From contig OZ020526.1 in NCBI GenBank assembly GCA_963971425.1, positions 17,451,173 to 17,515,172 of the forward strand: 64,000 bases of DNA, written 5' to 3'. The notes under the pieces are model-generated. The model was given only the letters and a program-made list of their open reading frames with translations, was not told the DNA's origin and did no database searches. Source of the DNA: Bryoerythrophyllum caledonicum (lineage: Eukaryota; Streptophyta; Bryopsida; Pottiales; Pottiaceae). This document shows, one piece after another, positions 1-64,000 of the stretch (its first letter is position 1; every line of letters starts with the position of its first letter). Made by a program: the position numbers and the translations under genes.

Positions 1-1
1 T

Positions 2-316
2 GTGCCATATGTTGAGAACGATAGTGCCACGCCTTCTACACTGGAGTCGGACCTGTTTGCATCGTACGCATCTGCTCTGCTAAGTGATGAGTACACCAAC
101 GAAGATCTAGACAAGCTCTGGGGCTCTTTGGCAGACGATCCATTCCATATAGGCTGTCGAAGCGAAAACGAGAATGCAACGCTTGGAGAAGTATCTGCCT
201 ACAGCAACAATGAAGAGCATTCTCAGATTATTGACAGGTTCAATAATCAGGAGTTTCAGGATCGGTGGTGTCCAGATTGGAGCGATGCTCTGTTTCCAAC
301 ATTTCAGGGAACTTAG
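2..316 (+). CDS. C-terminal end of an unrecognised protein, 5' end outside window
   Basis: The frame is open from the window edge to TAG at 314-316 and gives about 104 residues. I do not recognise the family. The segment is acidic and rich in Ser/Asn, with aromatic-acidic clusters (DLDKLWGSLADDPF near the middle, WCPDWSDALFPTF just before the end). Such clusters resemble activation segments of plant transcription factors, for example the AHA motifs of heat-shock factors, but this is only a resemblance. It is probably the last exon of a gene entering from the left. No paralogous piece lies elsewhere in the window. Confidence 0.5.
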   Translation: MPYVENDSATPSTLESDLFASYASALLSDEYTNEDLDKLWGSLADDPFHIGCRSENENATLGEVSAYSNNEEHSQIIDRFNNQEFQDRWCPDWSDALFPTFQGT

Positions 317-1520
317 CTTCATTCATGTAAGTTCAATACCCTTTCAGAGCCCTCCTAGTATATACTTCAGATGCTGCTTTCTCAACCTCTTTAGGTCAGT
401 TTTGTTACAGCAACGCCTCAGTTCACCACAGTCGCTTCCTGACATGCCCTCCTTTCCCCTTCCCTTTCTCGAGAATCATTTGACGGTATTATATTTGTGC
501 ATACGAGAGTTCAACATTGTACATACTGTTATTTAGTGAAGAGATGTAGGACTTGTATTAAGTTCTAGAGTGGTTGTGTAGAGACCACAACCTGTTTTCC
601 ATTTGACAGCGGTAGTCTGCAACTGTACATACGAGAATTTTGTCCAAACAGGAATTTCTTCTGCCCTTCATAAAAACTGGGAAGATGAACCATTTGAGAA
701 TGTATCTTATTTTAAGCTTATATTAGATGATGTGGTAAAAATTTTGTGAATTTTGGTCGTACCGATTGAAAGATAATTGCACTCCATGTGAACTTTTTTG
801 TCCCCCAAATGGTCCAAATAGCTGTTGGCATGTCGTCCTTGACTTGTCCTCCTTGTCATATAGCATTTGGTGTCTTGATAAGTGACACTATTCATCTATA
901 CTTATGCTACACCATTTGTTGTGTGTAGTGTAGATTTGTTATTGATGTGCATCATCTATGCTAATTTGTATCAAGCACATGCATGTCAAGTTGTGATTGG
1001 GTATACGTTTTCAAGAAAGTGTGTGAGTCAACAATGGCCTATAAATTACGAATTTGTGTAGGAACTCAAACTACTCTAGTCCACAATATTGAGTGAATGG
1101 TGTAGTATATATGTATTTCACTTAAAGTACCTTGTTTGACAAATCAATATGTTATTGATGTTCAGTGTTGGTGACACTTGTACCTTGATTGGCAATCAAT
1201 ATTTGAATAAGACAATTAAACTATACCACACTATTTCTCATTTTTAGAGCAATTGTCAACAACAGATATATTTATTTTATGCAAAGTGAATATTTTTATC
1301 AATCAAACATATGAATGTTTTTATGTAATTAATACCAAAATCTTTGATCTTTATCAAAATATCTTGAACCGACTGTAAATGTATAACCAAGTATAAAAAT
1401 TTATTATGACTCATATCATTGGAGATTTTTGAATAGAAGTGATGAACATCTGTGAATGTCAATACATGCAATTTCTGCATCAACTTGAGAGACAAATAGA
1501 GGAATTATATCACAAATTTT
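317..1520. other. 3' flank, AT-rich, no gene seen
   Basis: Follows the stop codon of the partial gene and probably begins with its 3' UTR. Short open frames occur on both strands but none resembles a known protein or has splice support. No tRNA, rRNA or clear repeat was seen. Confidence 0.5.
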
Positions 1521-2990
1521 ATGTGCAAAGACTATGATCATCTACCATACAATTTGGAAAACAATTTGAATAATAAGAAACAACCCATAATGGCGTACTC
1601 ACCCTATTTGCCAATTTTTCCAAAACCTCCAAAATTCCCAAATTCCACAACCACCCCCTCCCTTCATGATATTGCACTAATTGTAAAAAATGCCAACAAA
1701 CACGCTAGAAAAAGAACTACCAAATATACTAAAGAAAACATTTGAAAAGCCATCTCTATATTCAGAAAATAATACAAAACTAACCCTAAGAAAATCAATA
1801 GAAAAGTCTTCAAAACAATGAGTCTCCACCACTAGATTGTATCACCAGCCAAAATAACAATTTCTTAACTAGTCTAGACAACATTACAAATGAATATACA
1901 ACCAACAAACAAAAAATAACATACCACATGTGCCCACATGTAATTATTTACTCGACCACCCCCCAACATGTACTTGTGGGGCAAGGCAATACCTATAGCA
2001 CAACCTTAACGCCTTTAATATAGATAAACGTGGGAAACCACAAATTCCCTTATACGGCTAATTTAATTGCGCTACATACAACACGTGTTCAAAAATCTAG
2101 GAAATAACAAAGGGCCAAGACCATATTACATTCCAAATCCCATTCCCAAACTCATATCCCCAAGATTCCATGAATTCATCTTTTTTTTTCTCTTCACTAC
2201 AAATAAAAACAAATCTCTGCCTCATGGAAAACCAATTCTACGGTTCTACTATACAAAAAAGGTGAACCTTCAATGTTGCCCAATCAGTGACCAATTGCCT
2301 TGGTTAAACCCATCAATAAACTCATTTAAAATGCATTTGGCTCTATAGATCAAGGAAGGTTACTAGCAATTATGTTTGTCCTTGAATATCCCACGGACGT
2401 AGTTGCACTTGTTGAAAACATCTGCTTTCAATCTTCCACCTCACATGTTGGAGAATTTTTCAGAAGAATTCGTCCCACTCCATTCAACGTGGAACCATAC
2501 AAGGTGATACTTCAATCCCATATTTTTTCATCATCTTGAATTTAGAACCATGATCAAGATGGCTACATAGGGGAAATAATGGCTACACCTTTGGAACATC
2601 ACAAATTATCATAAACTTGGCTGCTTACGTCAATGACCTTCCTGCTATAGTCAATAAACTTCAATCACTACAAATCCAACTTAATAAAATTGACAAATTT
2701 TGTGATTGGACTCGTACGGATGTTGGTGTCCAAAAATGTGCTGCCACGGAATGTTCAAATATATCCAAAATGAATCCCACCACATTTAAAGCTTTAATGG
2801 AAGCCACCAATATAAAATATTCTAACCAACCTATTCCTATACTACACCAAAATGAACAATACGTGTATTTAGGGACAAATCTTGTCCCCTCACTTAAATG
2901 GAAGATCCAAATTCACATCACAACTACAAAACTCACTAAACAATGTAAAGAAAAAATATCATCCCTAGCCACTATGAAATAAAAAATAAA
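1521..2990 (+). mobile_element. Decayed non-LTR retrotransposon (LINE), reverse-transcriptase part
   Basis: Broken frames on the + strand read, in order, as the region before and within a LINE reverse transcriptase. Seen are a linker with KYTKENI (near 1725-1743), a short Cys motif TCTCG (near 1967), a fingers-like NLGNNKGP (near 2090), a relic of the GDT..P.FI palm segment (near 2510), AYVNDLP where active elements carry A/YxDDL (near 2620), and a long tail through LQIQLNKIDKFCDW and YVYLGTNLVPSLKW to about 2982. The second catalytic Asp of the YxDD box is replaced by Asn, and many stops and frameshifts interrupt it, so it is dead. The RNase H and C-terminal parts of what seems the same family appear separately at 55725-58060. 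Confidence 0.75.
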
Positions 2991-3339
2991 AATGGTAGAC
3001 ACAAGTACTTAGACACGAAATAGCCAACTGCACACCATCAACTACACAACATGCCAATGGCAAATCCAAAACTTGACAACCATTTCTTAGACAACATTGC
3101 ATTGTTTGATTACAGCACAATGATTATTTTTGAGATTCACTTACTAATTGTAGATTGAACGTTCCGCTTACCTACTTCAACATCATGTATTGTTTGCTCA
3201 ATGTTCAACTTCTGTGCGTATGGCACAATCTTTTTGCTTGAGCCGATTATAGTGAGCTTGAGAGGTTTTGTTTAAACAACAGACATTTTAGCTTTTTGAA
3301 AGGCCTGTGAGTAGAGTGGAGGTAAAGAGAAGGACAAGA

Positions 3340-3960
3340 GGTTGTGTAACGATCACAAAGACTTTTATTTCTACATCTAACCGTAAAATCTAAATTAAAG
3401 CTCACTAAGTAATGTTCTCACAAAATTTAATAAATATTGACCGCACAAATTGAATGATTATAGTGTGTGTTAGTAGAGAAAATTGTTCATTCTTCTCCCT
3501 ACTTTGAGTGAAGCAACAAACTTTGACTTTGCTTGATTTGAAGCTTTTGCACTACACAAGATCTAGATTCTTTACCATCTTGTCAAGCATGAAGTTAGTT
3601 CCTTGTACACCAATTTTTAGAGGTAGAAGAAGGGTGCAACGTAATCAAAACAATTGTGCGATGAGCGGAGGTTCTAAAATTACCAATTTGCATTTTTTTT
3701 GGTGAACTAAATATGTATTATAATGAAAATCCAAATAGTTGATAAGAATTTTTACAACACATCTTGTAGTGGAAAAAATAAAAATTATAAAATACAAAGA
3801 TCTCTAAATTTTATGTCAAAAAGAAGAAGTTTTTTTAGTCCTTGCCGGACAATTCGTGATAAATGTTTGACTTGGGTTCATTTGCTATTTTTCACTAAAG
3901 ACAAGACTTATTTTTGACAACATGAAAGAAAATAATATTACTTGCCATATCAAAAATCTT
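3340..3960 (+). repeat. Truncated copy of the ~940-bp TTAA-element family
   Basis: This AT-rich block aligns by eye with the interiors of 28970-29913 and 59596-60240 (same strand) and of 9666-10603 (opposite strand). Shared landmarks are a TTTGACTT..TTGCACTACACAAG stretch, ACACCAATTTTTAGAGG, AATCCAAATxGTxxATAAGAA, and TTTTTCACTAAAGACAAG. Neither TTAA-flanked terminus is clear, so the copy appears truncated on both sides. It has no credible coding capacity. Confidence 0.6.
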
Positions 3961-4258
3961 ACATTTGACTGATATTCTAGCAATAGCATACAAAAGTTAT
4001 ATTCCTTATTTTAAAATATCCAAATAAAATTAGTTATATGAATCTAATATTTCTTTTATACAACCAAAATCAAATATTGATTAGTTTATATTTTGAATAT
4101 TTTATACTACTATTTGATCATACAAAGACAATATAAGTTCAACATAAATACAATATCCTTTGTCTGATTTATATTATTACTGTAGAGAACTATTACGATA
4201 CAATAAAAAAATTTAACTGGTCAAAATATCACATACAAATTATGTCCAACCTTTTTAC

Positions 4259-4387
4259 AATTTAAAGTCGGGCTGGCTATGGTTGATGAAAAGTCTACAA
4301 GCATAGTAGATGATATTCTACTTTGATAAATGATAAATGATAAATCTATTACCTTCGTAAATTTGACCATAGCCAGCCCGGCTTTAA
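4259..4387. repeat. Short inverted repeat, hairpin MITE-like
   Basis: The left arm TTTAAAGTCGGGCTGGCTATGG (written here as TTTAAAGTCGGG plus CTGGCTATGG) is repeated inverted on the right, ending at GGCTTTAAA, with one mismatch. The loop is about 80 bp. The arms would form a stable hairpin. A tiny decayed MITE is the likeliest source; a small-RNA precursor is a less likely alternative. Confidence 0.5.
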
Positions 4388-4616
4388 AAAGTGAACCCTT
4401 ACACGTCATTCGGGAACCGTATATACAAGCATGTATTTTACTCTGTAAAATATATAAAAGTATTGATATTGGGCAAGAATTACACTTTAAATGGATTGAA
4501 GATTCTTCAACTAACATCTTTCATTTGGAGGTCATTTCAATATCTCAACCTTATTGTGTTCAAATACAACACTATAGATGTAGAATACTATGGCCACCAT
4601 CGGCACCTTTTGACGT

Positions 4617-5333
4617 TTAACCCTTTACCGCCGAGTTATGTTTCTAAAATAACCAAGATTTCTGCAAAAAAAAAAGTTTGAACCAGATTTGATGGAAATG
4701 CAATGCCTGTTATTAATATCTAACCTTACAAAATTGAATTTAACCCATAACATAAACTTTGGGGAAATTTTACACAACATCCAACTGTTGATGGAATAGA
4801 TTATAGTGTTTAAAGTTACCGTATATTGGTAGTGAAAACTGTGGATTTTGGAGGGTGTACTACTTTAACCATCAATAGATTCTTGCAAGAATTTGTTTAC
4901 TTCGAATAAGAGCAGTGTACATGTGCACTAGGTTGATAGCTTCGCATTGACATATCACATGTGAAGAACATATTTCTACACAATTATTGGTGATTTTTTT
5001 GCTTTTTTCTACTTGATTGTATACAAAAATGTTCCAACCTTATACGAATTATAGCGGAAGTTTTGTATGTGAGGAGAGAGATTGACAATCACAAAACAAT
5101 GAAGAATGTCACAAAGTATGTGGCGTAGTACTCTCTATATTTTAGTGTATTTGATGTATTTTGTGTTGTATTCCTAGCTTTTCCAAGAGTTCTATAAATC
5201 CAAATCATGAACTGATTGTTGGAGAGTGAGTGCGCAAGTGTGAACCTTGTATCTCAAAGCCTAATTCCTCATGGATTTCATGCAAATTGAGTTTTAGCAC
5301 CTCCGGAGTCCCATTTCGGGCTTCCTGGGTTAA
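4617..5333. mobile_element. TTAA-flanked non-autonomous element, copy 1
   Basis: Flanked by TTAA at 4617-4620 and 5330-5333. The left end begins CCCTTTACCGCCGAG and the right end finishes in GGG, but the right inverted repeat is damaged. The interior aligns along its length with 33176-33968, for example the shared tracts ACATCCAACxGTTGATGGAA and TTGTGTTGTATTCCTAGCTT. About 709 bp, no coding capacity. TTAA targets with CCC..GGG ends are the hallmark of the piggyBac superfamily; assignment to it is inference because no transposase is present. Confidence 0.7.
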
Positions 5334-5485
5334 GGGTCAAACTCAAGAGGCATTGAGACAACATTGCTTCAATAATATTTTGTAAACCACTAAACATGTA
5401 CATTTTATTGAATGTAGACACGTATGCGCTCGCTCGTATGGGTTTTATATTGAAACCATATCGTTTTTGTATTGCTTCATGATTG

Positions 5486-5828
5486 AGGTAAGCCCCCCCA
5501 AAACCAACAAAAACCCATAGCCAACGCCTATAAAATTGGGGTATTTCCAACCCTCTTCCATCTCAACTGAGCTCCAAATGGAGGTTTGCTATTAGTCAAG
5601 ACCCTTACTTTTGGTCGTTGGTTATGGGGGGTACCTATTGCTGGCCACCCACTAAACATAACTTCACAGTTGGAAAATTCATAACTAATTCAGTTTTCAT
5701 CGAAAAAATATGTAATCACTTGGGTTGGAGTTGTAATCTTATTGGCTATCACTGTAAAACAATAGTATAATTATCTCCTCTCTCCATATACACACATTCC
5801 TTAACTTGTCGGTTTTGAACGCTTACCT
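5486..5828 (-). mobile_element. TA-type MITE, copy A, upstream of the 6255 gene
   Basis: Starts AGGTAAGCCCCCC and ends GCGCTTACCT-like (AACGCTTACCT), with TG/TA at the borders where the related copy has TA on both sides. The interior is the reverse complement of 27994-28346 nearly throughout, including TTAGTCAAGACC and CACTTGGGTTGGA. 343 bp and non-coding. It ends 427 bp before the ATG of the next gene, so it lies in or near its promoter. Confidence 0.75.
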
Positions 5829-5830
5829 TA

Positions 5831-6254
5831 TAGCTTTGCCTTCGATGTAACTGCTTCGAAAAAGACTGGCAACAATTGAGCGCGGGATTTGGGCGTCAAA
5901 TCGCGTTCACCAGGGTCCGAATTCCCGTCAACAGCGTCTCGAAATCTTCACCACGGCTACCACCGAGGAATCTAGGAAAAGGGAAGATTACCGACCCCCG
6001 GGCATTGGCCGTGTTCACCAGACACGGTCTGCGAGGCCGCTCCTTGTCTTCTGCGACTGGAATCTGCAGCTTCGCACGCTCTCCCTCGCCATCGCCAGCT
6101 CGCGAGTCAAGTCCCCTCCTCTTCACCCCCGCTTCCGTCAACTCCCCTGCTGTCGGTTACGTTTCGGCACAGATCCCCAAGCCTGCAGCACAACTGTCAT
6201 GGAGAGCGCTCCTTTTAAGGCCGTGGGGAGGTTTTTTGACGTCTGGGAGTCAAC
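5831..6254 (+). promoter_or_regulatory. GC-rich leader/promoter region of the 6255 gene
   Basis: Composition switches sharply from AT-rich MITE to GC-rich sequence near 5880, typical of a plant 5' UTR or first exon. No TATA box is convincing. Open frames here on both strands have no recognisable content. The start ATG at 6255 is preceded by GTCAAC, a good context (A at -3 region, G at +4). Confidence 0.4.
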
Positions 6255-8156
6255 ATGGCGAAGAAGCGGGATGGACTGGTGCCCAAGGGCGTCATGCGCC
6301 GGGAGGCCACTCAAGAGCTCGTGTGTGATGTGCGCTTCAAGCAGGGCCGTGTCAAGGGTAAGTTTCATGCGACGCAGATTGGGTCTTTGGAGGAGGGCGC
6401 ATTCTTCTATGATATCGTCAAGCTTTACGAGAGGAGGATATCCATGGGGGCTGGGAGTAGCGGGAAGGCTCGGCTTCTGGAGCTCAACTATCCGGACCTG
6501 TCCCCGACGCTGCAGCTGTGCGAGCTGCCTGTGGGCTTTGATATCAAGGGGAATCACAAGGAGCAGGTGCAGAGGCTCATCCTTGAGCAAGCGCGTCGGG
6601 CTGCGAGGGAGCTTCGTCAGAGCAAGGTGTGTCTTCCTTTCCAAGTCATGATTTCCGGTCGTTGTATCAAGCGTGTTACTTCTCATTGCTCAAGGTTGAG
6701 AGAGTTCTGTGCTCTACAGAATGAAGTCCGAGCCATGAGAAAATCGGCTTTGATGAAACTGTATGGTATGTTACAGAAGTGCTCCAGGCACATGGTGGAC
6801 AGCAGACAGAGCGCCTTGGATGACCCAATCTCGACTCATCAGAACGTGGTACCATTGCCTGTCGTAGTAGAAGACCAAATGAAGTTTTCTGGTGTGTGAA
6901 GAATCATTAATTTGCCGTAATTTTGTACAGCTTGATAGATACTTTACTGATCGATGAATGTAGCTGCACGTTTAGTAACTCAGTCCGGTTGAATTTCAGA
7001 GATGCATGCTTCTTCTCATGGCGTTCAAACAAGTCCATTCTCTCTTACATATCCGCACAACGATGACCGATTACAGAAAGCATGTGAACTGCTTGAATAT
7101 TGCCGGACTCAATACCTTTCGAGAGTTGCCGAGAGGAAGGACTTGGAAAGAAAGCTTGCAGGTGTGTTGATTCTTCAGCTGGACCTGTAACTCTACTCTG
7201 AACGATGATTAAGAACTGATGTGAGCACTGGCACGGCACCCCGAGGAATTATTTGATGAATCCCACAGTTGCTTCGCGGAACGATTCCACCAGTTTGCCT
7301 TAATACAACACCCAATTTTCATCTCTAGCTGCAGGTAGCAAAGAGGCTCTGGGATATATCAGCTTACCTGCAACCTCCAAACGTGAAGATTTCTGCAATT
7401 CCGTGGCGTTCATTAAACGTAACATCAAAAGAGATGGAGAGCTTTTCGGCCAACTTGAAAAATTGGAGCAAGCATATCAGTCAGAGCAATCGAAATGTTG
7501 GGAGCTGCGGAAGGGATTGCAAGGTATTTTACTGTAACTATTCCTTTCAGCTGTAAGAGTAAACTGGCCGCGTTCATTCCGCTGTAGTCCAAGCTTGAAA
7601 CTGAGTGTACAGTGGCGGCAATTGACTGATTTCTGTGTTTGCTAATCAGAGCATAACTTGAAGTCTATCGATGAAAGGCTGAATGAGAATGAAGCCGGGG
7701 AAGCATTGCATGTGATCAAAAGTATTAAAGAACTGCTTGTGGAAAGTCCCACGGACGTGCTGCAAAGTCCCTGGCTGCCCTTGTTCTTTAGCCCTCACAG
7801 CAATGGAGGTGAGTCATATATTTTCGCCTGGCACTTTTGCTTTGACAATTTCAACACTTAACATGTATATTATATTCTCGAATGATGTCAATTGTAGGAA
7901 TGGAATTAAAATTATGAGTGTTCCGAAACAGAACATTTATATATCTAACGAGCTTTTCTTTCCAAAACTAGTCATGGATCTGGAAGCTTCGTGGAAGCTA
8001 TCTTCAGTGTTTGCCTTTACACGGCTTGTGGACATGGACATGGACTTTTGTGGAATGCTGACGTTGGCTACTTCTTATATTGCATCAGGTGAGTGGAATT
8101 TGGAACTTGAGAACCTGCTAAAGATTCTGAGCAATTCTGCGTTTTCTCCAACGTAG
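6255..8156 (+). CDS. Putative divergent AP2/ERF-like domain protein
   Basis: Hand-built exons are 6255-6891, 7000-7161, 7335-7523, 7650-7808 and 7972-8156 (443 residues), all joined at phase 1 with GT..AG borders. Residues about 10-85 echo the AP2 pattern: KGV-RR, then VCDVRF where AP2 has VAEIR, then IGSLEEGAFFYDIVKLYERR where AP2 has LGTFxTAEEAARAYDxAA, then LELNYPD where AP2 has LNFP. The conserved AP2 tryptophans are missing, so DNA binding is uncertain. The rest is mostly charged helical sequence with no family I know. A strong donor at 8088/8089 (GCATCAG before GTGAGT) suggests the gene once continued, or still does; reading on reaches TAG at 8154-8156. A MITE sits upstream and a giant GAA tract 461 bp downstream. 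Confidence 0.55.
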
Positions 8157-8617
8157 TTAGCCAACCCAAACTGTTCGGTCATAGCTATTTTTGGAGAGTA
8201 TTAGTAGAGGCCTCACTGCAGGGTCGTCCAGATCAACACCCCAATCCTTGTGTGTCCACATTCACTTTTCCCAATTTTGTTTCGGCCGGCTGAATTGAAC
8301 TGTGGCCGTGTGTAATTCAACCATTCTTTTGGCTAGCCATAGCCACCCTTACAGGGATAATCACAAAGATATGCAAATGAAGGTAGTCGGGTCTTCTTAG
8401 GAGACCCCTCGTTGTAGTCCTCTAGGGACAATTCTTTGCATTCTCTTTGTATCATATCTAATTTTTTCTTCCTAAGCAAAGCTACCGTTCCATTTTCTCA
8501 CACCTCGTCTGTCCTAAATTTGTTAACATCTTCCAACTCAGAATATTCTTAAAAGTTAGGATGGAATATTCCAACTTTTGGATAGAAATCTACAAGATTT
8601 TGTTGATTGCAAATTTA

Positions 8618-9184
8618 GAAGAAGAAGAAGAAGAAGAAGAAGAAGAAGAAGAAGAAGAAGAAGAAGAAGAAGAAGAAGAAGAAGAAGAAGAAGAAGAAGA
8701 AGAAGAAGAAGAAGAAGAAGAAGAAGAAGAAGAAGAAGAAGAAGAAGAAGAAGAAGAAGAAGAAGAAGAAGAAGAAGAAGAAGAAGAAGAAGAAGAAGAA
8801 GAAGAAGAAGAAGAAGAAGAAGAAGAAGAAGAAGAAGAAGAAGAAGAAGAAGAAGAAGAAGAAGAAGAAGAAGAAGAAGAAGAAGAAGAAGAAGAAGAAG
8901 AAGAAGAAGAAGAAGAAGAAGAAGAAGAAGAAGAAGAAGAAGAAGAAGAAGAAGAAGAAGAAGAAGAAGAAGAAGAAGAAGAAGAAGAAGAAGAAGAAGA
9001 AGAAGAAGAAGAAGAAGAAGAAGAAGAAGAAGAAGAAGAAGAAGAAGAAGAAGAAGAAGAAGAAGAAGAAGAAGAAGAAGAAGAAGAAGAAGAAGAAGAA
9101 GAAGAAGAAGAAGAAGAAGAAGAAGAAGAAGAAGAAGAAGAAGAAGAAGAAGAAGAAGAAGAAGAAGAAGAAGAAGAAGAAGAA
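8618..9184 (+). repeat. Perfect (GAA)189 trinucleotide tract
   Basis: 567 bp of GAA without a single interruption, ending at AATGGG. The purine strand is the + strand, i.e. the sense strand of the gene ending at 8156. A small satellite of the motif lies at 9531-9541. Long GAA/TTC tracts can form triplex DNA and attract silencing (Friedreich ataxia FXN; IIL1 of Arabidopsis accession Bur-0). Poly-Glu and poly-Arg frames here are artefacts of the repeat. Confidence 0.98.
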
Positions 9185-9665
9185 TGGGTAGCTAAATAAA
9201 CCTTGTTATAGTGGTGTGCAGGTGTGATTGAACATAGGCTCTTTCAACTTGAGGTCATTCTAGATAAACAAAGTACGGTATCTAGTACAACTAATTTGTA
9301 ATTTTTTTTAAAAAAAGATTAATTTTTTTTGGAGTGTCTCTAAAATTTGAGGAATCTATTCCACGGGTTTTTTTAACAGTTCCAAAAAACACATTTTCTA
9401 TTATTATATTTATTATTGAATTTATAATCTTAAAAAGGTAAATATTCAAATGTTTTGTAGAGTATTACATATTTCACCACCTAAATTATGAATTATATAT
9501 GCTTGATGGGGTCATGATACCTTTGTCAAAGAAGAAGAAGAACTCTTGTCTCTAAAGTAGACCAGCGTGAATATAGTGTTTGTTCATTCTCTTCACTAAG
9601 CATATGGCCATGGGACAAAGGCTAGTGTAATAGAATACCTTTGTCATATTCAATAAATAGAATAA
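9185..9665. other. AT-rich spacer, no gene seen
   Basis: Poly-T and poly-A runs and no credible open frame. It separates the GAA tract from the next TTAA element. Confidence 0.5.
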
Positions 9666-10603
9666 CCCCTAAATGAAAAACTTCATGAAGTGGGCTTTTG
9701 CAAATCATGGGCATGCTCCCATGACTGCAATTTGTATTTGCAATTCTTGAAATTTTGTACAAAGATGCAATAGACAAGAGCTACTCCAAAATATAATTTT
9801 TTAATTTGCATTGGACCTATGGAAAAAAGGTTACGCCATCTTAAACAAAAACTTCTTGAGTACAGGCACATCGGGCAACTCCAAAACTTTTACTAGGACA
9901 CTCTTTCAAATGTGAGATTTTCAGTACTTCCAAGTAATATTATTTCCTTTCCACCTGTCAAAAAAATTCTTGTCTTTAGTGAAAAATAACATTTTAACTC
10001 AAGTCAAACACTTTCACACATTGTCACACATTCTCGGGCAAGGTACCAAAAAAACTTCTTCTTTTCCACATAAAACTTAGAGATCTTCATATTCATAGTT
10101 TTTAATTTTTCTACTATAAGGTGTGGTGTAAACCTTCTTGTTAACTATTTGGATTTTTATTCTAAAACATATCAAGTTCACAAAAGAAAAAAAAACGTAA
10201 TTGGCGGGTTTTTGAACCTCCACTCTTTGCACAATCTTTTTGAATATGCTACATCCCTTCTCTACCTCTAAAAATTGGTGCACAAGGAATTAATATGATC
10301 ATGCTTGACATGATGGTAACAAATTTAGACCTAATGTAGTGCAAAAAATGAACACCCAATGAAGTCAAAGTCTTCTGATTTACTCAACATTGGGAAGAAA
10401 ATGAAGCATTTGCTTGACTTCAAACAGTGTAATCTTTCTATCCCTGCGGTCAAATTTTATGAGTATGTTACTTAGTAAGTCTTAACCGAGATCCTACGGT
10501 TAAAAGTATAAAATGAAAGTCTTATTTTCCTTCCTTACCGATTGCACTAGAATCGACAGTCTTGAAGTGTTTCTCATGTGAAAGTGTCAAATTAATTTAG
10601 GGG
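9666..10603 (-). mobile_element. TTAA-type element of ~940 bp, copy 2
   Basis: Left flank ATAA (one base off TTAA) then CCCCTAAATG; right end TTTAGGGG followed by TTAA at 10604-10607. The interior is the reverse complement of 28970-29913, with matching tracts such as GTxAAAGTTTTTGGAGTTGCC and ACACCAATTTTTAGAGG. 938 bp against 944 bp for that copy. Non-coding, with degenerate ends. Ends 504 bp upstream of the nodulin-related gene. Confidence 0.7.
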
Positions 10604-10607
10604 TTAA

Positions 10608-11107
10608 AACATTTTGTGCAATATCGAAAACGAACTCATTATTGCAGCTTATTTCCAAAAATAAGCTTGATCATCCATCCATTTCCTCATCCCCGAATGC
10701 GTTCCCAAACCGTCACAAGCCCAAAATACCAACACTAACGAAGTCGCTGCCAGATTCCCTGTCCTCAAATCTAAGCCAGTGGTAGATTCTCGAACTTCCT
10801 TACTCCGGTAACCTAATAAATCTACCAGAATCCATCAACTCCGATCATAAAATCTCGGAAAATGTAGAGATACAAATGTCGCTCCTGAGCACCGTCACGG
10901 GTTTGAGTCTTCGTCACGGGAATCGTCGCTCACGTTTCTTGTGACAAACCTGGATCTCGAGATGTTTTAAGAGGGTTACAACGCGATTTTGTCATCTGCA
11001 TTGTGTGTGTGTCGAGTTCCCTCTCTTTTCTCGCAACCAGTACGTGACGAGATCGCAAGATCTGGTCAAAGTTGTCCGATCGTTGCAGTGTTAGCGGACG
11101 TGCGGAG
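10608..11107 (+). promoter_or_regulatory. Upstream region and leader of the nodulin-related gene
   Basis: The sequence turns GC-richer from about 10860. CGTCACGGG occurs twice (near 10893 and 10911), a possible but untested cis-element pair. No TATA box was clear. The ATG at 11108 follows GGAG and opens the only frame with the family's content. Confidence 0.35.
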
Positions 11108-13447
11108 ATGGATTTTCTGAAGAATGCGGCCAAGATCGCGGAGCAAGTGCAGGGCGGGAAGAAGAAGCAGGGCGAGGGGTCCGGGGGCGGGTACGGCGAC
11201 ATGCTGGGCGGATTCATGGGCGGCGGCGATAAGCCGAAGCCCAAGCCCAGGCGCGATGACGGAGAGGAAGAGGAGTATGGCCGGAAGCCCAGGCGCGATG
11301 ACGGAGAGGACGAGGAGTATGGCCGGAAGCCCCGGCCCAGCCGTGACGATGAGGAGTATGGCGAGGCGCGGCCGCACGGGAGCGCCTCCTCCGAGCACAA
11401 GAAGAAGCCGTCCACCGGAGAGCTCTTCGGTAGCGCTCAGGTGAAGAGCTCATTCTTAGAACCTGGTACTAGCTTCTTTGTTTTTGTGAAATCAGAGTGA
11501 TGTGTTGAATGGCTCTTTGTTGTTCTTGATACATTTTATTTTTTTTGTGGATGAGAGGATCTGAGGTTTGTTCTGGCGATTTCCTCAGGTTCTGTACCAA
11601 GCTGCCGCGGGTGGGAAAGTAGACCAAGGCAAGCTCGCAGGTGCGTTGATTGGAGGCCACCTGCATTTTCACATCCGAGCCATGGCGTACCTTCCTTTTA
11701 AGTGTTTCTAGAGCAATGTTTTGTGGTTTTATCTCTGAAGGGTAGTAATGAACCATTCTGACTCCTTCAATGTTGGAGTACAGGTGCGGCGTCCGATTTA
11801 CTGGAAGGACTGTCCGTGTACGGTGGAGAGAAATCCCCCTACTCTAAGTATGCGCAGCAGGCCAGCACCTACTTGGACAGCTATGGGAACAAGCCTGGTT
11901 CTGGTTCGAGCGCCCACAAACCTTCTTCTGGTGAGTTTCACGATTTGATGAATCTCAGTTGAGGACGATTTGATGAATCTCAGTTGAACATCGAAATTTC
12001 CAGATACATAGCCTGTCGGTATCGACCTGCTTTGGCTGTAGTGCTGTCCTCGGAATTCAGAAGCTCACTCGTCCTATTATCTTTGATATTTGTGTAGGTC
12101 ATGGTCGGCCAAGTGAAGGAGACGAAGACTCGTACCCTTCCAAGCCCCGTCCCTCAAAGTACGACTCGGAGGAGCCAGAGTCCCGCCCTTCCAAGCCTCG
12201 CCCCTCCAAGTACGAGGACGAGGAGTCAGAATATGGTGCACGCCCCCAGAAACCACACCCTTCCAAGTACGAGGACGAGGACGAGGATGGTGGTCGCCGT
12301 CGCCCTCAGAAGCCTCAAGCTGATGATGAAGGTATTGCTAATACCACACTTCAGTTCGGAAGTTTGTACACCCTTATTTTGCAGATCTGTATTCACATGC
12401 ACCTGAATTTGGAGGAAGTCTATGCACATCGTTTCTCTAGTCCATAATTCTGTTCACTTGAAAAATCTCCCTCGGTTAGCAAGCAAGCACAGTGTTCATC
12501 TGGCAATGTCTTCTTGAGCTGGAACATCTTGTCAGAGAGCTCAACTACATTCTCCTTCTCAAAACTCTGGCCTAATAGTTCTGGTTTTGGAGACTTCTCT
12601 ATGATCCATGTGTGGTACTGGTTTGGTTTTTTTGATGTTTTCTGGCCTAAGATGGGATACACTTTGAGTGCAGAATACGGAGGTGGTTACGGCCGCAAGC
12701 CTCAGAAGTCACAGTATGGTGAAGAGGAGGCAGGGCCCTATGGAAGCCGCCCCCATGGTGGGGAGGGGCCGTATGGCGGAGGCCGCCAGGAGAGTGAGGA
12801 AGGGCCTTATGGATCAGGAGGTATGGTGCACTTCCTCTTTGCTGCTTCCATTTAATTTTCCTCTTTTCTTTAACCCCTCAACATCAGAAGGTGCCTTTAA
12901 ATTCACATCTCTAAAGAGTTTAAGGTCAAGAGAGAAGCCGGAGAACTTCTCTCTTGAACTACCATGGTGGTTCATAATTTGGAGCTTTAATTAATGCCAA
13001 ATATATGGCTGTGTATATTCACATTCCCATTAGGACTTGAAGTGATCAACAGTTCTCCCTTTCACATGTCTAGATACTAATGGGTTATTACTGTAAAATA
13101 GTTTAGACAGTATGGTTTTTACATCACATAAGCTATATTGTAACAAAGACTAAGTGAGAAAGTATGAAGGGATGATATGGAGTGAGTTTTCACTTCCTGA
13201 CAATAGCAGTAGATTTCCTGCTGAACTTGTAGACTAGAAGTCATGCAATCTTGGTTGGAACCTACAAAATTCAGCAAGAAACTCTAACCTTAATTTGATC
13301 AGCAAGTTTAGAAAAGTGATCAATAGTTTGTCATGGAATTTTTCTGATTGTGTTGGTTGCTGGTCGTGTGCAGGTCATGGGAGAGTTCCCAAGCCCAGAG
13401 ATGATGAGGAAGAGACTGCGAAGCCCAAGAAATCCTGGTATGACTAG
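11108..13447 (+). CDS. Nodulin-related protein 1-like, repeat-rich tail
   Basis: Exons 11108-11440, 11589-11640, 11784-11930, 12098-12331, 12674-12820 and 13374-13447 give 328 residues. The core (STGELFGSAQ, then VLYQAAAGGKVDQGKLAG, then AASDLLEGLSVYGG..KYAQQASTYLDSY) matches Arabidopsis NRP1 (STSELLASAKVV..KVAGASADILDAAEKYG..YLDKAEKYLNDY). NRP1-type proteins are small, soluble, and tied to heat and ABA responses; the biochemical role is unknown. Unlike NRP1, the core is wrapped in disordered repeats: YGRKPRRDDGE-type repeats before it, SKPRPSKYE/YED repeats and GPYG-type repeats after it. Exons 3, 4 and 5 are phase 1-1 and multiples of three (147, 234, 147 bp). Exons 4 and 6 both start with HGR, suggesting exon duplication. 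Confidence 0.8.
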
Positions 13448-14909
13448 AGAGTGCCTTCTTTCCCGCTAATTTGTGTCATTATCTGAGATTCATTCTCGAG
13501 ATAACTGCAGTCTATTATTTCGTCTGTATTCTTCATGATGTTTATTAAATGACTGTATTTGCATTAATTGGATTTTATCCACATGGTCGTTGTTCATGTT
13601 TTTGTAAATTTATAAGTGGATGACAGAACTAGAGCTCTCTATGGTGATCGAACGCTGGGAAATCATGTTTCTCTGGGACTTCTATTCATATCACATTCTG
13701 CAAAAGGAGGATTTTGTCTGGAAATAATACACATAGAAAATTACTATCTTAATTATGTAATAGTGGGTGTCAAAATAAGTCGGTGGCTTGGTGATGGAAT
13801 TTTGTGAACGTTAGAAAAGTGGAAAAGAGACCCTTACAAAGTAGGAAATGGGACCTCAACCTCATTCACACGTCATCTTTATGCTCATGAACTAGGGTAA
13901 TTACCACTACCGGTACTACGTTTTCTAGTCTTTCTGGACTTTCTATGACATTTTGGGGAATAATATTTTGAACATGAAACTTAGTGGAAAATTCAAACTG
14001 AACTTTAAAAAGTACCTCATATATGTGACTCATAGGGAAGATACCTTGGTTGCAGGGGGCTATTATTCTACATGAGGGTCAGTTTCGTACATAATTAATT
14101 TACAATGGCAAATGTCCAAAATCTTAGGAAAATTCAAGAGATTTGTCTAGATATCCATGTAATGCCTAAGTGATACTCGTTGCGTCCGAATTACCTCAAA
14201 AGGGGGAATAATCCTAAACTGACACAACCAAACTATGGGGTCTCTGAACTAAAGATGGAAAAGGATCCTGACGAAATATGAACTCCATAGAATCTCTCCA
14301 AAAAACAATAGAAAAGAAGCTGTCATATCACATAAGGTCGAACAGCCTATTTCCGGCCCTTTAAGGAACTCAGCTACTTGCACTTTGAAGCAGGGTGTAA
14401 TTTTTTTTTTGAGAACATAGGAAATAGATGAGAAGTATAATGGAAATTTAAAATTTTATTTCCGATCAAGTATGTAATTACAGTGTAATTTCGAAGTTCT
14501 AAACACTAGACTCCTACAACTGGACGTAGCTTGCCTTGTAAGAGAAGCAAAAAAAGCCTAAAACCGGCCACTGCTCATTCTACTTGTCTCACTATACATC
14601 GTGCAAAATTAGAGCAATGATAACTTAGTACTGCCTTGACAGTGTTACAAAGGCGTTCCTATACCCATGTCAGTCCAAAATTGGCCAAGCTTATCCTCGT
14701 GGGATGAGCACATACACATGACCTCTGACTAGTCTAATTCCGTCCTGAAAAAGAAAAAAAAAGTGATGTCATATTGCAGTGGCTCCCTGAGCCAGGACTC
14801 CACCAACGACTCGTAGGTTGAACTCCACCAACCACCAACGGCTCTCAAACAACCTGGTCCACCATCACCCAGTCTTCATCGGCGCCATCACCAGCCTCGG
14901 CCTGAGGCT
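13448..14909. other. Intergenic, no gene seen
   Basis: 3' UTR of the nodulin-related gene followed by AT-rich sequence; GC rises after 14770 towards the transposase locus. Only short frames without recognisable content. The outer ends of the transposase element were sought here and not found. Confidence 0.5.
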
Positions 14910-17087
14910 CTACGAATGTCCATGCAGTGGACATCTGCCTCTCCAAAAGAGGCACGGTGTTGTTCCGGGTCTGTGACCTGTCGACGTCGACGTGGGCGGG
15001 TGGCCTTCATCACCTGAAGGCTGGAGCTCGTGTAAATACCGAGGATCGCCGCGGTGCACCCATGCAGGGGGAGTCGCCGGTGGAATTTCGGCAACGTTGC
15101 CGATGCCATATTTCACAGCCCTGCGCCTCGCCAACCTCCGCGCCATGTTCTCCTTGCAGATAGCGGGCAAGACACCACAGTATGGTGCGATGTATGCACC
15201 TAGGGCAGGAGGAGGCGCATTTTTTAGCAGCCATTGCAAGCGTTTTCCTGCCTCACGGATCGCATCCGCGCTCCACTGTCGCTTGAAGACCTCCCTGGCT
15301 CGTGCGTCGACTTCCCTTTGTGCCTTCTCGGCTTCTTTTCGCAACTTCTCAACTATCCGGGCCTCTTTTTTTCGCTCAGCCTCCACTTTTCGTTGCTCCG
15401 CTTCTCTTCTGGCCTTCTCCTTTCGCTCAGCTTTTTGCTCCAAGCTTTGCAAGTACTCTTCGCTAGTTTACATGATACTCTTGCTGTAATCTATAAGAGG
15501 CTCCTCTCAGGTTCTCCTTTAACGCGGCTGCACAACCACCTCGGGGAGCTGGAGAAACTGCTGGATCGAGGGCGCTGCGGTTCCGAGACCCTCCCGGCTA
15601 GATCCAGGGCGATGATGTTGTCCCGCGCCCCCTCCGCTGCCGAGGTCCGACAACTCCTCGGTGCCCCCTCCGTTGCCAAGCTCCGACAACTCCGCAACAC
15701 CGCTATCGTTGCCAAACTCGGGCTCATACTCGCCCACCAAGAATTGTTGCCGATCTGGCTGAGACGAGGGTATGCGGTCACCCATGATTTCTTGCATTGC
15801 AGGGTCCTGTCCTTGGTCATCTTCGTCCATTTCGTCAAGATCCTCGTCGGTCTTTGAGTCCTCATGATTTTCTTGTCCGGCAGACGCTTGAACGAACTGC
15901 TCAGATGGCGCCATATACTTATCAACAGCTCGTGGGTTCAACGGCCATATTCCGGTACTTCTAAATCCTGCCCTTATATTGTTCTCTATCAAGGCCTTTT
16001 GTAATGCAGCTGATACCCACTGTGCTAGCACTGCCTTTGATGCGCCTCTCCTACAGTTTCTTAAAGTCCATGCATCCCTGTATCGTTTGAATGCTCTTTT
16101 GAATGGTCCGAAAATGCTCACATCCAATGGTTGCAGACGGTGGCTCGTGTGAGAAGGCAAGGTGACCAGATCCAAACCAACTTGCATGGCTTTGTGTACA
16201 ACCTCCAAAGTGACATGCGAGTTGTGGCCATCTACAATGAGTAAGTGTCGATTGGTAGGAGAGACTCCACCCCTGCTCTCAAGTGATTTAATGAAATGTG
16301 ATATCCAATGTGAAAATAAGATAGCAGTCATCCATCCTTCTGGCTGCATTGCCATGCTAGCTCCGTCCTCACAGCATGCTATATAGTTCTCTCTCATTCT
16401 TTTGCCCCTAAAAATGTAGAATCCTGGAATGCTCTGGCCACTTGCATTGATGCATGATAATACTGTGACCCATTCACGCTCATTAGGCATCAGAGAGTGC
16501 ACAGTTTTAGATCCTCTCCTGCACCATACCAAAGCACCCCCATTTTGGCCACCTTGTGCCCCACTCTCATCACAGTTCCATATGTTTGTAGGTGGATAGT
16601 TGTATGTGCGATAGAGCTCCTCCAAGTTCCTGTGGAAAGATGCAACATTGTCAGGGCATAGTCCCTTTGCTCTTGAAAACTCTAGTCCCTGGGAGCTTCT
16701 TAATGTCAAATCAGGGTGTCTTTTTTTGAACCAGCGTACCCAACTGTCCCCTGGGATGCCTTCTCTGAATGGTGTAATCCTCTCCTGAGTAATAGTGGCT
16801 ACTTTCAAACGAAGTTGTTGCATGGATAGAGGGTGACCATAGTCCTGCATCCTGGTCATGTATGTATTTAGTGCACTCTCTTCTTCTTGCTTTAATACTG
16901 TAGGTGGGCCTCTTTTCCGAGTTTGAGTTCTACCAAACAAGTGATCTGATAAGGAGGTTGGAGGGATGTCGAAATACCTTGCAACCGTCTTGATTCTCCC
17001 TCCTGCTTCAATTGCCACGATTGCCAATCTGAGTGCTTCATCTGTCCAAGTGCCTGTTCTTCGTCTACCACCTCGTTGACTTCGCAT
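14910..17087 (-). CDS. pogo/Tigger-type (Tc1/mariner) DDE transposase
   Basis: The main exon (15519-17087, start ATG at 17087) encodes in order a Psq/HTH (TDEALRLAIVAIEAGG..VARYFDIPPTSLSDHL), a CENP-B-type HTH (YMTRMQDYGHPL..GDSWVRWFKKRHP), and a DDE domain. Acidic residues expected for catalysis are visible: NIWNCDESG, LLIVDGHNSH, and PLDVSIFGPFK, i.e. a DDD set as in pogo elements, followed by GIWPLNP. A second block (14910-15462), with an AG acceptor at 15463-15464, encodes a Glu/Lys/Arg-rich coiled coil (KAERKEKARREAEQRKVEAE shortened here) and a basic tail. It is probably a further exon of the same gene, since the first frame ends at 15519 and such tails are common in the family; the donor is not resolved. 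No stop breaks the DDE domain, so it may be functional or recently lost. Confidence 0.8.
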
Positions 17088-17135
17088 TCGCCCTATGTAC
17101 ACCGCAGGTCCATCTCCGAACTGCCCAGCAGGTTG

Positions 17136-17687
17136 CTAGAGCGAAGCTTTATTCATATCGACGCACAGGGCGTCGACGGAGGTGGGAACATGGCGGCCGG
17201 GCTGCAAATCATCGCCGAGGACCGCGCCGACTTCATGAGTGGGAGCGCCGGCGGAGCTTGGCGCTGGAACTTTGCCCATGGGAGGAGGTCCGCCCCTGGG
17301 TTGCATCAGTGGCGCCACAGGTGATGTCGCGATCCCGAGGCTCCTTCGCGGCGTTACTGTAGGTTGCGGAGGAATGCCGGAGTTCGGCGCGGCCACTGTG
17401 GCGTACACGCCGTGCACTCGCGGCGCTCCCGGAGGTGAGGTGAACACTGATGGGCACCGCGCTCCAGCTACGTCGGGGATTTGGTACGCCACCGCGGCTG
17501 CAGGGAGGTCGAAAGCCCCGTCGACAAAGGTCGCCGTCTGCCCATGTCGATATGCCTGTGTTGCACCGGGACGCCACCCTCCCATGATTGAAGTCGATCC
17601 GCTCACATGCACTCCAGTACCAGTCATGGCTGCTCCCATTGTGCTTAATTCCGCCACAAAACACGAATTCTCATGAAAATTTGCCAT
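17136..17687 (-). CDS. Open frame next to the transposase, unrecognised
   Basis: 183 codons, Ala/Gly/Pro-rich, from ATG at 17687 to TAG at 17136-17138, ending about 48 bp before the transposase start and on the same strand. GC content matches the transposase. I do not recognise it. It could be an upstream exon of the transposase gene (GGGCAG at about 17115 is a possible acceptor), a second transposon protein, or chance reading of GC-rich DNA. Confidence 0.35.
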   Translation of the reverse strand: MANFHENSCFVAELSTMGAAMTGTGVHVSGSTSIMGGWRPGATQAYRHGQTATFVDGAFDLPAAAVAYQIPDVAGARCPSVFTSPPGAPRVHGVYATVAAPNSGIPPQPTVTPRRSLGIATSPVAPLMQPRGGPPPMGKVPAPSSAGAPTHEVGAVLGDDLQPGRHVPTSVDALCVDMNKASL

Positions 17688-17932
17688 GACAATTCACAGT
17701 AGTTAACCGATTCAGTAGCTACGACCTCACTTACTCTATGTTCACTCCACAAGAATAAACCGTGTATTTCTCTCGTCACTCATGCACATCAAAGTCACAC
17801 CTTATTGCTCACTATATTCTCACCTTCATGCACTCAACTTCGCACTAACAGCTTGAATCATGCAACTGACAACATTGTACATAACTCCGAAGCTTTGCAT
17901 GACTTATACATGCAGTGTTGCAGGTGTCCACC

Positions 17933-18055
17933 CTCGAAAGGAGGAAGTAGTTCCATACTACTAACCCATGCCCGGTGGGCATGGACTTAGTGGTGGAATG
18001 AACGGACACTTTACTCACGACAGCCCCCTCCAGGGATCGGCGTTCTTCTTCTTCT
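17933..18055. mobile_element. Short relative of the TGTC-ended foldback element, with direct-repeat flanks
   Basis: The sequence after GCAGTGTTGCA (17922-17932) begins GTGTCCACCCTCGAAAGGAGG, like the end of the TA-type element at 54263, contains the perfect palindrome CCATGCCCGGTGGGCATGG, and ends before a second GCAGTGTTGCA (18056-18066). The 11-bp direct repeat may be a target-site duplication. Truncated and non-coding. Confidence 0.5.
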
Positions 18056-18324
18056 GCAGTGTTGCAACCAACATTAACCATAAGACGGCTTCATTAAACC
18101 GAGCCTCCATTGTCCATAATCTATGTACTATTAACCCATAATTGTTTGTTTTAATGCTTAATCCCACCTATATTAGCAACCCTTTGCCACCTTGATACTG
18201 TTCAACTGCTTCATAATTTTGATAGGCTGCGCCCACAATTCCATCCCTAAAGTAACCTAAAACCGTCCATTGTATTCATTCATCCACGCCAGTCACCACT
18301 AAATCCGGCCCCCTCATCTCTCGG

Positions 18325-19962
18325 ATGGTTATGGGCAGTAAAGTCATGAATTTACAAATATTTTTAGGTCTCGGCAATGGGATGGGGCTCGGGAATAGGC
18401 TGTTCGACCTTAGAACTTTGAAGATTTGGAAGGCTCCAAGAGGCAACAAACCGAGAATTTTCTCCAAGAAATTTTACCAAATGTTTGGGAAGGCTATGGT
18501 GTACTACACTGCGTTTAAAAGAGGCCACTTGCCTAGTTCTACAGTCCCCTTCAATAAGGTTACGTACTTTTTGCATTCCTAGGGATAGTAACTTTCAGTG
18601 CCGCCAACTTTGACACCCTCTTGAGATCTAGAAAATTGTTATTTTACCATGAAATTTTTGGCACAAGATCATTTCTATGTTGACAACATGTGTGCCAAAT
18701 TTCAAGGTCAGAAGATGAACATAGAAAAAGATATTCCAAATTTACCAACATGTGTAGTTGTAAGCCATTCACTACTGCCAATTTTGACACCCTCGTGAGG
18801 GCTGAAAATTTGATATTTTACCATGAAATTTTTATCACAAGATCATCTCTATGCTGATAACATGTGTGTTAAATTTCAAAGCCATGTGATGAATACAATA
18901 ATAGATACACAAGATTGTTTCTCATAGTTTCACATGTTGGTAAATTTTAAATATGGGTTTTTTTATTCATCTTCTGGCCTTGAAATTTGGCACACCTGTT
19001 ATAAACATAGAGGTGATCATGTGTTAAAAATTTCGTTGTAAAATAACAATCTTTCAAACCTAGGGAAGGTGCCAAAGTTGAAATGGTACCCGGGTGTTTC
19101 TCACAATTAGCACGTTGGTAGATTTTGATTTTTTTCTTTTCTATCGTGGATATTTTAGACTTGAAATTAAGCACACATATAATCAACGTAGAGATAGTCT
19201 CATGTCCAAAATCTCATGGGAAAAAATATAAAATTCAATCCATGGGAGGGTGTCAAATTTGGCAAGAGTGAAATGTTTCTCACAACTACACATGTTGGTA
19301 GATTTCAAAAATCTTTTGCTATGTAGGTATTCTCGCCTTAAAACTTTGTACACATGTATTCAATACAGACATGGTTTCATGCCAAAAATTTCATGTGCAA
19401 AAACAAAAGATTTAATCCTTGGGAGTGTGTCAAAGTTGGCGAGGAATGAAATGTTTCTTACAACTACACTCACAACTACACATGTTGCTAGATTTTAAAT
19501 ATGTTTCTTAGTGTGGATGTTTTGGACTTTAAACATGTAATAAACACAGAGAAGGTCCCATGCCAAAAATTACATGGGCAAAAAAAAAAATTCAATGTTG
19601 GTAGATCTTGAATATCTTTTTTTTATTTGACTTCCGACCTTGAAATTTTGCACACATGTTGTCAACATAGAAATGATCTTGTGTCAAAAATTTCATGGTA
19701 AAATAACAATTTCTCACCCTCAAGAGGGTGTCAAAGTTGGTAGCACTGAAAGTTACTACCCCTAGGAATGCAAAAAGTACGTAACCTTATTGAAGGGGAC
19801 TGTACAGTTGGCACACAACCATATATGCGGACTCAGTTGACAAGAGATAAGCTACTGGCCAACGCGGAGTCTCTGAAGTCAGAGTCGACGTACTCCGAGC
19901 TTTCGTTGTGGAAGGCGGAGATGTCACCGATCAGCTCAAATGTCAGCAACACTGGGTCTTAG
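18325..19962 (+). pseudogene. ORF split by a foldback transposon
   Basis: An open frame enters from at least 18325 (perhaps an exon starting at 18368 after a TTTTTAG acceptor) and runs to the TA at 18540-18541, where the element at 18542-19802 begins. After the second TA (19803-19804) the same frame continues to TAG at 19960-19962 (RTQLTRDKLLANAESLKSES and ELSLWKAEMSPISSNVSN). The left side contains SKKFYQMFGKAMVYYTAFKRGHL. With one TA and the element removed the frame is unbroken. I do not recognise the protein family. With the insertion, translation stops after about 12 element-encoded codons, so this copy is likely inactive unless the insertion is absent in other individuals. Confidence 0.6.
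18542..19802. mobile_element. 1.26-kb foldback element with TA target and CAGTCCCC ends
   Basis: Both ends read TA/CAGTCCCCTTCAATAAGG going inwards, and the outer roughly 180 bp are near-identical inverted copies. The interior is an array of roughly 180-bp units sharing CCAACTTTGACACCCTC and ACCATGAAATTTTTGxCACAAGATCAT: two units in + orientation on the left, then about five in - orientation from 18940 to 19760. TA target plus CAGT-type ends fits the Tc1/mariner-pogo superfamily. No coding capacity, so it must be moved in trans; the pogo-type transposase locus 1.5 kb to the left is an obvious but unproven candidate. Confidence 0.85.
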
Positions 19963-22011
19963 AAGTTGAAGTAGAGTGGCGTCCCGGGCCTCGCTATTGG
20001 CAACATGTATTCCCTACTGGCATGGGCACCGCGGTCATACCCCGCTCATAAGCAAACAACATGCTCAGTTTACTTATCCATGCCTAGTGCGAGGTGTTAA
20101 AAAAACTATTTTTAGAGGATATTTGTAAAGTTTGAATCAGACAACCCCTCTTTCGAATCAGCTCAAAATAGTTCTCGATAGATCATAAATCAGCTTTAAA
20201 GAGAGTTCTCAGATGAGTTAGACTTACCTCTGTTCATGAATTTGGCTTATCTCGATGCCTGGGAGCTTGCACTCGAGAGTTCGTTGCGGTTCCTAGCTGA
20301 CGGTGGAGGTTCGATTTTAGAGCCGAGAACCAGAGACCTAGGATCGTATGGCTCCAAGGAGACGAAGTAGAGTCGCTGGCTGTGACAGCTTGTGAATAGC
20401 TTTGAAAACTTATGCCGTCATCGTAGTGCTGAGTGTGAATTTGCGAGGCTGCGTGATACGTTCTGAGAAAGTGGAATTTGAAATGCCTACGAATGATAGA
20501 ATTCGACCTGCAGTATTGAGCTGAAGATGTGCAAGGGCATGGTGGTGTCAACTTAGGGATGTGTATGGTTGCAGGGAGCTGATCTGACAGAGTACACACT
20601 GCGGTTAGTTGGCTCTGACTGCTCGCGGGAGAGCTCAGGAATAACTTGGATTGTAGAGTATGGGGAAGCCTCGTATGGATCCAGCTGAATTGGACGACGT
20701 GGAAATAGAAGGAGAGTAGGCTGTCCTTACAAGAACTCAAGTTCAGAACCTTGAGTGTACCATTCTTGCAATTTTATGTAAATTTTTTCCTGCCTTTCGA
20801 GCTAAATTTTATGCTGATCGTTTCTGTCTATCGTGTTCAGATGCAGCGGCGCCTTGGGCCGAGCATTGACAGATAAGTGTAATCTATTAAAGCACCTCCA
20901 TTGTTGATTAGTCGAGTTGCTTCTGTTTCAACACTGAAGGAAAAATTATGCATGTCGAACATGGCTTTTGATGGTTGAAAGCAGCGTAGGGTGTTACATT
21001 ATCAATGACGCTCCCTGTCTAGAGAAGTAGACCCTGCAGGTATCTACAGGTATCTTCAGCAACGCAACCAGTTCGACAGGTGCAAAGTGGATCCTTTACT
21101 CTTCTTGGTAAACTCCTGGAGGCATTCATCATACACTCATCCCCATAAGAAAAGCCAAATATGGTGGCGGTGGATGGAGGTGGTAAGAACTTAGTAGAGG
21201 CTAAAGTTTGTAGTGGGTTCAGTAGAGGGCTTAGAAACTTAAGCCCAATTGCACCTCCATCATCGTTCAGAGGCACACCTAAAATCGTCACAACTAGAAC
21301 GTTGCCACTTCGTTCACAGTCCACTGTGCGTTCACGTGCACTCTCCATCGTCCTCGTCCAATATTTTATGTTTGAAGTCTGTGAAACTAGAACTTGGCGT
21401 TGTGGAAGTTTAATTTGTTTGACATGATATTTAAGGTAAGGAAAAGAGACTGATAGTAATGAATCATATGGCTATCTCAATTCTATAAGAATTAAGCTAG
21501 TCAAATTATACAAAGTTTCATACGCAAATATAAAAATAACTTATCAATATTACTTTAAAATAAACGTCACATAGAATCTTGGATAAGGTTGTAAAAATAT
21601 CCTCAAGACACCTAATAATGACATAAAGAGGATAGAAAGAGAATGTAGTAATATGTTTTCTACTAACTCTTTTTCATGTGGATATCTTGGTATAAGAAAA
21701 ATATCCATGCAAAATACTCTTTGCATGGATGACGGAAAACATTTAATGGGTTGAAAAGTCTATAATCAAGCACTATGATGGAACTTTCTCCGAAGCTCAT
21801 TGCTCCCCTTCAAATTTTAACAACATGAAGTATCAAATTAATTCAAAATTGGGTACAATGCCAAGCTCGTGTAGGTGAGACCTCAAGTATCTACACTACG
21901 ATTAATAAGTGACCAAAAGGAAATTCCTTTCAAACTAGCTTTAAAGAAATGAAAGATGGAGCAATATTTATACATTACAGGATGTAGTACATATTCTTCA
22001 AATTAATATCT
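19963..22011. other. Intergenic, no supported gene
   Basis: Contains moderate open frames at 20234-20740 (-) and 21019-21348 (-) with no recognisable motif and no splice support. 21430-22011 is AT-rich and probably includes the kinase 3' UTR. Confidence 0.45.
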
Positions 22012-25000
22012 CTAAAATCCATGGATATGTCTATGCCTATCCATGTACATCAAAAGGAGTCCTTTGATGTACATCAATTCTTTGCAAATGTCAGGAAGTA
22101 GAGGCCGCTCATCATAGTTCCCAGCCCAACATTTCTTTATCAAAGTGGCCAATCGTGCAGGACAGTTCGTCGGCAGATTTGGTCTCAACCTACCTGCCTT
22201 CACTTGCTCCTTCATCTGCTCCCCCACGATTCCTTTATACGGAGTCTCCCCAGTCAGAATCTCGGAGCATACAACACCAAAGCTGTAGACGTCAGCTTTT
22301 GTTGGATTGAATCTAGTCCCTGGGTCATCTTTGCCCAAGTCTATGACTTCAGGCGCCATGTACACTGACGTACCTCTGTTTCTCGTGTGGTTGGAACATG
22401 TTATAACTGCTGCTTGGGTCTTGGTTAAACCAAAATCAGCAATCTTCACCGATTGAATTCTTGATGGACAGTTGCTAGATGGATCTGCAAGGTTGACAAG
22501 GATATTCCCGGGTTTAAGGTCACGATGTGCCGCACCCTTACTATGAATGTGTCTCAAACCTTCCCCAATTTGAAGCATCAAGACAATTGCTTCTACCATT
22601 GAGAGTCCCTTGCCATTCTTATATATGAGGCGTAACACTTTTGCCAGGTCCATCTGCAATTCCTCCATAATGAGATAGCATGCATCATTTGTCTTGGAAT
22701 AACAATGGAGGCGTACTAGATGTGGGTGGGTACCGAGTTTCTTTACAGCATTCATCTCCTTCTCAAATTCACGATCGATTCCAGTGCCACGGCCCCCCTC
22801 AATAACCTTCATTGCACATTGCCTACCAAGAAAATTGTATTTTACCACTGCACCAAATGAACCATTACCAATAAGAGAAGCGCCTCTATGGTCAAAGCCA
22901 TCAAGATTCAAAAATACCAAATCAAGAGATGGTGCTTCCATCCGATTTAGTAACTGATGAGCAAGCCCTTGCGCTGATGGATCTGCCACCTTCTTAGATC
23001 CAAGAAAATATTTGAGATTCTCCTTATCTTCCGCCACCGCTCTCAGCAGAGTAGTTTCTAACCTCATGCGCAACTGACCATCATTTTTAATAAACCATTC
23101 AGAAAGTATGCCATCATATGGAGTAATGAAGTACGATTTCATTCTGTGGAACATAGATGTGTGCCATTGAAGGTCATAAAGTACTCCAGAAAATGTCAGA
23201 CTCATATCACCTTGTTCAAATGCTGCTCTTGGCCACTGGGAAGAAGTAATACAATTGGATTTGATAAGCATCTGGGCCTCATGGAGAGTTTGAAGAAGCT
23301 CTCCAAGCACAAACATTGGAGGAAAATAGTCCAAACCAGCCAAACTTTTATGCAACTCCATAAGCTGTTCCCCAAGCAATGCACATTGATTCATATTCAT
23401 CTTATCAGATTTCCATGCATGAAGGTAAGAAATCGTCCCTAGGGCTTTTTCCATGCACATATTAGGCAAAATCCTTCCCATGTATAACATATCCATATGC
23501 CTAAAAACCTCTTTTCTTGAGCGCCAGAACATAGAGCTCCAAGATTTCTTGAGAAGTGTGTCGTTAAGAAATTGGTCCAAATCTCTTGCTAACATCTCTG
23601 AAGGAACATGCATATTGTGAGGATAGCCGCTCTCCTACTTACAATTGTAGAACAAACAAGAAATTGAAATAACCACATGTAAGAAGTGTTGAGACAAAGA
23701 CACAAGTTTGCCAAAGGAAAAGCTAGCATGACTATAGTAGTATCATACCATAGTGCAAGTTGACGAGGTTAAAAGCTGTTGTCTTAATGTCCTCCATGGA
23801 TGGTTGATCCCGATGTGAAACAACTTCCGCATCTATAGAAAACAATTGCTGGTGTAAATAAAGAAAATCCTCCATCTGCACAGCAAATTAGAAAACACTC
23901 AACACTTTGTCACTAAAGTCCCAAGGAAAAGGGCAAAGTAGAAAATATGAGAAGTATTTGCCTCTTCTCAATGAGTTTATATAATGCTTGGAAATCTTCA
24001 TCACATGCCACTCAAGCCCAAATATAATGGCTACAAATATGTGTACTCGCTTTAAATGTTAACAATCAAGCACGGAAAAATCTAAATACATGTAAAAAAT
24101 AACTCCCATTGATTTTTCAACCAACTTACCCAGCCACATATCACCCAATAATTTCATCCATAACAGTCACCTTCAATCCTCAACTATGTTTACCCAACTA
24201 GTTTTACTACCTTGGATGACAGTCAACTACCTTGGGTGCAACCTACAGCCCAATACTTTCTCAAATCGTACCAACTTTAACACTGATAAAAGTGATTTTC
24301 AAGGTAGGGAGCAAAACATGTCATAACGCTCATCATACATCACTTAACAAATCTTTAGGGAGCAAAATTTGCACAACATAAATGAGACTAAAACATGTAA
24401 AGAGGTAACGTTTAAAGAAGGCAGACTATAGCAAGAATTGTGGCCGCTCTTGTGAAATGCCAAAAGAAAAACTATGAACTTGTTCAAACTACAATTTCTC
24501 AAGAACCAAAGGTCATTTTTGTTAAAACAACATATATCAATATGTTATTAAAACAAACTTGTTAAAGGGCACAAGCTCTGGAGCTTATATTTCCAAGCCC
24601 CCAAAGCAAGACTACCAAGAGTTCAAATACGTTTGAGTTGCCCAATAAAGAATTCAACGCTCTAAATACTAGAAAACTACAACTACGAGGATATTTGCTA
24701 CATGAGGCTCACTTGAGCAAACCCAAAACTACTCCAACTCCTTGTCAAAAGCCTTTGCTACATTTGCCCATTTCATGGAACTCTACTTAAGCAAACAAAG
24801 TTACTCCTCAAACAATTTCAACACTCTACAAATTTTAGGGTTTGGAATTCAACAATTTGATGCTAAATGAGTTCTCAAACCCAAATCAAGTACAAATCAA
24901 GTAGTTCAATAAACTTCTCCAAAAATGATGAAATGTCAACATTGTAGTAACTGTGTCTTCCCTTAATGTGACCAACATGGGATTGCCACCAAAAGTGATC

Positions 25001-25557
25001 AAAACAACTCATATAGACCATCAAGACATAAATACTCATACAGCATCAGAGACCTACTATCATTCCTGATTCCAGCCAAACATAACATGTTTCAACTAAC
25101 CAATGTTGGGTAATGACCGCTAGAGCCAACCTACAAGGCTATCGTCAATAGAGAAAAGACTTACCTTATCACTCATTTGTGAGCAAGCAATAACCAACTT
25201 ATATCCATGTTGAGTTCATACGCAATTAACATTAACTACATTAAAGTCTTGTGTAACATGAGTTCTAAATCAGACGTAGACTCATATAGCGGTTAATGTG
25301 TAGCAAAGATGCATATCTTAGGGATAACAAGGTAGCATCCCTTCGCAAGTTAACATGGAAAGTGGGTTGTGCAAGCACCGCATCAAATCTTTCAACTTTC
25401 ACATCCAACAATGTAAAATGCACAAAATCTCACCTCAGAAAATTGCTGGAAAGGATTACTGACACGTTCCGCCGTCTCTACCAAAAACTTAGCCACTTCG
25501 TCCAAGATATTTGAAATTTCGTAGAATCTTGCAAGTTTCTCTGTTCTCCACACCTGG
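22012..25557 (-). CDS. Protein kinase with N-terminal helical region (TKL type)
   Basis: Exons identified are 25434 to about 25557 or 25553, 23749-23875 and 22012-23597; any first exon is unresolved because the frame at 25577 opens with GTG, not ATG. The last exon starts at 23597, joined in frame to LVNLHY. The first roughly 300 residues are helical and unassigned (KLARFYEISNILDEVAKFLV, DFLYLHQQLFS, and FRHMDMLYMGRILP). The kinase domain follows with all key elements: GNGSFGAV loop, CAMKV lysine, FEKEMNAV glutamate, HRDLKPGN, DFG (IADFGLTK), APE (VYMAPEVI), YSFGVV and the ERP arginine. An active Ser/Thr kinase is expected. The helical-plus-kinase layout recalls large TKL families of non-seed plants and the MLKL-like proteins; the substrate is unknown. 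Confidence 0.8.
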
Positions 25558-26024
25558 CTGCGAAAACCAAACCACACAGCTTAATAACATGACAAGAACG
25601 CCGTCACGCCGTCACTATATTCCACTCCAACACCACATGAGATTAGCCAATATTCCAGATTCAATATTGACCTCATTCTAATAATATGCCAAGCAACTAA
25701 TCATTGTCCTGAGTAGGGGACAGCTGAATGTGTACCAGTTTTCATAATAAAAGATTTACTACTAAAACAATCAACTATCACCAATAACAAGTATAATACT
25801 AGCAGAAGCAGCTCCGCAATGGAGCAGCACACGAAGACTCTGTTCATACAATTTCAAACAGATAATACACTGATCTGGAGAAGTATACGACAGTCTTGCT
25901 TAAACTGCAGCTGGTACAATAGTATCTACAGACACCGCAATGCACTTTACAATCCAAGGAATATTAGTGACAAGACCCGATTAAGATGAAGATTTCACCA
26001 ACAGCAATGGGATCCGACAACATA

Positions 26025-27537
26025 CTATGAAGGATCCTCGCCTTCTGGTGCCCGACCTTTCCGAGCCGCTTGCTCCTCTGCCTCAAGATTCACAATGTCG
26101 CTTTTCCTCCCGAGCATCGTACAGTACTCACGGATAATCCAACGATCTTCTCTTCCGTCACGGTCACTTCGGTGCACACCATCCCCTCGCTGCATAAATT
26201 TCAAGATTTTAAATATGTCACCGCTTACTGTCAAGACTTGGATGAAACTCACTCAAGATTTACTACATCTACTCAGCTTATATGCCAGCCTCCGCCTCAC
26301 AACTTGAAACATCCATGTACCCCAACAATTCTGACCCCTGGACGTTCAAACTGTACACATCCACAACACTTCACTAGTGAAGTTTAAAAGCTTTGTTGAA
26401 CGTCTACACGAAAACGTTAAGCTTTATCGGAGAATAAAGGGGCACAGGCGCTCATTTCACTACAAGCATCATTAATGATATACATGCACTTAACCTCGAA
26501 ATTCTATTTTCTCGCTGCAGGAAGCAGGGGGTACCTGCTTCCTGAAGCCGGAAAAAAATCCCTGCTTACCCTCCACAGAATCATCCCAAAACGCACTACC
26601 ACCTACCATAATAAGGAATTTCACAGCCGATTTGAACTGGAGAACGCCTCGCTCTTGATTCAAGGGGTCCAATTGTCGAGCTAAATGGTATGCATATTCG
26701 TACACTGCCACACACCCACTGCATATCGTTAACAGTATCACTGCCGACCTCTGCATTCATAAACGCTACGAGTTCGCGAAGACTACTTACTCTCGCCCTT
26801 GCCTGTGTTGGAACTATTATCCCTATCACATCATCTACAATTAGCACGCACTTCCCCTCTTTCTTTCTCTCTACGCCATTCCATATGATTCCCGTCTATT
26901 TCACATTCTAGCTTCTCAAGCTTCCAGCCGAGGCTCTACACATACTGAATAAGCTACTCTTCCTATATCGTTGCATGTACGGACTCCAGGGGCACAGAAA
27001 CGCTAGAACGACATCTGAACAGGGGCCGACTCATTCATGACGACCTAACAATGGAAATTGCACCTCACAACCTTACTACCCCGAAGACGAGCCCTAAACT
27101 GCCCATACCTGTACTTCACCAGCCACAAGCGTAGCAAGAAAACTCGAAATATCAAACTCCAAATCGGATTGCAAACCTCTCCGTACCGACGCCCTACCGA
27201 CACGGGAACAAACAAGGCACAGGCAGGGAGGGTGGGAATTGAAGCACGTACAAACGCTTGCAACGTAAGTGTCGTCCTTCCGGATCTCATCGGCAGCTTC
27301 CATGACGGCTTCGATTTCGGTCTGCGCGGAGTGGTCGCCGGCCTCCAGGTCCGCCCGCACCAGGGCCCCGACCAGGTATTCCCAATTTCTCACCACGCGC
27401 CTGGGCACCCGCGTCCGCCCCGCCTCCGCGCGCTCTCTGTCGCGCATCTGCGACCTCGGCGACATCTCGGCGCTGTCGTGGCGGTGCTCCGAGATCTCCG
27501 ACCTCTTCGAGCTCTCGGGCCTCTCGTACCGCTCCAT
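26025..27537 (-). CDS. Stand-alone callose-synthase N-terminal (Vta1-like) domain protein
   Basis: Exons 27252-27537, 26607-26704 and 26025-26189 join in frame to 182 residues ending in TAG. From residue about 50 it reads like the start of GSL/CalS callose synthases: RNWEYLVGALVRADL, EAVMEAADEIRKDDTYVASV, YEYAYHLARQLDP, ERGVLQFKSAVKFLI, then RWIIREY and the NLEAEEQAARK segment. Callose synthases have IQAADEIQDEDPNVARILCE, AYxLAQNLDPxSxGRGVLQFKTGL and EEEKxxRESG there. In those enzymes this is only the first ~200 of ~1,900 residues; no membrane or glucan-synthase part follows here, and the next minus-strand exons belong to the kinase. It could be a regulatory domain-only protein or a truncated gene. 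The first 45 residues are charged and disordered. The start is ATG at 27537 (27540 is GTG). Confidence 0.75.
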
Positions 27538-27993
27538 CACACCTCACCTTGCTCCAATCCCTCGCATCCCAAGTCCCCCAAATCCAACCAAACTCACAGG
27601 AACCACTGACCTCGCCCGATCCTCGTCAAAGCACGAGCAGAAACCGAGATCGGCGAAGATGGAAGAAGAAAGTTAGGGAGACGAAAACCTCGAAGCAGCT
27701 CGGAGCCTACCACCACCAAGTTGACCAATTCCACCGACTGTTTATTTTAAGATTCCTTGCTGCCCACGCTCACGACGACTTCGTCCTCTCGGGTTCGACT
27801 TGATCCGTTTTGCATCTGGAAATTGTTCTTCAGTAAACAGTGAGCCACTCTGGAGTAGATTGTGCACAACTTCATCTACGAGACTAGTACATTTCATGTT
27901 TGTCCGGTCACATTTTGTATGTACTTTGTCCTTGATAACGAGCATTTCGTGGAGAGCGACAAGCTTCCGCTTCTAGGGTTTTATGCAGGGGTA
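27538..27993 (-). promoter_or_regulatory. Upstream region of the callose-synthase-domain gene
   Basis: GC-rich 5' leader immediately upstream of the ATG, then ordinary sequence to the MITE at 27994. No core promoter element is clear. Confidence 0.3.
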
Positions 27994-28346
27994 AGGTAAG
28001 CCCCCCTAAAACCGACAAGCTAAGGAATGTGCATATATATGAAGAGGAGATAATTATGCTACTATTTTTCAGCGATAGCCAATAGAATTACAATTCCAAC
28101 CCAAGTGATTTCATATTTTTTCAATGAAAACTGAATTAGTTGTGAATTTTCAAACTATGCAGCCATGTTTAGTGGGTGGCAAGCAGTAGGTACCCCCATA
28201 ACCAACAACCAAAAGCAAGGGTCTTGACTAATAGCAAACCTCCATTTGGAGCTCAGTTGGTGGTAATGGGCTGGGAGAGGGTTGGATATATCCCAATTTT
28301 ATAGACGTTGGCTACGGGTTTTTGTTGGTTATGAGGGGGCTTACCT
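27994..28346 (+). mobile_element. TA-type MITE, copy B
   Basis: Inside TA at 27992-27993 and 28347-28348, ends are AGGTAAGCCCCCCT and AGGGGGCTTACCT, imperfect inverted repeats. 353 bp, non-coding, full-length counterpart of 5486-5828. It starts 457 bp upstream of the callose-synthase-domain start codon, with the ACCGACAAG end facing the gene, as in copy A. Confidence 0.85.
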
Positions 28347-28511
28347 TAACATAATGAAAAGGGACGTCGTTCGGTTTGGAGAATCACTTCCAAATTCATC
28401 TCTTGAAGGGTATTGCTCCACCCAAGACTGTTGACGTCATCCTTGTTGTTTGTACCAAATCACCTATGTACGGCTCACACAAAGTAAACCCTCTCATGAC
28501 CAACAAGTTAA

Positions 28512-28725
28512 CCCCTAAAGTTCCTTGACAATTTCCCTCAAAAACTATAAGTGGTACTAACTTTCAAACCACAAATCCAAAAAATAAAATAAAAATATGT
28601 CCACGAAGCTCTTATCAAAGGCAATCTAGAATAAAAATTTCAGAGAAAATTGATTTTTTTCGAATTTTAGGAACCTGCCCAAAAATCAAGGAATCCCCCC
28701 AAAGGAGACTCTGGTCCTTTAGGGG
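28512..28725. mobile_element. 214-bp TTAA-flanked MITE
   Basis: Exact TTAA on both sides (28508-28511 and 28726-28729). Ends CCCCTAAAGTTCC and GGTCCTTTAGGGG form a 13-bp inverted repeat with one or two mismatches. Non-coding. Inserted in copy C of the TA-type MITE at a site that reads CTAA in copy B. Confidence 0.85.
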
Positions 28726-28969
28726 TTAAGCAATGTGCATATATAGAGAGAACATATAATTATAAACTTATTAATTATAAACTTATTAGAAATACAATTT
28801 CAACCCCAATGATTTCATATTTTTCCAATGAAATTTGAATTAGTTTTGAATTTTCAACGTGTGCTGCCATGTTTAGGCGATAGTTGCCAGTAGGTACCCC
28901 AAAAGCGTCAACCAAAAGTAAGCGGTCTTGACTAATAGCAAACCTCCATTTGAAAATGTATGGGTCTAA

Positions 28970-29913
28970 CCTCTAAAGGCCTAAGGCATTTTCACATCAA
29001 AAACACTTCAAAATTGCTTGTTCTAGTGCAATTAGTAAGGAGGGAATTTAAAACTTTATTTTCTACATCTAACCATTGGATCTCAATGAATACTTGATTA
29101 GTAATACATTCACAAAATTTCATAAACTTTGACCACACGGATTGAATGATTATAGTATTTGAATTAGAGAAAACAATTCATTTTCTTCCCTTCGTTGAGT
29201 GGATCAGCACACTTTGACTTCACTTGGCGTCAAGTTTTTCCACTACACAAGGTCTAAAAATATTACCATCATGTTAATCTTGATGTTATTACCTTGAACA
29301 CCAATTTTTAGAAGTCGAGAAGGGGTGTAGCAGATTCAAAACAGTTGTGCAAGGAATGGAAATTCAAAAACTACCAATTTACGTTTTAATCTTTTGTGGA
29401 CGAAATATTGTTGAGAATGAGAATCCAAATGGTCAATAAGAATTTTAACACCACATCTTGTAGTAGGAAAAATAAAGTTAAAAAAATATAAAGGTCTCTA
29501 ACTTTTATGCGGAAAAGAAGAAGTTTTTTTGGTGCCTTGCCCGACAAAGTGTGACAATGTATGACAATACTTGACTTGGGTTAATGTGCCATTTTTCACT
29601 AAAGACAAGAGATGTTCTTTGAAAATTTGAAAGAAAATAATATTACTTGCTAGTATCGAAAATATCACATTTGATACAGTGTTCTAGCAAAAGTTTTTGG
29701 AGTTGCCGGAAGGACCCGCTCTCTCCATTTGAAATTCAAAACCCTATAACTTTTGCATCAAATGTCGGATTTAGGAAAAAATTGTGCTCACACGAAGATT
29801 TTAGTAATTTCCGTCTACAATAGAAATTTCAATAACAAATGTTTTGATTTGACACCATAGGAACCTGCCTAGACCTTCAAGAGTCCCCCGAGGGAACTCT
29901 TGAGCCTTTAGGG
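28970..29913 (+). mobile_element. TTAA-type element of 944 bp, copy 3
   Basis: Left flank CTAA (one change from TTAA), start CCTCTAAAGGCC; right end GAGCCTTTAGGG then TTAA at 29914-29917. The interior matches 9666-10603 (inverted), 59596-60240 and 3340-3960. Non-coding. Interrupts copy C of the TA-type MITE. Confidence 0.8.
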
Positions 29914-29996
29914 TTAATGGGATGGAAGTGGGTTGGATATACCCCGATTTTATAGCTAACGGTCCCCGGATTTGGTTGATTATTATGGAGGTACCG

Positions 29997-30775
29997 TGAT
30001 TGCAATACATTGAATATTCACCTTCACGTTCATTCCCTTCTAGTCGCTCAAAGGCACCTATTGAAACTCAATCAAAGCAAAGATACCATGACTTGTTACC
30101 TCTTTTTTCAATTAAATCATTTCCAAATAGCTCTAAATCTCTACAATCATTTGACATAGAGTAAAGAAGGTCAAGATTTGTGGTACAACATGACCTCTCC
30201 TTCATTCTCAAAGGCGGTCAAATCACCAAGCTCTTCCATGTTTAATGGAGATTCTAGTTGAGAAATTACCAAACTCTTCCTTATGCTCTGCCATACATTT
30301 GAGTTGATTGTACTTCTTTTCACAAAATGTAAACATCTTTTGTTTGTGGATAGCAGAGTTATTTGTAAAGTGAGGCAAAGATACCATGAGTTTTGACCTC
30401 TTTACACATTGTTATTGATTGAAGTTGCACATCATGCAATAATTGATGTAATAGATTATTGTGTTCGAAGTCAACACATAGTAGTAGTGGAAATTTTGGA
30501 TTTTGAATTGAATACTATTTTATCAATCAATATAATATTGCAAGAAAAAATTAGTAATTAAAATGGACGAGGTTTAGACGTACACTGTGTTGATAGCTTT
30601 GCATTGACATATAATACCTCAAACATCTATGCATGATTTTTGTTGAATTTCCATCATTTGTCTACTTCATTGTATATAAATGATAACAAAACTTGATGGA
30701 TTCCAAAGCTCGTTTGAACCATTACCTTAGTTTATGTGAATTAGAATACCAGCATTCATGAAAGAGTACAATCTT
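29997..30775. other. AT-rich spacer, no gene seen
   Basis: No credible frame or RNA. Some tracts (for example around 30430-30640) resemble the interior of the 4621 and 33176 TTAA elements, so this may be a decayed copy. Confidence 0.4.
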
Positions 30776-31071
30776 TTAACCCTTTAGCGCCTACAAGGCC
30801 CAGGATGGCCAATTGTGGTGCTCTTAGTGTTTGAACTTTTCCACAAATAGCCATTGTTGTCGTGATCTTCATAACGCACTATAAACAAGTTGTTAGCTTT
30901 CCAATGGATCTCCCTAATCTCCAATCAATGCAAGCATTGGCAAGACACAGTGATTTCCGTGATGTGGAGTCGCGATGAATTGTAGCTGCTCTATGTATAA
31001 TGTTTTGCATAATTTATTACACTTCTAGATTCTCTGAGGCCCTCGTGGTCCACTTAGGTGTTTAGGATTAA
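30776..31071. mobile_element. Short TTAA-flanked element, copy 4
   Basis: TTAA at 30776-30779 and 31068-31071. Left end CCCTTTAGCGCCTACAAGGCC, right end GGTGTTTAGGA, a degenerate inverted repeat. 288 bp, non-coding. Confidence 0.55.
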
Positions 31072-31318
31072 AGGAAATATTTTGATAAGATTTTAGAACA
31101 AAATCATTTTCCATGCTTATGAAATACTAATTAATATGAGGCATTGTATTTGTTGATATCCATTTTAGTTTGGTGTATTAAATGGCAATATATTCCAAAG
31201 TATTTAAAGGGTTCCACAACTCAAAATTATACTCAAGATTTTAAAAGCATGCACAAATGTGTGTGCAAATTCAAAATTTGGAGTTCACAATCTAAATCCC
31301 TCACGCATATCATGCATA

Positions 31319-32071
31319 TTAACCCTTGAAGGACCAAGTGTCAAAAAATGGCATTTTGAAGGTTTGGTCAGGTTCTTATGGTGTCAATTTCTAACCTCCC
31401 ACTTTGAAATTTTTATTGCAGAAGTACAGTAAGGTTAAATCTCCATTTCAATAGAAGCTAGCCCAATCAAACATATCGGTGTGTTAAACTGCCATAAACT
31501 TTCTACTTCCAAAAGTTTTTTGAGGTGTTCCAATGTACCACATATGAATAGAGATACCAAAGGAGTCAATGAATTCATTGCAAGCTGTTATGTAGTGAGT
31601 TTATAGGTCCTACTTCATCCTTTAGACCCTACAAATATGTTTTGTTTAATAAGCAAAAAAATGTGCATTCAACTATCAGTAGAGAAGTTGGACATGAATA
31701 TTATAGTAAATTTAACTCCAATCTAGAAGGCAAGTAGAAATACCAAATTTAGATTATTGGACTTCTAGGTGGATACCTAAAAATTGTCGTCTTATGCTCA
31801 TTCATGTTGATGTAGTCTTGTTTGCCTCTTGATCTATTTGTATTAAGTATTAGCAAGTCCATTTTCTTTATCACATTTTTTATACTTCCCAGACAACGAG
31901 TTAAAAATCTCATCTATGAAATATTCTACTAGATGCAAAAGAATTTGAGTACCATTAGTAGATCCTCCTATTGTTTGACACTCTAAAGAGGAATGTTATA
32001 AATTGACACCATAGGAACATGCCCAAACCTTAAAGATCTTCCAAGGGGACTCTTGGGAATTTAAGAGTTAA
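31319..32071. mobile_element. TTAA-flanked element, copy 5
   Basis: TTAA at 31319-31322 and 32068-32071; left end CCCTTGAAGGACCAAG, right end CTTGGGAATTTAAGAG. 745 bp. A tract before the right end (GACACCATAGGAACxTGCCC) is shared with the right end of 28970-29913. Non-coding. Confidence 0.6.
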
Positions 32072-33171
32072 GGTGTATATCAAAAGGTCAAAAAAACATT
32101 CTCATACAATAAAATTCATAGAATTACTTGGGTTGTTTAAAGCATTTAACATTTTCATATAGTGGAAGTGCTTCACTTTCTTCGCTTGCATGATCCAATG
32201 CTAGTTGAGTTTTTCTTGAATCTCATTGAAGAGGAGCAAGCTACTCACATCAAGTTGACAACACCAAGATCATGGACATGGTGAAAGAGGCGGAAGAGGA
32301 CAACAACAAAGATGACGCTATGTAGTAATAAATAGAAGTGGTGCAATGTTCTATACAGAGGTTATAACTTAGCAAAGGTCATAATTAGCAATATATAATT
32401 TATTAGAGGAACGGGTGCCAGAAATCCATTCAAAAGTTATTTTTTAAACTAGTTACATTCATACCAATAGCAATCACATTGATCTTACATCTATGGTAAT
32501 GGTGAGTTTGAATCAAACTTTTGATCTATTGGTCACATCCATAGCAATGGTTAAATGCATGTTATATTCATATCAATAAACTTATGAGAAATAATCCAAG
32601 ATCCAATCACATTTGTAACAATTCTATCTTACATTTGGGAATGAAATCTTCCATTTTCACATACATTTACACTTGCAACGAAGACAAGTATTGTTGCAAA
32701 GCTTATGTAATACCACTAGGTTTATTGCAAAATCGAGCATAAATGAAAGCTATGAGCTTTAAGTTGCGGTGTGTAATTTTCATCAATGCCCAAATCTAGT
32801 AATATTCCTTCAATAGATTCCCTTAGGCTTGTCTCCAACCAATCACTGGATGCAATTAATATGTAAATAATGTAAGGGCTTATATATAAATAAGATAAGA
32901 AACAAATCATAGCACTCTAAACATAAGTGCCCTTGAGGTGTCTATTAAATTAATTACTCAATTCTCAAATGAATCAGTAAGAACTTATGAAAAGAACTCA
33001 ACTATGTACAAATTACAAGGTAAGTGCAAAAAGTGACTGATGCTTACAATACCAACCCTTCTGGTATTCATATATTTAGTGCTAAAAATCGGCCAGTGAG
33101 AGAATCCAATTCCATTTGTGGCAATTTCTTCCTACATATTGTTTACTTTGCTTACTAATCATGTTAACCCT
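32072..33171. other. AT-rich intergenic, no gene seen
   Basis: No supported frame, RNA or clear repeat boundary. Confidence 0.45.
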
Positions 33172-33972
33172 TTAACCCTTTAGTGCCCAAGTCATGTTTT
33201 TATAATACAAAGATATGTGCTGATTTTTTTCTTTGAACTAACTTTGATGGAGATATAATGCCTAATGTCAGTATCCAACCTTACAAAAGTGAACTTAACC
33301 CATGACCTAAACTTTGGGTTATATTTGCACAACATCCAACGGTTGATGGAATAGATTATAGTGTTTAAAGTTATCGTACATTGGTTATGAAAATTGTGGA
33401 CTTTGGAGGGTATACTACTTTATCCATCAATAGATTCTTGCACGAATTTATGTACTTTGAATAAAAGAGGTTCACATGTGCACTAGGCCGATAGCTTGGC
33501 ATCGACATATCATACGTCAAGAAAACATTTATACATAGTTATTGATGTTTTTTTTACTATTGTCTACTTGATTGTATACAAAAATGTTCCAAAACTTATA
33601 CGAACTAAATTGGAAGTTTTGTATGCGATGAGAGAGATCAACAATCACAAAACAATGAAGAATCTTTGAAAGATAAATTTCTATCAAAATTTAAGACCAA
33701 AATCATTATGCATGTGTATGAAATACAACATAGTATGCGGCATGGTATTCATTGTATTTTAGTGTATATGGTGTATTTTGTGTTGTATTCCTAGCTTATC
33801 CATGAGTTCTGTAACTCCAAATCATGATTTGATTTCGAGAGAGTGTTAATGTAATGTGTGCGCAAATCCAAACTTCACATTTCGCAACCTTATTTCGTCC
33901 TGGATTTCATGCAAATTGAGTTTCAACATCTCCAAAGTCCCATTTTGGGTCTCTTGGGCACTAAAGGGTTAA
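33172..33972. mobile_element. TTAA-flanked element with intact ends, copy 6
   Basis: Best-preserved copy. TTAA at 33172-33175 and 33969-33972; ends CCCTTTAGTGCCCAAG and CTTGGGCACTAAAGGG are perfect 16-bp inverted repeats. 793 bp between targets, non-coding, homologous to 4621-5329. The left side carries a second TTAACCC just outside (33163-33169). End sequence and target are what the piggyBac superfamily uses. Confidence 0.9.
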
Positions 33973-35622
33973 GGACAAGAGGGCCATAAGTGGTCACTTT
34001 TAGAGTGATTTGCAAATTTGGTGGACCTATACTTCATCTTTGTTTGATCCACGGCCTAAGTTAAGTTCCTTGGATCCGTGCACTTCCAATGAATGTGGTG
34101 AGAATGTGTATCGAAGTTTGACAAGCAAACTACGCTGATGTTTGTGGTGACCAATTGCGATAAAATGCACCCACTGATGTTCTACATGATCAATTACACT
34201 CGTGGATTCTCCCACGTCTGGTCACCTCCGTCAACCTTAAAGGGTCAATATTGGCCAAACCTAAAATCTCAAATTGGTGGACAGTTTTGGAAACTTTATT
34301 CATAAGTAAATAAACTAGAATTGCTAAAATTTAGATACAAGGCATTAGAATTTAGACATATTATTTGTTACTTTGCACTTGGAATTTTTTTAGTAAATTT
34401 GACAAGCACAAATTACATGCTGCAATTTTTCACAAATCTTATAAAAATCTATTTTCAACGATCACATATTGCATTGTTGAAAATAGGCTGTAATACAAAT
34501 GTTGGTGATTCAAAGGCAACCAATCTTACACAATGAATTTTCTTCTCTTTAGATCCCATGATTTAGAGTAAACTTTATATTCAACTTAAATGGAACTTTA
34601 TTGGTCTCATCCCGCCAAAAAATACGAACATGAAACGATGGAGCGACTAAACTACGAACAAACGAACGAACGACGAACGACGAACGACAAACGCACGAAC
34701 GAACGAACGTCCTTACAACGGTAATGTCCCCAGACTTCTCGATGAAGCTGCCTCAAGTCAATCGTCCTTTAGACTCACCCAGGAAATTCGAATTGCTTCT
34801 CGGCTTTAGTGAAATGTTGTCCACTTTATCATTTAGGGTTTCTCAGGGTTTTGGGTTTCCTGAGCCCGATTTGATGGAGAGATTGATTTTGGATTTATGG
34901 TAGTTTTGGTCGTGGACGGGGATTGATTGACGATTGAATTCAGGCAATGTAAAGTGAGTTTGAATTTCGGTTTTGGGTTGCAGAGGCTTCATCTGATGTG
35001 GAGACTGATTTCATTTTGGCTGAAGAATGACTTGAAGCAGTGTAGTGCGTGATATAATTTTGCCTGTGTTTCTTCAGGAGAAAGGGTGCTGCATTGTGAT
35101 TTGATGGCAAGGATGGCGGCAGGGACTGCAGCCATGATTTTAGGTGGGGCAGTGAACGGCAATCGAATTCAGGCAGTGTTATGGGAGGGTTTTTGAGGCT
35201 TGATAAATAATGAGGAGGAGGATTTGAGTTCATGATAGCTTTGGTCTTGGATGGGGGTTGAATCCATGCAATGTAGTGGGAGCGTGGTTTTTGTGATTTT
35301 CGAGGTTGATTTGGTGAGGAGAATGATTTGAGAATAAGATAGTTTTGGACTTGGACGGGGGCATGGATGGTGAATGAATACAAGTGGTGTGGGTTTGGGT
35401 TTTGGATATGGTTTGAATTCATGGGAGTAGTTTGAATTTTGCGTTTGTTTCTGCAGGAGTGAGGCAGATTTGTGCATCATATATTAACTCATTGGATGAC
35501 AAGGATGGCAGACATGACGGATGGGAAGGGGAGGAGGCACTGGCGGTTCTTTCGGTTTCGTTGATGATATCAGTAGGGGTTTCTAGGAGTTGCATTTCAG
35601 AGTTGGGCATCGGATGTTGATT
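33973..35622 (+). promoter_or_regulatory. Intergenic and leader of the ZRANB3-like gene
   Basis: Holds an ACGA/AACG tetranucleotide microsatellite (34652-34710). From about 34850 to 35470 there are loosely repeated tracts (TGAATTCAGGCA, TTTGGGTT) and several TGCAG acceptor-like sites, so a 5' UTR with an intron is plausible. Minus-strand frames at 34940-35480 are low-complexity and unsupported. Confidence 0.4.
34652..34710. repeat. Imperfect ACGA tetranucleotide microsatellite
   Basis: Units of ACGA/AACG with a few CGACGA interruptions, about 900 bp upstream of the ZRANB3-like start codon. Confidence 0.8.
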
Positions 35623-38600
35623 ATGGAGGTGAGCGAGGAGCAGAAACGGCGCATGGAAGCCAATCGAGCTACAGCGTTAGCTAGAAGGAACGCTAAACTG
35701 CAGCATGCACCTCAGTCGGATGAGAGCTCGACCTTTGAACCGAAAGAGTCACATACATTGAAGCCGTGCACGAATAGTAGGAATCACGCACTCTCTATTC
35801 CAATTGCCGCAGTGATCGAGCGGAAATTAGCTGATGGCCCAGATAATCCGCAACTCCTGCAAGGTTGTGGTGTCGCAGGCAATAGATCAGTGAAAGTTGC
35901 CCTTGAGATATGTGCACCCGACAGGTTCTTCCTCAGTGTGAAGAGTGGGCCTGTCGACCGAGGATTTCTGGAGTCGGTATCATCTGTAAGTATCTTTTCC
36001 TGTGAGGATATGTTATTGTCATTGCTATATCATTATGAACCATGCAAAAATTTTCTCTCTGATGTCAAAGTTTCCCTTTGCGTTCATGTTAAGCATGCAC
36101 AACTCTCATAGACATTGATAGAAAGAAAAAAATTCTGTATTGCCTTTGTTGGCAGCATATCGATTCATGAGACTTTCTCTTTATACATTCACGGTTCTGA
36201 CTTGACATTGACTTGATCAGGCAGCGAAGTGTGAGAATTTGGATCCTTCTGGAGCGTGGCCTGTTTATAATTTGAAAGATTACGACAAGGTGACAGAAGC
36301 ACTGAAGAGCTTGCTTGACGTAGAGTATGAGCGAATACCGTGGTCTACACGTGGGGTGTTGGAGAAGTTTCAGGGGGCAGCAGAATGTGGTGTCCTGGGC
36401 TTTCCCAACCACGTTACGGATCTAGAGGTGGAGCAGTTGCTTCTCAACTTACCGCCTCGTCTGTCAAAAACTCTCCTCCCCTTTCAGAAGGACGGCGTGA
36501 AGTTCGGTTTGCAACGAGGGGGCCGTTGCCTTATTGCTGATGAAATGGGCGTGGGCAAGACGATTCAGGTTAGTGGTTTCAAATATCCGTGTTAAGGCTA
36601 TATTCGTTCGGTTTTTCCCATTGCCAATTATGCTATCTCTTGTAACTATTTCTCCACTTATGTGATAAGTGTAACATGCATCTACGCAATCGAGCGTATT
36701 CAGAATACAGAATTGGTATCAGAGTACTTAAAATGTTAGAATTTGCATCTGAATTATTACCAGTGATACCGAAAACCGCCAATGTAATAACTAAAACAAT
36801 TATTATCTTCGTTGTCATGTTGAGTGGGACATATTAACCATGGTGGCTTGATTTGTTTATTAGGCAATCGCAATAGCATCATGTTACAGAGAAGAAGGCT
36901 CTCTTTTGGTTGTATGTCCAGCCAGCATGCGAAATGTGTGGGCCGACGAGCTGGAGCGTTGGCTTCTTTACCTTTCTCCTTTGGACGTTCATCTTGGTAT
37001 CCTTCTACACGAACTGATCTCTCTCTGGTATCAAGGAAGAGCTTGATCACGTTATCACATATCATGAAAGGATGATTGGCACAGGCCGAGTTTGGGATGG
37101 AGAATGACATAGCTACCATGCTGACACATCCAAACAATTGATTATTTAGGAAACCTTCATTTTTGGAAACATTTTCTGTAGTAGAAGCAGAAAATTTGCT
37201 AAGAGAATGGTCGTTGTTGCAGTTATGGGTCGAAAGAACGACTTGACGGAGGATATGGTGCTTCCCAAGGTTGTTGTCATATCTTATCACATGCTGGCGC
37301 GTCTACGTGAAACCATGTTAGCACGTAAATGGGGGATGGTTATTGTAGATGAAGCTCACAATCTTCGGTGTACCCGCAAAAAACTGGAGTGCGACGAGGT
37401 ATGCGTTGTTATCATTCAATGACCATACTTTGAAAGTTGTAAGCTGGAACAGAATAAGTATACTCCTCTCTGTATTGTGATCGTTTCAGACTATGGTGGT
37501 GCTTGATCTCGTCAAGGATGTGAAGAGAGTTGTACTGCTTACTGGTACGCCGTCACTCTCAAGGTAAGAAACTTTGGCTTTCCTCATTCGTGATGTCAAT
37601 TCAGCTTGCTGATTTGTCCCTTACCTTAGAATCTAATCCATAACATCGTGCCTCTTATGAGTTTTATTTGATTGATGCAGGCCATTTGATATCTTCAACC
37701 AAATCAATTGTTTGTGGTGAGTTGTCATTTTCAGGCTTTTATTCTTACAGAAATATTTGCGTCTTGTAGATATAGTGTCTCACAGCTCATCCGTTTCGCC
37801 ATCTGCAGGCCCAATCTACTCAGCAATAATAAGTACGAGTTTGCTCGGAACTACTGCGGTCTTCAGCATCCTGCTTCCGGTCCGGGTAATTTCAAGGTAT
37901 CTTGTGACAGCTCCTTATCCACTCTTAATGTTGCAAACGACCATAAGATTTTGAATGGGGGACCTTACGAGTTTGATTGGTGAAGATCTGATTTCAAGTA
38001 TTCTTATCCTGTTTGCTCGATGCAACAAATTCCTCTTGACATATTTATCGTTTCTTCGTTCTCAGGACTTTTCGAAAGGCACAAGGCTTCTAGAGCTTAA
38101 TGTCCTCTTGAAGCGGACTGTCATGGTGTGCCTCTTACTTATACAACTTCGAAAGCCAATTTTGTGAATGAATCATTCCGAAACCTGTTTCGAGATCGAA
38201 AATATATATAAAAGGTTTCATTTGATTATATGTAATGCACGTCCGAGGATGTAATTGTCTACCTTCATCTGCCATCTAACCTGAACTAGGGTGAAACGTA
38301 ATGCAGATAAGGAGGTTGAAGACTGACGTATTACAGCAACTGCCTCCAAAGCGACGTCAACTCATTTGCTTACAACTTGCACCTAGGGACATCACTGAAG
38401 CTAAAGCTTTCACTGCTGCATCCGTGACAGCGAGAATTTCAGCTCGATTGGGTGAGCAGGCTTGTAGTTGTGGATTTACGCGGAAGGGAGCTTGTGATTG
38501 TGAAGACGAGAATGAAGACGAGAGCAACGATGAATGCGAAGAAAGGGAGAAACTACCGAAAAGTGGAACCTCTACCAAGTATCTCACGGACCAGGAGATT

Positions 38601-41600
38601 GGAATTGCCAAACTTCGAGGATTACAGGAATGGTTGCGCAATAACTCTATCTTCGCTAGTGGAGAGTTGACTGATGAGACCCGTCAAGGGAAGATGATAA
38701 TATTTGCGCATCATTTGGAGGTCTTGAATTCTGTTCAGGTAACATTTTCCTACTGGCTTGATCTCTCCGAAGAGTTTTCAGTTTATCCGTTCCCTGCCAG
38801 AAATCTTGCAAATGGATAGCTCAATTTTCTGGTTATTTCTTTCTACTTGTTTGTCGAGTTCTAATCATGCTCCATATGTTGGGCTTTTGATCTTTTCTTT
38901 TACCTGTGCACTCTCTACTTGAGTGCAGACGTTCGTACACAGCAAAGGAATAGAATATATCCGCATTGATGGATCGACTCTAGCTCAAGATCGCTTGAAA
39001 GAAGTCAATCGATTTCAGTCGTGCCCGGAGGTATTTCGCGCTTACATCCTTTAGCAGGAGGCTTTAGGTTTATCGTATTTTACCATGATTGTTATTACTG
39101 GATACTTTCTCTTACTGGATACAGCAATTGGCCAATTTCATTTTATTCTGGACCAAGTGGAATGTGCACCTGCGTCTACCTGGGAGTTTCAGCCCTGCTG
39201 GGATTCTGATAGCATCACCGCTTTTTGTTCACCATCTTATCGTCCTTGGGCTGCAGGTGAAGTTGGCTATCGTAGGAGTGACAGCTGCTGGCGTGGGACT
39301 CGATTTCTCTGCAGCACAGAATGTCGTCTTTATTGAACTTCCTAAATCTGCTTCTGAAATGCTTCAGGTATGGCCGCCTCTTTTTCCCATTTTAGGCCAT
39401 TAGATTATTGTTTATATTTCGGAATGACCAATAATGTGAAGGTTATATGTCGCTGAATATATCAACTGTGTCCTTGCTTCTCTTGGACTGATTATAACCC
39501 GTGATGGCATTTACTTTCTTTATTTTGCAGGCTGAAGATAGAGCACATCGCCGAGGGCAGAAGAATGCTGTAAATATCTACATTTTTGCTGCTAAGGTAC
39601 TTCTCTTTTCAGCTTTCTCTAGCTCTTGGGTTTATGAGGTATACTGGTTGAACGAAGACATATGGAGGAATCAGGGTGCATTACCTTTGATAATAGCCGT
39701 CTTTGATTTAACTCACTCGTGACTCTTTGATTTAAACAGGGAACAGCAGATGATAGACACTGGCTGTCTTTGAGTAGGAGTCTCGAACGTATGTCAACGA
39801 TGACCGACGGAGCTCAAACCTCTCTAGAGGCAAGGCACTCTTTCCCCACTGTAATGCTTCACTTTTGGACTTGTTACAAAGAAAGTCGATATTGTGAACC
39901 TCGTCGTTTTTTCGTTTGATTTAGTTATCCATGTTCTTATGGGCGAAATGCTTTAACTCCCGTGCAGATAGAAAGCGTGGTTGATGCTGAGAACGCATGC
40001 CGTCAGAACGATGCATCTGTGATATCAGAAAGCAATGGCATCGACATATTTGAACAATTTTCAGAGGATTCCTGCATAACAACGGAAAGCAACGACATGG
40101 ATACAGACTCATTTTCTCAACAATGGATTAGTTCTCAGTTCGAGGATGTGACTGGTGGGCGAGTAGAGACGAGCGTGGGCTTTCCTGCAAAATCCCTGAT
40201 GTTTGAGGTAACCGAATTTCATTTGGAACGTATATACACTAACAGTTAATCTTCTGTGATATTCGATACTGAGTTACTGAAGTGTGTTTGGACCAGGTTA
40301 GTTCAAACACCGGCCGCGTTCATTTGTTTCTCAGATCCAGCGATGCATGCACGAAGCCCACATCGCTGCAAGCAAACTTCAAGCCTGAGGATCTGGCACA
40401 TTTCGCTGACAGTGGCATTTGTGAACGCGGGGCTCTTCCTAATTGCTTAGCGCACAGCGCTGCTCACAGAGAAGTAACTACATTGTTTTGGGCAGAATAC
40501 AGCACTTTGCGACCTGTTCTTCAGAAACGTCTTCGAGGGCGCCCTCTCTCGCTCCCACTTTGGACAGAACTGGAGTCTCTCAATGACAACAATCAGTATG
40601 TTGCCGGGGTAAAGCTCTACTCCCTCCTTCTGATGGTCTATAGTTCTTATAATAAATGCAAGTGTTTTTAGCCATGGAATCATTGAGATGTCTGGATTCT
40701 TTGCTTGCAGGGCATATTGAAAGGTGGGAGCAAAAGGCGCTGGACTCCTAAAGATGAAGTGGGTCACAATATTCCAGCAGGCGCAGCGTGGCGATTGATC
40801 TCTTATCACAAACGGAATGGTTTGCACAAAACAACAATCGAACAAGCATGGAACGTAGAGGGTGTCCCGCTCTGCAAATATTGTCAGCAGCCTTGCAAGT
40901 AAGACTTAATCATTATTTATTTTTTGGTATTCACAGTTCACATCCTTTATGACAAACCACGGTTTATCCCTTCTTCCTTGATAATGTTTGTAGATACTGT
41001 TGTTTAGAGAGCTTCTCGTGGCCTCTAAGTAGTCGACTTCGGCAGATATTGGCAATGATTCTTATATTCCTTTTCAATGAATTGTTTAAGAATTGTGTAA
41101 GTAGATAGCAACGTCTGGAACATCACTCACGCAGTCTATTCGTGGGTCTCCAGAGGCAAGAAGTCCGTGAGACCTGTGTCCTTCCTGGACTTGTTTTGTC
41201 AATACACTTGTTTTGATCAATTCAATAACAAGACAAATGGCCGGTACATCCGACAGGTATAACCCTGCTTTTCTCTTCCATATTTTCAAATGTTAGCATT
41301 ACCTTTATGATAGGTCCTTTTGCAAAGCAGTGTATGACTTGTCAATAAGTTTCTGAATCATGTGCCGGTGTCTGCAGGAGCTCTTTCAACTCGAGCGCGG
41401 AGTATGTGTAAAGTGCAGTCTTGACTGCCATGCCCTCGTGGTCCGAATAAGACCGTTGCCGCCAGAGTTGCGGCGCGCATATATTCTGGACAAAGCTCCT
41501 CATTTTACTAATCATAAACAAATGTATACTTCATTCCTTTCCAACCTTTAACCTTCCAATTTCCGAATTAAAAAAGCTTGGTCTCTCAAGTGACTCTGAA

Positions 41601-43343
41601 TCTACGATCTCATTTGTTGAAAGTGTTTTTCGTCAGCTAAACCTTGCTGCTATTTACATTGACCAATACTTATTCTTGATTCAAACAGGCTGGAGAAGCT
41701 TGTAAAGGATCCAATAGAAGGCAATGCATGGCATGCTGACCACATCGTTGCAGTGGCTGACGGTGGAGGTAAGCCAAAACCAGTGCTTCTCCGACACTGG
41801 ATCTTTTCCCTAATGGATGATGGTTTTCTGAATCTGACGTTGTAGGCGTGAAATTTAAGAACGTTAACTCGACTCCTAATCTTTGGTTTTTGCTGGGTAC
41901 GAATATCTGGCAGGGGAGTGTGAGTTGGATAATTTTCAGACATTGTGCATCGCGTGCCATGCCAAAGTGACTGCTGAGCAGCATCGCCGCCGCGCATCTG
42001 AGAATAAGAAAATCCGGCAAGATTTGGAGAGAACCAAGAGGAAACTTCGGGAGCGGTCTGAGAGGGACAAGCGTAGGCGTGTAGCACAGGTAAAGATCGC
42101 CTCCAGCAATAATGGTTTTTAGATTTTCGGTCTGTGGTGAAGCTAATAGAAAGACATGCACTGTGTTCGAGAAGATTCTCTGGAATGACCTGAAAAGGAT
42201 GAGGTGGTTACAAAGATTTAAACAGTGGAGAAACTCGTTTGTGTCTTATGTCAGGCTAATACTGATGCGTCTCCCATTTACTCGAGCGAAAGTGAAGATG
42301 ATCAAGACCTTCTTGATATCAAAGTGGCCGGCAGCGCATATTCAACTCCTGACGCACCCACACTGCAACCACCAAGTATGGAAGTGCGCGAATCATCAAA
42401 CGTGAAGCTGAGATTCAATTCGCTTCAAGTGACAGAACGTGCTTCAAAGTTAACATCTCAACCTGTGAGTACAGCATGAACTTTGGTGTAAGGGTTCTTA
42501 GATTTTCGGTCTATGGTGAAGTTTATAGAAAGACATGCGCTGCGTTCGAGAAGATTCTCTGAAATGACCAGGTTTCTTGAAGGACGAGGTGGTTACAACG
42601 AAGTAAACAGTGGAGAAACTCGTTTGTGTTTTATGTCAGGCTAATGCTTCTCCCATGGACTCGAGCGAAAGTGGAGATGGTCAAGATCTTCGTGATATCA
42701 AAGTGGCCGGCAGCGCATATCCAACTCCTGACGCACCCACACTGCAACTACCAAGTATGGAAGGCCGCGAATCATCAAACGTGAAGCTGAGATTTAATCC
42801 GCTTCAACGTGCTTCGAAGTTAATACCTCAACCTGTGAGTACGGAAGGTTATGAACCATTAGAAAACATGACAAGCGCAGTGCCAGTGCAATTACCCACA
42901 GAGAATGCCTTGTTGCAGCAACCTGAAGGGGAGGGCAGTGAATCAAAGCACGGTTTCGTTACAAAGTCGCCCTACTTCCTTGGATGTCAAAACCAGAAAC
43001 CAACATGCAACTCAAGAAGATCTTCGCCACAGGTAATAGCCATTTCGCCACTCAGCTTGTCGTCTTTCTGTCCCGTGTGATAAGTTTCATACTCTACAAA
43101 AGAGGAGTATCCTGTTGAAAACTTCTCTAATTACTGCTTTCGTGTAGCTAACTACTGCGTGTTTGCTTTCAGGTTAATAATATCCTCCTGTCAGGATGCA
43201 AACAGACTATTACGAGTGGCACCTCGGATGCAGTGCGCAGTAATATTCTTGCACCAATAACCAATGAAGAAGTTGTAGAGCTTCCTGTGACAAAGAGGCC
43301 AACTTTCTCATTACGGAGTTTGAACAAGTATCTGAAAATGTGA
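35623..43343 (+). CDS. ZRANB3-like SNF2 annealing helicase with HNH endonuclease
   Basis: Twenty-three exons were placed by splice sites: 35623-35985, 36221-36568, 36864-36996, 37223-37398, 37490-37563, 37681-37716, 37809-37896, 38066-38125, 38307-38738, 38929-39030, 39257-39367, 39531-39596, 39740-39850, 39968-40207, 40297-40608, 40711-40898, 41154-41256, 41378-41523, 41689-41768, 41914-42089, 42255-42464, 42640-43032, 43173-43343. They total 4,119 nt (1,372 residues). The start MEVSEEQKRRMEANRATALA matches plant homologues (Arabidopsis At5g07810). Motifs: LPFQKDGVKFGL, Walker A DEMGVGKT, DEAH (VDEAHN), LLTGTPSLS, VHSKGIEYIRIDGST, TAAGVGLD and the arginine finger DRAHRRGQ. A Cys-rich piece (CKYCQQPC..DLFC) precedes the HNH: WHADHIVAVADGGG and LCIACHAKVT. 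Known role: remodelling and cleaving stalled forks. Introns have mixed phases. Confidence 0.9.
42119..42843 (+). repeat. Tandem duplication of an intron plus exon in the ZRANB3-like gene
   Basis: Unit 1 (42119-42497) and unit 2 (42498 to about 42843) share intron text TTAGATTTTCGGTCTxTGGTG, GTTCGAGAAGATTCTCT and the exon from GCTAAT to CCTCAACCT-like. They encode near-identical segments (DIKVAGSAYSTPDAPTLQPP and DIKVAGSAYPTPDAPTLQLP). Unit 2 lacks 2 and 3 codons (TD; VTE). Confidence 0.9.
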
Positions 43344-44384
43344 TCAGAATGAACCTCTCAGAGTCTTCTTCCCAAGATTATGACCTGCAGCAGGAGCCAA
43401 TATGTAATACTATTCCCTTTTCTCAGGTAACGTCAACCTGACGTGTTCTTAAGTCTCAGCTCGCATAACCTTATTTATCTTCCACTGATTGTTCTTCGTA
43501 TTTCTTTGTAACAGAGATGCATGGCGCTGACGTTCTGAGGAAGGCGAAGCTCTCAAATTTACCTAAGTTTGCCTTTCTGACTTTACACAAACCACAAGGT
43601 GAACATTTGACACAATTGAAGTGTCTCCATTGTTTTCATGAGGCAGTAGAAGTAATCTACTCTAAAAGTCTCACATCGTGAAATAACCGGCTACAGCTGC
43701 TCACTCGCTTGTCATATGCAGGTCATGAAGGTTGAGATTCATCCAGCTTCTGAGAGAACGTCCTTCTCAACTCTTGTAACAGACTTGTAAGAGATAAGAA
43801 CTCCTCAGCTGTGAAAACTTTTACTAGTGCATTCAATGTTATGACAGATATGTTCATATGATTATGCCTCCCATGGATTAAGTGGATGGTAACTGATCGA
43901 ACAGCTCTAGTTTAGTGGCTGAACTTGTTTTCCCCTGAATAGAGGAACCTGTATTCTTTTAACATCAGTAAGAGACGTCTCCATGACGTGACATGATGTG
44001 ACAAAGTAACTAAATTTTCGCAATGAAAAAATCTCACATGTAGCATAGTCTTGGAATTAATCCATTGTTTTCATTACGATTCGAGCCAAATGTGCAAATT
44101 GAAAACTCAGTTCCAGCCTGACATGATCTCAAAATGTTTGTTACGGTAACGAGTCTGTTCTCGAAACGACCTGATCACATCCAAATTTCTATCAATTTGT
44201 GTACACTATTCACTCCGCAAAATTGGGGGGGAAATCTGGCTGCGAAGTAGCGTCTCCCTGAGAAGCATCACCTGCACGGAATGTGACCAGCAATCAACCA
44301 GATCCTAGAGCCCTGAAGCTAAAAATACATCGGGAGCAATAACCTTTCATAGTACACTTTCTACATCGGAGGGAATTGAGGTCA
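43344..44384. other. Gap between convergent genes; spliced-looking 3' tail
   Basis: A second frame overlapping the ZRANB3-like stop (FEQVSENVIRMNLSESSS) runs to a strong donor at 43426/43427 and, after an acceptor at 43514, to TGA at 43536-43538. The rest is 3' UTR and spacer; SMC6 3' UTR begins near 44220. Confidence 0.45.
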
Positions 44385-47300
44385 TTATGAAGGGCGAGGG
44401 GCGGGGATTTCCTGCTTTCTTACAAAAGGCCCCTTTTTCACTGTCGAAATGTCATGCGGAGTGATGAAGATCCATTGCGACCCTTGGCTCACAGCGAAAT
44501 CAACCACCATTTCCAGACTGATTTTCCGGCTCACGGCATCCATGAAGACATCGAACTCATCCATGGCGCGAAACGGAGCCTCGGTCATGTAGTGAAGAGC
44601 CAGCGCAAACGACAGAGTTGAGAAAGAACGTTCACCTCCAGAAAGAGCCCGCGTGTCCTTGACGGCGCTCCCCGAGGCATCTTGCGGCATCTGCACTTCT
44701 AATTTTAAGGTCCTGTTTGGATAATCCACGGTCGTCTTGCCGCTGAAGCCCTTCTTCTTGAGCTGGTGACTGAACCGCCACTGCAATTCCTTTTGGAGAT
44801 AGTTCTGTGTGCGCCCATACTTGTCCAGACGCGTCTTGTACGCAGCATCCAGCTTGGTGATCTTGGCGCAAAACGTGTTATACTGAATCCGCTTCTTCGA
44901 GACTTTCCGCTCGATCCTGTTGCGCTTCTCCAGAAGCTCCTCCAAGGGCTCGCTATTCTCTTGCTCACGCCGAATCTCACTGTTAAGTTTCGTTAGGGCC
45001 TGGCTCCACTTCTCCGGTTCCATCTTGTAGTCATAATCACCGAAGTTGATCACGTCTTCTTCAGGACAAACTAGAAGTGCTTTCTCCTTACTCTCCGCAA
45101 GATCCTTCTCAAAGCCGGCAATTTTCGTTTCATTGAAATTGATATGATGCTCAGCATTCGGCAATGCATTTACTAATTTCCCTTTCTCTGCTTGATTGGT
45201 ACTGAGCTCCTCCTCGAGTCGAACCATCTCCTGCTCCGCGGCTTCAAAGGCAGACAGATCTCCTTTCGCCGACTCACGAAACTCATCTAAGTTGGCCTTG
45301 GCCGCGTCAACTTTCTTGAATGCATTGTCCACTTGAAACTGCATCTTCACAAGAATATCCTCGTGGGTCTGGATCTCATCCCGAGTCTTGGCTATTTCTT
45401 CCTCCAGCTCGTGTACATCGGGTTCAGCCTCCAATGCTGCCTCAGCACGCGCGGCGTTCTGAAGATCCCGGAGCTTGTACTCGTCGGAGCCGATAGCACG
45501 TTCCAGCGTCAACCTCCTCCTTTTCACGGTTTGAAGCTCACCTTGGAATGTTCGAGCAGTTTCTTCAGTTGATCGCTTGCGGTTCTCAGCACCGCGTAAA
45601 TTGCTGGTCAGCGACGCAACCTGCGCATTGGCTTCATTCATTTGATCGTCGATGCGCACGCCCAATCGGCCACGCGTTCGCTGATCCCTTTGTAACACAG
45701 TTTCACTCCCTCCTCTGACAAACAATTTCATGCCGGTCTTCGTGAGCACCTCCTTCACATTATAAGCCACACGAGAATTCTTATCGAAGACGATAGCTTT
45801 GCCTTCATCATAATCCGCTGCAAGGACCAGCCGTTCCACACTCCCCTGAATACAAGAACATCAATTAACTTCTTAAGATGGATTCTCCACAAATACGGAG
45901 TAAAGGAAAGACTAGAAACAAAAAGGGGCTTTTCCTAGCTAGGAAACTGGACTTCGGTGTCAAGGTATAAGACGATAGTACGATCAATGCATTGTAACAC
46001 CATGCAGGAGATATCAGTTTTAAATGGATAACTGAAGACAAATTGTTGCAATGACGTCTGCTGATTCATATCACAAAATCCTTACAAGACTGATTATTAA
46101 CTGCTACGTCTTAGACACTGTTTTCGAAACATCACAGAAGATGCGCTTACCTGATCAATAAGAGTATTCATAACGACGACACTCTCTGTTTGAAGAACAG
46201 ATTTCACCGTAACAAGACTTGGGTCGGGAAGCTGGTGCGGTCTCATTTCCAATGGACCCGCATTGAAATCATAGATAATGATTCGTAGACTTTCGTATTG
46301 TACTCTTTTGGCAATCTGTCGAAGCAACAGCATGTCCCTTTGATTTGCCACTATAAACGCATCCAAGAGCTTCCCAAGTGCTACTTCAATCGCAAGACTC
46401 CACGATGCATCACCTAGAGTAACATGGTTGCCAATGGGCCCAATAGGTGGAGTGGAGAACTCGCGATGTCGCTGTTCAATGCTCTGCAGTAAGTTTAGAA
46501 CTTTGTTTCCTCCGAAGGTAGTCATCTGATTCTGGCGTTGTTCCCGTAAACGACGAATTGAAGCTTGGAGATCCCGGAGACTCCCATTAATGTCATCAAT
46601 CTCAGATCTAATGGTAGCTATTTGCTGCGTAGCAGACTCAATCTTGGTCTGAAAATCTGCTTCTTGTGCCTTCAGGGTTCGCAAATCGTTCTTCTTTGAC
46701 TCAATGGCTTGATTGATAGCGACGAACTGCTGCTCTCTTTCAAGAGCCTCCGCTTGAGTCTGTTGCGCGTGTTTTTGAAGCATTTCCTGAACCTGCCCAT
46801 CGAGTACTCTCAACTGGGATGTGTTTCTCTCAATTTCTCTCCTCTTCCTTCCCATATCCTCTTGGAGTCCCGCACGTTCTCGGATGGCCTCCTGTAATTC
46901 TTGATCTAGCTTTTGCTGAGCATCTTTCAGCTGCCCAGTTGTCAACACAAGCTGATCAATTTGTGCTGACTTCACTTGAATGGCCTCTCGAATGTCATTA
47001 GCCTGCCCCTCTATTAGGCTAATTTTATCCCGACATCTTCTTTCCCTAGCTCGCCATTTATCAAGCAGGGGTTGGTGCTCTTCAATTAGCTTCTGAGTTT
47101 TGTAAACCCACGCCCATGCAAACTTCTTCTTCGCAGCATCTTTTCGTTGGATCAACCGATCAATAGCCTGCGCATTCTGGATCTGCGACTCCAAGGATGA
47201 GAGCTCGTCCATAAACGGCTGCATTTCCACATTGATCTCGTCAATGACGCTCCTTGCGCTCTCAAGATTCTGTTTGATGCCGTTCAGGACATCTTCGACT

Positions 47301-48510
47301 TGCTGTAACAACGTTGCCTTGAAGAAAAATTTGAACTTATCCTTTCCACTACCAGAATGAAGGAACTCCCTGCTCTTATCCTGAGTCATAATCACGCACG
47401 GATTCTCCACTTCGATATTGAAATGATCCAGAAGCTCTTGAAGATCTTCTCGCTTGTGTGCAACGTTTCTCCCACGCTCGTCCTTCATGTTGAAACTCTG
47501 CCCACTCTGAGTAAGTCTCCTTTCTAAGATGATGACCTTGCCATAGACATCAGGTTTAAAAGCATCTCCACCCTCGTTTCTAATCTCCACTATCACGCCA
47601 CCATAGTTCTGACCATTCTTGATGAAGTCTTTCAGTGAGGAGGCACGCTGTGTCCCTTTCGCTTTGATACCGAATGCAACGCACAACGCCGTCAGGAACG
47701 CACTCTTTCCACTGCCGTTCTGACCTGTGATGAAATTAACGCGGTCATGAAGGTCTAGGGAGAAAGATTCGTGACACATAAAATTCTCAACCCTGATCCG
47801 TTTAATAATCCCTGCCTTCTCTTCCGACTCTGTTCGTCCACCTCGTGCTCTTCATATCTCGTCAAGTGCTTCAACGACACATCAAATTTCATACTGAAAC
47901 AGACTTCGTCCAACGAAATCGCAAACCCAAAGTCTCAAATCCCCAACCAATAAGATAACGTACATCACCAAACTCCTAAAATTTACAAACAAATTGTCGA
48001 AACTATGCCCTGGACGTCAACTCAAATCCTAAGCCCACCACGTATCTACAACTATCATACTCACTGAAATCAACTTTAAAACATAACAAAAAAAATACAG
48101 GCGTTCTCAACGGCGACAGCAAAGATGGCGATGTTCCCTAACAAGCAAAAGTGAACATCAGCTCACATCACATCCACGAGCCCTCCCCGGCTCCAAGTTC
48201 AGAAGACAATGCAAAATCAAAAGCTTTCTCGTAGACATAAAAACAAGAGCGACGTGACGAAAAGCTACAATTCTATCTCAATCCTACTCCCACAAAATGC
48301 AAGCACAGAAAACAACCTTGCCCGGAGACCGAAACCCCGAACAAACCGAAACCAAACAACACACAAAAAAACTTCATCGGAATTTGCATTTACGCAAAAA
48401 AAGAAGCTGCATTTTCGGACTGCATGGAAAGGATACGGCGGGCGCCCTTGAAGATGCTCCCCGTCCTCGAAACCATTAGCCTCCATCGCCTCACCATCAT
48501 CCGCCGCCAT
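44385..48510 (-). CDS. SMC6: SMC6, structural maintenance of chromosomes 6
   Basis: Exons 48495-48510, 46151-47829 and 44385-45845 total 3,156 nt (1,051 residues, normal for SMC6). The first exon (MAADD) is inferred from a GTGAGG donor and an in-frame AG acceptor giving ESEEKAGIIKRIRVENFMCH; an alternative is a longer first exon. The N-terminal ATPase half has Walker A ITGQNGSGKSAFLTAL and the SMC6-specific GTQRASSLKDFIKNG, then CVIMTQDKSREFLHSG. Long coiled coils flank a hinge region near residues 450-560 (IGPIGNHVTLGD). The C-terminal half carries the signature LSGGERSFSTLSF and Walker B FRAMDEFDVFMD. SMC6 pairs with SMC5 in the SMC5/6 complex for recombination repair and fork stability in the nucleus. 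It has only two introns, few for a plant SMC gene. Tail to tail with the ZRANB3-like gene. Confidence 0.93.
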
Positions 48511-50317
48511 TTCACCGAAAATTTCCTCCCACTTCCGACTTAAACCCTAAAAAAATCGTTGAATCCAACGCAGCACGCTACAGAACGCTCCACGAGCCTC
48601 CACGCCTCACGAAAACAACGCGCTCAAGCCCAGACGCGTCTCCGAAGTCGTAACAGAAACCCAAACCCTGGGATCGAAGTTCTCTCCATCGCCGCAACGG
48701 AAAACGGCCGCGCTCATCTCGAAATGAAGCAACCGCGGCGTGGAATTACGAACCCGAACTTAAACTCGGACGTGGAGACAGGATAATCGCGATCGCGAAG
48801 GCGGAGATTCTCGGAGGACTGATGCTGTGCCCCTATCGCCGCCAAGCTTGTCGAAGAAGACTGCGCGGAGACGAAGACGTAAAGGCGGCAGGGATGCAAA
48901 CGCGGCACTATCTTCCGCAAACTAGATTTCAACAACGATATCTCACCATATAAGGGTAGTGAGGGTTTTGAGATATGAGCCTTCTGAAAGGGAAATCTAG
49001 TATATGAGGAAGAAGTTTAACTAGTTTTTAGATTTATACGGTTTTGAGGGAGTGAGGGTTTTGGGTTGAAGGAAGGATAAAAGAAGGACATGCAAAGGCG
49101 ACAAGGAAGGTGCTAAAAGGCGACATTAACGGAGAATTTCTAGACGTGGGTTTTATCTTTGATGACGGATTTTTGGGTGCGAGGAGACGCAAATCCGACA
49201 TGAGACACACGACTGCGATGATTTACGTAGATTTAGTGTACTCAATTGTTGAAAATGTGTAGATAGTAATGGTTCTGGGGGAGTAAGGGTTTTGGGTAGG
49301 CAAGGGAAGGAAAGGAGCGGAGAGTGGGGGTGCTTTTGGGGATTTGGCGGCAGGTAAAGTGGAGCGCAGGAATTCCTAAAACTAGCTGAAAAGCTACAAG
49401 AAAAATTAATCTGCTAATATTGCACTGTTAAAATTTGAAAAAAAGAATGAAATTTAACCAGGATACTGACCGGCATTATAAGTATTTAGGGCGAATCCCC
49501 ATGTAATGTCCGACCTGAATTATCACTATAGCTTCCCTACTCGTAGAATGTAGGGAAGAAAATGTAGGGCCACTTCCATGCATCACACCCGATGTGACAC
49601 TTCAACCTTCAATGAAGTAGGGGGGTTAAATTTGGAGTTGACCTTTATGTGTAAAGTGACTATGACACAATCCATGACGTTGTGATTAGTATGTTGGGAA
49701 GAAGGGGAGGTTGACGGGCTTGAAAAGCGGCTCCACCATCCCCGAGATAATCAACTACACCCGACCTTGCTTTTTCGCGTAGGGTGAGAAGCAGGCTACA
49801 TGGAAATGACCCGACTCCATCAGAGATGACGGGTCGGGCATTGCATGGAACTAGGCTCTGAGCCACATTTTGAGGTTGTAGCATTTCTACTATTTTTTGG
49901 AAATTGATTCTAGAATCGCTAGTGGAGCGACCCAAAATCGAACCCCTCCCTAGATTTGGTGTGTAATCGGTTGAGGTCAGAAATGTTGTTGATGTGTCAA
50001 TACAAGGATGGTTGAGAGGAAGTCGGTTATTAGTGGAAACTACAAAAAACATAGTTTATCTTGTTGACCGGACTATTTCAAAATATCTGCACTAATTTGA
50101 GTAAATGCAAATTATAGTGGTCCACTCCAATTGTCAATCCACATTAGGTCATATTCCTCTGAAAATATTGTGGGATGTTTCAAAACTCTTGACACAAAAC
50201 TATTGTGGCTTGATGGTGAGGTGACAGCGAGCGGAGGGCAGTGGAACATATTTTGTAGCAAGTGGCAGTGAAGTGGTAGTGAACAAGGTGACACATGTTG
50301 AAATGTGTTCACATTAA
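48511..50317. other. SMC6 promoter and intergenic region
   Basis: 48511-48930 is GC-richer and probably the SMC6 5' UTR and promoter; short frames on both strands there have no known content. 49000-50317 has no supported gene. Confidence 0.4.
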
Positions 50318-51060
50318 GGGGGGGTTCACACTTGGGCCAAGGTACCAAATGCTACTAGCAATTTGATTGGCCTAGCACTTCAAAATCGGCCTTGGTCTAG
50401 ACCTTGGGCTTTCACACTTGGACCAAGGGTCGAGAGGCCGAGGGTGTCTAAAATGCCTACATGGTAGTACTTTTTGGAGGTTTTGGCGCCAAGAATTCGA
50501 TCCCTCGAGGGAAGTTTGGTTTCTATTCTTATTCAAACCAAACTCTTGCTAACGTGCCAAATATTTTTTTCATTGAAATATTAATATTTGACAAGATCTC
50601 AATCATTATATTAAAATTGTAACTTATATTATCCTAAAAAGAATCACTCCACAATTTTCCCCCTAAATTTTCACCCAAATTTTGTATCCATATCGTTTAC
50701 GTGAAATTTTTTTGTACTAGTGCTTGAGCTGGATTTTTTTTGTGTAATGAGTATTTTCACCATTTGCTTGATTTTTTTTTTACCAAAAATGTGTTCTCTT
50801 CTAGGCTCCACAACTAAGGAAAATGAGAGAGGAATTTTTTTTTTAAATAAGGACCTCTAAGAAGTAAAAACTAACTTGGGATTTGTCAAATAATATGGGT
50901 CATGGCCTCTCAACTCGATACCTTGGGCTTTCACACTACCAAGTCCCAAACTCCACAAATTGCATATTTAAATTTTTTATTTCCAACTCTAAAATTTGGG
51001 ACCTTAACATAGTTTGGTTCTTGAGTACCTTGGAACCTTGGTCCAAGTGTGAAACCTCAC
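50318..51060. mobile_element. Harbinger-like element with TAA target
   Basis: TAA at 50315-50317 and 51061-51063. Ends GGGGGGGTTCACACTTGG and CCAAGTGTGAAACCTCAC are inverted repeats with three mismatches near the tip; extended pairing continues with CCAAGG. Interior 743 bp AT-rich, with further inverted copies of GGGCTTTCACACT. Three-base TWA targets with G-rich tips fit PIF/Harbinger MITEs; no transposase. Confidence 0.7.
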
Positions 51061-51169
51061 TAATTGTATTTCAACACTAAAGTTGATATGCATCATTTTT
51101 TCACCTACCACATAATTTTTTTGAGAACACCATAGTGGTTAAGCAATGAGTAGGTTGATGCACTTGCGT

Positions 51170-51345
51170 CAAGAGCTGAGCCGGCGTCGTCGGCGCAGTT
51201 CCACGCGGCGGCGCCTGGATCAACTGCTCCGATCCCGTTCACACCGCGCGGTGTGAAGGGGTTCGGGGTATTTGAAAGTCAGCCGGCGTACGCCAGGGAG
51301 CGCGCCGCTTGCATGTGCGCCGGCGTACGCCGCGTTGAGTAAAAA
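51170..51345. repeat. GC-rich island with palindromes
   Basis: A perfect 20-bp palindrome TTCACACCGCGCGGTGTGAA at 51238-51257, and GCCGGCGTACGCC twice (51282-51294 and 51319-51331, 37 bp apart), each with an inner GGCGTACGCC palindrome. Strong contrast with AT-rich surroundings. No coding frame. Likely the end or core of a transposon. Confidence 0.7.
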
Positions 51346-52978
51346 AAAAACCTCAAACCCCATCACATCGTGTGTTCACACTGTGCTGGAGTTTGATGTT
51401 TATTGTAAAATAAATTTCATATAGGTATAGAGGTTCAGCGGGGTAGACTCTCTCTTTTCTTGGGATTTTGTTTTACTTACTCATTTTACTTACTCTAATT
51501 TTAAGTGTCAGAGGGTTGATAAGGGTAAAACAAAAGTGGGCGGCTGAGGCTAAGAGAGGCGGCTCATTTTTTTTGTGTCTGCCTGACTTTGGCTGAGGTT
51601 GAGGCGCACTCTCAACAGAGGTCTGTTCTGGTGAACAGACCCCATCCATGTGAGCCAGCGTCGCCAGTCAAATCTGCGCATGTGCGTGGGCCTAGTGAGA
51701 AAGATGGCTTAGAATGAACTCTTCTTCCTCAAGGGTTTCCTCTTTGGCTTGTTGGCACCAAAAATCATGACTCTTTTCCATTGAAGCAACCACGACAGCA
51801 TTAACTTTCTAGAAGAAAGGGTTAATTCCAATGCAAAACGCCTCTTCATGCACCTCCATTTGAGCAATCTGAACTAGTTGTACGTTGGACAAGATTCAAT
51901 TAAATGATTTGTGAACATTTATGATTGAACTAGATAAATATGTTTCCTATAATCTTTACAGACACAAAAAAAAACTCAAGCAATACTTTAGCCAGATCTA
52001 GATAAGACACATCCTCAATTGGAGTTAACGACTTTTCTATATCACGTCTCCACAAATTCAAACGACTTACAGTCCAATTATTGTTCTTTGCACTCTTCAA
52101 TCTTCGTCATTCCTCAATTCTCTTAACCATATTTGGATCAAGCGCAAAGAAATGAGATGGTTGGCTAAAAGAGGCACAAAAATCAATACTATCACTCAAG
52201 ACACTACAACCAGCAGCAGATTCAACAACAAGCAGGCTAGTGTTCTTATTGTTCATATTATTTTAGAACAGAGAATCTAGCAAAGGCATTATTTTGACAT
52301 TGAAATTGAGATCATCATGCAACGGACTTAGAGGTAATTCTAGGTTCCAAAGGCTAGACACACAATCATCAAAACTACGTGAATCTAAACAAGGCTTATC
52401 ATCATCGTGAGCTTGAAGCACTCATGAATCAACTTCACTATACTAACTTTGATTACAAAGATTAGACAATGTATCAATGACTTCTTTGATGTTGAACTAG
52501 GCTTTATGTTCCTTAGCTTCAAACCAACAAATGACACAAGCACAAGATTACGTGACATGGCGACATAGATACACAACTCTATATAGGCAAAGAACAACTT
52601 ACAACACACACACTTCGCATTCTATGGTTGACCAACTTCACACTCTTAAAGAAGACACTAAAAAAATCCAAAAACACTCAAAACACTCATGCAAATAAGT
52701 AAGCAAGAACATGGACAGAAAAAAAAGGAAAAAAACACTACGAGTAATTCAATTACACTCCATCAAATTTGCAAAAACAAAAGAACTATAAACAGAATGC
52801 TCCATCAACAACTGTCAACATGTAATGCAACTCTCAACACAACTCCCAACAACAATGAACTATATAATGTGGTTCCTCAGAAGACAAAAAAAACTAGTAA
52901 ACTCAACCAAAAATCAACGCCTTAGTTTCCGCCTGTGCTTTTTAAATCCTTTGTTTCTTCACGAACTACATTAGTTAA
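51346..52978. other. Intergenic, no gene seen
   Basis: AT-rich, with a poly-A/poly-C-rich 52600-52920 stretch. No supported frame or RNA. Confidence 0.45.
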
Positions 52979-53320
52979 GAGCATCTCCACTCAAGGGCCT
53001 GGAAACCGGGGTAATATGGCTGCCAAAAGAACCTGTAATGCGGGCTCGGAGTGACGTAGTCGGTGCAATCATGCACCGCAAAACTAGAAATTTTTCTGAA
53101 ACCCTGTAAAAGCCCCACGTGGAAGATTGTTATTGAGGGTCGCGCCCGGTGAAGTTTTCGAGGAGGCCGCCTTAACATGCAATTATTCGTTGCTCTTTAA
53201 AAAAATGACAAAATATTTGGAGGTCTACAGTATCCTGGGCCTGCGATGGATGGGCCATGCTACCCAGACCCCCCAAACCGGGCAAGTCTGCCAAGATGGG
53301 GGCCCGCGGTGGAGTTGCTC
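52979..53320. mobile_element. Harbinger-like MITE, GAGCATCTCCAC ends
   Basis: TAA at 52976-52978 and 53321-53323. Ends GAGCATCTCCACTC and GTGGAGTTGCTC. 342 bp, non-coding, GC-richer than its surroundings. Same end family as 59274-60892. Confidence 0.8.
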
Positions 53321-53780
53321 TAAATAAGGCAAAACCACTTACCAAACTAGAAAACAACGTCTAAAGCACATCAAGCTATGCCAAATAAAAAGAATTTAAT
53401 ATTTCTCATAAAACACAAAGTGTAAAATCTTTGTAAAATTTTATACGTACATGTATTATATCCTCCAATAGAAAATTATTAACTTTGACTTATCATTGTA
53501 GATGAAAAAATGGTCAGAATCACAAATTGTGAAGTGAGTGCATTCAAATTATTGTTATACTAGAGCCATAAAATAAGGCCTTCAAAAAATGAGCCTTTCA
53601 TGATACACCATTTAAATGAAAATCTTATTATTGATGGTCCTTGTCATAGCCCTATTATAAAGTTTTTCAACTTCAACATCTAAAGTAAAATCTTTTAATG
53701 CTCATCAAATGGTTTTGGCTCAAGAAATCAATAATTGACACCTGTAAAATTGGTATATCCAACCTACTTCTATTCCATTA

Positions 53781-54163
53781 GAGCAGCCGCATCCAACCTC
53801 CCAACATGCACATGACTTGTGTGAATCCGGTGAGCTCTCCACTGTGAACAAATATCATCCTGCTAAAGATAGAGGGACGCGATACTCATAAGAATTCATA
53901 GCAACTTGGTGTGGAGGTTAGTGGCACTCTAAAGTATTTAGTCAACAAATTTGTTGGTGTGGTTTTGTCTGGAAGGCGGGCTTCGAGAGGCAGCGCGTGC
54001 TGCGGGCAATGTGTGTTGTGAAGAGGGCACTCATAGGTTACTTTTTTTGTGGAGGGCTAATTCAAGGTAGCCACGGCAAGCAAGTCTCAAATGATTTCTT
54101 CTGTGTTGCGGCATCAAGCCCATGACTAAATATATTGCATCGGGAGGAGCACTGCGGATGCTC
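53781..54163. mobile_element. Harbinger-like MITE, GAGCAxCCGCA ends
   Basis: TTA at 53778-53780 and 54164-54166. Ends GAGCAGCCGCATCC and GCACTGCGGATGCTC pair as inverted repeats over the outer 11 bases with one mismatch. 383 bp, non-coding. Confidence 0.75.
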
Positions 54164-54262
54164 TTACCACCAATTCACCCATCCAAATAGAGGTTTGTTA
54201 TAAATCAGGACCTCTAATTCAATCAAATAAATATTGCTCTTTCAGCTTCTTATTCTATAATA

Positions 54263-55499
54263 GTGTCTACCCTTGAGAGGCGGCAGTACCATACTACTAA
54301 TCTCTTGTCTTGTGGGCATCGCTAAACAAACTGACACTTTATTCATGCTAGCCTCCTTCAAAGACCGAAGTTCTTCTTCTTCTGTAAGACCCATTACTTT
54401 TGGTTGGCGCTCATGGGGGCACCATGAAAAAGAAGAACTTCGGTCTTCGGAAAGGCCGGAGTGAATAAAGTGTCTGTTCGTTCCACTACTAAATCCATGT
54501 CCACCGGACAATGATTAACCCCTAAAGATCCTTGAAAGCCAAAATGGCTTTTTGCTATTTCGGGCAGCCTAGTTCAAGGGGTTAAATTTAATATTTTTGC
54601 AAAATATTTTTACGGGGTGTTCCCTATACTACAAAGTGTATGTGCAACAATTTGCAAAGTCGAATTCCAATTTTTGAGCTTATTTACTCAAGTTTTAGTT
54701 TTCAACCTCTGGGCGGGCAGAAAAAAACTTTTTATTTTCAACATTTTTTTGAAATGTTTTTTTGCTAATATGTTCCTAACTAAGTTTCTATCCAAATTTC
54801 CAAGTGACCCATGTTGAACCTTTTACCAATTCTGCAAGGGCAGCCTTTAAAAATTACAACAACAAGTTTCAAAGTTTTCCACAATATTACATTTTTTTCT
54901 TTCAAAATTCGTCAAAATTTGAGATTTAATAATTTTTCAAAAATAAATTTTTCCAAAATTCACAAACTTAAAGAGGTACCTACTCACCGTTCATTTTTTT
55001 CCTAAATTAAATACAATAAACGTGATGCATGTTTTTCCAAATCACCGTTTTTATACCTTTTGTTGGAAAATAATTTGCATGAAGGTCTAAAAAGCCAAAT
55101 GAGTCTCTAAAATTTTGCATAGGCATTCAGAACATGATTCTCCACATGGAAAAAAATATGAGCAAAATGATTGGTGTAGCAATCATCGAGTTTTCCTTTG
55201 CACAAAGTAGACTATGTCTTTTAAACAATGCCCAAAAAAAGTTTTGCATCAACTTTGAACATTATAATCTCACAAATGGTGCACTTTTAGCGGCTCAAAT
55301 TTGACATGGTACACTCCATAGTAGCTAGGTTCAAGATCCTACGGTTGAAAGTACTAAAAAACAGTAAATACATTGACCATACCTCAATTCCAACAAGGTG
55401 GTAGAAATTCGCAATTTTTGGTTTTCGAGCTCCCAAGAACACAAGGATTTTTAGGGGTTAAATAGTATGGAACTACTCCCCCCTCTTGAGGGTTGACAC
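54263..55499. mobile_element. TA-flanked foldback MITE hosting a TTAA element
   Basis: TA at 54261-54262 and 55500-55501. Ends GTGTCTACCCTTGAGAGG and CCTCTTGAGGGTTGACAC are inverted repeats, and both continue with AGTA..CCATACTA. Left part also folds on itself (CCGAAGTTCTTC and GAAGAACTTCGG with ACACTTTATTCA and TGAATAAAGTGT). The element is interrupted at a TTAA by 54519-55457. Confidence 0.75.
54515..55461 (-). mobile_element. TTAA-flanked element of 939 bp, copy 7
   Basis: TTAA at 54515-54518 and 55458-55461. Ends CCCCTAAAGATCCTTG and CAAGGATTTTTAGGGG are inverted repeats with two mismatches. Size matches copies 2 and 3; some interior tracts (GATCCTACGGTTGAAAGTA) match copy 2 in the same orientation, others have diverged. 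Non-coding. Confidence 0.85.
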
Positions 55500-56986
55500 T
55501 ATGTAACCAATGATCAATAACTAGTAACCAATAGCCAGTGACCAGTAATCAATGATCAGTAACCATTATTCATGAGCATTTTAGGAGGTATCATGTAAGT
55601 CTGGAAGATGATGGTTGTTTTTGAGTTTACGTTTGTGTAGGAGTATGGACATTGCATGTTGGATAGCGATGGTATCAATTTTAGTGAAAGTTTTTTTAAT
55701 TGGATTAATGGGGATATTAAATGTTTATTCAAGACTTTTCATGGAGTAAATAAAGGTAGTAGCTCTAGCTTTAGCGGTAATAACAATAAGGGGGTCAACT
55801 TTCCATCTGAGAGCACGAATGTCATTAATAAGTGGTTGGTATTTAATAGTTTTGTTTTCGATTGCTTTTGGAGAGAATCTGTCATTACAGTATTTGAATT
55901 CAATGAATTGGATGGTGAGGTTTGTATTTATGTGGTCAGGTGGGGGGTCCTTATATGGTAGTCCTTTAATGCATAGTATATCTTGTTTGAGTCTGACTTT
56001 AGAACAACATCTTTGGTTTCCACATGTGCATGGAAGTAGCCATTGGGGGGCCATGTTTTCTTGTGGGTTGTTGTTGAAGGTATCCGCATTCAAAAGTATA
56101 AAGCATCGTGATTTGTTAAAGGATATGATTAGTATTTGAATTTCCCAGACTACTTTTGTGCCTTTTTACAATTAGGGAGTGTATGTGGTGGTTTTGGCAT
56201 TTGAGGAGTATGTGTAGCGATGTGTCTGGGTTCGTGGAGGTGCATATTTGGCATGTTATGGTTGGGAATCTTTCTATGCCAAAGAAGAGCTGCTTGGCGG
56301 GCATTTTCCATATGTTGTCCAATACGGAATTTGATGAGGCATGTTTTTTGTGAGTTTGTGATTGTAGAATTATTCCAAAAATTTGTAGATAGTTCGTTAT
56401 CAATGTTGTTGTTACCGGTCCATTTGTCTATGTTAGTTATGTTTTCCGAGATTTAGTCTAGGTTGTTGATTAGCTCTTGTTTTTGAGATATTTATCCAGA
56501 AATCTGATGGGGCCTTTGTCTGGGGTATCTTCCATAGAAGACCAACTTTCTCTTTGGAAGTAGTATGGAGTAGTGTGGGCCTGTCCGTGTGAGTGTTTGG
56601 CATGTTTATGGGGTTTATCTAATCCTTCCTTAGCTAGTTTATTCGCTTGTTCGTTTCCTTCTATATTGACATGTGCTCTACCTTTGTGGAGGGTTGTAAT
56701 TTTTGTGCAATTTTGTAGCATTTGGACCATATATGTTAGTATGGCTTGGTCAGGGTGATTATTGTGGTGGGTAGGGTGTGTTTTTTGTATGTTTAATAGA
56801 TATAGGACATTTAAGCAGCTTGTAAAGATGTGTGCTGGTTCATTAGCGTATTGTGTGGAGATCATTTTTAAGGCTTTGTGAAGGGCCATCATCTCTACTC
56901 TAAGGATATTTTGGGGTCCATGGAGTCTTTTGGATATTTTGATTTCTTTGGTAAAGTTATATATGCCATATCTTGCTTTTTCATTA

Positions 56987-57354
56987 CCGTAGGTGAAGGG
57001 CACCTTCGGCTATAATTAATTCAAAAAAGGCATGCCGAATTATTTGGGAAATTATTGAGTGAAAATGCTGAAATTGAAGAAAATATTAATATAGAAAATC
57101 TTTGGAAACCAAGGACATCAATGGGGAGTTATGGCTTGGAAAGCCTTGACTCTTGGAAGTGTGTGTAAAAGAACTCCAAGTAGGGAGCTTGAGGTCTTAG
57201 GTTCAATCCCCTTGGCCGTCAAAATATTCTAATTATAGTAATTTTGGAACTCATGCCGAAATCTGCTAAAATTTCTTTTAGAAAGCCGAACCCACTTTTT
57301 TGACTTTAATTAATTATTTGGCGTCCAAGTGCCGAAGGTGCCCTTGACCTACGG
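56987..57354. mobile_element. TA-flanked MITE inside the LINE RNase H region
   Basis: TA at 56985-56986 and 57355-57356. Inverted ends CCGTAGGTGAAGGGCACC and GGTGCCCTTGACCTACGG differ by one base and extend through TTCGGC. 368 bp, non-coding. Contains GGTTCAATCC (57200-57209), a perfect Pol III B-box match, and a weak A-box-like TGGCTTGGAAAG 68 bp before it. Removing it with one TA restores a continuous RNase H frame. Confidence 0.85.
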
Positions 57355-57423
57355 TATGCCAATGTCCGGGGCTAGCTTCTACAGGTTCCTTGAAGGAACC
57401 ATATGTGTAGTAACTCTATGCAC

Positions 57424-57609
57424 GTTCGAATTTCAGGGGAGCTGATATCATAATATGTGGGGAGAAGGGGTGGAGTAATGAGGTGGTTCGAATTTCAAGG
57501 GGGCTGATATCATGATATGTGGGGAGAAGGGGTGGAGTAATGAGGTGGTTCGAATTTCAGGGGGGCTGATATCATGATATGTGGGGAAAAGGGGTGGAGT
57601 AATGAGGTG
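57424..57609. repeat. Three tandem 62-bp repeats
   Basis: Units start at 57424, 57486 and 57548 with GTTCGAATTTCA and contain CTGATATCATGATATGTGG; they differ by only a few bases. Lies within the LINE remnant between linker and RNase H. Confidence 0.9.
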
Positions 57610-58169
57610 GGTTGGTGTTGTGTATACATACTTAAGTTAGGACCATTTTGTGTTGCGATTCACCGCGGTATGGGAAGGTGTGGGTGGGCTATTTTTATGT
57701 ATAATTGGTGTATGTTTAGTTTACTTGTTATATTAGTAAATGTAGCAAGGTTCTCTAAGCTGCCGACATTATTATCTTGGTGGTGTATGCATAGTATTTG
57801 TATGGTGGATGGCTCAAGTCTAGGTTTGCTTTTAAGTTCGGGTGGAATAGTTCGTTCTTCGTATTGCAAATCGAATCTGCTTCAAATAGCGCAATGATGT
57901 GGGAATCTGGGAATGGTCCTAAGTGGGGATTAAGGTTTTGATACCAGTTATTATCTGGAGTTCTAATAAGGGTGGATGTGTTTACTGGATCATTTTTGGC
58001 CGCTAGTCTTTGAGGGCACCAACTAAACATGGCAACACACTTTGAAAATTCACATTTCATTGGGAAAGTATGATATCATTTGGGTGAAAATCGTAACTCC
58101 ACTAGCTAGAAAAAAATTTCATTATTGTGTTTTCTCTCAAAATATGCACATTGCTGGGGGGTAACCTTT

Positions 58170-59270
58170 GGGCCGGTTTACACTTGGGGCCGGATTGAAG
58201 GCCGGCCTGAACTCTTCAAGTTTCATCCAATAGGATCTTTCAATCTCTCAAAATCCAACCCAAGAGCTTTATACTTGGGGCTGGCCAAAACCACATTTCA
58301 TCCTATGTGTCGCCTTAGGTGGCATGGTTTTGGCACCAAACCATCCGGCCCCAAGGGAGCAATTGGGACGAGGTTTGGGGTGGCCCAAACTCCCATCTAG
58401 GGCCGGATTCGATTCCTCCGTTGGATCCTTCAAGCTACCGTCAATTAATTACTTATATATATATATATATATAATTTATTTTTTTCATTGTGAAAAATAT
58501 TTTTTTATTTTGAAAAAAAAAAAAAAATTTTGAAAGAAAAAAATAATTTTTTGGGAAAAATAATTATTTTTTGGGAGAAATAATTATTTTTTGGGAAAAA
58601 TAATTATTTTTTGGGAAAAATAATTATTTTTTGGGAAAAATAATTATTTTTTCGATTTTTTTAAATCATTATTTTTTATTTTTTTTGAAAAAGTTAAAAT
58701 ACTTCTTCCTTTTGGATATGCACCCAAAAAAAGGGATTTGGCCGAATAAAGTAAATAAAACTCTTTTTTCCAATAGTCAAAATAGGAAGAGGAATTAGAA
58801 GTTGCATATATATGAAAAAAAAACTCTCTTTTATTTTAGACCTATCAAAAATAAGAGAAAAGGGAAAAAATTATGAAAATAAGAAAAATACTCTTATTTA
58901 TTTATTTATTTATTTTAGGAAAGAAAACATATAAAGTAAATATATGAAACCTATTTTTCTTTAAACTAGGAAAGAAACAAAGACAAAAGCTTGACACATG
59001 TGCTTCTATAATTTTTAGTTGAGCCTTATGAAAATCTAAGACACTTAAAAATTGGAAATTTAGCCCTAGAATTCGGCCCCAACACTTTACATTGACTAGG
59101 GCGAAGATGATGAATTTGAAATCCGGCCCTAGAATCCGGCCCTAGAATCCGGCCTCAATGCTTTACATTATTTGGGGCTGGATGGAAGAATTGGGGCCGG
59201 ATTGAAGGCCGGATTGAAGGCAAATCCTGCCGGCCTTCCATCCGACCCCATGCCTAATGTAAACCGGCCC
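58170..59270. mobile_element. Inverted-repeat element with GGGCCGGTTTAC ends
   Basis: Ends GGGCCGGTTTACACTTGG and TGTAAACCGGCCC; both sides continue with GGCCGGATTGAAGGCCGG-type blocks. Flanks TTT and TTA suggest a three-base TTW target. 1.1 kb, AT-rich core, no coding frame. Contains a TA run (58453-58475) and the minisatellite at 58541-58650. Confidence 0.65.
58541..58650. repeat. 20-bp AT-rich minisatellite
   Basis: About five to six copies of AATAATTATTTTTTGGGAAA, two with single-base differences. Confidence 0.85.
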
Positions 59271-59273
59271 TTA

Positions 59274-60892
59274 GAGCATCTCCACCCCTTGCGGGGAAAC
59301 GCCCACAGCAAAGGGTGGAGATGGCGATGGTTTGAGCAAACGGGAGGGGGGTTGCGGTCTCCCCCCGCACCCGTCAGCACCCCGCCCACAGCAAAAGGCA
59401 CCCCGCCTACAGCAGGCAGGCCCGACGCCGCTGGCCTGGCGCCGGGGCTTGTTTGTTTTTTAATTTTTTGTTTTTTGGTTTTTTTTAATTATTATTAAAA
59501 ATACCAATATTCGTAATGCATATTCGCTCGTTTTTTTTCCCTTTTTTATCTTTTTATTTTTGGTTTATAGTTTTCATACTTTTTTAATTATTTAACCCCT
59601 AAAGGACCACTACCACTTCCGCTCTAAAACCAGTTCAAAACTATGACTACCAAAAAAAGACATGAAAATCACATTTTAAAGTGAATTTCAGATTTTCAAC
59701 CGTAAGATTTTTGAATAGACTTCATTATGAACATGCCATACAATTTTGGTTGCAATCCACCGCACGGATTGCAACCATATTAGTGTTTCAAGTGAAAACA
59801 ATGGTTCGTTTTCTTCCGGGCGTTGAGTAGATCAGTGGACTTTGACTTCACTTTGAAACAATTTTTTGCATTGTACAAGGTCTAAATCTGTTTCCATTGT
59901 CTTAAGCATGATGTTATTTCCCACCACACCAATTTTTAGAGGAAAAAAAAATGTAGCATATTCAAAACAAGTGTGCAAGGTGTGGAGGTTCTTTAATTGC
60001 CATTTCAGGTTTTTTTATTATTTTTAACTACATATGTATTCAACTGATAATCCAAACGGTCAATAAGAAGGTTTTCACCTCATATTGTTGTTGAAAAAAT
60101 AAAAACTAAAAATTCTGAAGATATCTAGGTTTTATGTAGAAAAGATGAAGTTTTTTTCCCCCATTTCCCGACAATGTGTGAAAATGTTTGACTTGGAATA
60201 AAATGCCTTCTTACACTAAAGACAAGAATTTTTTAACCAAGTACGAAGGATATTTAATAATGGAACCAATATTGTAGTGATAAACAATAAGCTTTCCATT
60301 TGTAGTGGACGGAGAAGCAAAATGATGGGAAGGAGTTCTTTAATAGTGAAGGCGAGCAAAAATAAAAGAAAGGAAAAAAAAGAGAGAATAAGATGAGGCA
60401 ATAAAGTGCACTTAAGTGCACTTCCAACTATCAATACAAAATTTCAAAAAAATTCAAATTTTAAATTTAAAAAAAATAAAAAATAACAATAAAAACATAA
60501 GTGCACTGAAGTGAACTTCGAACTGTCAATATTAAAAAAAAAAAAAAAAAAAAAAAATAATTTTAAATTTTTAAAAAAAAAATTTAAAAAAATTCAAAAA
60601 ATTTAAAAAATTAAAAAATAACTGCTCTGGCCCTGGCTGCACGGCCCACTGGCCGTGAGGCAGCGTACAGCACTGGCCGGCTGTAAAGCCAGGCCGCTGA
60701 CCACTGGCCGGCCGCGTCTTCTTCCAAGACGGGGCCCCGGGGAACTTCGGCAGTTCCCCGTCGACGGGGCCCTGTCACGGGGAAACCCCGCCCTTGTTTC
60801 CCGTAGTGCTGCATGCGGTGGGGCGCGCATGCCACCCCGCCACAGTTTTTTTCCCCAATTTGCCGGGTTACTGTGGCGGGGTGGAGATGCTC
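59274..60892. mobile_element. Large Harbinger-like element, GAGCATCTCCACCCC ends
   Basis: TTA at 59271-59273 and 60893-60895. Ends GAGCATCTCCACCCC and GGGGTGGAGATGCTC are perfect 15-bp inverted repeats. Outer 200-300 bp are GC-rich; the core is AT-rich and contains TTAA copy 8. No transposase. 1.6 kb. Confidence 0.85.
59592..60240 (+). mobile_element. TTAA-type element, copy 8, right end lost
   Basis: TTAA at 59592-59595, start CCCCTAAAGGACCACT, interior aligned with 28970-29913 up to about TTACACTAAAGACAAG at 60225. No right TTAA end found. Lies inside the Harbinger-like element. Confidence 0.65.
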
Positions 60893-61283
60893 TTAATCCT
60901 TCTAATTTTCTGTTTGAACTTGACCTGCTGCATGAAGCCGGGCCGGGTGAGCCAGACCCAGCCCGGGAAGTGGAGCATGCAGAGTCTGAGATAACCTGCC
61001 ACGGAATCACATCTCATCCATCGCTCCATCCACATTCATCTTTTGGATGACTGTCCCCAGATTCTTCCTTAGGGTTCCAAAGCCCCGATGTAAACCCTAA
61101 ACGCACAACCAAGGACGAGGGCGGCTCGCGACACTCACCACCCTCGCCATTGCTCGCGCTCCCCATCCCTCACGTCCTCCTCGCCATCGCCATCCGTCGT
61201 CCCCGCACTAGCTCCGAGCCTATACCACCCCCCGCGCACCTCCCTTTCCTGCTCCCCCCTGTGTCTTCTTCCCGCGCGTCGCT

Positions 61284-64000
61284 ATGTCGGACGAGGAGGT
61301 GAAGGAGGAGAAGGAGCTCGACTTGACCTCCCCCGATGTCGTCACCAAGTACAAGTGCGCCGCCGAGGTCGCCAACAGTACGTTCTCGCGCCACCCTTGA
61401 GGTTTTGCATATTTAGGGTTTCGCCTTTGCGAATTTGCAAGCGTTTTGTTGCTTGAGTGCAATTCATGGGATTGCGAGTTTTGGGTTGGTGTTACGAGGG
61501 GTTTTATCTGAGTGTTTTGGACTTTGTTGTGTCGTCGTATTGGTTGCAGAGGCCTTGCAGGCAGTGCTGGCGGATTGCAAGCCGGGAGTCAAGGTTGTTG
61601 ACCTCTGCGAGAAGGGCGACACTGTGATTCGCGAGTGAGTGTTCCGAGACCCTTTTTTGAGATGCTGCGATGGTGCGCTCTTTTTTAGAGTGTTGGTCAA
61701 AAGCTATGTTTCGTGTGCATGTCATGGTTTTCGGAATGACCTGATTTATTTGAGTGAGTTATGTGGTGCCTCTTTGGTTCGCAATGTGTTGCTTGCCGAT
61801 TAGTATTCAGTGCGTTTGTCTCTTATGAGCGTTACTGTGGTTTTTTTGGTTATAACACTGAGACCATGAACTTGCGTTAGGAATGTGTTGTTTTTGCGGT
61901 GCTGAGTTAGGTTACATTCGCTGATTAGACTTTTGTTTCTGGCAGCCAAACAGCGCTGATGTTCAAGAACTCCAAGAAGAAAATTGACAAGGGAGTTGCC
62001 TTTCCTACCTGTGTGTCCGTCAACAACACCGTGTGCCATTTCTCTCCCTTGGCTAGCGATGAAACCGTTGTTGCAGCGAATGACATCATCAAAATGTAAG
62101 TTTGAGGTGGTAACTCAGACGAAAACACTGCTCGATTCAGGATATTGCGTAGCGTGATCCAATGTATCATCAATCAACGCTCTAGTTCCTGTCAATGCTG
62201 AGATGCACTCTCTTTGGTTTGCAGCGATCTCGGCTGCCACGTTGATGGATTTGTAGCTGTTGTTGCACATACCCATGTGCTGAGCGATGGACCTGTTACT
62301 GGCCGTGCCGCCGATGTATTAGCTGCCGCTCACACAGCCGCAGAGGTCGCTCTTCGTCTAGTCAGGCCCGGAAAGAAGGTAGGTTGTTGTCTCCGTTTGT
62401 TCTTTCACCTGGCAGAAGTTGCAAGTAATCCTTTTTTGTAAGTCAATAGACGGAATGGTTTTTGGTTTACTGCTGTGAAAATGGCCTTAAGGCCATTAAT
62501 TGTTCATTCTTGCGTAGACTGTTCGATCGTCTCAATGGATTGAAAATGTGAGCTTGTACAGAACAAGGATGTGACGGAGGCTATCCAGAAGGTGGCTGCT
62601 GCTTATGACTGCAAGATCGCTGAGGGTGTTCTGAGTCATCAAATGAAGCAGTTTGTCATTGATGCTAACAAAGTCATTTTGAGCGTGAGCAACCCCGAGA
62701 CTCGTGTGGACGATGCTGAGTTTGAGGAGAATGAAGTCTATGCGATCGATATCGTGACCAGCACTGGCGATGGAAAAGTAAATCATCCTCCCTGAGTGTT
62801 TTGTATATTGTCTCTTTTTTTTAGGGATATTGGTTTGCTTTTATCATCGAGTAATTTGTTTTTCGAAAGATTTTGGACTTCCGTTTACACAGGGCAGGGC
62901 TTGATCCACATTGTGGGGCTTCGATAGCCCTGGCATACTGCACAGGTTCTCTGTGCGGCGCCCTTTCACGGTGGTCCTAGAGAAATGTTTGTGGTGTCAT
63001 AGTACAGCTTGCACTCTAGATGGTGTCTTCCATCTATGTATACTGGAAGCGGTCTCCAAATTCCACTACATGAGGTTATGAAATAGGACTTTTCTGGAGC
63101 TTTGTATTAGGGGCTTTCTTCCTTTTAGTTTTTCATAGGCTGGAGGGACAACAATATCCTGTTCTTCTTTCTCTTTCATGCCTTTGACATTCTTTTTCCA
63201 TCCCGTATCCGGTGCAGCCAAGGTTGCTGGATGAGAAGCAGACCACTGTGTACAAGAGAGCTGTCGACAAGAACTACCATCTTAAGATGAAGGCGTCTAG
63301 ATTTATCTTCAGCGAAATCAACACAAAGTTCCCAATTATGCCCTTTACTGCGAGGTAGAACTTCTTTGCTTGTCATCAAAATTATTCTTTGTTGCTTCCA
63401 GTTATGATAACCCTTGTTTCTGCTTACCAATTTCATTTAACAAGTTGCTTGATGATCACTTCGGATTCCTAAGCAACCGTGGTTGTTGTTGGCTTCTTAG
63501 AGCATTGGAGGAGAAGCGGGCACGCCTTGGACTTGTGGAGTGTGTGAACCATGAGCTCCTTCAGCCCTACCCTGTCCTACACGAGAAGCCTGGTAGGTTG
63601 CCCTTATGATTCCATCCGGTTAAGACTTTTCAGGTCATTTTTTTGTAACGTAATAAACATCCATTTGACATTCTCGGGGCGAATCTTATCTGGCAGGTGA
63701 CTTTGTGGCCCACATCAAGTTCACAGTATTGCTCATGCCCAACGGCTCCGACAAAATCACCGGCCTTTCACTCCAGGAATTCCAGCCTTCGAAGGTGCCA
63801 GAAGATCCAGAGATCAAGGCTTGGCTAGCGTTGGGCACCAAGTCCAAGAAGAAGGGCGGTGGCAAGAAGAAGAAAGGTGAAGGCTATTGAACTCCCGTGT
63901 GGATAGATTGTTACCTAAACTGTTTCTTTTTTTCCAGACTTTGCTAATATTTCAATGTGGACTCTGAAACAGGCAAGAAGGGTGACGCCATGATCGAAGA
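61284..64000 (+). CDS. EBP1: EBP1 / PA2G4 homologue, 3' end beyond window
   Basis: Exons 61284-61377, 61550-61634, 61946-62095, 62225-62378, 62562-62777, 63218-63354, 63501-63592, 63697-63876 and 63973 onwards are phase-consistent. The protein has the inactive methionine-aminopeptidase (pita-bread) fold: [41 protein letters not shown]-like [80 protein letters not shown], then a Lys-rich tail ([11 protein letters not shown]). Plant EBP1 controls cell growth and ribosome biogenesis and shuttles between nucleolus and cytoplasm. If the last intron is retained, the frame stops at 63890 with GEGY, a possible shorter isoform. Confidence 0.95.

Follow-up and report, generated by a model that had tools for sequence, protein, structure and literature searches.

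The 64,000-nucleotide stretch of the moss Bryoerythrophyllum caledonicum analyzed here (the window) carries short elements that are almost certainly non-autonomous, MITE-like members (0.2-0.95 kb) of several related piggyBac families, mobilized in trans by the DDE_Tnp_1_7 transposases of 4-7.5 kb relatives in the same genome. The insertions are bounded by TTAA and carry terminal inverted repeats (TIRs), transposase-bearing units have ends of the same type, and the catalytic residues of their transposases are conserved. A preliminary description had placed these elements in a plant genome, and protein similarity identifies the host as a moss. It had also counted at least nine of them; two further copies (A3 and B4) had been missed. 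The elements, together with a pogo/Tc5-like element that served as context and control, are as follows.

4621-5329, forward strand: A1, family A, 709 bp, TTAA on both sides (4617-4620 and 5330-5333), ends CCCTTTACCGCC and CCCAGGAAGCCC.
33176-33968, forward strand: A2, family A, 793 bp, perfect 16-bp TIR CCCTTTAGTGCCCAAG, TTAA on both sides.
30422-31320, forward strand: A3, family A, previously unreported, split by D1 at TTAA 30776-30779 and 31068-31071.
9666-10603, reverse strand: B1, family B, 938 bp, ATAA on the left and TTAA on the right, TIR 11/12.
28970-29913, forward strand: B2, family B, 944 bp, CTAA on the left and TTAA on the right, sitting in MITE family R.
59596-60240, forward strand: B3, family B, left TTAA CCCCTAAAGG end intact, right end truncated, with no TTAA.
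About 3358-3986 (matching stretch), forward strand: B4, family B, previously unreported, ends not preserved.
28512-28725, forward strand: C1, 214 bp, TTAA on both sides, TIR CCCCTAAAG 9/9.
30780-31067, forward strand: D1, 288 bp, TTAA on both sides, ends CCCTTTAGCGCC and TCCTAAACACC, lying inside A3.
31323-32067, forward strand: E1, 745 bp, TTAA on both sides, long imperfect TIR (39/60), lying inside A3.
54519-55457, forward strand: F1, 939 bp, TTAA on both sides, TIR CCCCTAAAGATCCTTG 15/16.
14333-18412, reverse strand: pogo/Tc5-like element, encoding a transposase itself (ORF 15519-17135), TIR (T)AAGGTCGAACAGCC.

The three recurring size classes proposed earlier do not correspond to families and in part reflect coincidence: the 709- and 793-bp copies form family A (A1 and A2 are 82% alike over the first 489 columns), and the 938- and 944-bp copies form family B, with the 745-bp E1 being a separate family, the 939-bp F1 unrelated to family B, and C1 and D1 unrelated to each other. 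No transposase remnant was seen within the window elements, in which the longest ORF has 93 amino acids. Ten of the 31 ORFs of at least 50 amino acids from eight elements (C1 omitted) were scanned against profiles and gave no piggyBac match, only three matches to unrelated families below curated cut-offs, and no codon-phase bias was found in the three element pairs compared.

Both borders of each of the nine originally reported elements were read, and exact TTAA was found at 15 of the 18, with one-base variants at two others (ATAA left of 9666 and CTAA left of 28970). The single failure is the right side of 59596-60240, which has neither TTAA nor a CCC-type end, and this copy is therefore taken to be right-truncated. 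Two pyrimidines open all 17 valid ends and CCC opens 14, in agreement with the CCC type assigned earlier. The window contains 15 TTAACCC[CT]T ends, whereas Markov samples average 1.2 (60 of first order) and 0.85 (60 of second order), with a maximum of 4; it contains 9 TTAACCC...GGGTTAA pairs at 150-1500 bp spacing, whereas the same samples average 0.37 and 0.13 (maximum 2). Moreover, 15 of 223 CCC[CT]T sites have TTAA directly 5' (expectation 0.48%, P = 6e-13). Both tests rule out a chance origin of these ends, and the nine TTAA-bordered elements are real. When the TIR was anchored at the borders it measured 9/9 in C1, 11/12 in B1, 15/16 in F1 and 16/16 in A2, and just 2-4 bp in A1, B2 and D1. 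Other palindromic 4-mers were considered as targets (13 TIR pairs for CATG and 19 for AATT, versus 8 for TTAA), and CATG and AATT were rejected: 11 of the 13 CATG and 11 of the 19 AATT pairs stem from a single inverted-repeat cluster at 18540-19804 and the remaining AATT pairs mostly from A/T-rich tracts, while four of the eight TTAA pairs are reported elements. Subterminal palindromes of the type bound by the piggyBac CRD gave a weak signal, the observed mean being reached by 1 of 300 shuffles and 25 of 300 interior controls. The TIR pattern had no match in genome_contigs and two in viral_contigs, which were taken as chance.

Paralogous empty sites with a single TTAA-like site are present in the window for four of the eight two-ended elements (B2, C1, D1 and F1). 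The joined flanks of B2 align across the junction to 28206-28304 (85/101), those of F1 to the reverse complement of 17924-18018 (79/96), and C1 has empty sites at 27993-28057 (51/66) and on the reverse complement of 5601-5900 (40/48, one exact TTAA). The sequence that hosts F1 is a relative of the window's pogo-like element. Insertions are also nested, as the homology of A3 stops at TTAA 31319-31322, the start of E1. Such sites leave room for Tc1/mariner- or pogo-type MITEs with ACCC...GGGT ends and a 2-bp TA duplication, since T-TA-A is indistinguishable from TTAA at an empty site; both left-flank variants (ATAA and CTAA) retain the TA, and the pogo/Tc5-like ORF at 15519-17135, a possible mobilizer, is intact. 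Against this, 15 of the 17 ends have T as their outermost base, matching ends are borne by units with PF13843 transposases, and the ends of the pogo-like element are unrelated, so that its transposase is not the source or mobilizer of the TTAA elements. We regard a TA-duplicating origin as highly improbable.

A profile search of the window's own 437-Mb genome gave 120 matches to PF13843 (DDE_Tnp_1_7), all outside the window and including whole and broken gene copies (best 6e-81); six of the eight best have no internal stop, and none of 14 control genomes contained a match. Nine transposase ORFs scanned against profiles matched PF13843 only, and no second Pfam domain (e.g. a zinc ribbon) was found in them at E <= 0.001. 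Sola3 elements also target TTAA; this candidate was rejected, as none of the nine is a Sola transposase. At the three positions of the catalytic triad, D is retained in 17/17, 17/17 and 16/17 moss ORFs. Purifying selection acts between moss transposase lineages, with dN/dS of 0.06-0.21 in five of the six pairs with computable dS, although dS of these five pairs is 1.0-1.8 and close to saturation; the sixth pair (L017/L020) has dN/dS of 0.73 on 1-2% divergence.

Among the 100 protein matches listed for the moss transposase there are no named plants, and the named ones are animals only, at 28-30% identity. Such matches, together with the known occurrence of piggyBac mainly in animals, fungi and protists (PMC12732532, in part), would be expected if the transposase genes were contamination (e.g. 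insect DNA) rather than moss genome. However, PF13843 matches sit on contigs of up to 65 Mb and on each of the 13 contigs that bear the 40 listed family-A copies, the identity to named animal proteins is low, and in a tree the moss transposases form a supported clade with unnamed environmental sequences (100/98) that leaves out four named animal rows, which reduces contamination to a negligible probability.

Twenty stretches of the genome holding a transposase were fetched (numbered L011 and so on), selected for the most part because they scored highly and had open frames. The preliminary description had proposed looking for a piggyBac transposase between matching ends, and the search succeeded: in 11 of the 20 the transposase ORF is enclosed by TTAA-flanked CC-type inverted ends, and no CC-type pair was found in the other nine, by a search run without a shuffle control (the top pair in L011 is non-CC and probably chance). 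Nine of these units measure 4.0-7.5 kb. The 97.1% match between L017 and L020 covers precisely the span from TTAA to TTAA, L013 and L014 are 99.2% alike, and L011, L014 and L015 have both ends in common, with flanks that differ outside TTAA (8987 being used as the right end of L014, not 8468 as first proposed). With these units and the 120 profile matches, the piggyBac assignment made earlier is essentially right. Kolobok-type elements likewise target and duplicate TTAA and are reported from one chlorophyte and from red algae; their termini are RR...YY according to the same excerpt (PMC9587614), and AG in Xenopus in a passage of PMC6004289, versus ends that all open with YY here, and the transposases between same-type ends are PF13843. 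We therefore consider a Kolobok origin extremely unlikely.

Families A, B, C and E of the window have sequence and borders in common with the transposase stretches. The borders of A1 recur at 8691 and 9484 of L020; C1 and the units in L011, L014 and L015 have the same left end, and the body and right border of C1 are repeated in L018, L029 and L030. E1 has its left border in common with the L012 and L023 unit, at that unit's left end, and its right border corresponds to L012 7262, the right end of this unit being uncertain because homology continues beyond the right TTAA. B2 matches L012 6331-7246 at 76.6%, and the right border of B1 recurs in L012, L019, L020, L023, L024 and L025, with no recurrence of its left border in the fetched stretches; D1 and F1 likewise have no end in common with these stretches. 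Overall, for 12 of the 17 window ends one or more matches stop at the TTAA border, with starts as far as 14 bases outside counted as stopping there. The right ends of A1 and F1 each have one border-crossing match; that of A1, to the right side of A2, extends about 17 bases beyond the right TTAA. The F1 match belongs to the F1 empty site.

The genome holds 3403 candidates for A2 by first look, of which 40 were scored (85-100%), 21 of them spanning exactly 1-793 (A2 itself included). For D1 there are 1194 candidates by first look, with about 40 scored, and 30 of the 42 matches listed (D1 included) begin within the first 4 bases. In 20 family-A copies drawn from the first 25 listed rows, 23 of 40 borders are exact TTAA, 12 differ from it by one base and 3 are displaced by one position, a sample that favors intact ends because four copies in which 4-15 terminal bases are missing were skipped; the bases outside these borders are not conserved. 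Families A and D1 are dispersed. The B units, and the adjoining A, could instead be deletion leftovers of larger piggyBac elements rather than separately mobile MITEs: in L011-L015 the transposase ORF is followed downstream by B-like sequence, which lacks the terminal ~30 bp of B in L011 and L013-L015, B adjoins A in L012, L020 and L023, and within the window some 650 bp separate B4 from A1. This is unlikely, given that A2, B2, C1, D1, E1 and F1 have TTAA (or CTAA) and a YY end on each side, that four elements have empty sites, and that dispersed family-A copies have exact ends in common with differing sequence outside.

In the preferred reading, of non-autonomous piggyBac families, the transposases of the 4-7.5 kb relatives would move these particular window elements in trans, presumably by piggyBac chemistry, in which a nick at the CCC end would be followed by a TTAA hairpin, seamless excision and reinsertion at TTAA. 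Trichoplusia ni piggyBac (PDB 6x67/6x68; E 3e-31 for 6x67) has the same target, CCC...GGG ends and a DDE_Tnp_1_7 domain whose D268, D346 and D447 align to D in the moss transposase. It differs in its length of about 2.5 kb (2472 bp in an excerpt of PMC10813416) versus 4.0-7.5 kb, and the moss frames, taken from stop to stop, extend to as many as 1059 aa, the domain being preceded by long stretches. The alignment to piggyBat of Myotis (PDB 9c0f) reaches the C-terminal Cys/His-rich stretch of the L017 transposase, although the similarity is remote (E 4e-28). The Acropora CMITEs, as far as excerpted (PMC2872659), are short TTAA MITEs with CCCTTTAAGCCCTA- or CCCCTCAGTG-type ends, assigned to piggyBac by target site duplication and a CC[C/T]T end, with family I having ends in common with a piggyBac element; they are ~100 bp long in a coral, versus 214-944 bp in a land plant here.

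That land plants seldom feature in descriptions of piggyBac, as remarked earlier, is a fair statement, though not absolute. In the portions available, a repeat table of the fern Ceratopteris gives 1230 PiggyBac copies (PMC6890710), a review names PiggyBac among angiosperm MITE superfamilies (PMC10004981), and a 2025 paper calls plant piggyBac 'occasional', with red algae as the example (PMC12732532). The first two thus claim the superfamily in land plants, as a table row or a class based on target site duplication and TIR, whereas transposase, ends and target site come together here. We found no title on a piggyBac transposase in moss in the open-access literature. One moss genome paper, as excerpted, matched solely through the word 'piggybacking' (PMC10619864).

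While the superfamily is already known, a rich land-plant lineage looks under-described, because no plant is named among the protein matches listed. We lean towards a moss-hosted plant piggyBac clade, kept under purifying selection and still or recently active, with 4-7.5 kb elements, N-terminally extended transposase frames and MITEs dispersed over large contigs, that has been missed by annotated plant proteomes. PiggyBac is a workhorse of scar-free genome engineering. One version used in plants is animal-derived, judging by the title of a reference in PMC12732532, and a native land-plant piggyBac could supply plant-adapted transposases. With its open transposase frames and its near-identical copies, such a lineage would extend the range of hosts known for piggyBac. 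Its MITEs are numerous, by the candidate counts for A2 and D1, and so provide plenty of insertions with which to study how moss genomes evolve.

Both borders of the nine intervals in which the preliminary description had placed TTAA-bordered piggyBac-like elements were read, and that claim held everywhere except at one end: TTAA is exact at 15 of 18 borders and varies by one base at two (ATAA left of 9666, CTAA left of 28970), whereas the border right of 60240 shows neither TTAA nor a CCC-type end, and the copy at 59596-60240 is therefore truncated. Two pyrimidines open all 17 valid ends and CCC opens 14 of them; such ends and pairs are far rarer in Markov samples of the window than observed, and TTAA before CCC[CT]T is about 14-fold over-represented in the window (15/223 sites, P = 6e-13). 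Coral piggyBac MITEs have ends similar to those of the moss elements (PMC2872659), while Kolobok has TTAA in common with them but carries ends of the RR...YY type (PMC9587614). As a single case, a short TTAA-flanked element at 4262-4387 has inverted ends, AGTCGGGCTGGCTATGG, that are Kolobok-like RR termini.

Elements of the window, with families A and B and the singletons assigned by BLAST within the window
4621-5329: family A (A1)
33176-33968: family A (A2)
30422-31320: family A (A3), split copy, missing from the preliminary description
9666-10603, reversed: family B (B1)
28970-29913: family B (B2)
59596-60240: family B
~3358-3986: family B, missing from the preliminary description
28512-28725: singleton C1
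30780-31067: singleton D1
31323-32067: singleton E1
54519-55457: singleton F1
27990-28350; 5483-5833; 28480-28969 + 29918-29957; 58017-58155: MITE family R, ends (T)AAGGTAAGCCCCC

The three recurring size classes described earlier correspond only partly to family sizes, since E1 (745 bp) lies outside family A and F1 (939 bp) outside family B; E1 and B2 have a right end in common. Some ends, such as the left end of F1 (bp 17-33), show hints of a CRD-type subterminal palindrome, at a level that is not significant against interior controls.

Pre-insertion sites were read from another copy of the repeat that hosts an element. MITE family R is the insertion site of both B2 (empty site 28206-28304, 85/101 across the junction) and C1, for which two empty sites were found, at 27993-28057 (51/66) and, in reverse orientation, at 5601-5900 (40/48, containing a single exact TTAA), and F1, inside a relative of the pogo-like element, has its empty site on the reverse of 17924-18018 (79/96). 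Empty sites hold a single tetranucleotide that is TTAA or differs from it by one base, versus two in filled sites. A3 is split by D1 at TTAA, where A2 has the one-base variant TTGA, and its homology stops at the TTAA that forms the left border of E1. This comparison found no convincing homology on the right side of E1, and no match spanning the junction for A1, A2 or B1.

The pogo/Tc5-like element itself (14333-18412) has TIRs of 23 nt (96%) together with an intact DDE_1/HTH_Tnp_Tc5 ORF of 538 aa, and the ends of MITE family R resemble its ends. Clustered inverted and direct repeats (~68-93% identity) occupy 18540-19804, and 8617-9184 is a microsatellite made up purely of AGA, with 189 units and 100% matches. 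The best named relatives of a kinase open frame are from Ceratodon purpureus (50%) and Physcomitrium patens (44-45%), with Sphagnum lower (31-36%); for SMC6, environmental sequences are closest (79%) and named land plants reach ~45%, in a comparison that, through its limits on length, left out many proteins of full length. These similarities point to a moss as the source of the window.

The search proposed earlier, for DDE_Tnp_1_7 between matching ends, was borne out when the window's assembly (437 Mb, 894 contigs) was searched with Pfam PF13843 (DDE_Tnp_1_7). Scoring 116 of 305 first-look candidates gave at least 120 matches above the cut-off, the best with E 6e-81, and six of the eight best are free of internal stops; no PF13843 match was found in 14 control genomes. 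Twenty stretches of 8-10 kb around matches were picked, mainly by score and open frames, with one near the window. Nineteen of these contain an ORF of 300 aa or more, and in 11, a count made without a shuffle control, a TTAA-flanked CC-type TIR pair encloses the ORF. Nine measured transposase units span 4.0-7.5 kb.

Transposase units with the same end sequence on both sides (coordinates within the fetched stretch)
L017, 1391-6323: CCCTTAAACGCCCAGG at both ends
L028, 565-8121: CCCCTAAAAGCCCAAG at both ends

Stretches L017 and L020 are 97.1% identical over exactly the unit span (L017 1391-6323). At L020 2776-8690, a 4.9-kb transposase unit is nested in a family-B-like copy, and a family-A copy comes directly after. 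When the flanks of the unit are joined, they match B2 of the window at 173/241, with TCAA in B2 for the TTAA of L020. The units of L011, L014 and L015 share a left end, TTAA|CCCCTAAAGTTCCTTGAC, and a right end, TTTTAGGGG|TTAA, beyond which their sequences differ. Sequence of 55828-59273, a stretch that takes in a LINE-type RNase H (56470-57009), also occurs in L017 outside the piggyBac unit (66-88%).

Nine of the ORFs cover nearly the entire PF13843 model, and the nearest solved proteins are Trichoplusia ni piggyBac (6x67, E 3e-31) and piggyBat (9c0f, E 4e-28). The piggyBac catalytic triad, D268, D346 and D447 (PMC7351741), aligns to aspartates, present at the three sites in 17, 17 and 16 of 17 moss ORFs; the sole exception is a gap in L012, where the frame ends early. 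Among 11 ORF pairs compared, dN/dS was 0.06-0.21 in five, whose dS is high (1.0-1.8); one pair of almost identical ORFs gave 0.73, and the other five, with saturated dS, gave no computable value. The only named organisms among the 100 protein matches listed, of 2355 candidates, are animals. A tree was built from 46 selected sequences, 17 of them moss ORFs and 29 taken from those 100 matches; in it, all 17 moss transposases fall in one clade (100/98) with 13 environmental sequences, the four named animal entries lying outside.

Sequence of families A, B, C and E was found in the transposase stretches. Counting a match as stopping at a border when it begins no more than 14 bases outside the TTAA, 12 of 17 window ends have at least one such match, either within the fetched stretches or at another place in the window; none was found there for B1 left, both D1 ends or both F1 ends. 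The left end of C1 is that of the L011/L014/L015 units, and the left end of E1 that of the L012/L023 units. Genome-wide, A2 gave at least 40 scored matches from 3403 first-look candidates, 21 of the 40 running exactly end to end (own copy included), and D1 at least 42, of which 30 begin within its first 4 bases. In 20 A2-matching copies with flanks, chosen for nearly complete ends, TTAA is exact at 23 of 40 borders, one base off at 12, shifted by one base at three and neither at two, and the sequence outside is not conserved. Family-B-like sequence lies 3' of the transposase ORF in L011-L015, inside several large units; in L011 and L013-L015 the terminal ~30 bp of B are missing from it. This arrangement may reveal how the B MITEs originated or came to be captured.

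Target site, ends and enzyme are all present in the moss genome. In the nicking step of piggyBac, the 3' end at the CCC terminus is released by the transposase. According to the solved mechanism, attack by the 3'-OH across the TTAA tetranucleotide then yields a hairpin, and the released element is joined to a melted TTAA target, donor sites being left seamless (PMC7351741). By analogy, we infer that in the moss elements the 3' end would be freed at the CCC terminus, a TTAA hairpin would form and joining would be to a melted TTAA target, with the window elements mobilised in trans by transposases coded elsewhere in the same genome.

PiggyBac has a row in a fern repeat table (PMC6890710), is listed as one of the MITE superfamilies of angiosperms (PMC10004981) and is counted among plant superfamilies in a review (PMC10794571), and one account calls its occurrences in plants occasional, e.g. 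in red algae (PMC12732532). Literature searches confined to open-access papers brought up no title dealing with a piggyBac transposase from a moss. That these elements are real, and represent a new host lineage of the known superfamily piggyBac, is well supported.
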